NCBI GenBank assembly: GCA_030272155.1
Contig: CP126198.1
Location: 2,728,001-2,792,000, forward strand
From: Tetradesmus obliquus
Taxonomy: Eukaryota; Chlorophyta; Chlorophyceae; Sphaeropleales; Scenedesmaceae
Length of the DNA stretch: 64,000 nt
Direction: 5' to 3'
Under the pieces are notes generated by a model, which saw only the letters and a program-made list of their open reading frames with translations, was not told the origin of the DNA and ran no database searches. This document shows, in pieces, positions 1-64,000 of the stretch. The position numbers and the translations under genes were made by a program. The first letter of the stretch is position 1, and the number at the start of each line of letters is the position of its first letter.

Positions 1-297
1 GCAGGTGGTGCAGACTGATGAGTGTGTGGCGGAGATCCACGCCAATGCAGTGACTGATTCTTGAGTCCGTGCCTTGCTACTTGTCTTGTGCTTGTCATGC
101 CTGCAGGTGGTGCAGACGATGAGTGCGTGGCGGAGATCCACGCCAATGCAGTGACTGATTCTTGAGTCCGTGCCTTGCTGCTTGTCTTGTGCTTGTCATG
201 CCTGCAGGTGGTGCAGACTGATGAGCGCGTGGCGGAGATCCACGCCAACGCCGAGATGTTTGACCGCAAGGCGGAGCTGTCCTTCAAGTACCTGCAG
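1..297 (+). repeat. Three tandem copies of an intron-end/exon-start junction
   Basis: Units begin at 1, 103 and 204 (periods 102 and 101 bases). Each holds the last part of an intron, ending CTGCAG, and the first 45 or so bases of the next exon (GTGGTGCAGAC...). Only the third copy runs into the full exon at 208-297. Copy 1 reads in frame into a TGA. Copy 2 has lost one base and is frameshifted. The first two are therefore decayed junction copies inside the upstream intron. The same architecture occurs at 17288 and 25193 in other genes. Confidence 0.85.
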
Positions 298-2194
298 GTG
301 CGCTGGGCACAACACATCATGGTTAGCCTAGCTCTGGGGTGTCAGTGGCAGTCTGCTGTTGTGCCACTGGAGCATACATACCTTGCCTTCAGCCTGCGCA
401 CAACAAAATTGCTGTGCGAATTTGGGTTACACATGCGCGTGTTGCACCCTGCCAGCAGCCTGCACCATATTGCCCGAGCCCGAGCAGCAGCAACACACCT
501 ACAGATCTGAGAGCCGCCCGCCCGCCGATTGTCCCCGCAGGTGTGCACCGCCTGCGCCAACGCCTTTGCGCATGGATCCAATGAAGTGGCCAATGCAGTG
601 GGCCCGCTGGCAGCCATCTACCAGGTGTGGCAGACGGGGCAGATCACATCCAAGGCGCCGATTCCCACCTGGCTGCTCGCAATCGGAGGCTTGGGCATCT
701 GCGCCGGCCTGGCCACATGTGAGTGCCTGGTGTCTGGGTGTCAAGTAGACGAAAGTCAAGCTCATGTGCATCGCTGTGCTTTGCTGCGGGTCAGCAATGA
801 CTACTCATGACCTGCAAGTGCGGCAGCCACCTGAACAGCAGTGCCTGCTGTGCTGAGTGCTGCTGTGCATGCAGTTTGATAGTCCTGCATGAATTACGCA
901 TGCCAAGCGCACCATGGTCGTGGTGATCTTGACTTTGTATTGTCTGCTGCTGCAGTCGGCTACACTGTCATGCGGGCAATGGGCGTGAAGATGACCCGCC
1001 TCACCAACTCGCGCGGTGAGCACACACAACTGCTTTATCCACGCCTTTCAAGTGCTGAAGCTGGTGCTTGTGTGACTTGCGTCAACGCGCTCGTGTGCAA
1101 TGTGCACACAGATGGGGCACACGGGCACCTGCTACTTGTGCTGAGCAAGTGGGGTGTTATGATTCCACAACCAGCCGTGCATCACATACCAAACCACCTG
1201 CACTTGCCATTGGCTCAATGTGTTTACGCTCTGCCTGCCGCTGCAGGATTCTGTGTTGAGCTGTGCGTGGCAGCAGTCGTCATCGTGGCCTCCTACTGCA
1301 ACCTGCCCATGTCGTGAGTTACCACGCTGGCGTCAGCAGCAGCAGCAGAATCGCCATTTTAGCGCTGAGCTCGGCCTGTGGCTGTGTGGAACAGCAACCA
1401 TCAGCAGACGTATCGCAGCGGCCGCCAGACGACAGGCTGGGCCGGCTTGCGCGCATGCACACCAGCAGCACCGCCTGCCTGGCTTGGCATGCTTCATCCT
1501 CCAGAGCTCCCCCAGTCGCAGCAACCAGTCTTGTAAGCAACCGCTCATCCTCCATCCGGGTGTTGTTATGTCTGTGTGCATGGCTGTGTGTGTTCCTTGT
1601 AGGTCCACGCTGGCCACTGTGGGCGCCATTGCTGGTGTGGGCGTGTGGGAGGGCCGCTCCGGCTTCAACGCGCTGCTGTTCGCCAAGATGGTGGCGGGCT
1701 GGGTGCTGACCATGATCGCAGCAGTCTCGCTGACATGTGAGCATGAGGCCTGAACATGTAGTTCCGAGCCGTGCTTTTTGCACAGCAAGCAGCTGCGGTG
1801 TGCGTGACTTGCTCACCATCCTCGCCGCTATCATCGCTGATGTGTGAGCAGCAGCAGCATGCGCCATCCATTAGCCGCACACATGTCATTGACAGCAACA
1901 ATGCACAGCCATCTCGCGTTGCTTGCTTGGTCATTCTTTGGACCTGCGGTGGTCTGGTCAGTTGCATTTGCGCCAATAACTGGCGCAAATAGGGTTGTGA
2001 GTATGTGCACATGCCAGCAGCACCACATTTGCTGGCGCCTGCCGTGTTCCCAGCACCTCTGCTGACCTGCATTGGCACTACTAGCCCACCGGCAGCCGCG
2101 CTCTTCCTGACCATACTGTGTGGCTGCTGCTGCTGCTGCTGCTGCAGGCCTGTTCATGGCTCAGGGCCTGTACGCTCCCAGCAGGGGCTGGTGA
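208..2194 (+). CDS. PiT/PHO4-family phosphate transporter, C-terminal part
   Basis: This is the 3' half of an inorganic phosphate transporter of the PiT (PHO4) family, a membrane symporter driven by Na+ or H+; in green algae these are the PTB-type carriers. Exons are 208-297, 541-718, 956-1015, 1247-1313, 1603-1736 and 2148-2194; phases match and they give 191 residues plus stop. The family signature is clear: an [20 protein letters not shown] block, then a [20 protein letters not shown] block, then membrane helices around [17 protein letters not shown] and a short tail ending [10 protein letters not shown]. The 5' exons lie left of the window. The final GT at 2191 could also be a donor, but the stop falls where family members usually end. 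The first visible exon is preceded by decayed copies of its own start. Family assignment is firm; the transported cation is not shown. Confidence 0.93.
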
Positions 2195-5100
2195 GAGGCG
2201 CTTGCTGCTGCTGTCCTGCTGTGCTGCTGTGTACACATTACCATGGCTATAGCTGGCCAGTTGCTAGCTGCATGCGTGCATGTCTGTTGATGATCTGCTG
2301 CAAGGAGGAGGTTTTGATGAGACGCGCACATCCTCATGGCAGCAGCAGGTGGTGCTGGCATACATGTGCTTGCAGCTAGCTGCTGAATCGCCATGCCTGC
2401 GCAGCACAGGTTGACAGGGTATCTCTGCTGTGCATTGCCTAAACATCTTCGCTGCTGCCACTGGCTGTTCTGCTGTATGCAGCCCCCTGCCTGGCTTCTA
2501 GACCATCACCCACCGCCTCACAACACCTCCAAGACTACCACACGCCATCGCAGGGATGGTTCTTTGTTTAGGACATGTGTGGCGGCGTTTGTGTTGAAAA
2601 TTAGTACTGCTTGCTCGCAATAGGGGGCGGTGCTCGGCCCAGCCGTTTGTGACATGTTATATGATGCCCTAGCCTCAGCCTATGTTATGTTGTTTCCTGG
2701 CCTCCGTATGATACTGGCAGATACGACCCCGGCTACTTTGGCTGCAACACAAACCTGCTAATCCCTAGAGCTGCAGCGACCGTGCAGCTTGGGGTGATGC
2801 GTATTGCGTTCAGCTGGGAAGGCAGTGGAGATGATGGGATGAGGCTTGCTGCATTTGGCACAGAGGCTCAGCAGAGTGGAGTCGCTACAGGTAAGGACAG
2901 CAGCAGCAGCTGCTGCAAGTGCATGAATACAACCACCTGCATGAATTTTATGTGTCGCAGCATGTTGCTGCCGAGTGTTTGATCCCCGTAGCTGCCAGTT
3001 GCGGCCCTGGCTCAGTAAAACCCTGATCCAAAAGTCCCTAGCGCTGCAGTGGCTTTGCAGCTTGGATGTTGCATTCAGCTGGGAAATGCAGCAGAGTGAG
3101 CGTGGGAGTGTGCAAAGAGCGACAGCAACAGCAATTGCATGGATCCAACTTAAGCACATTTAACTGTCTGGTTGTGATGTTGGCTCTAGTGGCTGAGCTC
3201 AAAAACCCAACCTGGTTGATGCGCGAGTTTTAGTCACCACACAGCTCGCAACTGCTCAGCTGCCACTAAACCTGGTTCATTTGCATAATGGCAGAGGCCC
3301 GATCAATGGGAGCTCCAGCTGCTTGCATGCTGTTGGTGTGTCTGATGACAAGCTCTGCTAATAATGACCCTTAGGTATTGCACGTGCTGGGCACATCTGC
3401 ACATACAACCAACTTTGTGCTGGCAGGGTGGGTGTGAGTGTTCAACACTGTGTTCAGTGTTCAACACTTGAGTTGGCAACTCAATGTTTGCCAGCTGTTG
3501 GTTGCTTGCAGAGGTGGCAGAATAGATTAGCCGGCAGCCGATCGCCTTGTTGAGCTGCTGCGCCTGCAGCGTTGCTGTGCATTTCACGCATTTGTCACTC
3601 GTTGTTTCTTCCCCCGCACGACAGCTGTCCGCAGTGAGCAGCGGTCAGGTCTTTTCCTTTATTGATGTTGTTGTTGTGCCATAGCAGTTAGTGCTGTGTG
3701 TGGCGCACTGTCAACGGTGAAACCGGGTGTGCTGCATATGCCGCGCGCATTCTGGCGGGGTGGGTGCGGCTTGATTGCTTTGTGAAGTTGGACAGTCTAG
3801 CATGAACAATGTAAAGCTGCGCACCTTCAATCATTGCTTTGTGCTGAGCGCTGGATGTGGCGTTGCAAAGCTGGCACAGGGCTCCATGGCACGATGGTGA
3901 TGTGGAGCCGTCATCAGTTGGCCCACTGGGGGTCGACTTTCGGCACGACCTTTGGTAGCACTTGGGGTGCGGGTCATGGCACCATGCACGTTGCTCCTTT
4001 GGCTCATGAGCCATTCACTAGCTCCTCAGACGGCGAGGCCACTCTTGTCGAAGTGCCCCAGTTATGACAGTGCCTATTCTACGCCTGTGATACATAGCTA
4101 TGTGACTTTAGTACCATCACCACATCGTGTCTGATCAAGGAAGGCAGCAATCAAGATATCACGTATGGACCTGCATATTGATAAGGATAGGAAAACCAAT
4201 CTCTCAACATCTTCAAGATGAAGTTCTGCAGGTCAGCATACACGTTAACGCTGTAACGTTACAGCCATCCAGCTCCACCGCTGATGGTGCCTGCGCCAGG
4301 AGCAGCGACCGCTTCGCCGTGGGTGCACACAGACGCACACACATTTATCCCAGTCAACTGCAACTCTTGTTACACTGTTGTCCCAGTCACAGATATACCG
4401 TTCGCCTGCTTGCATACATCCGGCTACAATCACTCTGTTGACACACACTCGCAACTCTGCTGTTGGTGGCTGGCCACTTGACGTTACAATGCCGCGCGCT
4501 GCAACACTGTTGCTGGCAGCTACAGAGCTTCGCAGCACATGCAGTGGCGACCTATATCCAGGCGACCGCCCATATCCAGCCAACCAAAAACACGCGTACC
4601 AGCCCACACCCACTCAGCACAGTGTAAATTGCCTCATGAGTTATGAGTCATAACCAGCTCATTCCGCACCAACACACCTTGCTGTGCTGCATTCCTGTGC
4701 TAGCATATATTTGTCCAAACACTTCGTAAACGCGAGCGCAAGATACACCCGCATTTCCGTGGCTGGACTTGCTGGTCAATCCTGGCAAGCAGCTCCTGTG
4801 CTGTGCTGACGGCTGAGACCAGGAAAGCTGCCATGCACAGCATCAGCACACGCCAACAACGCAGCTACAGCCACAAATGACTGAATAAAAAAAAACAATA
4901 CTCACAGCTTGGTAAAAGGCCACGACAAGCCACAAGCTTCCACAGCCTGCTGCATGGTGTGTGTGCCAATCTGTGCAACATCTATCGCAAGCACACCACC
5001 ACATGCATCACACTGTTGCACATGATATCAGCGACAGAGCGGTGATGCCATGTGGATCCTGGTATGCCTCAAGCGGTATCTAAATACCTGGTGTGTCCCT

Positions 5101-5605
5101 GGGGCATTTTACATTACAACGCTGGTGCGCTGCGCAGCAGACCCGTATATGTACAGCACAAAGCGACAGAGTTCGAACAACCCATGTGCATCACCACCAG
5201 CAATACAAGAAGCCACAGTCGCACATTTACAGCAGCCTGGCAGCTGCTGCACGACTGCTGTTAAGACACCTCCTGCTTCACGCACAACGACCTTGCTCAG
5301 CCCTGTGCCACATGATGGTGGCGGCGCCACGCTTACGCTGCATGATGTTGTTGTACACACCGGGCTGTGCACCAAGCGCTGGATTGGCAAGGGTTGGCAC
5401 AGCGCAAGGGCACGGCAGGAAAGGCAAATCAGCTGTTGCGCTGTCGCAACATGCTGCTGCCGCTGTTGTTGCGCATGGCGCTGCAGCGCAGCAGCAGCAC
5501 TCGCTACTGCAGCACAGGACGGTGATGGTTACCCCATGACGTGCTGTGTCACACCTGCTGCTGTACAGGAAGGTGGTGGTTTCACATGCTGCCTCTCCCG
5601 CTGCC
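2195..5605. other. Gap between two convergent genes
   Basis: No gene recognised. It should hold the 3' regions of the phosphate transporter (+) and thiamine pyrophosphokinase (-). TTACA, which is TGTAA on the minus strand, occurs at 5109-5113 and again at 5114-5118, about 490 bases past the kinase stop, and is a candidate poly(A) signal. A perfect 16-base palindrome GCTGTAACGTTACAGC at 4250-4265 carries TGTAA on both strands. The repeated word GTGTTCAACACT near 3438-3470 and a 10-base A run near 4880 are minor features. Confidence 0.5.
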
Positions 5606-8600
5606 TCACGCGCTGCTGGGCAGGATGGTGTCGCCCACGGCGGTGATCCACAGCAGGTCCTCATCTGTTGAGACCTCTATGGAGTCCGAGGAGATGATGT
5701 TGGAGGTGGACAGCAGCCCGCGGAAGCACATCTGCAGCAGCACAGGCAGCCGGCAAACAGCATTCAGGCAAGCGACGCGTAGGCAAGATGGAGACGTCAC
5801 GGTGACAGACTTCAACAAGAGCAGTGTGTAGTGCAGGAGCTGAGCAAACGCAACACCTGCAAGGTTACAGCTACAGCAACATGCCGACATTGCAACCCCA
5901 TTGCTGCAAGAGCAGCCATGCCCATTCATATGAACACACGCACAAGCACGCTGCCTATCTTGAGTGAACAGTCAAACTGCCACAACAGGCATGAACGTGC
6001 ATGCAAACGGTTTTGCACAAGTCAGCAACCGTCATACGTGCGCAGTGCGGCACGCAGAACCCACGCACTCAGCCAAACCCATATGTGCGCTTGCACAAAG
6101 TGATAAGCGCATCTGCTTTTGATGTCAAGCGCACAAGCCAATCTGTCATTACACCCGCGCATCAGCACCAAACACACGGGCGGCCAAGCTACGTGCATTT
6201 GTACATTCAACGGCACGCACACCATCACATGCATGCACCAAGCACGCAATCGCTGAGTTAAACATGCACGCAGGCGCATGCACACATGCATTAACAAATG
6301 TGTCTCGAGCGTCATGCGCCCAAGCTGAGATATCAGACGCGTGCTAAAAGACATGTGCACGCTTGGTCAGACATTAGTGGACGCTTGTGCATCCAATGCC
6401 ACACATATATCCTCAGCTATTATGCACACCGCGCGAATGCAGTTATGGCGCGCGCAGGCAAACAAATGCACGCAAGTGCAGACTACTTGACGGGGCATGC
6501 ACCAATGTCATCCACACAAGCCAACGGACAACATGCGCATGTGAGCATGCAGGGTGAGCGTGCGCAGACAATTCGTGACACATACACCGATAGCACTAAA
6601 TGCGCAAGCGATATCACACACAAGCCAGCAACCATCACGCACGGCCCACGCATGCATGCAGCGCCAGAACGGATACTACACGCACGCGTGCATACAGGAA
6701 TGGACACTCGAGCATTGTGGCAAGCGCACAATCCAACAACCACACCACGCCCATCCTAACACGCCTGCAACTTGCATGTATGCACATATGCTTCACACGC
6801 GCCCACGCAGTCGGGAACGAAAGGGCGCGCATCTGCTGCCATGCCCACAAGCCAACCGCATTCAAATCAGCAACACGTGCATGCACTCGAAGTGCGCGTG
6901 CATTTACACAGGCAAAAACATGCTTGCGCTTGGCCATGCACGCATGTATGTGCGCCGTCACGCGCATGAGGCACGATCACACCACGCACACGCATGCAAT
7001 GACGTGCGGTTGCAGACAACACAGCACATGCAGAAGCACATGTATGCACGTGCATCAAATGTCATGTGCACACGCTAGCCACAACCGCACACACAATGCA
7101 GGCAAAACAACAAGGTGCGAGCATATGCAGACAACATTGAATGTGCGAACAGAAAGGCATGCACGCGCACGCAACCTACGTCAGGCGCACAAGCCAAGTT
7201 TCATTACGCATGCGCGTGTCAACAAGAGGCGCATGTGCGGGTGTACAAAGGCAATACCACGCGCGAAGACATGCATGAACGTGCGTGCATCTGAACCGCG
7301 TGCATCTGACAACATTGCATACCATTGCCGTGCCTAAAATATTGCTGTACTTTGCGGGTTATCGACAACAATACCATTTCGCAACAGCGAACATGGCAAG
7401 AGCCGGTGACTGACGTACCATTCTTCTGCAACTAGAGGCATGCAAGTTGAGTGAAGTCGTTCTGTGTTGTTATGTGTGGGCGTGGCGCAGGTGTGCAGCA
7501 AGAGCAGCCTGTGCTGCACATGTGGGCCGTGGATCTCGCTTTATGGCCGTGCTGCTGTGTTGTTGCGGCTTCTACTGCCTTTGCCCTCAGGCAGGCAGTA
7601 GTGCTGTGCTGTACATCACGCTATTTGCAGCCTGACAACAAATGCACATGCAAATTCTGCGATTGTGAAGGTGCTGGCATATACATGCTGTACCTACTGC
7701 TGCTGCTGGTGGTGCTGCTACTGCGTCCACGCCTGCTGCCGATGCATCGTTTAGTTTGCAAATTAACTCAATTGAAGTCTGATCGAATAACAGATTGAAC
7801 ATTCGACATTATTACAGCCCTCGCACTGAAACATCCCAGGTGTGCATTATGCAGAACGAGATTCTGACAATCACTGCCTGCCTGGACATCGCCCTGCCGG
7901 CGTGAATAGACTTGAAATTAATCAAGTAAAAAAATATAAAATTACATAGTTCGAGGCAACTACAAGGCACTCAACAGCAGGTAGCCTTTAGCATGACGAT
8001 TACATTGGATCGGTGCCTGAGGGCGTGCATGCATGCACGCCCCGATGCACAATCACAGGTGCCTAATGCATGCTTTGTGTATTGAACTTGCTTCTGCCTC
8101 TCTCGATCGCCGTGCACGGGTCGAGATCCACCGCACAGAGATGCCGGCCCGTCTGGGCGTGCCTTGCTGCACGCCTTGCTGCACGCCTTGCTGCAAGACC
8201 CGACAAGTGCAATGGCTAAGAGCTCTCAGCCATAAATGCACAGACATCAACCGCCATAGGCACAACCAAACATGCCATTACTTGCACGAGACAAAGGCAC
8301 ACGAAAGGCGCGCACATGCACAAACATGACCACACATGCGAGATCGCGAGCGTAGTCTGAGGCATGTACATGTTCATATGCCAAACGCCTTACACGCGCA
8401 ACGGAGGCACGCACGCATGCAAAGCGCGTGAACGCACGAAACACGCACGCGTGTGCAGACTGGCAAGAACGCGCATGCATCCACTGGTCTGCGAACAAGC
8501 CAACCACCATCACCCATGCACCGCACAGCCGTCAGAATGTATGCAAATACAGAACCACGCGCGGCCGGGTGGATCCACGCTTGAACGCGCGTGCGCCCAA

Positions 8601-11600
8601 TCGCCAAATGCGCGCATACAGACAGCCATGGACGCGTTTGTCCCAGTGTCATACACACAAGCCCAATGTCGCTGCGCGTGCACCACACACATGCATGCAA
8701 CACGTGTATGCTGGTAGAGCTAAATGCGCGCGCGGACAGGCATGCCGGGCGTGCACCGAACATCATACACACAAGCCAATCTTTGCTGCCAGTGCACCAC
8801 ACATATGTAGGGATGTGAAAACCGTAGGTCTGCCAGCTGACCTACGGCCGTAACTCCGTAAACCTACACCGTAACGCCGTAATCGTAGGCGTAGGTAAGG
8901 GGGTATACTTTTCTGGGAGACTAGCTGCTGCTTATTCGTACAGTGAACATGTTGCCTGATGTGACAATAGTTAAGTTGTGGAATTTTGAAGGGATCCTGA
9001 TGCCATGTTCTTGTGTGAAACAACGAGTTCCCACCATCAACATCTGGCCCACCCGGCAAAACCTACTGCATACCTTGTGCATACCTGCAAACAAAGGCAC
9101 AACAATAGCTCTACAACACCCAACACACACTCTTGGCGACGCAGCAACAAAGCACTATGTGGGGTGCGTGATGAACTGCTGAACGACTTGACAGACTGCT
9201 ACACTTGGTGACATTGTTACGCCATCGGCACCTTTACGGTAATGGCAAAAAGCTACACAGCAGCTGCGCCACCAGTGTTGGCTTATTGCAACAGCACAGC
9301 TGCTGCACTTGTGCACTTTGACTACTGTATTGCTGTAGCCAGATGTATCGGTGGGGGTGTACAGCCTCAAACCAGCGCAACGTGGCGCTACAAAGCACAG
9401 CATAATAACCTCCAGCGGCGCGAGCATCGCAGGCCTTTGTCAAGCTGAACTTCGAGGTGAGCGCGGCCAGAACCGGAATGGCATTTTGCTCGCTGCGAGC
9501 AGCTCGCAGTCGATACAGCGCTGAAAAGCTTATTGACAAAATATTTTAAAATCATTCTGACACTCATACGGCTCTAAATTCGGAAAAGCAGCAGTTCTGT
9601 GCTTCAGCCTACGGACAAGTGCCGTAGGTACCCCCATAGGTCACCCCGTAGGCGCCCCTACGGCTGTTACGGCCCAATTTCTGACCTACGGCGTAGCCTA
9701 CGCCGTAGAAACCTACGCCGTAGGACCTACGGTTACGGAATTCACATCCCTACACATATGTGTGCAAACGCACGTGTGCTGAAAAGCCAAATGCGTGTGC
9801 GCAGACATGCATGGTCGCGCGCGCAGCCAACGTCATACCCGCAACTCAGTCGCTATCGCGCGCGCGCCACACGCATGCACGCAAAGCCGGGTGTGCTGAT
9901 GCAATGCGCCCACGCGCATGAACAGACCTGAATAGACACGCGCTGCAAGCACGCATGCATACAAGGCGCGTGTAAGTACACGTACACAGATGCGCACATG
10001 CTGACAGATGCATGCATCCAATGCCACACACCAATCTCGCATGCATGCAGCGCAGGCACAAGCCCAATGCCCGCACGTGCTGAGGCAAACCCACACGCAC
10101 ATGTGCACACCGTGTGGAGCGCACGCGCAGCCGTCGACGTCATCATACGCCCACGCCCACGGCGGTAGCAAGCACGCAACAAGGCAGGCCCGCACAAATG
10201 ATGCAACTGACCCAAGTGCGCACACATGCATTGGTGCGCATGCTTTCCGCGTCACAAGCACAAGCCAGCAGTGACAATGCACGCACCACGTGCACACATG
10301 TAGGGCGCGCATGCACACAAACAAGCACACGCGCACGAGTGCAGCCATGCTAAACCGCATGCATCCAACGTCATGTGAATAAGCCGCTTCGTCGGCGACC
10401 GCCATCACGCATGCACTGCACCTACATATATCAACGCACAAACCCGGCCGCGCGTAGACAGAAATGAACGTGTGCATCCATTGCCATGCATACAGGGCAA
10501 AAGCCATCCCACGCGCAACACACGCATGTGTTGGCCTGCACACAGATATGCATGAGCATACATGCATGAATGCGCGCTCATCTGATAACATGCAAACCAG
10601 TCAGTCGCCATCACATTCGCACCACGACAGCGCATACTAGGGACGCGTAAGCATACACGTGCGCATGCAAGGCCCATGCATGTACATACCCGCGTGAGCA
10701 GCCGCGCATGAATGCGTGCAATGGCAATGTCATGCACTCAGGTCGATCGCAATCACAAGCGCGCCAAAAGCGTGCAAGCAAGGTGCGCATACGCATATGC
10801 CCACGCCCGCGCGTAAGCAGGCAGGCATGTCAGCGCATTAGACAATCTTATACAGAAACGCCAACATGAATCACGCGCAAGCAACACATGGACAAACTCG
10901 GCGCGCCTACACGATATATTATGCGCAGATTGAAGACGGGCATGTAACACGTGTGCATCCGCGTCTACCCACACTGAGGCACGCAAATACATAAGGCACG
11001 CACACTAAAACATCAAACTACGCGTGCGTGCACACATGCCTGAGTGCATTGAATGTTACGAGCACCAGCGAGCAATGACAATGAGCGCACAACGTGCACG
11101 CATGCAAGGCGCGCGTATGTATCCGGGGTCATGCAATAGGCCAACGATCTTCACACACGCAGCAAAGCGCGCATGCAAGGAGCCCTATTGGTCAAAAGTT
11201 GTACCTAACATGCGTGACGTTGCATTGGCACAAACGCACATTATCAGAGCATGCAGTGGCCTCTGCTGTTCACAATACCTAACTTGCTCAGCCGGTATAC
11301 TAAGGCTTCGAAGGTGCTAAGGAGCCACTAAGGGGCACCTAACCCTAGCATGCGCATCAGCTGGCCTTAGCAGGCCTAGCTGGGCTGGCCAGGGTTAGCA
11401 AAGTTCACTAGCCCACTACTAGGCCTAGCTGGCGGGTTAGCTGGCCTTAGCTGGCCCTAGTAGGGCCCAAATACCCTTTTCAAGGTAACCTGGGCCTAGT
11501 AGGGTGACACGTTTGCTAGTAGAGAGCGCATACGGAACAAACGACAACACACGCGCATGCAGACCAGAACGCAAGCCCGATAAAAATGTCACGGACACAA

Positions 11601-13639
11601 ACATTCACCAACGCGCGCACAGTGCATGCATGGCGCGTGTAAAGCACTAACATGTCACAAGCAGACACACATGCACACGCATGCATCTAGTGTCAATGGA
11701 CAGTGTCACACAACAAGCCCATGGTAGTCATTACCCACGCGCGCACCCACCCATGCAAGGCGTACACACAAACACAGAACACAAGCGCACAGCGCGCATG
11801 CATATGCGCGCGCAATCAATGTATGCACACACAACAATCAGTGTCACGCGCGCACGGCACTCATGCACGCAATGCGCGCGTGAGCAAAGGCGGACACACA
11901 CGCGCTCACTATCCGGCAAGCAATTTGCTTGCAAGCGACCATCGCATATAAAAAAAGCACGTAGGCACGCATGCTAGGGGCGCGCGCGTGCACTGACAAT
12001 TGTTGTTTGCAAACCCACACGCGAACATGCACACATGCACAAGCCGACAAAGGACACGCGCACATAAACGACAAGCGTGTACGCCCACATACAAAAACAC
12101 GCGCGCATGGTCATGCACCAGCATCGGCCACGTGAAGTGCACTTGAGGCATGAGACAACATTCAGATGAACCCAAGCAGGCTAACAGACGTAGGGCTTGC
12201 ATGTGTGCGGGTTCCTACACGCATATTGGTGCGATAAAATGGGCTGCCAGAGCCACACCAATAATCGCATAACCCTCACCCGTACACGCACCAACCACAA
12301 ACAATGTTTTTTGCAGGACACACCAGCACATGCACATGTTCACACCAAACTGAGGACGATGTAGACGCACGGTCGCATGCATCTACGCCCAAACAAAAGC
12401 ATGCCCAGCACACACCCATGCATGTGCACACACAGGGAAGCTCTTGACGTCCATCCACACTTATGCACATGCTTGCAGACATGCACATGGTCAGGTATGC
12501 ACGCGAGTTGAAGCATGCTCGAAGCATGCTCAAAGAGACAGTCAAGCCATGTAACCGTGCAACCCTGTCACATAAGCACAACTAGCACTTGCGGTTGGAA
12601 AGCTATCACGCAAACTGGTGTCTTTGAACACGCTGTCACGGCCACAAGCCCGCATACACGCCTCTTCTGCCCCATGCGCCCCAGTCACGCATCCCCCCGC
12701 CACCCTGCCACCTGCGCCCCGCCACACACCAACAGAACCACACAACACGCTAACGCTGCAGCACTCACGTGTGTGTTGTCCAGGTCCCACTTCAGCCCCT
12801 TGCTGCTAGCAGTAGCAGGTCGCGCCAACGGCACCAGGCCGCAGGTGGGCCCCTCCAGGCGTGATGGCTTGATCTCACTCTTGCCCGCGCGCAGCAGCCG
12901 CACCAAGTTGCCCTCGCCCCATAGCGTGATGTTGAGGTGTGGGTAGCAGTACAGTGTGTTGAGGTTGGCCAGCGTGTGATCCAACCGGCCTCCAAGTGCA
13001 CCTAGCGCGACACACGACATCGGCACGCAACACAGGCGGGCAACCACAGCGGCGGCAGCAGTAGGGGTGCACAGCGGGCGTTCAGTGCTTGAGCCAAAAC
13101 CAAGTCTTGGTGCCAGGAAGTGGATCGAGCAACATGACGCACAATGCTGCCTACCAGAACGTAATCCAGCCAGACGACGTGATGTGCACAGCAATCGCTA
13201 CTCCAACGCCGCTGCATGCCACCATGTAGCACCACTGGCACAAGGCTACAGCTACCATACCACCAGATGATGCACAGCTACAGTAACGATCAACAGCCGA
13301 ACACCACCCTTGCAACAGCTCACCAAGCACCAAGATGTGGTGGTCCTGCTGCAGCCGCTTGCGCACTGGCTCAGCATCTCCAGCAGTATCATGACTGGCC
13401 AGGATGCTGGCTGTGACCTTGTGCACGTGCCGTTGTTGCTGCCTGCTGCTGCCAGTTCCGCCCCGCAGCCCCACACTGCCAGAGTCAAGCAGCGATAGCA
13501 CGCTAGCACCATTGCTGCAGTTGCTGCCTTGTTGCCCCGGCCTTGTGTGCAGCGTCTGCTGCTGCTGCGGCGGCGGCGGTCGCCAAGGCGGATCTTGCAA
13601 GCTTGGCAGCATAACAATCTCCCCACATATATGATGTGC

Positions 13640-13679
<40 letters not shown>

Positions 13680-14837
13680 CAGCTGCCATCATCAGCAACT
13701 GCAGCATTAGGTGTAGGTGGCCCCATGCTTGCATTGCTGGTGCTGGCCGTCGCTGCGCTGCTAGTGCTGTCTGGATGCAGCGTTGTGCCGCTGCTGCCAT
13801 TGCTGCTGCTGCTGCTGGGATCGATGCATGTTGCGTACGCACGAGCAACTGCATTTGCTGCCCCGATGGCCTTTGCGCCGTGACCATGCCGGCCTGCGGC
13901 TCCTGCTGCTGCTGCAATCGGCGGAGCTGCTGCTGCTGCCGCCACATGCGCATGCGCCGTCTGCCGTGCAGCATCCTCTGACATGGCTCGCAGCCTGCCC
14001 TCCAAAAACAATAGGCACTTTTCAAGATCTGTCGTCTCCTGATCAGATGACAGGTCGATGAAAGGCACGCCACGGCTGGTGTAGAAGTCTGTCACATCTT
14101 CCCTGACACTGTCCAGGTCACCTTTGATGAGGTCTGGCAGGTGAGACTCGCGCGCAGCAAAGGGGTCTGTGCCGGGGAGCATGACAGGTATCTGGTCGTA
14201 CAGGCGGTTGGCACCGCCATCTGCACAGATGCGTGTGGTAGCTGTTGTTGCAAGCAATGGCGGCAGTGGTGGTTGCACGACAGCAGCGGTGGCAGAGACA
14301 CAGCATGAGATCAGGTTTGTGATGGGCTGCATGGTGTGTAGCTGAAGCCAGAGCAACGTGGTGGAGGGCACAGATGAGCGTGACAGGTGATGTGCTTGCA
14401 GGACAGCATGCAAGACAAATCTGGTGTGGGGTGCACAAGTATGGGCTTGCCATGCTAAGTTGCTAAACTTCTAAGGAAGATGACCAGTTGGTGTTGCACA
14501 AGCAAGATGCACACCACAGCAGCACAATACAACAAAGGCTGGGTTGTGGGCGATGTTGCTGTACCGAGCTTCCCCTTAAAAAACAAACTGCTGCCAAGGG
14601 CTGGCAGGTTGAAGCAGCACAGGCTTTCGCACTGCTGGTTTTGCTGCTGCTCTGGTTGCTACCCACAATCCACTCCTCACCTCGCGCCCAGAGGTGTGCT
14701 GTTTGTGGGGGGAGCACATAGTTGAGCACAACCAGGTGCAGGTGTGTCGCTGGGCTGAGTGGGTCTGCTGACAAGAACTCGCTTGTGACTGTCTGCACGC
14801 TGCCATTATGACTAAGTGGCACAACACGGTGTGCCAT
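5606..14837 (-). CDS. TPK: Thiamine pyrophosphokinase (thiamin diphosphokinase)
   Basis: Transfers pyrophosphate from ATP to thiamine to make thiamine diphosphate. Coding exons on the minus strand are 14837-14681, 14241-13324, 13001-12769 and 5731-5606; phases match and give 477 residues. Family blocks appear in order: LVVLNYVLPP near the N-terminus; CADGGANRLYDQ, KGDLDSV and SSDQETTDLEKC (substrate and Mg-binding region); ILVLGALGGRLDHTLANLN across an exon junction; GLKWDLDNT; and, across a 7 kb intron, FRGLLSTSNIISSDSIEV near the C-terminus. Between EGRL and ILVLG lies an insert of about 200 low-complexity residues with poly-Gln, absent from compact homologues. The start could instead be the in-frame ATG at 14987, adding 50 residues that might be a targeting peptide. 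The gene diverges from the proteasome gene to its right. Sure of family and exons; start uncertain. Confidence 0.92.
8808..9752. mobile_element. Non-autonomous hAT-like DNA transposon
   Basis: The 945-base element begins TAGGGATGTGAA and ends with its exact reverse complement TTCACATCCCTA. It is flanked directly by the identical 8-base duplication CACATATG at 8800-8807 and 9753-9760. Eight-base target duplications and TAGGG-type termini are hallmarks of the hAT superfamily. Both subterminal regions (8822-8900 and 9605-9735) are packed with CCGTAGG/CCTACGG words in both orientations, as expected of transposase-binding repeats. The interior has no frame resembling a hAT transposase, so it would need one in trans. 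It sits in the TPK intron and interrupts the satellite-like repeat, so it is younger than the array. Confidence 0.85.
11285..11510. repeat. CTAG/GGCCTAGC-rich imperfect palindromic block
   Basis: About 225 bases unlike the surrounding repeat, composed of recurring CTAGCTGG, GGCCTTAGC, GGCCTAGC, CCTAGTAGGG and CTAAGG words in both orientations. This suggests a small fold-back element inserted in the intron. I could not define matching ends or a target duplication. Confidence 0.5.
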
Positions 14838-15867
14838 GCCAGCCCCTGCTGGAAGGCTGCGGCGTGCAACCTGGGCTGACAGGGAGGGGGCGTCCAAGCG
14901 CCCAGCCCACGCTGCACGCCGAATGGTGACGGTTTGACCTGCAGGAATCAGGAAGAGCAGCAGTCGCAAGAAGTTCAGCAGAGGCATAGATTGAGCAAGG
15001 GTGAGGTCTGCATAGCAGGTGTGCAGGCACTTGCCATGCTCAATGGTTGTGGTAAGAGCAAAGTCAGCAGGCTGCTGCTGCTGCTGCTCCTGTTCAGGAC
15101 GCTACTGAGCTGCTGCTAGCTCAGCGGCGCTTGTGTTTCGGTTTGATGTGATTTTCAAGCACAATCATCATGGGACAGAGGACGGGCCCTACCTTGCAAA
15201 ACTGCTGCTGTAAGACACTGGCTTGCTCGCAGGACACTGAGCATCGGCAAGGTGTCCACAGCTTGAGGAGTTCAGAGATCAGAGCTCTTTACTATACCAG
15301 TGCTAATGCAGTTAAGCTGCTAGCAGCTCAGGCGCGCACGACAGCAACCATAGCTCAGCTGTGGCTCGGCTTTCAGCGCGCGTAGTATTGTGCCTGTAGG
15401 TTGAAACATCAAACAGCAAGTTTGTCAACCATGGCCGCTCAGCCAGGAAATGGCGCTCAGTGCAACTGTCAGAACCCTGGTGCTGCATGTGATGAGTGTC
15501 TCGTGTCCTTGCAACGTGATGCCTTTTGATCGCTACGTTCATGCGGTTAGGCTATTGAATGTCATGCTTACATCACATGAAAAGAAACCACATCAACTTC
15601 ACCCGACACAACCGAACGGTGCATCCTCTGCTCCTGGCCTTTGTGATCTGTCCTGTCGTGCTTGCTATAGCGCTCGGAAGCATCACAAGAACCTTGAAAG
15701 TTACCATCAAGGTTTTCTGGAAGTAGCCTGACTTCCTTGTGCGCCCCTGCTGAGCGGCCAAGCTTTACCAGCAGCAGTAGCATAGCACAGTCTCTGCTTA
15801 CTGCTGCCTGCTTGGGCACAGCAGGCCCTTCCTGCGGTTGCTGATCAGCTGATCGACAGCGTAGAAG
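14838..15867. other. Divergent intergenic region between TPK and PSMB2
   Basis: Separates two head-to-head genes and should hold both promoters. It includes a possible in-frame N-terminal extension of TPK up to the ATG at 14987 and short CTG runs near 15070-15115. I recognise no further gene or clear core promoter element. Confidence 0.4.
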
Positions 15868-16523
15868 ATGGACTTCTTCATGGGCATAAAGGGCAAGGAC
15901 TTTGTCCTTGTCTGCGCAGACACCTCTGCAGTGCACTCCATCATCAGCATCAAGCAGGACGAAGACAAGATCATTCCTGTCGACACACACAAGGTCTTCT
16001 GCATAGCAGGAGAAGCAGGAGACCGCGTGCAGTTCTCCGAGTACATCATCGCAAACATCAAGCTGTACTCGCTGAGAAATGAAACTGGCTTAAGCACAAA
16101 GTCGGTGGCACACTATACGCGTGGGGAGCTTGCCACAGCTCTGAGGAAGGTATGTTGTTAGCAGGATAAGGATGCAACAGCAGCTGTAGGGCGCACACGC
16201 AGCAGCAGCATCTATCTGTGAAGCAATTGCTACCTATGTATGTTGAGTTGCAGATTGGGCCTGCGCAGCATCACTGCAGCCACCTGGGCTGGTGGCAATG
16301 GCTGCAGTGCGCAGAGTTTAACAATTACAAGAGATCGCAGTCATTTGTGGGGCGTGTGCATGAACAGCCTATGCATTCACTGCAGAATCATGTGTACATG
16401 CACGCGGCAGCCGGTTGCAGTTCAACTTGCCTGTCATTGCTCTTGGCCGCATTGCATGGCCACCTTCGTCCCATGCCGCTGTATCAGCCATGCGATGTGC
16501 AACCCGCTGTTGCCAAGCTTGAC

Positions 16524-16558
<35 letters not shown>

Positions 16559-17578
16559 TGCTGCGAATGTCACATCATTGCTTGCATGCATCCTGCAGTC
16601 GCCGTACCACTGCAACCTGCTGGTGGCTGGCTTTGACGAAGGCGTGGGCCCCTCGCTGTACTGGCTGGACTACCTAGCCACGCTGCACAAGGTCAACACG
16701 GGCGGCACAGGATACGGTGCGCCGCCACTATAACCATTACTGTCAGCAACCAGTAGCTGTGTGGGTGTGCTATAGCAGAAGAAAGTGCAGGACAATTTGT
16801 GATGCCAGGAGCAGCTGGGCCTTCTGCAGCAAATTGTGCGCTCTGCACAGCAGGCATGCGATTTGAGTCGAGAGCTGCCAGGGCTGGGTGCTGCCAGGTT
16901 CTGGTTTTGTTCCTCATTTCCTAGCAGCATGCAGTGTCGTTGTGATGGTTTTGACAGCTGCAGTTGGTGGGCTGCACTGCTCTGCATGGCGGCGAGGGGT
17001 TTTAGGCACAGCATACCACAAGCTTTGTGTTCAGCACACACTGCACGCATTCCATGTGCTTGTTAGCCGACAAAAAAACCACTCCCAGCAATTAGGCGGC
17101 TAGCGCAACAAGCAGTTAGGCGGCTAGCGCAGCAGCCACAGCTAATAAACAGTTGGTGCTTCTGTAAGCATGCCCAGTGTACACTTACTGTACATGTACC
17201 GTGCTTCACCACCCACACAGCTGCGCAGTACTCGCACCTCACGTGCACCTTGCGTTCTGCTTGCTGCTGGCTTTGCTCCACCTGCAGGCTCCTATTCTGC
17301 GCTGTCGCTGTTTGCCAAGATGTGGCGCCCTGACCTCACCCCGCGCTTCCGGCTTGCCTGCTTTGCTGTCTGCTGCTGACTCTGTTGCGCTTTCAGGATC
17401 ATACTTTGCGCTGTCGCTGTTTGACAAGATGTGGCACCCGGACCTCAGCGAGGACGAGGCCGTGGCCATGATGGAGGCGGGCATTGCAGAGATCAAGAAG
17501 CGGCTGGTGGTGGCGCCGCCGCATTACATCATCAAGGTGGTGGACAAGAACGGCGTGCGGGAGGTCAAGAAGGTGTGA
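15868..17578 (+). CDS. PSMB2: 20S proteasome subunit beta type-2 (PBD/PSMB2)
   Basis: Structural, non-catalytic beta4 subunit of the 20S proteasome core. Exons 15868-16149, 16599-16716 and 17397-17578 join in phase to 193 residues, near the usual 200. It starts directly with MDFFMGIKGKDFVLVCADTS, without a propeptide, as expected for this subunit, and lacks the N-terminal catalytic Thr. Diagnostic blocks are SAVHSIISIKQDEDKI, GEAGDRVQFSEYI, YTRGELATALRK, VAGFDEGVGPSLYWLDYLATL and SLFDKMWHPDLSEDEAVAMM. A TGTAA poly(A) signal follows at 17752. A decayed copy of the start of exon 3 sits 109 bases upstream of it. Identification is secure. Confidence 0.96.
17288..17340 (+). pseudogene. Decayed duplicate of the start of PSMB2 exon 3
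   Basis: After CTGCAG the sequence reads GSYSALSLFAKMWRPDLT, a near copy of GSYFALSLFDKMWHPDLS at the start of the true exon (17397). The copy keeps an acceptor and the right phase, but the similarity stops after about 53 bases and no GT donor follows. It looks like a non-functional junction duplication inside intron 2 rather than an alternative exon. Confidence 0.8.
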
Positions 17579-17751
17579 GGCAGGCCAGGAAAGTGTGAGG
17601 GAGGCCAAGGAGGTGTGGGGTTGCAGCAGTAGCTCGCACGAGTGCTGCTTCAGCAGCAAGCGTGCTGGGACGCATACGGGGGGGGGGGGGGGGGTGCTGA
17701 AAAGCATGGCAGCCTGGCAAAGTGGTTGATGCAGGGTTCATCCTGCTCTTT

Positions 17752-17756
17752 TGTAA
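17752..17756 (+). terminator. TGTAA polyadenylation signal of PSMB2
   Basis: TGTAA, the usual chlorophyte poly(A) signal, occurs 174 bases after the stop codon. A run of about 16 G lies between stop and signal, near 17680-17695. Confidence 0.6.
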
Positions 17757-19972
17757 ATTATCAATTGGACTGGCGTGAGCAAGGGGCGTGCAAGAGTGGC
17801 GCAGCATCTTGACGTATAGAAGCAGTTGTTGCGTGCCACACCGTGCCACGATGGCTGTTGCGGATACATATATCCCATGCTGCAGCTGGAGAAGCAACGT
17901 GTACTTGCAGTGGTATAACAGGCTCGCCCAATCAACCTTGGAAGTCACCATCTACGGCGGATGAGGTCATGGTCAGGATCATGGAACACGTTGCTTCAAG
18001 TTCAGCAGGGCACCACGCCCTTTCTTAGCTGCCACGAGACATTACTAATGTCTGCTAGTAGCAGGCCAGTCCACCGGAGCAGTTGTAACTAGTCAGCCAC
18101 ACCGCCGCTTTTGTGGCAGCATGCGGAACAGCAACAGAACAAGGCTGCTTCCATGCAGGTACCAAAGAGGAGCGCTGAGCGCCCGTTGTCTGGATAAGGA
18201 CGACACAATTGTAGATTAGACAGCTATGCCAGGAAAACTTGCAGGACAGCAGTCAGCGATGGGTACCAGGCTCTACCTGGCAAGCAGGCATACATGCAAC
18301 TCCCCACCTACAAATGCGACGCAGTTGTAGCACTGCTGCTTCTCCTGCTTCTTTGCGAGGAAAATATTTTCGCTGCACGTCTTTCCTGGAGGTGACCACT
18401 GAGGATGTCAATGACAACGCGTCACCAGGGCTACCTCAGAAATTACAAAAGAGCAGGAGACAGGCAGTGCCCGTTCCTCCTAGTCATCGTGGCCGCTGCG
18501 GGAACAGCACTGACAAGCTGTCGATGTGCTTGGAGGTAATACTAGAGCAAGTAACAGGAGGAGCAGCACATCTGTACATCTGAGTATGCCAGCAGCCATG
18601 GTGGCGAGGGGGCCTCCCTTCTAGATGTGAATAAGCATGGCGGGCACGGAGGAAATAAAAATACCTGAGTGCCAGTTTCCATCAAACAATCAACCGCTTT
18701 CGTTAGCGGGGCACATTATTCCGGCCGGGTAAAGGATCTCACCGCTTTGACACAGGTCCCAAGCCCTGCAGCAACACAACCCATAAAAGTGCCGGCACCA
18801 TGCAATGATCATGATGATGATGAAGGACGCATTTAAATCACTTAGTTATGTTGCATTGATGCCATTTCAGCATGTAATGTGTGCAAAATGTAATGTGTGC
18901 AACTCATTGTACTGCATGCCAGCAAAGCGCCCACCTGGGGATTTATTCACACACAACCTAGATGCTTTGAAATCCAGGAGCCGTAGCGGATTGCCAGCAT
19001 ACACTATAGCCTGCTTGCATGCACTGCATGCATTCAGCAGTCGCTGTTCAGTGTCAGCATCCAACTGCAATCATGCTGTCAACAAATTCTTGATACCCAA
19101 TGCATCAGCACCTAGCAATTGGTGGTCACACGGTGTTGCTGAAGCTCACAGCGACTAGGAAGAGATATCCAGGGCTGTTCAATAGTGTTTAGTCAATACG
19201 CAATACTTAGGGTACTTGATACTCAGTGCGTGATACGCAATACGCAGGTTGGAGCGTATTTATATGTGCCTAAATACACGCCAGTACGTGTTGTGCTGTA
19301 GTGAGCCCACAACAGCGCCAACACTATGTTGCGGTACAGCGGCAGTACAGCTATCAGCCTGCAGGCCTAGGATGTTCTTGATGTTTGCATCACCTGACAC
19401 ACAGCACTCCTGCCGGTGGAAGCGGCAAGGTGTCACATTAGACACAACTGCATCATGGCCCACGGGCCCAAGCGCGTGCACACTGACAACACGCAGCGCA
19501 CGCAACAACTGCTGGCGACTGACACAGTGCACATCTCCTGCAGCAACATAGTGTAGCAGCAAGTCTTGGATCAACCAAAAGCGGTATTGCATCTGCTGAG
19601 CAATTATTGTTTGGGTTCCTGTGCTAACTGCTGCCGTGGATGGAGACGTGATGGAGCACATTTGACACATTGCTGGCCAGCATCCATGGATGACCTCCAC
19701 GCAGCAGTGGCAGCAGTGGCAGCAAAAGCGCTCAGAGAAGCCACCCTGACTTTGCATTACTACTTTAGCTGACTGATCTAACTATTCAGCAGCTTCTGTA
19801 ATGGCTGATACGCTGTGTGCGCGATGCTGTGAGCCGTCATTTGTCATTCGAAAGGGGTGGCGACTACAAATAGCACATGTCACAGGTCTGAAAGCGAGAC
19901 TGTAGCCATGTATACTCATGGGTTCTGATTGTACCAATGCATTGTTTTTGCCATCCTGTTTATACTTTTAAA

Positions 19973-20400
19973 GAGTAGGTACAAACATGTACTCCAAGGT
20001 ACACACTGTGTACTCCTGGCAGGAGTACGCAGCAGTACAACAGTACATGGTACAAGCATGGCGGCATGGACAGCAGGGCCTCGGGTACAAGCTACGCATG
20101 GTGTGCAGGCGTGTGTACTCGCGTGTATGCGATGCAGTGTACCCAGGCAAGAGCCTTGAGTACGCATGGATACAAAGTACAGCTGCTGTTGATTTCTCGC
20201 CACCAATGTGAGTACAAAGGAATTGCTTGCGTAGAGCTTTGAGTTGTTGCCAGGGTTGGTATGCTGTTGTTCCCAACGGCAGGTGTTTCTGCCGAGCCAA
20301 ACGAGTACACAAAGCTACAGTCCTGCTTTCACACCCATTGCATGTACTCATTGTACAATGAGTCTACATGTAGACTACAATTATTTAGTCACCACCCCCC
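19973..20400. repeat. GTAC-rich interspersed repeat, copy 1
   Basis: Starts GAGTAGGTACA.AC.TGTACTC.AAGGTAC, carries a TTTCTGCCGAGCCA word and ends GTCACCACCCCCC. The same start, internal word and end recur in the same order at about 21530-21980. The interior is dense in GTACTC/GAGTAC and GTACAA words. No coding capacity was recognised. Probably a non-autonomous DNA element. Confidence 0.6.
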
Positions 20401-20611
20401 AGTCATTTGGGAACAGGGATTTAGCCAATACGCCAAACTTCTTCCTGAATAAGGCGTATATTTGGCGTAGTTTGCCTCTTATTGCACATTTGTCATATTC
20501 TTGTTTTTTGATACATGGTTCGCTGCCTAAAAGGGCGTGTTAAGCATCCCTGGAGGTATCCACATCCTTGCTGGCAGTGATGTCCACATCCTTGCTGGCA
20601 GCAGCGCGCCC

Positions 20612-20708
20612 ATGACACCCATCGACTTCAAAACCCGCGCTGTTTCTGCACTGCTGTCATCCTCCTGCACCGCCCGCAGCGGCAGCGGCAGCTCTGCCTC
20701 TGTCACAG
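20612..20708 (+). CDS. Possible orphan 5' coding exon
   Basis: An ATG at 20612 opens MTPIDFKTRAVSALLSSS followed by a Ser/Arg/Ala-rich stretch, ending at a plausible GTACGC donor after 20708 (97 bases, phase 1). The composition resembles a plastid transit peptide, and it lies upstream of and on the same strand as the plastid-protein exons that start at 22748. That exon begins in phase 0, so at least one further exon would be needed. This is only a candidate. Confidence 0.25.
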
Positions 20709-21240
20709 GTACGCCCTGCAGGTGCTGGCATGAGGGGCGAGCCTTTTTTTGTTGTTGTTACATGAGGGGCGAGCCTCCTGGATGTTGCGCTGTGCTTGCC
20801 ACACATTGACCCCGGCTTTGACGCCGGTGCCCAGACTGACCCGCAGACGGCAAGCCAGACAGCCGCGGCAGAAAGACGCCGCCAGGCGCCTGAGACCAAA
20901 GGCAAGGCAGACTGTTGGTAATGGGCCATTACTCTAACACACAGAAACGTTCTACACCTAAGCAAGTGTATCATTACCCATGTTTCGCAATCTACAACCA
21001 CAAGTCCGTACAACAAACAGGTTGGACGATGATGAGATGTTCTTCGATGTTTCCTCCCCCCCTTTGAGCCTCTCGTTGGCTCCTGACTGGGGTTCCCACT
21101 CCTCGTTGAGTGGAGCATGTAATGTAATGTAATGTAAACAGGCGCGCCTGTTTTTTTGTCAAACAGACGGGTAGAATTTGTGACAAAGAACCCAAATGTG
21201 TCACACCGGGAAGCACTGGCCAATTGGGGGCGGATTACAA

Positions 21241-21391
21241 ACCACCGTACGGGGGGAGGGGGGTGTCAGGGGAACGCGTGGTTTTTAGCCCCCATACCCC
21301 CTAAAGGAAAAGTGGCTTCTGCATGGGCGGTGGCTGCCGCATGGTTGGGCTCGACACCATACCCCCTCCCTCGAAAGTGCCCCCCCCCCCT
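21241..21391. repeat. G-run/C-run interspersed element, copy 1
   Basis: A G-rich left part (from about 21250) is followed by GCGTGGTTTTTAGCCCCC, a core reading AAGTGGCTTCTGCATGGGC and GGTTGGG, then AAGTGCCCCCCCCCC. The same order of words occurs at 51856-52069, about 30 kb away, with longer G and C tracts. No frame resembles a protein. Confidence 0.65.
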
Positions 21392-21990
21392 ATACAAAGG
21401 GGGTGGTGACTACACTTAGGTACGGTAACCAGTGTGGTAGCGGGCATGTACCCCTGTGTACCTAAGGGATCTGCTGGCACCAATATACTATATTTACTAT
21501 GCCCATTCTAATTCCAATTGGAATTGCAATGAGTAGGTACACACGTGTACTCTAAGGTACGCAGAGGTACAAAGTACAGGCCTGGCGGCCAGTGCAGGTC
21601 AACTTGAGGTACAAAGTGCACCTGCTGTGTACTTTGGTGTACCTAAGTGTACTTCAGTGTGAACGAAACCCTCAGAAACCCTAAACCCTTGAGCGCCAAA
21701 GTACGTGTTTGGGGTACACTCGGTGTACCTAAGCCACAGCCTTGAGTGCAAAAAGGTACAAAGTACAGCCATTATGCGATGTACAGCACTGGAGGAGGTA
21801 CAAAGTACAGGTCGAAAAGGCCGAAATTTCCAGGGGTACCGAATTTTGGTGTACCCAAGGTGGTTTTGGTGTGGGTGGCGTGTGCCAATTCTTTCTGCCG
21901 AGCCAGATCCCTTAAGTACACAGAGGTACATGCCTGCTACCACACTGGTTACAGTACTTAGGCGTAGTCACCACCCCCTTCCTATACAGT
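21391..21990. repeat. Inverted-repeat element, GTAC-rich family copy 2
   Basis: Arms of about 85-90 bases at 21391-21480 and 21897-21988 are inverted copies with only scattered mismatches. Both read GGGGGTGGTGACTAC, then GTAACCAGTGTGGTAGC, then GGCATGTACC, TGTGTAC and TAAGGGATCT inward. Between them lie GTACAAAGTACAG words and the same start and internal words as the copy at 19973. The structure is that of a small fold-back or terminal-inverted-repeat transposon. No clear target duplication was found. Confidence 0.7.
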
Positions 21991-22747
21991 AGTTTGTGGT
22001 TCGCTTCATGCTGCTGTCATCTGCTACGCATTGACTCGGACCACAACATGGAATGTATGTTTGTCAAGGTTTTGCTAGAACGTGGAGGTAGAAGCTTGCA
22101 GATCAACCACTGGTCCAGGTTGGACCTGGTGCCAGGCACCTGGCAAAGTCAAAACAGAAGGTCAAATGTAACGCCCTGCAGCAGTCGCACACTGAGCTGA
22201 AGATCTGCATCTGAGATCAATCACGAACGCTCACATCAGAGGCTTATGCTTGATAAGGCGATCCAAAGTTGTCGTTGAAGGCCTCGATCGCGCTGCTTCC
22301 ACGTACTGTACTTGCACACGAAGGACAACAACGAACGCTGATCGAACAGTTATATTTGATGCATCGTTGTTATTGACGTGCTTCTCTGATCTAGAACAAC
22401 TGGGCAACAAGCAGGCACTGGCCAGTCCGATCCACACTGTCTTTCACAAGCCAGACGTGGTTGTCAGAGCTTGAGGTCGTTTCAGATAGCTTTTTAGTAC
22501 ATTAGGGCAGGCGCTGTGCAGCATGCTGCTCCATGCGCGCACCTGCCAACTCTGGCAAACACCGCTGCGGCCTGGGGAACGCGTTTGCTCCAATAGTAGC
22601 GTGTTAAGTAGGCATCGGCGATTGAGGCAGCCTTTAGAGCGTCTGCAGCGCGCCATTGCCGCGCAGGTGCGCATGACACCATCTTGAGTGCAACAACAGC
22701 AGTTGGGTGGTGGTTCCTCTGGTTGGCTCACGCATGCCATTCTGCAG

Positions 22748-25700
22748 GTCTATGCCGTCCCAGATGCTGCATCAACCAGCCAGCAGACGACGCAGGAGCA
22801 TCAAAGCAGCGACAGCAATGGCAGCAGCTCCCACAGCATGCTGGGGCAAGCCAGCAACGCGAGCCTGCTGCGCCGCGTCGTTGGCACCAGCACAGCAGCC
22901 GAGGCATTGGACTTGCTCATTCAGCAACTTGACCGACAGCAGCGGCCACATGCCATATCAGCTGATGATGCTGAGTTGCTGCTTGAGCGAGCGCTGGAGG
23001 CGGGAAATGCAGGCCTAGCGCTGTCAGTGTATCAGCAGCTGTGTGCAGCCAAGCGTGCACAGGGCCGTAGCAGCCTTGCAACCCCCGCAACTGTGTGGCC
23101 TGCTGCAGCGCTGCAGCACACGCAGGCGCTGGTGATGGGGCTTTGCAGGCAGCTGCGCGTGAATGACGCGCTGGCAACAATGCGCAGCATACGCAGTCAG
23201 GGCATGCCTGGTGCTGACGAGGTGCGTTCACAGCGGTTGTACAAGCATGGGTGTGGCCTCTGGAGTTGATGACAGGTGCTGCATGTTGTGGTGCTGCAGC
23301 GCTGCAGCAGCAGAGGATGCAACAGCAGGCATAGCATGCATGCAGCCTTGGAGTTGACTGCGGCCAGTTGTAATTGCATTTTGTCTACAGCAGCTGTCTA
23401 TCAACGGCCCATGCCGCGGTAGCCTCGGCGTCTTGCAGGGCTGCACATGTTGCGGTAATCAGCTGGATGTGGGCGGCAAGCAAGGTGGGGGACCTGGCGA
23501 CCTGGCAACCAGCATGGGCAACATGTGCAGGATCTTTGCAGCAAAGCAGTTGTTGCTGTGTGCCAGCAGCTCAGCCCGCTCAATGCACCAGCAACTGGAA
23601 CTGTGCATGAAAGTGAAGTATCATTGGTGCAATTGACTGCACCTGTTCCAACATCTTGTTTTTGTCCCCTGTCTGCCTTGCACACCCTTTTTCTGTGCTC
23701 GTGTTCCGCGCCGCACAGGTGTCATTCGGGCAGGTGGTCAGCTCCCCGCTGCCGCCGCAGCGGCCGCTGGCAGTGGTGCAGCCGCAGGAGGGCTGCAAGG
23801 TCGTCTCTGACTCCAACTCCCGCTTTGAGTTTGAGCTCTTCTCCGGCAGCGTCACCAGCTGCAGCTCGGAAGCCCTGCAGTTATCTGACAACCCGCTGCT
23901 CGCGGCAGCACGCTTGCTAGGGGTCTGGCGGCGGCTGCCGGTCTCTGCAGTGCATGAAATGGTCGTCATGGCGCCAGACGGCACCAGCCGCACATTCCGC
24001 ATAGGCACGGCTACAGCAGACGTGCCTGCGCAGCTGGGGGAGCGAGTGACAGTCGTCTGCGCCCCTAACAAGGGCCGCAACAAGCTGAAGCGGCTCGTTC
24101 TCAGCACCAGTCCTCCAGGGACGCAGCCGGGGCAGCCAATGCTGATCTGCAACCACAAGACAGGTATTGAACTCACGCTGCTGCGGCCGCCGCTGCCAGG
24201 GAGTCAGTCTACTGTGCCAGGCTGGCTGCTGCCGGCTGCTGTGCTGCTAGCCGGCGGCGATGCAGCATCTGGGCTGTTGGATCCCGCCCTGCCGCTGCTG
24301 ATCGGTGGAGGGCTGGCGGTTACTGTTGGCAGCGCTGTGGCAGGCAACTCGCTGCTGCTGCCACGGCTGAAGCAGCTGCCGGGCAACGCAGTGAAGCTGG
24401 ACGGTATCAGGCAGCAGCTGCTGGCGCAGCATGCAGGGCTGGACAGCAAGGTGAAGGCCACAATGCAGGTGCGCCCGGGGATGGGCAGCCTGTGTCGCAG
24501 AGGTGCATGCTGTCGCAGATAGGGCATGCATCAGCCGATGGTGAGGAAGTGAGTGAGACTGCGACAAGTGTGCCCACACCTCTTGACAGCCAGCTCTGTG
24601 TGCATTGCACCTGCTGCTGCTGCTGCTGCTGCTGTAGGAGGCTGCCGAGGACGTGCGCACGCTGGCGCGCCTGTGCCAGCTGCAAGTCAAGATGCAGTCT
24701 GTGGATGCGGGGTCAGGCGCAGCAGGCTCAGCGTATGAGGCTCGCATTGGGCGTGTGGTGGCTGTTGCACGCAGCATTGAGGAGCGGCTGAGCAAGCGGC
24801 TGGAGCTGCTGGATGGCTATGCGCGCGTGATGAACATGATTGAGATAGAGGTTGAGATGGACATGCAGGTGCGTGGCTGCTGACACATCTCTGGATCAGG
24901 GTGGATCGGCAACTAGAGACAGCTGGTGGCTGTGCAGTGCGATGCAGCAGCTGGTTGAGATGGACATGCAGATGCTGGCTGCTGTATTGTTATAGGGGCA
25001 GAACAGGTGGTTGTGTTGTTCGGTGCAATAACAGCTTGCAGGAAGGGTCCATGTCTCCTTGTGACCGCTGTCTGCGCTGGCAGGACTCCTTATTGCAGCT
25101 GCAGATGTACTCCAAAGTGCATCTGCGTCAGGTGCATGCGCAGACCCTGTGGAATCTGCCTTCTGCTGCCTGCTCTGTTTAGAACTCACCAGGTGCCATT
25201 GCTGAGCTGGAGGCTACTTGCCTGGGCGCGTAGGCCTGATATTTGCTGCAACTCTGTCTCCCTGCAACTCTGTTGCTGCCCCTTGATTCTGCTGCTGCTG
25301 CTGCTCTCTCAGGTGCCTACCTCTTAGCGGGAGACACTTGGCGCCTGCAACTATCGCGTGCTCACCCCCTTTCTGCTGCTCGGCTGCTCCTGCTGCTGTT
25401 CGTTCATACTGCTCAGGTGCCCTTCTTTGAGCTGGAGACGCTGGGGTGTGCATTGGTGCGTGCTGAACCTGACTTCTGGCTGCTCTGCTGCTGCTGCTGC
25501 TGCTGCTGCTTGCCAGGTGCCCATCGCTGAGCTGGAGACGCTGGGCGTGGAGCTGGGCAAGCTGAGCGAGCTGGAGTCCATCAAGGAGGAGTGGCAGCTG
25601 CAGGCGGAGGCGCAGGATGAGGTGGGCAGCGGGGCAGCTCACCCTGTTGGCAGTGTGATGACGATTGTTGCGCACAGCAGTGTACAAAAGCATCTGTTTC

Positions 25701-25942
25701 ATTAGTGTGTGTGGTTGCGGTGTGCACAATGGTAGGGCGAGGTGAGGCAGCAGGCGGTGATGGCAGTTTGATGGTGGCTGTGTGTGATGAGCGCAAGCAG
25801 CTGTTGCAGAAGTTTGTGTTGCGTGCACTGTGCATGTGCTGCAGCAATGCCCGCCGTCTTGTCCACACCCACGCGGCTGTCTCTGTCTTGCTTGCAGGTG
25901 GAGCGCTTGCTCAGGACCTCGCCAGCGCTGCCATCGCAGTGA
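22748..25942 (+). CDS. Conserved green-lineage PPR-like plastid protein, 5' incomplete
   Basis: Exons 22748-23221, 23719-24468, 24638-24868, 25517-25621 and 25898-25942 all join in phase 0 to 534 residues ending VERLLRTSPALPSQ. The first exon has helical PPR-like repeats (AEALDLLIQQL, LLLERALEAGNAGLALSVYQQL, LVMGLCRQLRVNDALATMRSI). Then come a conserved VSFGQVVSSPLPPQRPLAVVQPQ block, a beta-rich region, two hydrophobic segments (around LLPAAVLLAGGDAASGL and ALPLLIGGGLAVTVGSAVAG) and a C-terminal coiled coil (RLSKRLELLDGYARVMNMIEIEVEMDMQ to EEWQLQAEAQDE). From memory this matches uncharacterised land-plant proteins predicted to be plastidic. Molecular function is unknown to me. The N-terminus is not identified. 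Two introns carry partial copies of neighbouring exon sequence. Confidence 0.85.
24955..25516 (+). repeat. Decayed exon-junction copies in an intron
   Basis: Upstream of the true exon at 25517 (CAG|GTGCCCATCGCTGAGCTGGAG) are three decayed copies of its start, each preceded by an AG acceptor: 25193, 25313 and 25417. Spacings are 120, 104 and 100 bases. They diverge after 20-35 bases and contain stops or frameshifts. A separate echo of the end of the previous exon (GGTTGAGATGGACATGCAG, original at 24851-24868) recurs near 24955. Confidence 0.8.
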
Positions 25943-26318
25943 GCCTACAGTGTTGCAGTGCATCCCTGTTTCTTTGAGCACTGGGAACCCTGCCGCGCCG
26001 ACCCTCGCGGCAATGTGGCTGAATGACACACTTTCCGTGTGTGGGGATTGGGCTGCGGGCTTGAGCCCTGGGCTGAGGGAAGCCAGTGGCATGTTGTTTG
26101 AGCCCTACTAGCTGCTGGTGCGCTGCCAGCAGCTGGCGACTGGCAAAAGCATGTCGCTGCTGTGGTCGTGTACAATGGGTGGAGATGTGTGTCCGGCTGG
26201 ATCTTATGGGTAGCTGTGCTGCTGTACAGGATTTGCAGCGCAGTTGTATATGTGCAGCGCGGCACTGACACCAGGTGCCAGTGCATCAGTGAGGCGTGGC
26301 ATGTATGGCTGCAGACAG

Positions 26319-26383
<65 letters not shown>

Positions 26384-28393
26384 AATTTTGGTAAGGGAGC
26401 CTGCATTGCTGTTGTGTTGCGGGTGGTGTGGGCCCTGATTGGTGATTGTGCATGGGGGCGCAAGAGAACTGGGTGTACAGTGGACGGTGTGCACCAGATT
26501 GATTGGCAGTGAGACAACATGCTCATATGCACAGCAGGGGAGCGCACATGCACGGCATATGCACAGCATTCACCACAGGATATCTCGATATAGATCTTGC
26601 CCCTGAGAAGATGGTGGTATGGTGTTTTGAATAGTGATCAGGGCGGTTGTGTCGGGGATGCAGACATGTGCAGTTCCATTTTCCTTCAAGTTGTGCGTGC
26701 ATAACAGCTTGGGTAGCTGGCATGTCTGGATTTGCGTCAAATGTCGCCTTTTTGCAACAGAACAGTAAAACAGTGGATTCAGCACACGACGACCCGCGGT
26801 ATGTTGGACTCTGACCGTGTTGCAAACGGCACAATTGTTGCATCATATGCATGCAACGGCATAACTATTGCATCATGCAATGACATGATGTCAACACAAT
26901 GTGGAAGTTTGACAGCAAGCAAACTCATTATACAGCAAGCACCGAACATGGGGCTGTGGCCTGATTGCACTTAGTAAAGCTGGTGCAGCATGCATGTGCA
27001 AGCTCACAAAGCAAACTTGTCTTGCCACTTGAAGTTGCACAGCCGAAAGACTCTTTGGTCGGACCACCACTTGCCGGGATATTTGAACAAGCAGATGTTG
27101 CATAGGTTATGCACAGAGACGACTTGTCAGTGGCTCACAAACCTTTGGGTCATTGCCATGCTATCGACTGGCTGCAGCAGCTGCTTCTTGCAGGAACACT
27201 GCCAACCCCATCAAAGCACAAGCCACCAACGCCCTCAATCTCCCGGTGTGCTAGGGGGAAAACATCCCTGACGGCCCGATAGGCGGAGCACCTAGCTGTA
27301 TCAAAGACAACAAGCTCACTGGCAACAGCAATAACGACCAAGGCATAGGAACAGTACTCTCCATCAAGCTGATTCTATTATATTCTCTGTACTGTTTGGT
27401 GGTGGTGGTGCGTGTGTGTGTGTGGGGGGGTGGGGGGGGGGGCAGTAGTGTACACTGCTGTACGTGTGCTATACGAATGCGGTGGATATGATGTGGGGCT
27501 AACGTTGCTGTGAGTCGCCACAGCGCTATTGTACTCGAAGCCGCTGCCAGGTTGCGCTATTCGTACGTGGTGCCGTACGCCCCAGCGCTGGGCCGCGCCG
27601 CGGCGGTGCGGGTCGCTGTTGCGATGGCGCCCTCTGCCGCTCCCCACCCTCCCATCTACTCAAAAATAGGGGTAATCATGTTGTTGATCAAGCCATAGCT
27701 AAAGCCATAGCTTTGTCGCCATCGGCCGCGCGCCCCCAGGAGCAGTAAGATTGAAAGGAGGAGGGGGAGGAGGGGAAATATTTTCGGCAAGATTCCAAGA
27801 ATGAGGGGCAGTGTCACCCAACGCACACTATACCAAAGGCTGTCAGCGCAGCGCAGAAAGGCCTGAGCATGTACGCACTCAGATCAGATTTATAATGCAA
27901 CAGCAAACTACAGGCAGGCAAGTTGAGTCAAGTCCTGCTGTTTTTCTGTTGCTGTGGGTGCATGCAAGGTGTACTGCACCTGGTAGATGTGCAGCAGGTG
28001 CAAGGGCACAGCCGCCACATATGTGACCTTATCCACTGCATTTAACCTCCCAATTTCGGCTGGATTCCTACCTTTTGCGATATATGTTGTGGAAATCAGT
28101 GGAGGTTAGCACATAGACATCCCTCTGAGGCTTGTTTACACATTTCTGCCGTGTAAATTCACTAAATCCCTTCGTTTACCCCGCTGCTACCGAGGGTGTG
28201 ACAGAATCACAGGGGAGTCAGCGGCCCCTTACACATGTATGCCGCACATGCATACGCTGAAAGTGGCGGTGGCGTTTTCTGGAAGGCTGCCCTGTGCAGG
28301 TGCTTCATCATCATCATGCTTGTATGGTTTGCAGCAGAGGTTGTTGTCCAGCATATGTGCAGTTCTGGAGGTTGAGGAGAGCTGCAACATCAC

Positions 28394-28428
<35 letters not shown>

Positions 28429-29128
28429 TTTGAGCCTTGGCTACAATGCAATGCATTGAATGCATTGTCAACGTTACATCACAGTCACAGCAACCGCATA
28501 GAGCCCGTGGCAGTGCTTCACAATTTGAGCGCGATTTCCCAGCCCAGGCAGCTGCTGGGTGCTACGCTTTCCATCAAATGTTGTCCAACATATGCGATTC
28601 CATTCTGCAACCTGATCCGAAGACAAGGGGCACGCGGTACTAGGTCACGCAGTGCCACACTGATCACTGTGCACGACGTCCCTCCCAGAGACTGCGCTGC
28701 TGCTTCATCAGCGCTTCTGAGTGTCGGTGCAGCTGCCGGGCCACTGTGAATCATCCGTGCCAGCGCACAGTCCCCTGAGCGCTGTGCAGCCCGCCCCCAC
28801 CAGCCAGGCGTCACTGCAGCTCATCTGTCCAGGTACTTCACCTGCGGGCAACAGCAGAGATGGCAGGTTCCAGCATGAACAGCAGCCTGCTCTCTGCAAG
28901 CACAGCTGCTGACCAGTCGCCTTCAAGGCCAGTTGGCCTGGAGCATATGTAGTACCCTGTGCAGCCTTGCAGGAACAGTCCCGGCAATGAAGGTAGCCGC
29001 CTTTTGTCATAGCCGTCCGTCATGTACAGACAAAGTTCAACGGTCATTCAGCTGCACACCTGACATGTCATAGCTGAGGGGCATGATGAGCAGCATCGAC
29101 AAGAATGGGAGCAGGGCATCGCCACAAG
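25943..29128. other. Gap between convergent genes
   Basis: Holds the 3' regions of the plastid-protein gene (+) and the acetyltransferase gene (-). Besides the (CTG)21 tract there is a shorter CTG tract at about 28397-28428, a GGT/GT/G-rich low-complexity run at 27398-27443, and a GC-rich patch at 27500-27650 with an open frame on each strand that I cannot match to a family. No further gene was recognised. Confidence 0.4.
26320..26382 (+). repeat. (CTG)21 tract ending in a TGTAA signal
   Basis: Twenty-one uninterrupted CTG units, the longest perfect triplet tract in the window. It lies about 380 bases past the stop of the plastid-protein gene, so probably in its 3' untranslated region. The last CTG forms part of TGTAA at 26381-26385, the presumed poly(A) signal, so length changes would occur right next to the cleavage signal. 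Confidence 0.8.
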
Positions 29129-30044
29129 CTAAATACGGCTGCCGACTGAACGCACCATCTGCACCTCTTTCCGGCTCAGCCCACACTTCTCATAAAAAGG
29201 TATGTTGTGCTCTGCACAGTCCAGGATGACCTTGTAGCAGCCCTGCTGCCTGGCCACCCGCACCAGCTCATCAATCAGCCTGCACAGCAACAGCAGATGG
29301 CAGCACCCCTCTGTGGCTGTGGTGCATGCAAGGAGCTCAAGCAGCGCAGGCCACTCCCGCACTTTGCTCCCTGCCAAGCCTGCAAGAGAAAGCAGCAGCA
29401 CACAGGCAAACCCAACACCAGTATGCTCTGCTTGTCTCAGTGCAGCAGTGACCATCCAACACAGGGTGGCAGTGTCAACAAGTCTGCTGCCTGCTAGGGA
29501 CTATGTTGCACTGCTACTGCCCCGCTTTGACCATTTCACTCGCACTCACACCCACCCCACAGCACTTTCTGTTTGATCAGCAAAACAGTGCACAGCAGCA
29601 GCCCAAGTAGCACTCCCCGGAAACAGCTATTCATGACCGTGCTGTTGCCACCAACCTGTGCCCCAGGTTGTGTCCACGTGCCGCCTCATCCACTACAACG
29701 TCTTCTATGTGGCCCACCTGCACACTCACACGAAAACACATGAGCGGAGGAAGATGGACAGCACGTGCATGCTGAGTCAGCAGCATTTTGTGCTGCTGCC
29801 TGTTTGCAGGCTATCAGCATGCAGTGTGACTTTGACTTAAAAGCTAAATGGCACCCTGCTGCATGATGCAGCAAGTTACAGGGATCAGTGCACTTTATCA
29901 TGCCGCTGTTGTAGATGCATGTGTCAGGCAAGCAGTCTTCCTGTGCACACCTTGCCGCAGCTGTGGATGAACTTCCGCTCTATGATGAGAGCTGCTGTTC
30001 CCAGCAGCTGACTCTTGGAAGTGTCTGCAAGAGCAGCAGCAGCA

Positions 30045-30089
<45 letters not shown>

Positions 30090-30682
30090 AGAACGTTTTG
30101 TGTATCCCACTGCATGTTCATGCGTATGAGCGCAGTTGCCTTTCCAGCTGAGCGCAACAATAAGTGATGGTGTTTCATATGTCCGGGGAAAGGCTGCATC
30201 GGTGCTGCCCTCTGCAGTTTGTGAGCTCGTGTTATGCCTGCTGCTGCTGCTGCTGCTGTTCAGGGACATGCTGTGCACACCTGCAGTCGTACTTGCACCA
30301 CCAGCTTAAACCTTACCTTCAGCAACTGCTATGTAGTAATCTGGGTTATCATTTAGCTCCCACCACCTGCCTGCAGCAATCACAGCAAGACCATCACAAG
30401 CAGCAGCAGCACCATCAACCAGTGCTGCTCCCGGCTGTGCCTAACCAATGCACCCATGATAAACTGCAGTGCACACCAGTGAACTCGTCTTGATTGACTT
30501 TGCCCACTGTGGTTAGCTGCGCAAGGAGAGCCAAAAATCCTGCAGTTGGCCGTCCCGAATTTCAACAGCAACGTCAGCACAAGGGCGTCCGCAACCACCA
30601 CAGCGCCGCATGCTGGTACAGCACCTTTGCCAAAATCATCCACTTCCAGTTTGCGCACAAGTAAATTGCTTGCGGCGCTCAT
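29129..30682 (-). CDS. GNA1: Glucosamine-6-phosphate N-acetyltransferase
   Basis: GNAT-fold enzyme that acetylates glucosamine-6-phosphate from acetyl-CoA on the way to UDP-GlcNAc. Six exons on the minus strand: 30682-30625, 30539-30477, 30370-30317, 30024-29951, 29717-29656 and 29279-29129. All phases fit and the product is 153 residues, the usual size. Family blocks in order: [65 protein letters not shown] (core beta strands), ARGHNLGHRLIDELVRVARQ (acetyl-CoA pyrophosphate loop region, variant of RGKGLG) and CYKVILDC followed by FYEKCGLSRKEVQM. In the acetyl-CoA loop, His and Asn replace the common Lys and Gly. UDP-GlcNAc also feeds GPI assembly, in which PIG-T at 52322 acts later, but the genes are not adjacent. 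Identification is secure. Confidence 0.94.
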
Positions 30683-31420
30683 TGCGTGCGTGCCGCTGGC
30701 ACGGTTTCGAGTTCTGGGGTGATCACGCCCAAACAGCAACAATCCACTTCTGCCGGTAACCAAAAGTTGCAGCCCAACCGAAGCAGTGGTTGTCGTACTT
30801 TGTGGCTGCTCGCCCTGCCAGGTGAAAGCGTGCTGTTGGTCCATGGTGTCATTGTTCAACAATGCACCAGGACATGCTGTTGTGCCCGTCTACCTGCCCC
30901 CTGCACCACGACCCATAGGTATTATGAGTTGCAGTAAGACATTGCATTGAAGGTTAGGCCCCTGTCACCTCTTTTAGTAATCTGCATACGGAGCCGTTGA
31001 TGTTGCGTTATATGATTTCAAAATTAACCGCAACAAAATGTGAGTGGATCATACATGTCCAGGGTTGCATTGCTGTGGCCGGCTTGCATTACCAGATGAG
31101 CCCTGTTTCTACATGCCAGCAAACTACATGCACACACCGTCCACTGGCCACTGCACAATGTTTCAGCGTATGAACAGGGCGTCTTGCAGTGTGCAGCTGG
31201 CGGCATGCTCTGCTCAGGCCTGCGCTTGCCATGAACATATTGATGCAGATCAGACAATGCAATGCATATCAGACAACGCGCTGCAGCAGGACCACCTCTT
31301 GCTATGCGTCCACTACGGCGCTCAGCTACAGACTTCAAACACTACTGCCGTGCGATGCCGTGCTGCCCTCACTTCACCAGCGCACGTCCAGCACATCTCC
31401 CTGCCTACGTAGGCAGGTAG
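30683..31420. other. Spacer between RUNKEL-like and GNA1 genes
   Basis: The two genes lie on the same strand, 738 bases apart. The spacer must contain the 3' end of the kinase-like gene and the promoter of GNA1. I see no TTACA (minus-strand TGTAA) and no other gene. Confidence 0.4.
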
Positions 31421-34400
31421 CTACATGCTGCCCTGCATGGTGCCTAACCGCTCTGCCGCCTCTGCCGCAGCAGACGCCACGCCGGCATCCTCCGCACCCG
31501 CTGCCAAGCTCAGCAGCACAGCCAGCAGCGGCGCAGGATCCGGCAAGCTTGGTGCTGCAGACTGCTCGGTTGCAAGCGCTGTGTTGATCGCAGACAGCAG
31601 GTGCTGCTGCAGCGCAGGAGGAGGGCCTGCTGTGCCTTCCAGCTGCACTCCCTGCAGGGACGACGCCAGCGCTGCTGCGCCCTCAGCTGACAGCAGCCAA
31701 CCGGCAGTGTCTGCCGGAAACAACGCCACCTGCAGGAGCCACAACAGCAGAACAGCAACATGCACATGCATCACAAAGCACGCGAATCAGGACGCACACG
31801 CGGGTAGTGAGAACCAGCTGCAAGGGCCATACCTACAGGCAGCAAGGCAGCACCCAAATGGCGTGACAGCAAGCTGCTGGTCTGCCGAGGCCACCACACA
31901 CCCCAAGCATCACACACATCCCTCCCCTCCCAAGCTGCTGCCAGCTGCACACGCACCAGCTGCGACAGGCACTGCGACGCCGCAACTGCCACTGCAGCAT
32001 CCGGGTGCGTGCACAGGTCCATGAAGCACAGCAGTTGGCCCAGGAAGCAGTGCAGCAGCTGGCCGCTGCTGGCGCCTGCTGCCATGTCTGATGCGTCCCG
32101 CGCCATCATGGCATCTGCCAGCTGCAGCACAGGCTCCAAGAAAGGCTCCACGTTGTTCTGCTGCGCATACAGCAGCACCGCGCATACCTGCAAAAGGCAG
32201 GCGCAGCACAGACGGCAACGGCCATGATGTTTGACAAGCGAGCATGGCATATGCTGGCTGCTGCATCCACGCATTCAACAGAGCACCACAGTGTTTTGCT
32301 GCGGTTGTAGTAGCACAGATGACACATGGAGCACAGGACACAACGATTGCTTGGAAACAGAAATGGCGCAACAGGCCCAGCAGACAGCATGCAGGGTGCC
32401 GCACCTTGTCTGCTGCTGCCAGCTGCAGCAGCTGCTCGTGGCTGAGGCTGCCACTGATCATCAGCTGCCTGCACAGCCGGATGTTGTGCACGTTGTTGTT
32501 GGGGTGCTCCAGCGTGAGGAACTCGAAGAAGCAGTGGCTCAGCTGCAGCGACTCCACCACGGACACGTAGCCGCTGTTCACCTCCAGGATGCCGCCCAGT
32601 AGCTGTGGGGCGGACGAGGCGTGGTGCAGGAACAGCAGGGCACAACAAAGTTTGTCACTACAACTGGGACGACGGCAACAGCGAAGAAGTCAGCGCACTG
32701 CCGCTGCATACCCGGCACAGTGGAGTACGCCCATGCCGCTGCACGCACTCCACCACCTGCGACAGATGCAGTGGTGTGCAAACCCTATGCGCTGCTAGCT
32801 GCATCAAGTATGATATTGTAGGCCACAGCTTGCCACCTACATAAAGGCTATGCCACAGGCTGCAGCAGAGCTGCTGCTGAGCACCCCCTACGACCCACCT
32901 TCAGTGCATACAGCGGCATCGGTTCCTCCTGCTCCAGCAGCACAGGCACCAGTGGCACCACATGCTCCCGCAGCAGCGCGTCCAGCACTGCCGTCACCTC
33001 ATGCAGCCGGCCGCCGCCGCTGCTGCTGCTGTTGCAGCTGAGCGCTGCCTGCTGCGGCTGCAACAACTGCTGCTGCGCGAGCACTGCGCTGTACATGTCT
33101 GGGTCAGTGAGGTAGATGGCTAGCACGTCAGACATCATGCGCAGGCAGAAGAAACGCGTGTCCGAGTGGCTGCTGGTGGTGCTGATGACACTGCACAGCG
33201 CAGGCATCAGGTGCTGCAGGAAGGATTCTGGGAATGCTGTCATGTGCTCCGGCTGCTGCAAGTACCAGCAACAGAACAGGGGCCAGAAGAGCCGACGACA
33301 CTCAGTCTGCAGCACGCACCAAATCACCGACAATATACATGCAGGTGACACAACAATGCACAGGGCCACTGCCCCCATAGCACCGGCAGGACCACTGCAA
33401 CGACGGCAGCGACAGCACTCTGCATGGGCACCTCAACAGCATACCAATCGACAGCAGCCCACCTGGCTCAGCGCCTCCAGCACGTGCAGCAGCGTGTTCC
33501 TGAACTCTGCAGCGCTGCCGGCCTCGCCCTCAGGCCCGTCAGCAGGCACAGCCAGCAGGAAGCCGGCCAGCATCTGCACCAGCTGCCCATCAACCACAGC
33601 AGGCCGGAAGAACGGCGACGTCACCAGGTGCAGCACCACCTGCAGCTGCTCCAGCGAGGCGCCGCCGCTGCTACTGCTGCTGCACTTGCTGTTGAGGGAG
33701 GCCAGCTGGTCTGCCACGCCGCTGCAGACGTGCTTGACTGCTCCAGACATCTCCTGGCGCAGCAGCGCTACCGCGTCCTGCAACGTTGAAGGCAGAACGA
33801 GGAGAGATGGATACTACTTGAGTGGGTTACATCAACACATGTGCTCTAGCTGCTTCCACGCCGTAGCCGTCCGGCGCACCGCAACAACGAGCACAGCGCA
33901 GCACATGACGATGACCTTGTTGCTAGCATGCTGGTGGTGACAAGCTTTCCGCACTGTTGCTGCTCAGGCATCGATGTGCTGCCCTGCTGCCGCTGCATAT
34001 ATCCCAGCACGCGCCTGCGTGTACGTGTCCTTGTCTCGTGTGAGCCGCTCCATATGCAGCACCAGCTTCTGCTGGCAGCACTCAAGCAGCCAGTGTGGTG
34101 ACAGCCTGCCCAGCCGCAGCCGGACCACAGCATGTGAAAGGTATAAGCCAAAACAGCAACATGCAGCTGCAGGAAATGCAGCAGGCACACCAACACAGCA
34201 GCAGCAAGGGAAATGTGTGCTAGGCTGCCAGTTGCTGAAGCAGTCTAATGCAGCATGTAAAGCGTGGTGGGATGCATGCTGTGCACGGCAGTGTCCTGTT
34301 GGGCTGCTATGCACACAGAGTCATGAGCAGTACTTGCAGCAAGCATTTCAGCATATTGTTGCAAGACTCCCTGTGCAAATGCAGCAGAAAAACATACAGC

Positions 34401-37400
34401 CCAATGTACCTGCACAGCAGCACAATGCTGATGACAGCTTTGGCCCTCAGCAGCGGCAGCGAGTGGTCCAGCAAGCCCATTGCTGCTGGCAGCAGCCCCT
34501 GCTCTTGGCTGAGCAAGCCTGCCAGCTTGGGCGCGGCCTCTGGCTGCGACAGTGCCTGGTTGAGGATGTTGACTGCTGCTACCTGCACCTTGCTGCTGCT
34601 GTCCGCAAGGCCTGCAGCAATGGCAGCAAAGCAGTAGGTGCACCCGCCTTGCTACAGGAAGTGGCAGCTTTGGCTACTGTGAGATTAGATTGTGGTTACA
34701 GCTCAGCTGCAGCCAGGCCGTCTGGGCATAGCTTGCTGCTTGGGCATCGGCGACTGCCTTACAACCACAACAGCCTTACAGCCACAAGGACAGTACTTGC
34801 CAGCCCACCTGTCAGCAGAAGCGGCCGCCCCCAGCGCTCCAGCACCCCTGACAACATGCCAGGGCTGCTGCGCAGCATCCTGCTGAGCGTGGACGCTGCC
34901 ATGGCCTTCACGTTCTCCGTCTTGGTGCTGCTGTAGATGCCCATGAGGCCGACCAGCGTGTCCTGCGCCACCGCAGGGTACGTGCGCAGCAGCAGCAACA
35001 TCATGCCAGCGGCCCAGCAATAGCCAAGAGTATGGTCGCACTGGGCTTGGAGCTGGAGATCATCTAGCTCAGAGCTCAGCCATATTTCTTGCGCAGTGCA
35101 GCTGTGTCTGTTTGAACAGCAACCCGCAACGTCCAGTGCGCCCTGCGTACTCCACAATACCCCGTTGCTTGGGATAGCACCCGCCAGCACCGCATTGTGT
35201 CCTTCTTCAATCGCCAAACGGCCTCTTCACTATCGTTCTCAAATTGCGTTTTCACACACAGTGCACAGCACGCTGTTGCTTCACCCAGGCGCCACCAGCA
35301 CGCACCTGCACCGCAAACTTGCTGGCCCACTCGCCGCCCTGGCTGCAGATGTTCTCAATGGTCTTCACTGCGTAGTGCTGGCACACCTCGTCCTCGCCAG
35401 GCTTCAGCAGCCGAACCACAGCAGCAACGGTGGCTGGCGTGATGCCCCACGCACTGCTGGTGTCCTGCACGCTCGCAGAGCCGCTGTCCTGCTGCTGCGT
35501 GGCGATGTAGAAGAGCAGCTCCCCCAGGGTAGCCATCACCCTGCAAGCAGTGGACAGCAGCAGCAGCAGCGGCAGCAGCAGCAGCACGCATATGTCAGGC
35601 AAGTGGGATGTCAGACGCAAAGGTCAAGGATTGCATGCTCCGTGTTGCAGCCAGGCTGGCAGGCGTACCACCAAGGCAAGTCACACTAGGAAGAGCTGCA
35701 GCTGCAGCGTTTCGCATCTGGGGGCCACCTTGAACACATGCCTACTACGCTCACTGACATGCACAAGCCAGTGCCACACACGGCACACGGTGCACGTTCA
35801 CTGCGCTCGTGCTCAGCGCACCTGCGCCGCACGCGCTCGCTCTTGTCGCGCAGTGCCTCTGTGAGGATCTCCACCAGCTGCGTGCCGGCCAGCTCATCCG
35901 CGATATACGTAGCGTGCCGCACCAGCAGCCCCAGCACACTAGCCAGCCGGATGCGCAGCAGCGGCGTCTTGCCGTTGCGCAGCATGCGCACGAACAGCAC
36001 CGTGAGGCTGCTGTTGATCAGCACGTTGGCGGCATTCGTGTCCGAGCAAAGGGACTCGAAGTACGACAGCACATTGACCTTGTCTTTGACTGGAGCTGAG
36101 CTGGCGATGGTGCGGTAGATGTGTGTTAGGAACGCCTCTAGCTCGCCTTGATCGCTGTTGAGCATCTGCTGCAGGCTGAGCGGCTCAAAAGGCAAGCTCT
36201 TGGCATCCCAGGTCAGATCTGGCAGCCGCTCAATGCGGCGATTAGCCACAATGGGTTTGACCGCCGAGTCCGAGGGGTGCCAGAGCAGCGACAGCACTGC
36301 CGACCAGCGCGCTGCTGCTGCGCCAGCCGTGTCTGACGCCGACACTGCGGCTGCATTCGGGTAAGCGGCAGCAGAAGCATCAGCGGCTGCAGCCGCTGCC
36401 TGCTCAGCTGCAGCAGCAACGGCGGCTGTGCTGAACTGGCTGCTTCCAGCCGCCTGCTCAACCCTGCTGCTGCTGCTGCCAGGTGGTTGTGCAGCCTGCC
36501 CTGCTGCATGCTTGCCACCATGGTGACTGCCTGGCTGTGCTGTCCCTGCTACTGTTGGCAGCTCATCTGCCGTTGCATGCGTGGCAGCTGCAGGCACAAT
36601 AGACTGCTGCCCAACTGTCCTGCCGCAGCTGTTGGTCTGCTCTGCTGCGCCAAGGCGCGTGTGCTGCTGCACACGCACTGTGCTGTCCGCTGCACCACGG
36701 CCTGACTGGTCAATCAGGTTGCTGTCGTCAATGGCAGCTGGCATGGTGCTGTCCTCTTCTGCTGTGCCTGCAGCAGCATGACACAAGCACGTACAGGACT
36801 GCTCCGCACTGTGTTGCAGCCTAATATCATGCACGATGTCACCGTCATGTGCTTGCAGCTGAAGATGTGCTGTTGCACGGTTGTACCGCCAATACATTGC
36901 GTGCAGCGACACCACCCTGTGCCGGCTGTCCAGTGCCAGGCCCGCAGCAAGGGCACCAGACACACATACAGCCATCCCCAGCAGTCCACTGTGGCCCCTC
37001 CCCACAAGTCCTCATGTCAGCAACATCACTGCCAACGCTCCTGCGACCGCGCCTCAGCAGTAAACCACAGTACAGCATATGCACTACACGACTGACACCG
37101 GCAAACGTAAAACACCAACCCACGCACCGTCATCCTGCGCCTCCTCAAAGTCCAGCTCAGCGTCTGCGCTGTCAATGGTGATGTCGCCGCCAGCAGCAGC
37201 CGGCTGCGCTGCCGTGTAGTCACTCACACCCTCTTCTTTCTCCAGGTTGCTCAGCGCGATGCGCGACAGCCGTGTGAGGTCCACAGACTCGCGAATGGAG
37301 CGCATCAGCTGCAGGGCAAACAGCGGCAGGCAGGCCATATGGTGAGGGAGCAGCCACTACTGCCTGCAAGTCACCGCACAGTCCAGCAGACACGCTGCCT

Positions 37401-37802
37401 GCCTGCCAACAAGTTTGGCACCAACAGCGCCGCAGGAACAGGTACGCACCTGGCTGGCCACTGCCTTGTCCTCCCTGCTGGGCGCCAGGCCGTGCAGCTG
37501 GATTAAGGCGTCCAGCGCAGGCTCCGGCGGCAGCTCCAGCAGCGACAGCCGTGTCTGCCAGAAGCGGTGCTCCACAAGCTCCTGCAGTTTGAACACGCAA
37601 AGGCAGGCAACCCACAACGCATACAACGAAACATCTGTGCACTGGGCTTGGCGTCGAGATGAAGAGCAGGGTGGGCTTGTCGCTGTCTAACCTCAAGTGT
37701 GCAGGCTGTGCAGCACGCACGTGACGTGGCGCGATGGCTTTGGTGGCATGATTCATCCCAGCAGTGCAAACAGTATACAAGGCAACCGTTGGCGGCAGGA
37801 GG

Positions 37803-37836
<34 letters not shown>

Positions 37837-40257
37837 AAATGCTATGTGTGATCATGTTGCAGCTGTATTGGGCGGGCTGCTGCAAGTTTGGCTGTGCTGC
37901 ACGCACCGCCCATTTGATGCGCGTCGCTGGGTTTTTGTCAAGCAGCCTGAACAGCAGATGGCTGAATTCAGGCGAGGCACCTGCACAGCACAGCAGAGCA
38001 CACAGGTTAGCAAAGCACAGGCGATAGCAGTTGAACACTATTCAGCCCTTAGAAGGTGCAGAGTTGCGCCCTCAAAGAAGCACAGCAGGCCTGCACATCT
38101 GCATGCAGCAACAGCACCATGCCGCGCATTGACCAGCAGGCACATCATACAGCACTACGATGGCACACGCACACCCTGCTGCACACAGCCATCACATGCA
38201 CGGTTATGGTGAACATGCTGGTAAGAAAGCCCGTACCAGGAATTGCTGCTGGGTCGTTGTGCAGGATGTCATGTGCCAGCTGATTGAACGACGAGTCCAT
38301 GAAAGGCGGTCGCCCTGTGGCGCACTCATACAGCACGCAACCAAGCGACCACAGGTCACTGGCAGTGCTGTGTGTGGCGCCCTCTGAGAACAGCTCGGGA
38401 GCCATGTAGCATGGCGTGCCGCGCTTTGCCTGCAAGACACGATAAGCATGGCCTGGGAATAGACAACACCAGCGGCTGCTGCTGCTGTTGCTGCTGCAGC
38501 TGGTGGTGGTGGAGCAGCAAATGCAGGGGGTCACCAGCCACCAGTGCAAGGCGCACTTCCTGTGCGCAGCACGGCAAGTGCAGCCAGCCCCTCTACAGCC
38601 ACAACAGTAAACACACACGTTTCAAGCTGCCAGCAAGCCCTTGCTTGTGCGCAGGCACCACCACCCCGCACACTCACCGGCGGCAAATTTGTGACGGGGT
38701 TCTTGTTGATGTCTGACAGCCGCCTGCTCAGCCCGAAGCCTCCCAGCTTCAGCCTGCCGTTCTCGTCCAGCAGGATGTTGCTGGGCTTGATGTCGCAGTA
38801 AATGATGCTGTTGGCGTGCAGGAACTGCAGCGCGACCACCATGTCGCGCGCAAAGTCATGAATGCTGCTCTCCGGCAGGCGCACGTCCTGCAGGGCAGCA
38901 GCAGCACCAACACCAGCAGTGGCAGTGGTACAAGTCGTTACGCCCGCAGCAAATCAAACTTATCAAGGAGGCATTAGAAATCCGAACTGGCAGGACACTC
39001 CGGCTCGCTCCGGACTGCGCTGTTTGCAATCAAATCTAGGCGCACTGATCACAATAATGCCATAGCGCCTTGCTGCGCAGGCTTTTTGGAAGCGCTGCGC
39101 CTTGTGCAGTTTGTGCATGTCCAGCATCACGCCCCACCTGGCGCAGCAGCGACATGAGGTCTCCACCCACGCAGTACTCCAGAATGAGCCACAGGTGGTT
39201 GGTGGTCTCGTACCTGCAGCGCATTGTAGTTGTGGTCAGGTGGCAGCATGTTGCAATAGGGTGCCAAAAGGCAGCTGCCAAGAAACTCATACACGTGTAT
39301 GACATACGCAGAGGATGCTGATGCGTGGCATGGTGTTCTAACACTTTGTGCCTTCACGTCGTATGAGTTCACTGTGTGTTGCTGCTGCTGTCTGCTCAGC
39401 AGCTCCGGCAAACGTATGCCAGGCAACTGCAGCCTGCTGCCACGGTCCAGAGCATGGCCGTGACACTGTATGAATCGGTCTGATTGCTGCTTGCTGCTAG
39501 TGCTGCGCTGCCCAAATGCTGCCTTGAAGCGTGTGCTGCTGCTTCATGCTCCTGTGGCACTATGGCTGCTGTGAAGCTGGATGCTGCAGCAGATGGCAGC
39601 AGATTTTGCTACTGCAACCATCAGCATCACCGGCCACTGCATACACACCATGCAAAGAACTTGAGGATGTTCTTGTGATCCAGCGCATGCATAGTTCGAA
39701 CCTGCAGGAAAACACGCCAGCATGTCCGCAGTACGGTGCAAGCAGATCTCAAGAGCTACAGGTGGTGACGCCTGCATCCCCAGCAACCTTGGAATCTTCC
39801 ATCGCAAGGCTGTCCATCGGGATGTTGATAATAGCACACGCCTTACCATGCCGTTGACCGTGAGCAGACATCCGTGGAACTGGCAAAGTCTAACGATGCT
39901 GGCGCGGCCCATAACTGCAGGTGCGGCTGTGCGGTGCACTTCACTTACGGTGCTCGAGTCACTTTTGCTGCTAGGTGACCGTACAGCTGCCATTCAGCGA
40001 GGGTGCTGCTTGAGCTGGCTAGTTGAGCATACCTCCTGCAGCACCCGAGCCTTCTGGCTCTTGTCCACACTTTTGATGGCATGGTATTGGATGCTCTTCT
40101 TCTTTCTGCCCTTGTAGACAACAGAATGCTTGCCCTTGCCTATCTTCTCGTATATGCTGCATGAAACATGTCAAGCAGGTGGTCAGCTGCATCCTGCAGT
40201 CCGCGATGTTGTGACCTTTGTGATGGCCTTGGACTTGGCTTACTGGTATTGATTCAT
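31421..40257 (-). CDS. RUK: RUNKEL/ULK4-family kinase-like protein with HEAT/ARM repeats
   Basis: In plants RUNKEL binds microtubules and is needed for cell-plate expansion; ULK4 is the animal relative. Nineteen exons (3' ends falling): 40257-40244, 40156-40033, 39701-39649, 39213-39138, 38887-38678, 38429-38237, 37980-37907, 37581-37450, 37308-37128, 36767-35822, 35540-35306, 34962-34809, 34611-34410, 34105-34015, 33777-33463, 33255-32899, 32602-32405, 32187-31918, 31729-31421, giving 1,377 residues. Exon 1 is 14 bases and encodes MNQY plus part of His. The N-terminal kinase-like domain has GKGKHSVV, AIK, YCDIKPSN and GTPCYMAPE, but DFG is GFG. It is followed by WQTRLSLLELPPEPALD, a linker with LTRLSRIALSNLEKE, an Ala/Gln-rich insert and a long helical-repeat C-terminal half (NVLSYFESLCSDTNAANVLI, LGELLFYIATQ, TIENICSQGGEWASKFA). 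Intron 14 appears to use a GC donor. Confidence 0.93.
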
Positions 40258-41133
40258 TGGTCCAGTGAAGCAGCTCGGCTTTCACTGAACTGGATACAAG
40301 TATCAGGTCATGCTGCCCTGCTGGGCTGTGTCCTGGTGCAGCAGCTTCTCCTCAACTGCCCCACTGCTGCTATGGTCTACTGCTTGTCTCTGCAATTGGC
40401 AGCGGCAGGCATGTAATGCACGCTGCTTGATTATTCAAATTCCGGAGCTATTTTTGATCAATAGGCACAACGCATAGGTGCTGGTTCAAGCCAGCGAAGA
40501 AAGACACTGTGATGCAAATGTGATTGCTGGAAGTACTGGCCACAGGCGACAAGCTGCAGAACATACATGATCGTATAAGCCCTTGTTCACTATAGCAAAA
40601 TGCCATTGCCGAGGTGCGCAGTCAGGCGACGCCTTTCTGCACCTGTGTTCAAACGTTTTGATGACAACGGCGTTTTTCTGTCTCCCCCAGAGTTGCAGCT
40701 CATGCAAATCCGTGCAAAACTATTCAATTGAAAGTTTGGAGACGTTGCCCTTCAACGGATGCCTCGCGTCAGCCATTCGAACACCCCAAACTCTTTGCTG
40801 TGGCAGCTCAGCGCTAGCCACCGGCTCTTACGATGAAATATATACTTGGGAGTCACATATTGATTCTGTCCTTGAGAAACGTCCGTTGGTGCACAGCCGG
40901 TGTACTGCTGCTGCTGTTGCTGAAGGAGAGCGTGCCAAGCCCAGTGCTGCTGTTGATGGTATTTCGCAGGCTGGAGCGCACCGTGTAAGCAAAACAAACC
41001 ACATGATGTGACGCCAGCGAGCATTTGGCTGCATGTCTGAAGCCCTGGAACTGGAGAGGCTCAGTGCGCCGTTGGTTTGTGATGTCTGCAAAGTCCTGCA
41101 ACAATCACAGCTCACTAACTGTTACTCTACAGC
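40258..41133. other. Spacer between pfkB and RUNKEL-like genes
   Basis: Both neighbours are on the minus strand. The stretch should contain the pfkB 3' region and the RUNKEL-like promoter. I recognise no gene; open frames on both strands are short and unlike any family. Confidence 0.4.
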
Positions 41134-44100
41134 TCATTTATTCTGCCCTGCAACCAGCAATTGTGGCGTCAGCTGCTGGCGTGTGGGCAGCCCAGGGCGC
41201 GCGCCAAGTGCGGTGCACTTGCAAGCTGCTACGACTGCTCCCAGCAGCATTATCTTGTCTGGCGACATATCTGTGGTGATGCCATACATGACAGAGCCTA
41301 TGAACGAGTCGCCTGCACCTGTGGTGTCTGCCACTGCCTCTGCCGGGAGGCCTGCTGCTGACGCCACAAACACTTGCGCCACTGGGCTGCTGTGTGTGCT
41401 GCCCTCTGCTGTTGCCTGCACAGCAAGGGTACGTATGGCGGCACCAGCAGCAGAGGCCTGAACACAAATCAAGCAGGACCATGCACTTGTGTGGCGTAGC
41501 TGGCATATGCACTTGTATGGCATGGCTGGCATGTGCATGCATGTAGCATCATGAAAAGTGCAGCGTAAGCGAAATAGCACAGGGACTTCCGCTCGGAGCG
41601 GTGCACCAGGGCGATGCGACGCGCTGGTTGAGCACTACCTGGCATTCCATGCCATGCTGCACATGCAAGGTGCAGATCAACATGATACAAAGCGACAACA
41701 AAATGCAGGCCGAGCAGCTCTTACCTGCTGTATCATGGTGTAACCCTGCGTATTGCTGGCGTCAGCGTTCAGCTCTGCTGCTTGTCTGGCAGCTTCCTGT
41801 GCATATGCCTCAGCAGCACCGCTGTTCCTGCTGCTGCTGAATTGCAGCCGCATGCTGCCTGACGTTGATCCCACACGTGCTGGCTGGATGGCAATGCCAT
41901 TTCTGCTGACACAGACATGGTCTGTTGTGCTGCCGCCATTGCTACTGCTGCTGCTGCTGCTGCTGCTGCTCATGCCTGTTATCTGGCTGGTGAGCTCGTG
42001 TATTACGTCCTGCAGGCATCGCTCAAATGGCGGGTCCTGCAGTGTTCAAATCAAATGCACAGGCAGTATTTAGGTCTGAGCTCGCAAACGCGCTCTTCTG
42101 GCGCTGTGTGCCACCACAGGTCTGAATATTCTGGAGCAGTGGCGAGCATGCAGTGGCAGCCCACTCGGAGCATCAGGAAAGCGTGGGCGGGGCTCTCCTG
42201 ATCCAGCACTGCTTGAAGGCGCGCAGCTATGCATTTTGATTGTTTCTTTTGCAGTGTAAGACAGCGTAACAAGCATCGTCATATTACAGTAATGCATCAG
42301 TAGTGGCTGCACTCTCATTTGAGCACACCAGCCAGGCAACAAAAGCGCTTCCAGCTGGCCTCCACTCCGCACCTGCTGGCTGCCATGCTCCTGCCGCAGC
42401 AAGCAAACACTGCCTTCGGCGCCGCGTGTTGTGATGATCATGCGGGCCCTGGGCAGGCGCACTGCCAGCTCCAACATGGCATCCCCAATGCACTGCTCCC
42501 CTGTCCACTCCTGCACAGCATTGCAGGCAGAGGCAGCATGCACAAGGTTGCGCCAGGTGCTTGTGATGCAATGGCTGATGTCATGGCAGGTGTACTGATC
42601 ATCATGATGATGCCAAGTGACAGAGCAAACCAGTCCCAGGTGAGGACTGGCCACCCACTGTCACAAGCTGTGCCATGAAACACTTGCGGAGCACAGCCTG
42701 CCCAACCTTTTTGCTGCCTGGCGGAAGTTGCTGCCTCCTGCGACTGCCACACACAACTGCTGGTAGCCATGAAGGCTGCCGCAGCGCCCCTACTAGGGGC
42801 TAGTAGCTGCCTGCTGACTCCCTGCTGGAGACCAACGCGTCACCTGCGGGAAGTGTGTTGACGTCACAACGTAGTCAGCCTGCTGCAGCAGCTCCTGCAA
42901 GCCTGGCCGCAGCCGCTCCCCTTCCACCAGCACAGCCACGCCAGCAGCCCTGGCTGCTCGCGCCAGCAGCAGCGCTGCCTCAGTGAGCCGCCCATCAAAG
43001 TACACCAGAGCAGCGCCATCGAGCGCATGCCTGATCAGCTCCGCTGTCATCTCCTCGGGAACCATCGGCGCGCCAGGCGTGTGGATGCATGTGCGGGTGC
43101 CGCCTGCATGGGATAACGGTTTAACATACGTACAAGAAATTACTGCCAGCAAGGCAGCATAGGGTTTCCTTTCGATGCAATTCCGCCAGAGCGTGCATGC
43201 AACGGGAATGCAACGGCAATGCAATGAAATTGCAATAAGCTTGCAATTGATGGCAATGAGCGTGCAACAGGCATGCAATAGGCGTGCCTGAGGCAAGTGC
43301 TCTTCATGTCGACGGAATCCAAAGCACACCAAGAGGGTGTAGCACACCCCCTCTGTAGCACACCAAGGGGGTGTGGGGGTTCAACTTCTAGGAGGGGCTA
43401 CCAACGCCAGGGGGGTTTTAATCGGCACGTTACCCCAGGTTTGGGGGTTTGCATGGGGGTTTACTCGGAGTAAACCACAAAGCCTGTTTACTCGGCTGAG
43501 TAACTGCTTACCCTGGCGAGTAAACGCGTGATGTGGACTTTACTCGGTGTCAAACACTGATTACTCGGAGTGCGCCAACGTCTGTTTACTCAGGTGGGTA
43601 TTAGCCTTACTCGACGGGTACACGCTTTACCCTGGCAGGCACAATAATGGTACTAAGGGATACGTTGTATGGCACAACGACGAATGTTTGACCGCGGTAT
43701 AAGGTGTTACACGTCTTCAACAGGGTCAAAGGCTCGACAAGTGAACAACAAAAGTGTCACAACTTATGACAGAACTTAGACTGCCTGTCAGTTGCTTGAG
43801 GCCATGAATGCAAGCCCGTCGACAGCTATGTGCTGTATATACCATTGGTTTGTGAACTAAGCATTGTAAGGCGCACGCAAGCAAGTCACAGCTCCCGACC
43901 TGCGGCAGGTCACCTGCTACAGGCGCAGATGGTTCGCGTCGAGCACGCTATGAACGTGCAGCTGCAAGCCTGGACTGCTTGATCATTTGCCGTTGAATGA
44001 AAACTGCGTCGCGGAAACACGTTGCTGAAAGCAGCATGCAGCAGGCGGACGTGCTGGCAGCTCCGTGCCACCCAACCAACTGCCCTGCAGCCGCATAGCA

Positions 44101-47100
44101 CCTGCAACGAGGGCCTCTTGCACTTCACCAACGTACGAGGTGACCCTCTTCAGACATTGCTGAACCTCTTCAGACATTGCTGCTGCTTCGGAGTTTCAAC
44201 GCTGTGTGCCTGAGCAGTGTGTATCGTGCGACTAGTGAATGCTGCAGACCTGTGTGATTTTAGGCACGTCTGTAGGTTTGCTGGCCAGACCTGTGCATCA
44301 TTCGCCTGTCTTGTCTGTGCCATGTCCATTGCCTGCTGCATTTACAGGCGCATCTCCACCAGCACACGGCAATCTTGCTGGTGCTGGCAGTGACTACAGC
44401 TCCAACCTGACAGCGAAGAGGTGAGCAGCATGCTGCGCTGGCTTACACTGCAGGCAGGGTAAGCGGCAGCAGCAGCAGATTGCACCCAACTTATACACAG
44501 CTGGGTCTGGACCTGCGGGAAAGCTGCGCAAGGGAGGCAGGGCTGCTGCTGCGGGCATTCAGCAAGCGGCTGACAGCGCTCCTGCAGCGCTGCAGCAGCT
44601 ACAGCGGCTCAGGATATGGCTGCTGTCGACCCGGGTGTGATGTCAATGGACATGTCACGCGCACGCTGCCTGGTGTGTCTGTTTGCAGCATTTTAGTGGC
44701 AGCTGACGGAGCTTTCGACAACACTTTGCTGTCCATCACTTACTGCGTCCATGTGCTGCACCCTGCCGCTATGCCCTTCTGCTGTGCCAACATAGCTGTA
44801 GGTGGCCCTCGCTGCAGTCAGAACTGCCACTGCCACTGTGCTGCTGATCAGCAGCATGAACGCGCTGGACGTGGTCAATATCGGCAAGGTGAGCTGGCCT
44901 GGCCTGTGACCAGACAAATTGACTGACTGACTGACTGACTGCAGCTGACGGCGCACCACAACCTCACAGCAGCGGCGACACGCAGCATTAACGCTTTAGG
45001 CACCACGACTCAATGTGACGCCATATGCTCCAGGCGTGAGTTCTCAATGGTGTCTGCTGCTGAAATGCTGCCACTGCCTGCAGGTGAAGTCGTCAGCAAT
45101 GGCGTGTACAGTGCCAACAATCAAGTGTGTGTCCTGAAGCAAGCGAGATGTGCTGGAGCAGCGGCTGGTGACGGGCATGCCCAGCAGCCTTGTCAAGAAG
45201 GCTATTTCGCTTCACCTGCTCTGAGATGCGGGCATGCGCGCGGCATGTTGACGTGCTGAAGCAGCTCTGTACATGTGCTCATTTGGAGTAGCACTTTGCA
45301 TGTCGTGTGAAGTACTGCTATGACTATCTGATGACCGGTTCAAAGCGACGTGTGCACACAACACGTGCCGTGCACTGCAATCTTTGAGGTGATCACCTCT
45401 TCTGATGCAAAGGTTGACAGCTTGATAGGGTATAATCGACAAGAGCTGTTGTGCATGTTACTTGATTGCTGTGGTTGGCCATGGAGGGGTTGCAAGCAGT
45501 TGTGTGTTGCTGTCAAGCGCTAGTATGCACGGTGCGGGGCGCACCCTAAAACGCGTGGGCGCAAGGCGCATGCCTTCAGGCGCATCGGGCGCAAGTATGG
45601 CGCAACTGGCGCAACTAGTTTTTACCCTTGGATACCGGGAAAATCCGGCCAGGCGCTTGCTTTCAACGTGTCTACGAGGCCTAACACAGTGTTACAACTC
45701 CCTATCTGCTGCTGCTGGGCCTCTACCTACCTATACATCATGCATCAGCCCCACACTGCTGCTGCTGCTGCTGCTGTGGTGGCAGTACTGGCTCAAGTGT
45801 GCCCAGCTGTTCCACAATGCTATGATTAAAGCGTCCAACTCTGCACTTAGTTCATGGACACATACATGCAACCGTTTTGCGACCTGCATGGCTCTGCTTC
45901 AAGGCATCGGTGCTGGGCAGCTGCGACTGTCGGTCCGTGCTTCCACATGGAAGTCGGATCGAGGCCGAGCGCCCTTCTCAAACTAATAATACTTTAAGCG
46001 ATTCTTAGATTCTCAAACTAATTATTAGCTCGTAAAGCGCTTAAAGTACAGTTCTGTTGCCGATTCCAATGTAAAACGTAACAAGGGCTTTGCATTACAG
46101 TACAGGCGCAACCTGCGCCAGACCGTGGCCTCTTGGCGCATCACAAGGCGCAACAGGCGCAACAGTTGCCGGCGCAACCTGCGCCTCGCGCCCCGCTCCG
46201 TGCTAGTATGTCGCATCAGCAAAGATGTTGTGAGATGCTCATGTTGTTGCTTGTATTGCCAACAGCAAGCATGCAGCATGCAACTGGTGTGGCGGTTGGT
46301 CATGCTGTGCCAAGCACAATGACAGCTGCACCGCTTGGTAGTGCAATCCTGTGAGTGAACCTTGCAGGCTGACGCGGGTAAACGTGTTGTCGTCGAGTAA
46401 ACGTTTCGTTCCGCGAGTGAACCTCTGTTTACGCTACTCGATTGGAGTAAACGTTTACGCCGAGTAGATGGTTACCCCGAGTGACAGTAGTAGATGGTTA
46501 TCCCGAGTGAACTACGTTTGCTTTCAAGTAAAACCCATCGAGTAAACATTGTTTACGCGCTGCACACAGGGAGTAAACACGTTTACCCGCCACTGCACAC
46601 ACGAGTAAACATCAGATTCAACCCTTCAAAGTAAACCCATTTCACAGGGAGTAACGCCCCCCCCACAGGGAGTAACGTCCAGGGGGCGTTGGTAGAGGCC
46701 TCTGCTTTGTTGGTCCGGGTGCTGGGCACCTCCTGTATAGGGTGTTGTGACGTGCTTTGCTGGTGAGGCAGTGGCCCGTGGCCCGGACAATCGGGTTGCT
46801 CAGTTGTGCTGTGGTGGCGAGCCAGTAGGGTTCCGGCCCCCCCGGGGGCCCTGGAAACCAATAAACGTTCACCAACTGCCGCAAGCCCTACCAACCGCAC
46901 CCAGCGCACCTTCTCTGTCAACTATGATGTATGTAAAGGGGGAAGGATGGCCAGTCGCACGCAGCACCAGGCTCGTGTCGATGCCGTCAGCGTGAAGCTC
47001 ACTGCGCGCAGCGAAAGCAGCAAGAGCAGCAAGCCGTGCACAGTTAGCCGAAGCATCAGCACGCACGGCAGCCGTCCGCGGCTCTCATGATGCCGACAGA

Positions 47101-48209
47101 CAGGCTGACGTGCCGGGCAAGGAAGTGCACCCAAAGCCACACCACCAGCTGCAGACCTCATGTACGGCAGCAGCAGCCCCCCCGACACCCCCAGCACCGG
47201 TCAACTGCTATAATAACACCATCAAAGCATCCTACACCTGCACCCCTCCGCTGTGCAATAACGACATTAGCTGCCCTGATGGGTCATACAAATGTCACGA
47301 TGACAAACTACAGGGGCTGCGCAAGCTGCAGGGCTCGCAACTCGAGGTGTCATTGCCTGGGGTTGAACAGAGCGGCAACATGCAGGTGAGAGGCCCACAC
47401 ACCTCAAGATTCCATCACCCAGGCCATCGCCACCAATCTGCAACAGCAGGCAGCCAAACAGGTGGTGGGTGATGTGTCACTGCGGCTCCTGGCGGAGCTT
47501 CTGTGCAATCTGGCTGGCAAACAGCACCATGCTAAGTTGCTGCTGCTGCTGCAGTGACAGCTGCTGCATCTGCGCGATACACAAGCACCTGCAGCTCCTG
47601 TCAAACCACATCTTGCTGCAGACAGTGGCAGGTGTGACATGCAGCGCCGTCAGTGTCATGTAGTGCTGGCACATCACAAAATCTGCTGGGATTGCACACA
47701 TGTTGCTGCAGCCTGCTGTACAGTGTGTACCTTTGTCACTATGGTGGGCTTGAGCCCCAGGCGCGCTGCTGCTGTGAGTGCATTGGCGCAGTTGCCGCCA
47801 CCTTGAACCTGCAATGGCAGCAGTGCAGCCGTAGCATCCTTTGCACTGAAGTCAACAAGCAACACGTGTGTGATGCCTCCAAGATGACCGGCAACAAATT
47901 GAAATTGTCGTGGCTGAACCCCTAGCGCCCCTTTCTTGCATTGCTTGGCAGCTGGCTGGCTGCCGCTGTTGCAACTGCTTCCGCACCCGCTGCTGCAGCA
48001 GCTGCGGAGCTGTAGAGAGACGCAGTGACGTACCCCAGGCATGGATTGTGCCCACGCACCTCCAAAGCATCTGTGCGTAACTTCTGATCTGGCTTTGGGT
48101 AGACCGCTACAGAGGCAAGGTAGTCAACACCACAGCTGCCACAGCCCACTATCTTCACAGGCTTTGGCAACGGCACTTGACAGCCCTGCAAACAACAAGA
48201 ACATGCCAT
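41134..48209 (-). CDS. pfkB-family carbohydrate kinase
   Basis: Ribokinase-like enzyme that phosphorylates a sugar or nucleoside with ATP; the substrate is not deducible. Exons on the minus strand: 48209-48060, 47808-47731, 47539-47481, 47001-46910, 43103-42844, 42510-42373, 42036-41725 and 41457-41134, giving 470 residues. Blocks match the plant pfkB-like clade: GCGSCGVDYLASVAVYPKPD, VQGGGNCANALTAAARLGLKP (first pfkB signature), ELHADGIDTSLV, SPFTYIIVD, RTCIHTPGAPMVPEE, LVYFDGRLTEAALLLA, and DTTGAGDSFIGS (second signature with the catalytic Asp). A poly-Ser stretch lies in exon 7. Exon 3 is the least certain. The start at the ATG 48209 is provisional because 48209-48186 could be intron. Intron 4 is 3.8 kb and holds a transposon-like insertion. 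Confidence 0.9.
42171..42300 (+). repeat. Dispersed 130-base repeat, copy 1
   Basis: Shares with 48574-48701, in the same orientation, the words GAAAGCGTGGGCGGGGCT (here) / GGAGCGTGGGCGGGGCT (there), GCGCAG.TATGCA.TT, TTCTTT.GCAGT.TAAGA and ATCA..AATGCATCAG-like ends, with scattered substitutions. This copy lies in the intron between pfkB exons 6 and 7. It has no coding capacity and may be a short retroelement or a fragment of one. Confidence 0.6.
44348..45227 (+). pseudogene. Candidate nested gene or decayed gene copy, unknown family
   Basis: Several coding-like segments lie opposite to pfkB inside its intron: 44348-44420 (ASPPAHGNLAGAGSDYSSNL), joining in phase across a short intron to 44479-about 44586 (LHPTYTQLGLDLRESCAREA, then GLLLRAFSKRLTALLQ); about 44852-44888 (SMNALDVVNIGK) followed after a (GACT)n tract by 44945-45014 (LTAHHNLTAAATRSINALGT); and a final segment ending at 45227 (DVLEQRLVTGMPSSLVKKAI, then SLHLL and stop). 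Donors and acceptors border most of them, and they look helical and protein-like. The last segments do not join without a frameshift. I do not recognise the family. It may be a captured or transposon-borne gene, partly decayed. Confidence 0.4.
45537..46195. repeat. GGCGCAA-rich paired arms
   Basis: Two clusters of GGCGCAA/GGCGCA words, at 45537-45615 and 46100-46195, bracket about 500 bases with AT-richer DNA. Near the right cluster, ACTTTAAGCG (about 45991) and CGCTTAAAGT (about 46038) form an inverted pair around TAATTATTAG. It could be a small element nested in the larger intronic insertion. Boundaries are uncertain. Confidence 0.45.
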
Positions 48210-49233
48210 GTGTTGCACCGCTGTTCACCACTTGCTGCTGGAGGGCTCTGGACACTTCGGGTAATAAAGACCGACTGCCCGCTGAAAACAAGTTTGACCG
48301 TTTGGACCCCGCCATGGAAATTAATATCCCACGGGAAAGTTGGTGATACAGTGAATGTTATGCGTCCTGCAGTACAGCGCCCCCTGCCTGCAAGTGCAAC
48401 AGCACTCAGTAGTTCCGTGCACAGCCACTGCATGACAACAGACCATAACCCACTTGCTGAGCTGAAGCATCCCTGAGGCAGCAGTTACAAGGAACCAACC
48501 CAACTTATATCGGCAATCGCATGATGCTATGCTGACGACAGCGTTGCCTGCATGGCATCCCAACCCAATCAGATCATCAGGGGAGCGTGGGCGGGGCTAT
48601 CTTTGTCCAGCCGTGCTCAAGGTGCGCAGGTATGCACTTGTTTTGGTTCTTTGCAGTCTAAGAGCAGCATAGTATTGTCTTATCACAGTCATCAATTCTC
48701 AGTCCAGATTGTGCCCAGCTGTTGTGCCACACCCCGGCCCCCAGTGGCTGCAGCTGTGATCACCTCAAAAGCTGCTGCCCGCACCACCATGCGCTCTGCA
48801 GGTCTTCCAGGTATGTACGCCCTGCTGCTGAGAAGGCTGCAGGGTGATTGTGTGACAACTGGCAGTGACGCCATGTGCCAGCCGTGCTGCTGCAGAATGC
48901 AGAGTTGATTTGGACTAGTCAGACAGGTCAAAGCGGCCCTGCACGAATCTCTCGCGACCTTTCAGCAGATCACCGCCACTTCCCTTAGCAAGTTCGGCTA
49001 GTGCTCTGCCATAGGCAGGTCTATGTCATGCCAGCCTGACAGGTGTCCGCTGGTATTCCCACCGCCCACAGCTCCTCTCATTGAGCGAAACTGGTTGAAA
49101 GCCAGTGTTATTGCTGAAGAGTTGGTCGGTGACGGGTGCCTTACAGTTTCTAAGCTGGTTGATGTGTTTGTTGCAACCAGCATTAATCGTATCGCTTGCT
49201 TGGTCTCAAGATGATATTCTTTGTTAATTTCAG
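48210..49233. other. Divergent spacer between pfkB and RING-H2 genes
   Basis: Contains the dispersed repeat copy at 48574-48701 and must hold the pfkB promoter plus at least one 5' exon of the RING-H2 gene, whose first visible exon starts with one base of a split codon. An open frame around 49023-49214 (+) does not join that exon in phase, so I have not used it. Confidence 0.4.
48574..48701 (+). repeat. Dispersed 130-base repeat, copy 2
   Basis: Same family as 42171-42300, in the same orientation, here just upstream of the pfkB start in the divergent spacer. It could be read by mistake as conserved promoter sequence. Confidence 0.6.
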
Positions 49234-51076
49234 TGATAGTGGACAAAACTGGTTTCTGGGGCCCCTGTTGATGTTTGCTTTGCCTGCCTTGCTGAACGGT
49301 GGAATACCCCAGCTGGTTGCAGGCATAGTGCACGTGGTGAGTGTCTGGTGATGCCAAGTGAGTTTGCCAGCCGCGTGGTTGTTGTGGCGTGTTTCAGAAT
49401 CAACTGAAACGTGCCATTTTTTATCGCCTGAATGTGTGCGAAAGATCAGGCTGCATTCCTGGCTTGGTGATGGCTCTGCACTTCCTGGTCAATTACATTA
49501 CGTACTAGCAATACAGCCATGCTTGCCGACCGACCAGGGTTTCACAGACCCTGCCCCAGCTCTTCGTCCTGCAGGTGACCTCCATTGCAGGAGATGGCTG
49601 GCTGGCAGTTCTGCTGACATTGCTGGTAGCAGCTGGCATGGCTGCAGCGACTATATATATGTGGCGGCAGGTATGCAGCTGCATGCTCAAGCAATGCATC
49701 AGCAACATCACGTCAGTCATGCTCAGTGAGGCTCGCGAGCAAAGCAACAACAGCCAGCGTGCCCGCAAGTGCTGGCTCCACTTCTGCAAGGGAATGATGC
49801 ATGCACGCGATGGTCAGGCCGTGCTGATGCACCACAAATTGCAGCACAGTCAAACACTTATGCTTGAGTAGCGGATACACAAGCACTGGGCAAGAGATGC
49901 TGGACTGCCAAATCCTGGACTGACGCCCTGGGCTGTTTCGCTGGTCTGGGTGGTGCAGATGGCTTCAACGCGCATAGGCCAAACAATACGCCAGCTGCTC
50001 TTCACTGGCATGCAGGGCGGCACAACAGCAGCAGCAGGAGCGCAGCATCCAGGGCAGCAGCAGCAGCAGCAGCAGGCAAGGACAGCAGAGCAGCGGCAGC
50101 AGCGCTGGGATCAGGCGAGTCAGGGTGCATAGCTGGGCTCCGCTGTGCAAAGCAGCAGAATACTGCTGCCTGCTGTCTCTTTCAAGCACCACCCAACACA
50201 GCAGCAGCAGCATTGCAAACCTGTGCCAGCAGCAGTGCTGTAAACCTCAACTAGTCCTACTCACTTGCCAGACGCAGCCACTGTGACGCTGCGATGTCAC
50301 TTGTGCTGCTGGGTGTGGTGCTTTGTAACCTGCTTCTGTATCAACAGGGCGTGTGCTGCCCGTCAGCACCGCAGCTGCTCAGCAGGTGCTCGTATGACGA
50401 GCAGCTGCACACGCTGCAGCTGTATATTGCATTGCGGTACTAAAGCCCTCGTCTGTGTTGCGTCCTGCTCTGTTCCCTGCTGGCTGCAGGTGGTCAGCGT
50501 GCTACAGAAGCTGCCAATGGACACTGTGATGACGCGCGCAGGGCTAGAGCAGCTTACCCCACATGAACTCAAGCAGCGGCTGTCTCAGCAGCACATCAGC
50601 TGCACCGGCTGTGTAGAGAAGCAGGAGCTGGTGGAAAAGCTGCTGGAGGCAGGCGGGAGCAGCGGCGCCAGCTGCAGCATATGCTGTGAGGACTATGCGG
50701 GTGGGGATGTGGTACGGGTGCTGCCCTGCAAGCACAGGTACCACGTCGAGTGCATTGACAGGTGGGCACACTCTGCTGGCAGAGTGGAGGCTGCAGGCCT
50801 GGCATGGAGGCAGCAACAGCAGCCGTGACTGGCAACAGTGTGGCTGTGCTCTGGTGGATTGAGCTGTCCGCAGGCCTAGCAATGAGCAGCAGCGAACGAC
50901 AGGGAGCACGCAGCAGCAGTTACACGCCACTACATGCCACTGGCAGGTTTTAAATTGACGTTCACAATGTTGCTGCTGCTGCTGCTGCTGTCAGGTGGCT
51001 CCTGTCCTCCAGCGACTGCTCCAGGCTGCCAGCATGCCCGCTGTGCAACGCGAGCTTGTTGCCGCCAGGAGCGTGA
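49234..51076 (+). CDS. Membrane-anchored RING-H2 protein, 5' incomplete
   Basis: Probable membrane E3 ubiquitin ligase. Exons 49234-49336, 49575-49670, 49959-50114, 50490-50761 and 50995-51076 join in phase to 235 residues plus stop. Two hydrophobic segments come first (GPLLMFALPALLNGGIPQLV and WLAVLLTLLVAAGMAAATIY). A Gln-rich cytosolic stretch follows, then a SAP-like helical segment (LTPHELKQRLSQQHI, VEKQELVEKLLEAGG), then a RING-H2 finger with CSIC, LPCKHRYHVECIDRW and CPLC. The last Cys pair lies in the final exon, and the protein stops ten residues after CPLC. The join between exons 3 and 4 requires a GC donor (CAG|GCGAGT after 50114). The start and any earlier domains are outside what I can define. 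Substrate unknown. Confidence 0.85.
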
Positions 51077-52321
51077 GGCAACAGCAGCCATTCATGGTGC
51101 CCCAACTGGTCTATACCTTGTACAGCAGGGTAACCGGGGTAGATGGTGGGCATTGGGGCAGGGTGGCGAGCACGGTGCATAGAGCAAGTGCTGGTATTGC
51201 TGGTGTCCCTATGGAGAACCCATCAAGTTTGCATGAGGTCGTGTTTGCATAGGCTGATGTATAGAGCAGTTGGTTATGGAATGACTGATGCCGGCTGTCC
51301 ATACCTGCTCTGGCAAGGTCGCATGTTTGTGCTGTCGCATGAGCGTGACTAGTGATCACTGGCACATGCCAACCGTGCGCTGCCTGCAGTGTTTGCCGAG
51401 TTTTGATTTGCTTGCTTGCAAAGTTGTCCTGAGGTATGGGTTCGTACAGCTGTTTAGTATTGAGGGCCATTGAATTTGTACTTGTACTTTGCACATTTTG
51501 ACTCCCATTTTGGTCGAATGCTTACTTGCCACCGCAGACTCTCCGTTTTAACACCTTCCTGCATGCTGATATGCTTGATGGCTCACATGCTATCAAGTAT
51601 TGCAGGTAGCACTGCTCTACTTGGCGCTGCAACATTGCACCAAGTCAGCTTCTTGATGCGTGCACAACCAAAAACTGCCATGTTACAACCGTGCCAGCCA
51701 CCATCTGGTGACATATTTGTCTATTCTACTCAGCTTGTTGTGATGCCACACTGCCGAACGCATCACAGCCAAGCAGCGCCAAGCAGCAATGTGCAATGGA
51801 AACTTGTCTGATCTTTAGGTATATAACGGCCAAGCATCGCGGTGGTCTGGGTCGAACCACAAGCCACTGACAGCGCTGGCGGGGGGGGGGGGGGGGGGGG
51901 GCGTGGTTTTCAGCGCCCCCTCCCCCATGCAACAAGTGGCTTCCGCATGGGCAGTGGCTGCAGTATGGTTGGGATCGTGGAACCCCTTTCCGGCCGCGCG
52001 GAAGTGCACCGCCCCCCCCGCCCCCCCCCCCCCCCCCCCCCCCCCCCCTCTTGGTCGGTGGCTTGTGGTGCGCCCCCTGGTCTTCTGGCTGTGCACCTGA
52101 CAATGTACTGCTATCATGCCCGGCGTCGCCAAAAGCTCAAGGCAAAACTTGTGCTTTGCATCGATCAACACACTGTTAGCTTTGTAACGGCTTTCAGAAG
52201 ATGCGATGTCTGTGCCCCGTTTGTATTTCTGTCACCCGTGTGCTGCTTGAAGGAAGGTCGAAGATCTAGACGCTGCTCCCACCAAACTCAGACGCTGATG
52301 ATCGTTACGTAAGCAGTATTC
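51077..52321. other. Spacer between RING-H2 and PIG-T genes
   Basis: Both genes are on the plus strand. Besides the hairpin-forming G-run/C-run element at 51856-52069 I recognise nothing. The PIG-T promoter should lie between about 52070 and 52321. Confidence 0.4.
51856..52069. repeat. G-run/C-run element with inverted ends, copy 2
   Basis: Ends ACCACAAGCCACTGAC (51856-51871) and its inverted copy (52054-52069, 15 of 16 matching). Inside are a run of 21 G (51881-51901) and, on the other side, a run of 28 C (52021-52048), which could pair with each other or form quadruplex-type structures. The core (GCGTGGTTTTCAGC, AAGTGGCTTCCGCATGGGC) matches the copy at 21241-21391. Confidence 0.75.
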
Positions 52322-55300
52322 ATGTGTAGCAGGATCTGGGCAGTGCTGGTGGCGGTGTGCTTGCTGCTTGGCAGCAGCTCCTGCCACAGTGCTGCAGCAG
52401 TAGCCCAGCAGGCGAGTTGAAGCACGTGTCCAGCTGTTGACGTGCTTATAGGCGCTTTCAGCTCATACAAAAACTTCTGATTCGTGTTGACAGGAGAGCT
52501 ACTCTGAGGAAGCAGTTGTACAGCCACTTGCAAACGGTCTGGTGCTGGTGAGGTTGCAAGCAATGCTGTAAGCCAGCAACTGCGCTGCCAAACCTTCTGC
52601 AGCTGCTGTGTCCCGTGCCATCCCCTTTGCTGCAGAACCATCAGGTGTCGCTCGCGTACGCGATCCTTTGACGGTGTGCCTGCTGCTGTGGCTGCAGGTG
52701 CACTTTCAATTCACCCAGACAGCACCGCTTCTGCGGCATTACACAATCTTCCCAAAGGCAGTAGGGCAGCTGGTGTCTGCTTCATTGTTTAATGAGTTTC
52801 AACTGTCTCTCACGCAGGGCAGATGGGTGAGTGGCCAGAAAGCATGAGCACAACATCAGTGTTGCCATGCTGGTTGGATTGCAGTGCTGATGGGGGTCGC
52901 GACAGCAACTGCAGCATAAGGACGCATGCTGGCTTGTGCTGCTGGCAAGCAGCAGCTGGAACTGGTCATAAGTTGCATATGCAGCAAGCCAGCATCTGCA
53001 GAATAGGCAAAATCGCACCCAGCCATAATGTCACTTATGCCACGTCAATCAACTCTCACTGTTATAGCACCTCCTCTGTGCCAGCAATACCAGGCATACA
53101 GAAAAATCATCCTCGCTATACACGTGCCGTCAATGGTGATGCGTGGTGGCGTTGTGACTGCAGCACTACCAGCACTGGGGCCAGCCAGTGCTGCAAGCCA
53201 AGCCTGCAGGAGCGGTGAGAGCCACAGGAAACAGCGACGTGCAGCGCAGTGCATAACGCACTGCAGCTGCAGCAGTGTCATTTCCCTGGCTGCACTCCTG
53301 CAGGCATAACTCATGCAACATCGGCTGTTGTGGCACTGGATTATAGTGGAAGCTGCTGCACACTGTGCTTGCTTCAACGCTGCGGCAGGCGGCAAGCATG
53401 GCAGCAGCCACGCACAGGCCAGCACATTCATCATCGTGCCAGGCCACCCAGGAGGCAAGGAACAGACAACAATGCTGCATGCGATGCACCTCACTCTACT
53501 CTGCATGCTGTGCTATGCATCAAACTGCGACACTCTGCATGTGCTTGCAGGAGTTTGTGGCAAAGTTCAGCCCGCTGCTACCTGCTGCATCCCTGGCGGG
53601 CCAGTGGGGCACCCTCAGCCATGCACTTGGCAGCCTGTTCTGCGCCTCCCTCAACTTTGTGGCGCGGCCGGAGGCAACAGCAACACAAGCAATCGCTATG
53701 AGCAGCTGCAGCGAGCTAGGCCAGCAGGCATGCAGCAGCAGCGCAGGCGTGTCAGCCTCCCAAACATGCAGCGGCAGCAGCAGCAGTGGTAGCAGCGTGT
53801 GCACAGGAGGCAGCAGCTGGGTGCCTGCTGCTGCCCGGCAGCATGTGCTGGTTGCCTCGCTGCCGCAGGAGGCGTCCTGCACTGAGAACCTCACTCCCTG
53901 GCTCAAGCTACTGCCTTGCAGGTGAGGTCACAGCAGTGCAACTGCAGCAGGCATGGGTGCCGCACATGTGGCAGCCGCGTGCTATGCACCAGGGCGCGTG
54001 AGACACTGCTGCAGACTGGCAAGCACCATGATGCTGCGTAAAGTCCGAAGAGGTGCACCACGCTGCCTGCTGCTGCATGCATACGCTGGTGGCTCAACAA
54101 AGGGTGGGTGTCTGCTGCTGCTGCTGCTGCGCATGCCCTGCAGGGACGCTGCCGGGTTGGGTGCGCTGCTGGCTGACAGGAGAGTTGTATTTGGGGCAGG
54201 TGAGGCAGCGGCAGCTGCTGCAGTGCCTGGACACATGGATCGGTTGCTGCAGCATGCAAGCATCATTGACGTGCACCCCAAGCAGCTCTGCTGGTGTGCC
54301 TCCTTATGATCAGCGGCGGCGAGATGGCTGCATGTGCACTGGCAGTGCTATGTGGGGCGTCGTGATTGTACAGTACTATGTCTGCTGATCGCCCTGTCAC
54401 TGCTTTCTTCGCCTGCCTGCCTGCTGCTGCTGCTCTGCTGCTGTGCTTCTGCGGTGGTGTCTTTGTGCTGCGGCCCCTGCACAGACCACCACTCTATGCA
54501 GGTGTCGTTGATAGTCGAGCGCAATGCAGATCTGCAACCCTTGCGCAGCACGCTGACTCAAAGCCTTACTCTGGTGCTACGGCCACCTCCCGGCACACAC
54601 CCAGCTACAATAAGCAGCAGCGGCACAGCCAGGCAGCAGCTTCCTGCTGTGCTTGCAGATGTGAACCTGTCTGCTTTGCTGGGCAGTGAAGTGAAGCAGG
54701 CGTGCCCGTTAGCACAGCAGAGCCGCGTGTATGTTCGCCTGCCAGTCCTTGACAAACCCCAACAGCAGCAGCAGCAGCAGCAAAGTAACGTCCAGCTGCA
54801 GTGGCGCATTCCTGCATACAAAAAGCACAATGTGCCAGACAGCAGCAACAGCTTGGAAGCAGCGTCGGCAGATGCAGATGAGGGTGCATGCAGCGGCAGC
54901 AGCAGCGACGGCAGCAGCAGCGACAGCCGCGCTGAACAAGATAGCAGTGACGTGGCAGACACAGCTGCTGAGGCAGAACGCACAGAGTTATCGCAGCAGC
55001 AGCAGCAGCAGCAGCAGAGAAGCAGGCGGCGCTTGCGCCGTGTTGCCAGAGCTGCCAGCTGGTCAGGGCCTGGGGTAGAACTGAGCCCCGCTCCTGACGC
55101 AGCAGCAGCACTGACACACAGCACACTCAATGCAAGCGAGAAGCGGCGGCAGCAGGGGCAGCAACAGCCGGCTCAAGTCATGTATGTGTATGACCTGCTG
55201 TCACCTGCGCATGATGCGGTTGCAGCAGGTGCACAGCGGCTGTTCCGGCTGCAGTGGGCAGCTGGGGGGAAACCAGGAGACAGCCACAGCAAGCAACTGC

Positions 55301-56907
55301 TGTCTGAGCAGCAGCAGCAGTCTCGCTACACTGTAACGCGTTACATAGCAGGCAGCGGCAGCCTGCATGGAGGCATGGTTCTGGAGGTCCACCAGGCACA
55401 GCAGGCAGCAGCGGCGGCAGCAGCAGCAGGCGATGGCAGAAATATCAGCGTGTGTATTTTCCAAGTTGTGCCGTGGCAGATCCGTGTGTGGCTGCACACG
55501 CTGCAGCTGAGCATTGATGGTCAGGTGAGGTTCTGAGCAGCTGTCGAGCAGCATTGAGATGTAGGCTGCATGTCTGCTGCTGTATGTCTGCTGCTGTGCG
55601 TTGTAGTACCTGTTGGCCTAGGGTCTGAAGTGGGTCTTCATGCTGGGACGAACCTGTTGCTGCTGTTGCATCACCTGTTGCATATGTTATGTGCTGGTAG
55701 CGGCACTGCAAGCAGCTCCACACCTCACCTAGTCACAGCACTCATGCGGCACTGGCATTGCTGTTGTACTGCCTGCCTTCTTGCTGCTGTCTGCCTAATC
55801 GTACCTGCCATCTGCACAAACTTTGCTGCTGACAGCCCCGCAGCTTAGATGCGCTGCTCACCCACCGCCACATCACCCCCGCCCGGGACAGAACCCGGCC
55901 CCTTGTGCTGAACATGTGCCTGGCCCTTCCTGCGGCAGCCAGGACCCTTACTTTGTCAGCTCAGTTCAGCAAAGCATTCCTGACAGTAGCAGAGTACCCT
56001 CCCGATGCTCACAGGGGGTTTGATGTGCCGGCAGCACAGGTGACGATAGGGCTGACAAGCTTGCAAACCAGCGGCAGCTCAGCAGGTCAGCAAGGAGATG
56101 CTAGCAGCAGCAGCAGCAGCAGTAGCTGGGCCTGGCATGTTTACACGGGAGATGGGGCAGAGACATGGCAGCAGCAGCAGCTGCAGCAGGAGCTCCCGCT
56201 GATGCAGGCACTGGCAGCAGTACGGCCCGTGCAGGTGCGACGCCTGGCACATGTTGAGCTTTGCCATGGATGAGTGCTGACTGTTGCGTGGCAGGTGTGC
56301 TGCTGATGACTTGCTGCTTTGTTGTTTGCTATGCCGTACACCTTGTGGCAAACAGACCAAGGGGCTAGGGGCTTTCCAGCATGTTGAAGTGGCAGCGTGT
56401 CAGTGCTGGGGAGGGCGCCCAGACCCCGCCAGTGCCAGCTGTATGGTGGCGCCTCGTGCGCTTGTCACCATGTGCAACACTGCATCAAGCATAACTTGCT
56501 CCCTGGTCCGTACAACTTTGGTGTGCCGCAGCGGCTGCCGAACCAGCTCAAACACCCTCTTTCTGCTGCTGCTGCTGCCGCTGCTGCTGCTGCTGCTGCA
56601 GGTGTACAGCCCCAGCCTCGTGGTACCCCTGGCAGTGCCAGACTTCAGCATGCCCTACAACGTCATCTGCCTCACCTCCACAGTGCTGGCTGTGCTCCTC
56701 GGCGCTGTGGTTGGCGCGCTGCTGCTGCGGCCTGCAGAGGCAGAAACGCAAGCACATGCCAGCAGCGCTGCCAGTGCTGCACAGAAAAGGCGGAAGCGCG
56801 TGAAGGTTGTGCTGCTGCTGGCGGTGTTTGGGGGCTTGGGGTTGTACCTTGACCCCTCGCTGCAGGAGGCGCTGTGGGAGCAGCTAACAGCTTTGGGGCT
56901 GGCGTAG
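52322..56907 (+). CDS. PIGT: GPI-anchor transamidase subunit PIG-T
   Basis: Subunit of the ER GPI transamidase, which attaches GPI anchors to proteins; in known complexes PIG-T is linked to the catalytic PIG-K/GPI8. Nine exons: 52322-52411, 52494-52547, 52698-52826, 53164-53214, 53551-53921, 54144-54199, 54485-55524, 55836-56234, 56602-56907; 831 residues. Exon 1 is a signal peptide (MCSRIWAVLVAVCLLLGSSS). Family blocks: ESYSEEAVVQPLANGLVLVH, HYTIFPKAVGQLV, LSLTQGRW, LFCASLNFV, CTENLTPWLKLLPCRDAAGL, VPWQIRVWLHTLQLSIDG, AEYPPDAHRGFDVPA and VPLAVPDFSMPYNVICLTST, with a C-terminal membrane helix. Longer than the human protein because of Gln/Ser/Ala-rich inserts in exons 5, 7 and 8. Intron 1 starts with GC (CAG|GCGAGT). 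Identification is secure. Confidence 0.95.
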
Positions 56908-57085
56908 GGCGACTGTTCCTGATCAGTAATTATGTAAGGCACGTTGGACGCAGCAACACATTGGCAGGAGTAGATGCTGCCGGCTCGGGTGTCGTTGGGG
57001 AGCAAGTTTGGCTGTGCTTGGAGAGGCAACTTTTTTTATATGCAGAGCAGAAGACTGTGCTGCTGCAACTGCAGGTCACTGCACG

Positions 57086-57090
57086 TGTAA
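57086..57090 (+). terminator. Candidate poly(A) signal of PIG-T
   Basis: TGTAA 179 bases after the PIG-T stop. Another TGTAA at 56933 is probably too close to the stop, and one at 57356 is further downstream. Confidence 0.45.
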
Positions 57091-57925
57091 CATCCTCTTG
57101 TACCCAGCATTTTGAAGTTGAAGCAGCCATGATGGCTTGGGGGGCCCTTCTAGGTATGAGCACGCATTATGTTGCATTGTGCCCGTAACGTGTGACCTGC
57201 ATGCATGCACGTTGGAACTCTTTTACTGTACCCGCCAGCGCGCGTGGCAGGCTTGTATCAGAAAAGTCCTTGGTGACCAGTAAGTTCGATAATCACATCT
57301 GCAGACGACTGTTCTGGAGGATTCAATGACATATCAGTGCAGTTCAACAGTGTAGTGTAACGGCAATTGGTTGTCACACCTGTCACAGTTCTTGGCAACG
57401 GCGGATTGTACAGGATTGCCAACCGGTTATAAGGTGCCATTTTAAGCAACGCAATGGGAATGACGAAAGCTGGGAGAAAGCTGGTGGTGCAAGCGCTGAT
57501 GGGTTTGAGACAGCATAGCTAGAGTGGCCACTACAGTGGCAGCAGCCCCAGACAAAAGCCACACCTGCACGCCTAAAATCTTGGGCAGACACCGCACCAT
57601 TCAACCCTATCCCCAATGCGCTTGCCAGCACATGCTGTGCAGTTTGTTTCTGTGTTGCCAATGCAGTGCACAGCCGTGCATGTGTGTGATGGGTTGACGG
57701 CAGCATGTTGACAGTAGCCTAGATGCTCCTGCTTGCTGCAAACCGTGGGCAGACACCGCACTATAACTTTAACTTCACCACTCTGGCCAGCACTTACTAT
57801 ATGCACCACCATCATCATCATCGTCATCATCGTCATCGCCCCCCTCTCCCTCTCCTCTGGAGTAGCGACAAACATTGTACCTTTTTAGTTTTAGCTTGTC
57901 TCCATCGGCCCCGCAGCACCAAGAC

Positions 57926-57967
57926 ACAACATGCATCCAGTAACTTATGTTACTGGATGCATGTTGT
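57926..57967. repeat. Perfect 19-base-pair hairpin
   Basis: The left arm 57926-57944 starts ACAACATGCATCC. The right arm 57949-57967 is its exact reverse complement. The loop is TTAT and a short T-run follows. It lies between two convergent genes. Confidence 0.85.
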
Positions 57968-58775
57968 TTTTAGGTGGCACAGAGGTGCATGTGCTGATGG
58001 GTTCACAGCAGCGTGGTGGCAGTACACCAGGCTAAAGCACACTAGCATGCTGCAAACCTTGGGCAGCACACATAAACCCTATGCTCAGTATGCTAGCAAC
58101 CAGACACGATGCACTTTGCTTCTGTGTTGAGCAAACAAAGCTGTCACAGGAGGGTGTGACATATGATACTTGCAACAGAATGCCAAACAGGGCAACAAAC
58201 CTTGCGTATGCAAAGCTCAGCTGGTGTAACCTGTGGCTGCCGTACGCCACCTGAGACCCTACATGCAGTGCAATGCGTGTTACTATGCACCGCATGCACC
58301 GCCAGCAATAGCTATTGTTGCTGCATGCTGTACAGCCGCGCAATGATGCTATGTCAGCATGTTGACTGCCGGCCACATTGAACTATATTTTGATGTTGAC
58401 TGGCCGCGTAACACCGCGTGATGAATGATAGTGGCAGTGAGCCAGGAGCTACATAGCAGAACCTACACTCAATTCGTGTGAACAGAAGAAGCAATCAATA
58501 ATGTCCAGCAAGCTCCCATGCAAGGCCTGCTGCATGCAGATGGTCTCCCCAATCTGAGCGACTGGTGAGGTGATCTGCATGCAAGATATTGTAATGACGC
58601 CAAAAACGCTAGACATGCTTAGACGTTCGAATGATATCTTGCACATGCCACCATAGCCAAAAGTATTGGCTAGAGCTCCCATACAGGCAGGGTGCTTGTG
58701 CTAACCTGCTAAATACTCTTCCCTACACCAGGCATTGCACGCTCATGTGAGCATCTAGTGCTACGCCCAACAGTA

Positions 58776-59482
58776 CTACTCCTTGGACTTGAGCTTCAGT
58801 GCAGCTGCTGCCGCAACAGCAGCGGCAGTTGCAGACTTCACATCAGATACCCGCGGGCCCGCAGCAGCAGCAGCAGCGTTGGCACCCGCCGGCTGCTGGT
58901 TGCCCAGCTCTCTGCCTGGCTTCCCGCTTGTTGCGCGGCTGACAACAGCAACTGCTGCAGCACCTGCTGCTGCTGCCTCCCGGCGCCGCTGCTGCCGCCG
59001 CTGCCACCACTGCCAGCCCATCAGGCAGTAGCGCAGCAGCTCCGGCAGCATCATCAGCAGCACATCCACAAAGTAGCAGCCCACAAGCACCTGCAGCAGC
59101 GCCTTACTGTTCGGCGCTTCCCGCAGCAGCAGCGCTGCCGAGAGGATGGTGAGCTCGCACGCATACGCGACAACGTCGGATCCCAGCAGCAGCTTGGATG
59201 CATACGGCCGCACCAGCAGCAGGTACACTACAAACAACGCGTGCAGCGCGAGCAGCACGCCTAGCTGGGCCACGCTGATGTAGGAGAAGTGGTAGAAGCC
59301 AAAGAACAGCGCCGTCAGCACACGCTGCACGCTGCTCACGATGTAGAACACCAGGATCGGCAGCTTCACGCGCGCCAGTGCCTGGGGCCTCTCATCGCCC
59401 AGCAGGTCGTCCAGCATGTACCAGAAGCGGTCCAGGAAGCGCCCCGCTGCAGCCCCGCCTGCGCAGAAGCCCGCATGCACGC

Positions 59483-59514
<32 letters not shown>

Positions 59515-62500
59515 GCACTTGCACCGTCCTCTCCAAACCACGTCTGCTGTCGGGTGATAGGGCCGTGGGCTTCATTGCCGGCAACGGCAACGCCAGTCAG
59601 TGAGACTGTATCGGCGGGGCGGGTGGCTGTGGCACCCCAGCCGGTGGCGCTGCGGCTGTAGTCGGCGCGCGCAGCATTCCAAGCTGCTGCCATGGCTGCC
59701 TGCTGCGAGTCCTCGCCTGCTGCCTGCTGCTCCTCAATGCCTTCTGCCAGGGGCCTGCCGCTGCGGAGCTCTGCGCATGCAGCAGAAGCAGCAACAGCAG
59801 GAGCAGCAGCAGCAGCAGGCAGGCAGGCAGGCAGGGGAGGGCAGCACACAAGGGATGGAGTCTGTGGTGTGCTATGTGGCGGAACTGCAGTGTAAAGGCC
59901 TGAAGCCCATCTTGCCAACCCTTGCAGGCCTAGCACCCTCCCAAGCAAAGCCTATGGCCTTTCAAGCAGCCCTCCCCAAGATATCATGTGCTAAGTTGCT
60001 TGTCTAGCAGCTAGGCAAGCACAACACATGCTGAAGAACCACCACTGACAGCATCAGCAGGCAGCTCCAGCTGCAGTGCAGCACAGCCGCACATCCCTCC
60101 CAAGCAATGGCACCCACCTGCGTGTGCAGCACTGCCACCGGGTGCTGACAGCATCTCATCGTCGTGAGCTGACACAGGCAGGAAGCTGAGCAGAGCCGGG
60201 CGATGCGTGCCAGCTGCGAGCAGCAACAGTAGCAGCCACGGGTTCGGACAGCTGTTAGACTAGTGTACTAGTGCCATGCACAACAGCAGTCCCAAGCAGC
60301 TGCCTGCATGCATGCTCAAGGAGGTGATCTGCGGCTCCAACCGTATGCATGTTATTTGGCCAATGGCACATTACACCATGCAATGCGAGTGCAGCTGTGC
60401 AAACTGCCTGCCGCACTCCCTCAACCCAGCCACACCTCCGTCCCGCCCACCTTGCGGTGCCAGCTCCTCCCCTGCAGGGGCAGCTGGGCTGCCAGCCCGC
60501 AGCACCTTGGACCTGCTGCCCAGCACACCACCAGGGCTGCTGCCCTCCATGGACCTGCTGCTGCGGGCGCTGCCGCCGCCGGCGCCGCTTGCGTTGCCTG
60601 CTGGTCTGGCTCCACTGCCAGAGCCACCTCCCGCCTCAGATGCCAGCGACCTCCACTTGCTGCCACCCTGCTGTGGCCTGGCTTCCACAGACACTGCCAC
60701 CTGCCGCTGTGATCGCACGCGTGCCATGCCGTCGGCAGCAGTACCAGCAGCAGCACCGCCGGCGCCTGAGGCTGTAGGGCGGCTCGCAGGCAGCCTGCTG
60801 CGCTCCACTTCGCCGTCATCGGAGCTGGAATGGTCGCCGCGATCGAAGATCTCGTCAAGCCCATCTTCGCCGGAGCGCCTGTCGCGGATGATGAGCGTGG
60901 GGTTGTCATCCAGGTCCCCCAGCAGGGCGAGCGTGGCCTGTGCACGCTGCTGCTGGCTGGCTGCTGCCGCCTGGCCTTCTGCAATGCCGGGTGCAGAGGC
61001 AGGGCGCTGGTACGCCCGCATGATGCTGGACTTGCTGCGCCTGGTTGCATCCAGCGGGTCGGTGTGCCAGATCCACAGCACGTAGGCCCAGTATGCCAGC
61101 ACTGGCAGCGGCAGCAGCACAATGCAGGCGACGCCAGCGCTGGTGTCGCCGCTGCTGCCTGCTGCTGCCACAAGCTTCGCAGCTCCGTAAATGACAGGCA
61201 CCATGAGCAGTGTGTACATCAGCAGCTGAGGCTTGGGGAAGCGCACCAGCCTGCACATAGAGGTCAGGATAATATAATGTATACCCAGCACAGCGCAGAG
61301 CACACAGCAGGGCTTAGTGTGGGTGGTGAAATGAACAGCCAGCTGAATTGTGTGCAAACGGACAGTGCAATGCCGGCGTGTGTTTTGGTAGGAGCCTGTG
61401 ATACGATGCCGTGCAGCAGCTGAAAACCAGCAGTTCGGGTGAAGATCAACCATTGATGCATACATTCACAAACAGCAGGCACAGTGGGCACGTTGTAGCA
61501 GCTGCAGCCCGCCGCAGTGCAATGCGCTTGCGTTGCACTTGATGAGCTGCACTCACATTGGCAGGTTGTCCGGGTTGAGGCGGAACAGCTTCCAGGCCCC
61601 AACAGCCAGCCCTTGCAGCAGTGTGGCCACAGCCACGGCCACAGCCAGGGTCAGCACGCTCATGCGCAAGTCGTGCAGCGAGAAGTCAGCAGGCTGGCGT
61701 GTGGTGCCTGCCAGCAGTATGGCATCTGAGCTGCTGCCGCTGCCGGAGCTGGCAGAGACGACAAACACCCCGCTGTTGTTGCCAGCAATGCTGCCGTTGC
61801 TGGATTGGAACGTGCCAAAGTCAGCGTGCTGCAGGAACCACTGGTCAATGGAGCGGCTGCCAGCGCTGAGCAATCTGCGGCGCCGCGTTGCGTCCTGCTC
61901 AAACTGCTGCTGCAGCTGCTGCATGCTTGCAAGTCGCTGTGCATGGGTCCCTTCCTTTGCATGCTGGTGGTTTGCACGCACAGCAGCGCTCCTACTGGTG
62001 CACTGCTGCCTGCCTTGTTTGTCTGTGCTGCACTCAGAGGCAGGTTGTACCGTGCACTCGCCTGGAGCCCCCGCAAAGCATGCTGGCATGCCGTTGCTGG
62101 TGCTGCTGCTGCCACCAGCATCCATCAGGTGGCGTCCAGCCGCCGTACCTGCCTGCTGCTGCCTGAGCTGGCTGGTGGCATTGTTGGTCAGCTTCACAAC
62201 GTGCTCTGCTGGTGTCACCAGGTTTGACCAGCTGCAGGCAAAGTCGATCAACACCAGGTTGCAGAGGTTATGAAACCATGCATGGCATGCTGTTAGCAGC
62301 GTGACTGCGTGGCATTGTGCTTTTTGAACGCTGTTTGCAAAGTGCTGCGGGCGGTGCAGACGGATGTGCAGATGCAGCCACTCCAGGGTGCGCAGTGCCG
62401 TCTCAACACGTTGCACATCTCATCCGCCATGTAGAGCACTGTCACAACACAATTCAATAAATTGGAATTGACAGCTCACCTGAGCCCGGTGCACAGCCGA

Positions 62501-64000
62501 ATGTACTCTGATGGCAGCCACGGCACTGCCATGCTGACAGACATTGCCAGGAACTGCGTGTGGCCAAAGCTGCGGATGAGGCTGGTGCTGCCGCCTGCGC
62601 CAGTGGCTGTGGCGGCCGCAGTGGCCCCAAATGCAGAGGCAGCAGCAGACAGCGCTGTTGCTGTCGAGCCGATGTCAGCTGCCCGCTTCCACAGGTCTGA
62701 GCCAGGCACCACGAGCTGTGCGTGGATGTTGGGAGGTAAAACCAACACAGGACTAGTCAATGCAGCTCTGATGCATGATTCATTATTATGGGGCAAGTGG
62801 TCAAAGCGCAAGGGCGCAATTGCTGTGCAGACTCCGAGTCAAAAGTAGTAGCTGGGTAGCTCTGTCAGGTGCTGACATCATGCAGCAATCGCAACCAGCA
62901 GCATGTTTGACTGCCACAGAGCAACACCCGGCAGCGCAGCTACCATAACCTCTGATTGATCCGCGGGCCAGAACCAGTGACTGCCAGCATGCTGCCTATT
63001 CTCACCAATACGCCAACCAGCCAAACGGCACTCACCGCAAGCTGCTTATCCTCCCTGCCAGCATTACCAGCCAGATCCTGATACGCTGCACCCGTCACCT
63101 GCAACACAGCGCCCGCCCCAGCCCAAGACTGCAGCCACATGGTGTACTCAGTTGCTGCACCCATGGCCTGCCCACTCTCTGTGGTTGCCATGGTTCCCGG
63201 CACTGCACTGATGTTGAGAATCGCCACATTGGTGAGCAACAGCCTGCTGCTGCTGAATGTAGCGACGGTTGGAGCAGCATTTGAGGCGGCTGCGAGGGCT
63301 GAGAGGTCTGTCACAGCTGCACCGCTGCTGCTGCTGCTGCTGTTGGCTGGAGTGGATGAGACGCCGTCTGCTAGCCAGGAGACTGGCTCTGAGAAGCGCA
63401 GCAGCAGCTGGAACACGGGGGACACTGCTGTTGGCCATACTGCAATGCTGAGGTCCTCCAGCTGTGGAGGCTGGAAATCCAAGATGACCTGCAAGACAGA
63501 TGGCGTGATGCGGTGGTGAATACGTGCATAAAACCATTGCTGCAGATAAGATCAGCGCCGCAGCAGACGCAGCACACGGTCTCTACTGCACCACACACCC
63601 CACGTGCAAAGAACTGCCTGGAGCTATGCTGCGGCTGCTGCGCCTGCAGGTCGTTTGCTGCTTTCCACACTCTCAGCGCTATACACATGCTCCTCTGTCG
63701 TCAGTCCCTGCTTCAATCCTGCAAGCCTGCAGTCCTAACCTCTGCAACGGCTGGCAGCAGCAGCGTCGTGCGGCCGCAGAACATGTCTGTGCCGTTCACA
63801 GCCGGCAGCAGCGACACCGACCAGCGCCCCTGGGAGCCCAGCGGCACCCCGATCTCACAGGCCAGGGCATTCCACTGGAAGCAGGTCATCGGCATTGTGA
63901 TCATGTCACTGTCGCTGTTGCTGCTGCTGCCTGCGCCAGCTGCTGCGCTGTCCCCTGCAGCTGTGTTCAGCTGTGTCAAGAACATCGGACGGCTCAACAT
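58776..64000 (-). CDS. Large Ig-like/TRP-like polytopic membrane protein, C-terminal part
   Basis: Exons on the minus strand: 64000-63740 (continues beyond the window), 63488-63036, 62715-62480, 62231-61557, 61250-60451, 60213-60118 and 59770-58776; phases fit and give 1,171 residues plus stop. Residues from the second exon (FQLLLRFSEPVSWL to LQVTGAAYQDLAGNAG) look like a bacterial-type Ig-like extracellular domain. SFGHTQFLAMSVSMAVPWLP with TGLSWSNL across the next junction is typical of TRP/FLC-like algal proteins. Membrane helices follow: SVLTLAVAVAVATLLQGLAV, LLMVPVIYGAAKLV, ACIVLLPLPVLAYWAYVLWI, then near the C-terminus LPILVFYIVSSV, LGVLLALHALFVVYLLLV, VAYACELTILSAALLL and LVGCYFVDVLLMMLPELL. 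Long Ala/Gly/Ser-rich loops separate them. Transport or channel function is not shown. Naming is by resemblance from memory. Confidence 0.8.

Follow-up and report, generated by a model that had tools for sequence, protein, structure and literature searches.

Copies of exon edges in introns of the green alga Tetradesmus obliquus

In Tetradesmus obliquus, copies of exon edges are a real feature of many introns, common to intron starts and intron ends alike. Among 222 introns predicted in a 264-kb sample of the genome, 24 acceptors have a copy upstream and 30 donors a copy downstream. The 45 introns concerned, about a fifth of the total, are longer (median 467) than the 177 without copies (median 291). 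When 14 regions around proteasome genes are added, making 280 introns, the count becomes 29 acceptors and 37 donors (p 0.39). The copies probably stem from short direct duplications, mostly 80-165 bp long, that are frequent in this genome and are filtered by selection acting on proteins.

Three loci in a 64-kb window

The window is a stretch of 64,000 nucleotides (contig CP126198.1, assembly GCA_030272155.1). A first-pass annotation had described there, in three genes, an intron end and the following exon start repeated in tandem. Tandem Repeats Finder (TRF), a repeat finder and the upstream sequence confirm these duplications. Scored against their own introns, the three boundaries give 120, 68 and 49, a level beyond chance, as random introns never reach 34. 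The features are as follows.

1..207, + strand: locus 1, pair of tandem decoy units that each combine a copy of the exon start with an intron end (TRF, repeat finder, upstream sequence)
208..297, + strand: locus 1, real exon of the PHO4-family phosphate transporter, 90 nt (gene finder; PF01384 match)
17257..17338, + strand: locus 2, decoy made up of an intron end and an exon-like start (17288; 80% identity over 82 nt to 17366-17447)
17397..17578, + strand: locus 2, real final exon of PSMB2 (proteasome beta-2), stop codon included (PF00227; start by gene finder, end by eye)
24850..24882, + strand: locus 3, end of the real exon with the donor of the decoy-bearing intron (33-nt match; donor-type event)
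24953..24984, + strand: locus 3, donor-side copy, GT changed to AT (match to the real exon end; donor-type event)
25193..25240, + strand: locus 3, first decoy copy of the exon start, with an approximate end (sequence reading; acceptor scored)
25310..25341, + strand: locus 3, second decoy copy, CAG included (repeat finder)
25414..25445, + strand: locus 3, third decoy copy, CAG included, 91% identical to the real start (repeat finder)
25517..25621, + strand: locus 3, real exon, 105 nt (gene finder; sequence)

Two of the gene names were well chosen: the predicted protein of locus 1 matches Pfam PHO4 (E 8.4e-61) and that of locus 2 matches Pfam Proteasome. The putative plastid protein of locus 3 gave no Pfam match for a 236-aa part, in a query whose first letter was wrong. 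The unit of locus 1 is 101-102 bp long, with 96% matches across 1-248 (TRF, repeat finder), and exon-like copies begin at 5 and 107. This array extends upstream beyond the window, where further copies begin at L002:9700, 9801 and 9903 (an older one, near L002:9617, was recognized by eye only), for a total of five decoy copies and the real exon. At PSMB2, 109 bp separate the decoy start from the real one. Locus 3 combines three acceptor-side decoys, beginning at 25193, 25313 and 25417 and spaced by 120, 104 and 100 bp up to the real exon, with a copy on the donor side of that intron, at a distance of 103 bp.

That the 3'-most copy is the functional one, as had been remarked, is true and uninformative: the geometry of a duplication spanning an acceptor forces it, because the rest of the exon follows only that copy. 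Retention of AG by the upstream copies holds in 22 of the 23 acceptor cases that could be aligned in the 264-kb set, where 19.0 are expected from the other alignment columns. Frameshifts, also reported, affect some copies and not all of them: a frameshift gap or an in-frame stop lies in the aligned part of 19 of 64 decoys (donor and acceptor, both sample sets). The proposal that the copies supply decoy 3' splice sites fits the predicted site strengths. The PSMB2 decoy acceptor outscores the real one (15.9 versus 10.8 bits), one decoy acceptor of locus 3 reaches 14.2 bits against 0.9 bits for the real acceptor, and both in-window decoys of locus 1 score equal to theirs; judged from sequence, such sites may well be usable.

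Donors and acceptors alike

Introns of the main set were predicted with a self-trained gene finder. Of four settings, two tied, each placing to within 3 nt 6 of the 7 exons called by hand in GSH1, and the stricter was kept; the gene finder is not independent of GSH1, because its setting was picked on those exons. An earlier version over-predicted and was dropped. Proteasome HMM matches fell inside gene-finder exons in 28 of 36 cases. In an EFTUD2-like gene, judged by eye, the gene finder called decoys as exons. The null for exon-edge copies compared each boundary with random other introns, three draws per intron, and a score of at least 34 was reached 0 times for the 222 introns of the 264-kb set. 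An offset scan replaced BLAST, because the latter apparently overlooked distances shorter than about 70 bp; alignment of the events found no anchor for three of them.

Having seen three acceptors, the first-pass annotation had suspected a mechanism acting on acceptor regions, such as slippage at CTGCAG/CTG runs. In its favour, the three loci of the window are acceptors, and CTG-rich tracts lie near loci 2 and 3. However, donors are duplicated at least as often in both intron sets; a lack of excess at acceptors had been named beforehand as the refuting outcome, and the sample shows it. A tally of 333 rows from six protein families, grouped by hand, likewise gives about 8 acceptor and 8-9 donor exons. 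Nor are masked repeats of period 1-6 any closer to duplicated boundaries, in a comparison in which CTGCAG was not scored apart: within 150 nt on the intron side they accompany 3 of 24 duplicated acceptors versus 45 of 198 others, and 4 of 30 duplicated donors versus 28 of 192 others. Slippage specific to acceptors is thereby refuted in the present sample. What survives of the initial interpretation is a recurrence far above chance across the sample, together with splice sites that look usable.

Short duplications, probably filtered by selection

The reading that we favour combines frequent duplication with selection on proteins. A duplication spanning an acceptor would leave, upstream of the real exon, a dead copy of the exon start; spanning a donor, it would leave a dead copy of the exon end downstream, and spanning a stop codon, a copy in the 3' flank; within an exon, a duplication would be kept only if its length were a multiple of three. 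Surviving duplications might then grow into arrays, while dead copies decayed. Their origin could lie in the repair of staggered breaks by overhang fill-in and end joining, as in other eukaryotes, sometimes with filler. Vaughn and Bennetzen in 2014, and Schiml and co-workers in 2016, reportedly dealt with small tandem duplications or the repair of staggered breaks.

Sites, sizes, two-sided symmetry, the reading-frame filter, decay and multi-copy arrays are all directly observed. The copies are direct, and direct matches are enriched at less than 400 bp relative to 1-4 kb; in the offset scan few offsets fall between 30 and 70 bp, and the peak is at 100-130 bp. The distance d is at most 175 in 54 of 66 edge events (median 126.5). 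For clusters confined to exons the smallest offset is a multiple of 3 in 11 of 12 cases (three of the twelve being short repeats of 12-21 bp), as against a unit length divisible by 3 in only 16 of 66 edge events. As a case in point, GSH1 (PF04107) has four duplicated donors, one of them with about five extra copies, a duplicated acceptor and a duplicated stop codon, and stacked partial exons appear in family HMM matches elsewhere in the genome. Some arrays are contiguous; in many, non-matching spacers separate the copies. When 18 spacers were compared with 321 kb of sampled sequence, some matched, beyond themselves, further units or nearby parts of their own locus, and elsewhere only short weak stretches. 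Duplication followed by selection is supported because donor and acceptor copies are equally frequent, nearly all exon-only offsets stay in frame and part of the decoys have decayed.

The apparent excess at exon edges, and rival explanations of the copies

To be sure, plain duplication alone does not fully explain the edge excess, nor the random-like flanks. Uniform duplication predicts mostly intron-only events, yet edge events make up 58 of 83 (exon-only ones left out), where random placement would give about 33% after correction for detection. The youngest events behave alike, with 12 of 16 at exon edges (p 7e-4), and of the four young events classed as intron-only at least two are arrays reaching an exon. 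Visibility depending on age was considered as a cause of the excess and set aside, since simulation yields a 1.3-fold effect (0.198 versus 0.152), too small under the assumed rates. The excess seems to be present by event count and little or absent by counting windows: with L019 excluded, a copy at score 40 occurs in 10.2% of windows at boundaries versus 7.0% of those in introns, and one at score 100 in 2.1% of either kind; with L019 included, the figures are 10.4% versus 10.2% and 2.4% versus 4.9%. We read this disagreement as possibly due to arrays that fill introns. Of the 27 events with an exon identity of at least 0.93, 16 have a 40-nt intron flank whose similarity does not exceed that of random sequence, beside near-identical exon parts. 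A more sensitive comparison recovers some remaining homology in 11 of the 35 events with low flank similarity and none in several events whose exon parts are 98-100% identical. Differences between exon and decoy are concentrated at codon position 3 (0.146, versus 0.060 and 0.054 at the others), more than a simple neutral model gives, and this too counts against plain duplication; strong coding constraint on the decoys is not claimed, because mutation bias could mimic it.

It is conceivable, if doubtful, that T. obliquus has a process directed at exon edges, which would copy 30-90 nt of exon up to the splice site some 100-150 bp into the intron, at donors as at acceptors, leaving intact decoy sites in a large share of introns for the cell to ignore or clear. 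Aiming at exons or their edges might arise, for example, when diverged homologous chromosomes undergo unequal exchange or template switching; if these homologues paired only in exons, an exon block would end up beside an intron flank that is unrelated or strongly diverged. We hold this to be unlikely, while noting that the edge excess by events, young ones included, would follow from it, as would random-similarity flanks beside exon blocks 93-100% identical, differences rich in synonymous changes (144, versus 115 nonsynonymous and 4 stop codons) and the strong clustering of events by region (chi-square p 8e-6). Two 17-contig assemblies of the species exist (GCA_030272155.1 and GCA_030272055.1, named in PMC12571836), possibly representing two haplotypes. 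However, several features speak against it: some arrays have four to seven copies, decoys contain stops and frameshifts, flanks are homologous in some events, and the edge excess by window count is faint or absent. An artefact of assembly, such as overlaps left untrimmed or a consensus that switches between haplotypes, would fit the characteristic size, the position anchored on exons and the clustering by region. This we consider highly improbable, in view of stops, frameshifts and lost splice sites in the decoys, of multi-copy arrays, of the reading-frame filter inside exons and of an assembly whose 17 contigs measure 3 to 11 Mb.

Tandem copies of coding exon sequence are familiar from duplicated exons that are spliced in a mutually exclusive way, and the decoys might similarly serve as alternative or poison exons in regulated splicing. 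Donor decoys that keep GT have the same median score as real donors (10.8 bits for both), and AG is retained in 28 of 29 acceptor decoys. Yet GT persists in only 27 of 37 donor decoys (21 of 26 in the 264-kb set, versus 21.3 expected), unit lengths are mostly not multiples of 3 and the copies decay, which makes a function improbable. Unlike mutually exclusive exons, the copies mostly look partial, have out-of-frame lengths and are in part decayed; whole-exon, in-frame copies with two splice sites are not the rule, given the broken frames and unit lengths reported above, although a minority of whole-exon copies may exist.

Short duplications under selection, the reading that we prefer, have known counterparts. 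Small tandem duplications have been ascribed to nearby single-strand breaks on opposing strands, followed by fill-in and end joining (Schimmel et al., 2021; PMC8355091). The algal copies resemble them in being short, direct and local; they differ in having units of about 115-126 bp, mostly at exon edges, whereas the relevant passages of that article concern insertions below 100 bp and draw no link to exon edges. Intronic tandem repeats of Chlamydomonas and Volvox become denser towards exon junctions (PMC3887541), a likeness in green algae that stops at unit length, 1-50 bp as given there, while the T. obliquus units are longer and contain exon sequence. Tandem genomic duplication within a gene can also alter intron structure by creating a new intron (PMC4974935), whereas here an existing intron is lengthened. 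Among the best-ranked matches in open-licence PMC literature no description of exon-edge copies in T. obliquus was found.

If about a fifth of introns are affected genome-wide, they amount to a natural experiment, with many near-equal pairs of splice sites, on how the spliceosome picks. In that case the decoys would also be a source of wrong exons in annotation. The edge excess, if it is borne out, would suggest a process of duplication linked to gene structure. A minor observation concerns recursive splicing via AG|GT, and likewise intron gain by AGGT duplication, in which two copies can define an intron if the exon starts with GT: AG is followed by GT at 10 of 24 duplicated acceptors versus 42 of 198 others (p 0.039), an excess that loses significance without the loci of the window (8 of 21, p 0.10). 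Recursive splicing by this route is at most weakly indicated.

Exon-edge copies at acceptors and donors

The three duplications of an intron end and the following exon start that the first-pass annotation had claimed for the window are present where it placed them, as seen by repeat finding and in the sequence itself. Locus 1, in a PHO4 phosphate transporter gene, is a repeat array interrupted by the window edge, with three further units in the adjoining stretch; locus 2 corresponds to the final exon of PSMB2; and at locus 3 the real exon is preceded by three decoys, i.e. partial copies of an exon edge lying in the adjoining intron. The same intron also holds a copy of the end of the preceding exon, its donor GT changed to AT, so that the pattern is not limited to acceptors. 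The functional copy is indeed the 3'-most one at acceptors, because geometry alone dictates this order. The PSMB2 stop codon is spanned by a tandem repeat with a 20-bp unit and 3.6 copies (window 17545-17617), itself one more short duplication where a coding region ends. Tracts of about 10-26 CTG/CAG trinucleotides are common in the window (26320-26382, 30032-30088 and others).

The analysis covered one genome of 17 contigs and 104,662,953 bp, with the window in contig 8, and about 0.3% of its length: a 264-kb sample (the window with its 10-kb flanks, plus 18 pieces of ten kb each, taken from the 17 contigs at 1.0 Mb and from contig 1 again at 3.0 Mb) and an added 57 kb in 14 merged regions around proteasome-family matches. 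Introns were called by an unsupervised, self-trained hidden Markov gene finder, tuned on a single gene that carries duplications itself, and a copy was counted at a score of at least 34 within its own intron. The acceptor specificity initially proposed was not borne out: besides the donor-side copy at locus 3, copies were found at 24 of 222 acceptors versus 30 of 222 donors in the 264-kb sample, and at 29 versus 37 in the 280 introns of both sets (p 0.39), this pooled count using a somewhat different filter (22 acceptors and 26 donors in the 264-kb sample; in the proteasome set, with its 58 introns, 7 and 11). Genome-wide, 333 rows from six protein families gave 8 acceptor-type and 8-9 donor-type exons (grouped by hand, one donor-type being doubtful); these are lower bounds, because the proteasome-family rows alone yielded neither type, yet DNA comparison revealed many copies there.

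The splice-site core is often retained: of 29 acceptor decoys 28 still have their AG, and of 37 donor decoys 27 still have their GT. Where it is intact, donors have a median of 10.8 bits in decoys and real sites alike, while acceptor decoys are somewhat weaker (9.3 versus 11.0 bits, p 0.058). Conservation of the donor GT does not go beyond expectation (21 of 26 versus 21.3); that of the acceptor AG does so slightly (22 of 23 versus 19.0), although alignment ends may favour AG.

Abundance and selective retention

In the sampled DNA, direct matches less than 400 bp apart far outnumber those 1-4 kb apart, and an offset scan places their maximum at 100-130 bp, with few at 30-70 bp. At least one edge copy occurs in 45 of the 222 introns of the 264-kb sample, against none at a score of at least 34 when a random other intron is used. 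GSH1 (glutamate-cysteine ligase, PF04107) displays the full range of types within one gene, with four donors having downstream copies (about five for one of them) and one acceptor an upstream copy. Copies can also include the stop codon:

L008 (sampled piece) 5410-5589: last coding segment of GSH1, with stop codon, repeated in the 3' flank
C15_704874 (merged region) 3778-4281, genome C15 ~708,651-709,154: last coding segment and stop codon of a proteasome gene, repeated after the gene

A kinesin exon outside the family tally has six partial copies upstream, as judged by eye (C2:7430665-7431657). Events cluster by region: the 84 kb around the window has 5 in its 80 introns, the piece with GSH1 8 in its 11 (p 8e-6 in a chi-square test on those pieces, 17 of 19, that contain at least four introns). 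Further repeats were seen in piece L019, with a long tandem array of period ~274 bp and a second match 351 bp apart (1-3958 and 4086-6039), and directly downstream of the window (L003, 3416-9497), where a coding-looking segment of ~110 nt recurs many times in two alternating versions.

Duplications wholly within exons have smallest offsets per cluster of 12, 12, 21, 54, 58, 75, 96, 96, 102, 123, 240 and 240 bp, all multiples of three except 58, whereas multiples of three are not favoured among edge events (16 of 66). In the 64 decoys that could be aligned, frameshift gaps occur in 16 and in-frame stops in 4, with 19 carrying at least one of the two. Copies are therefore kept where the protein is unharmed.

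Probable excess at exon edges and possible origins

Random placement of 70-175 bp units in the same pieces would put ~28% of events other than exon-only ones across an exon edge; a detectability simulation found edge events visible 1.3-fold longer, which raises the expectation to 33%. We observed 58 of 83 (8 exon-only events being excluded from 91), with p about 8e-12 if events are taken as independent, which those within arrays are not; among young events, 12 of 16 lie at edges. Duplications thus likely exceed random placement at exon edges, a statement short of proof because a window-based count gave a smaller or absent excess and exon calling by the finder may be biased towards edges.

The flanks are a further peculiarity. 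Where exon parts are at least 93% identical, the adjoining 40-nt intron flank is at random-level similarity in 16 of 27 events and at least 80% alike in 6 of 27. Some of the 16 retain weak or indel-shifted homology; for several others, with exon parts 98-100% identical, no flank homology was found. In these, the copy ends at the splice site or a few bases from it, and an unrelated spacer of 55-98 nt is present; in two of these events (piece L021 and contig C11), block and spacer were later repeated as one.

The most likely account is that short direct duplications arise frequently in this genome, generated by break repair, with selection choosing the survivors. An assembly fault is unlikely, since decoys show decay and arrays are present. 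A plain duplication model does not account for the likely edge excess, the unlike flanks and the regional clustering, and the excess, with copies ending sharply at splice sites, leaves room for an exon-tied process, such as exchange between diverged homologues alike only in exons. In an EFTUD2-like U5 snRNP gene (L021, minus strand, 1-5673), the gene finder called putative decoys of the P-loop exon as exons, resulting in three P-loops; public annotation may contain errors of this kind.
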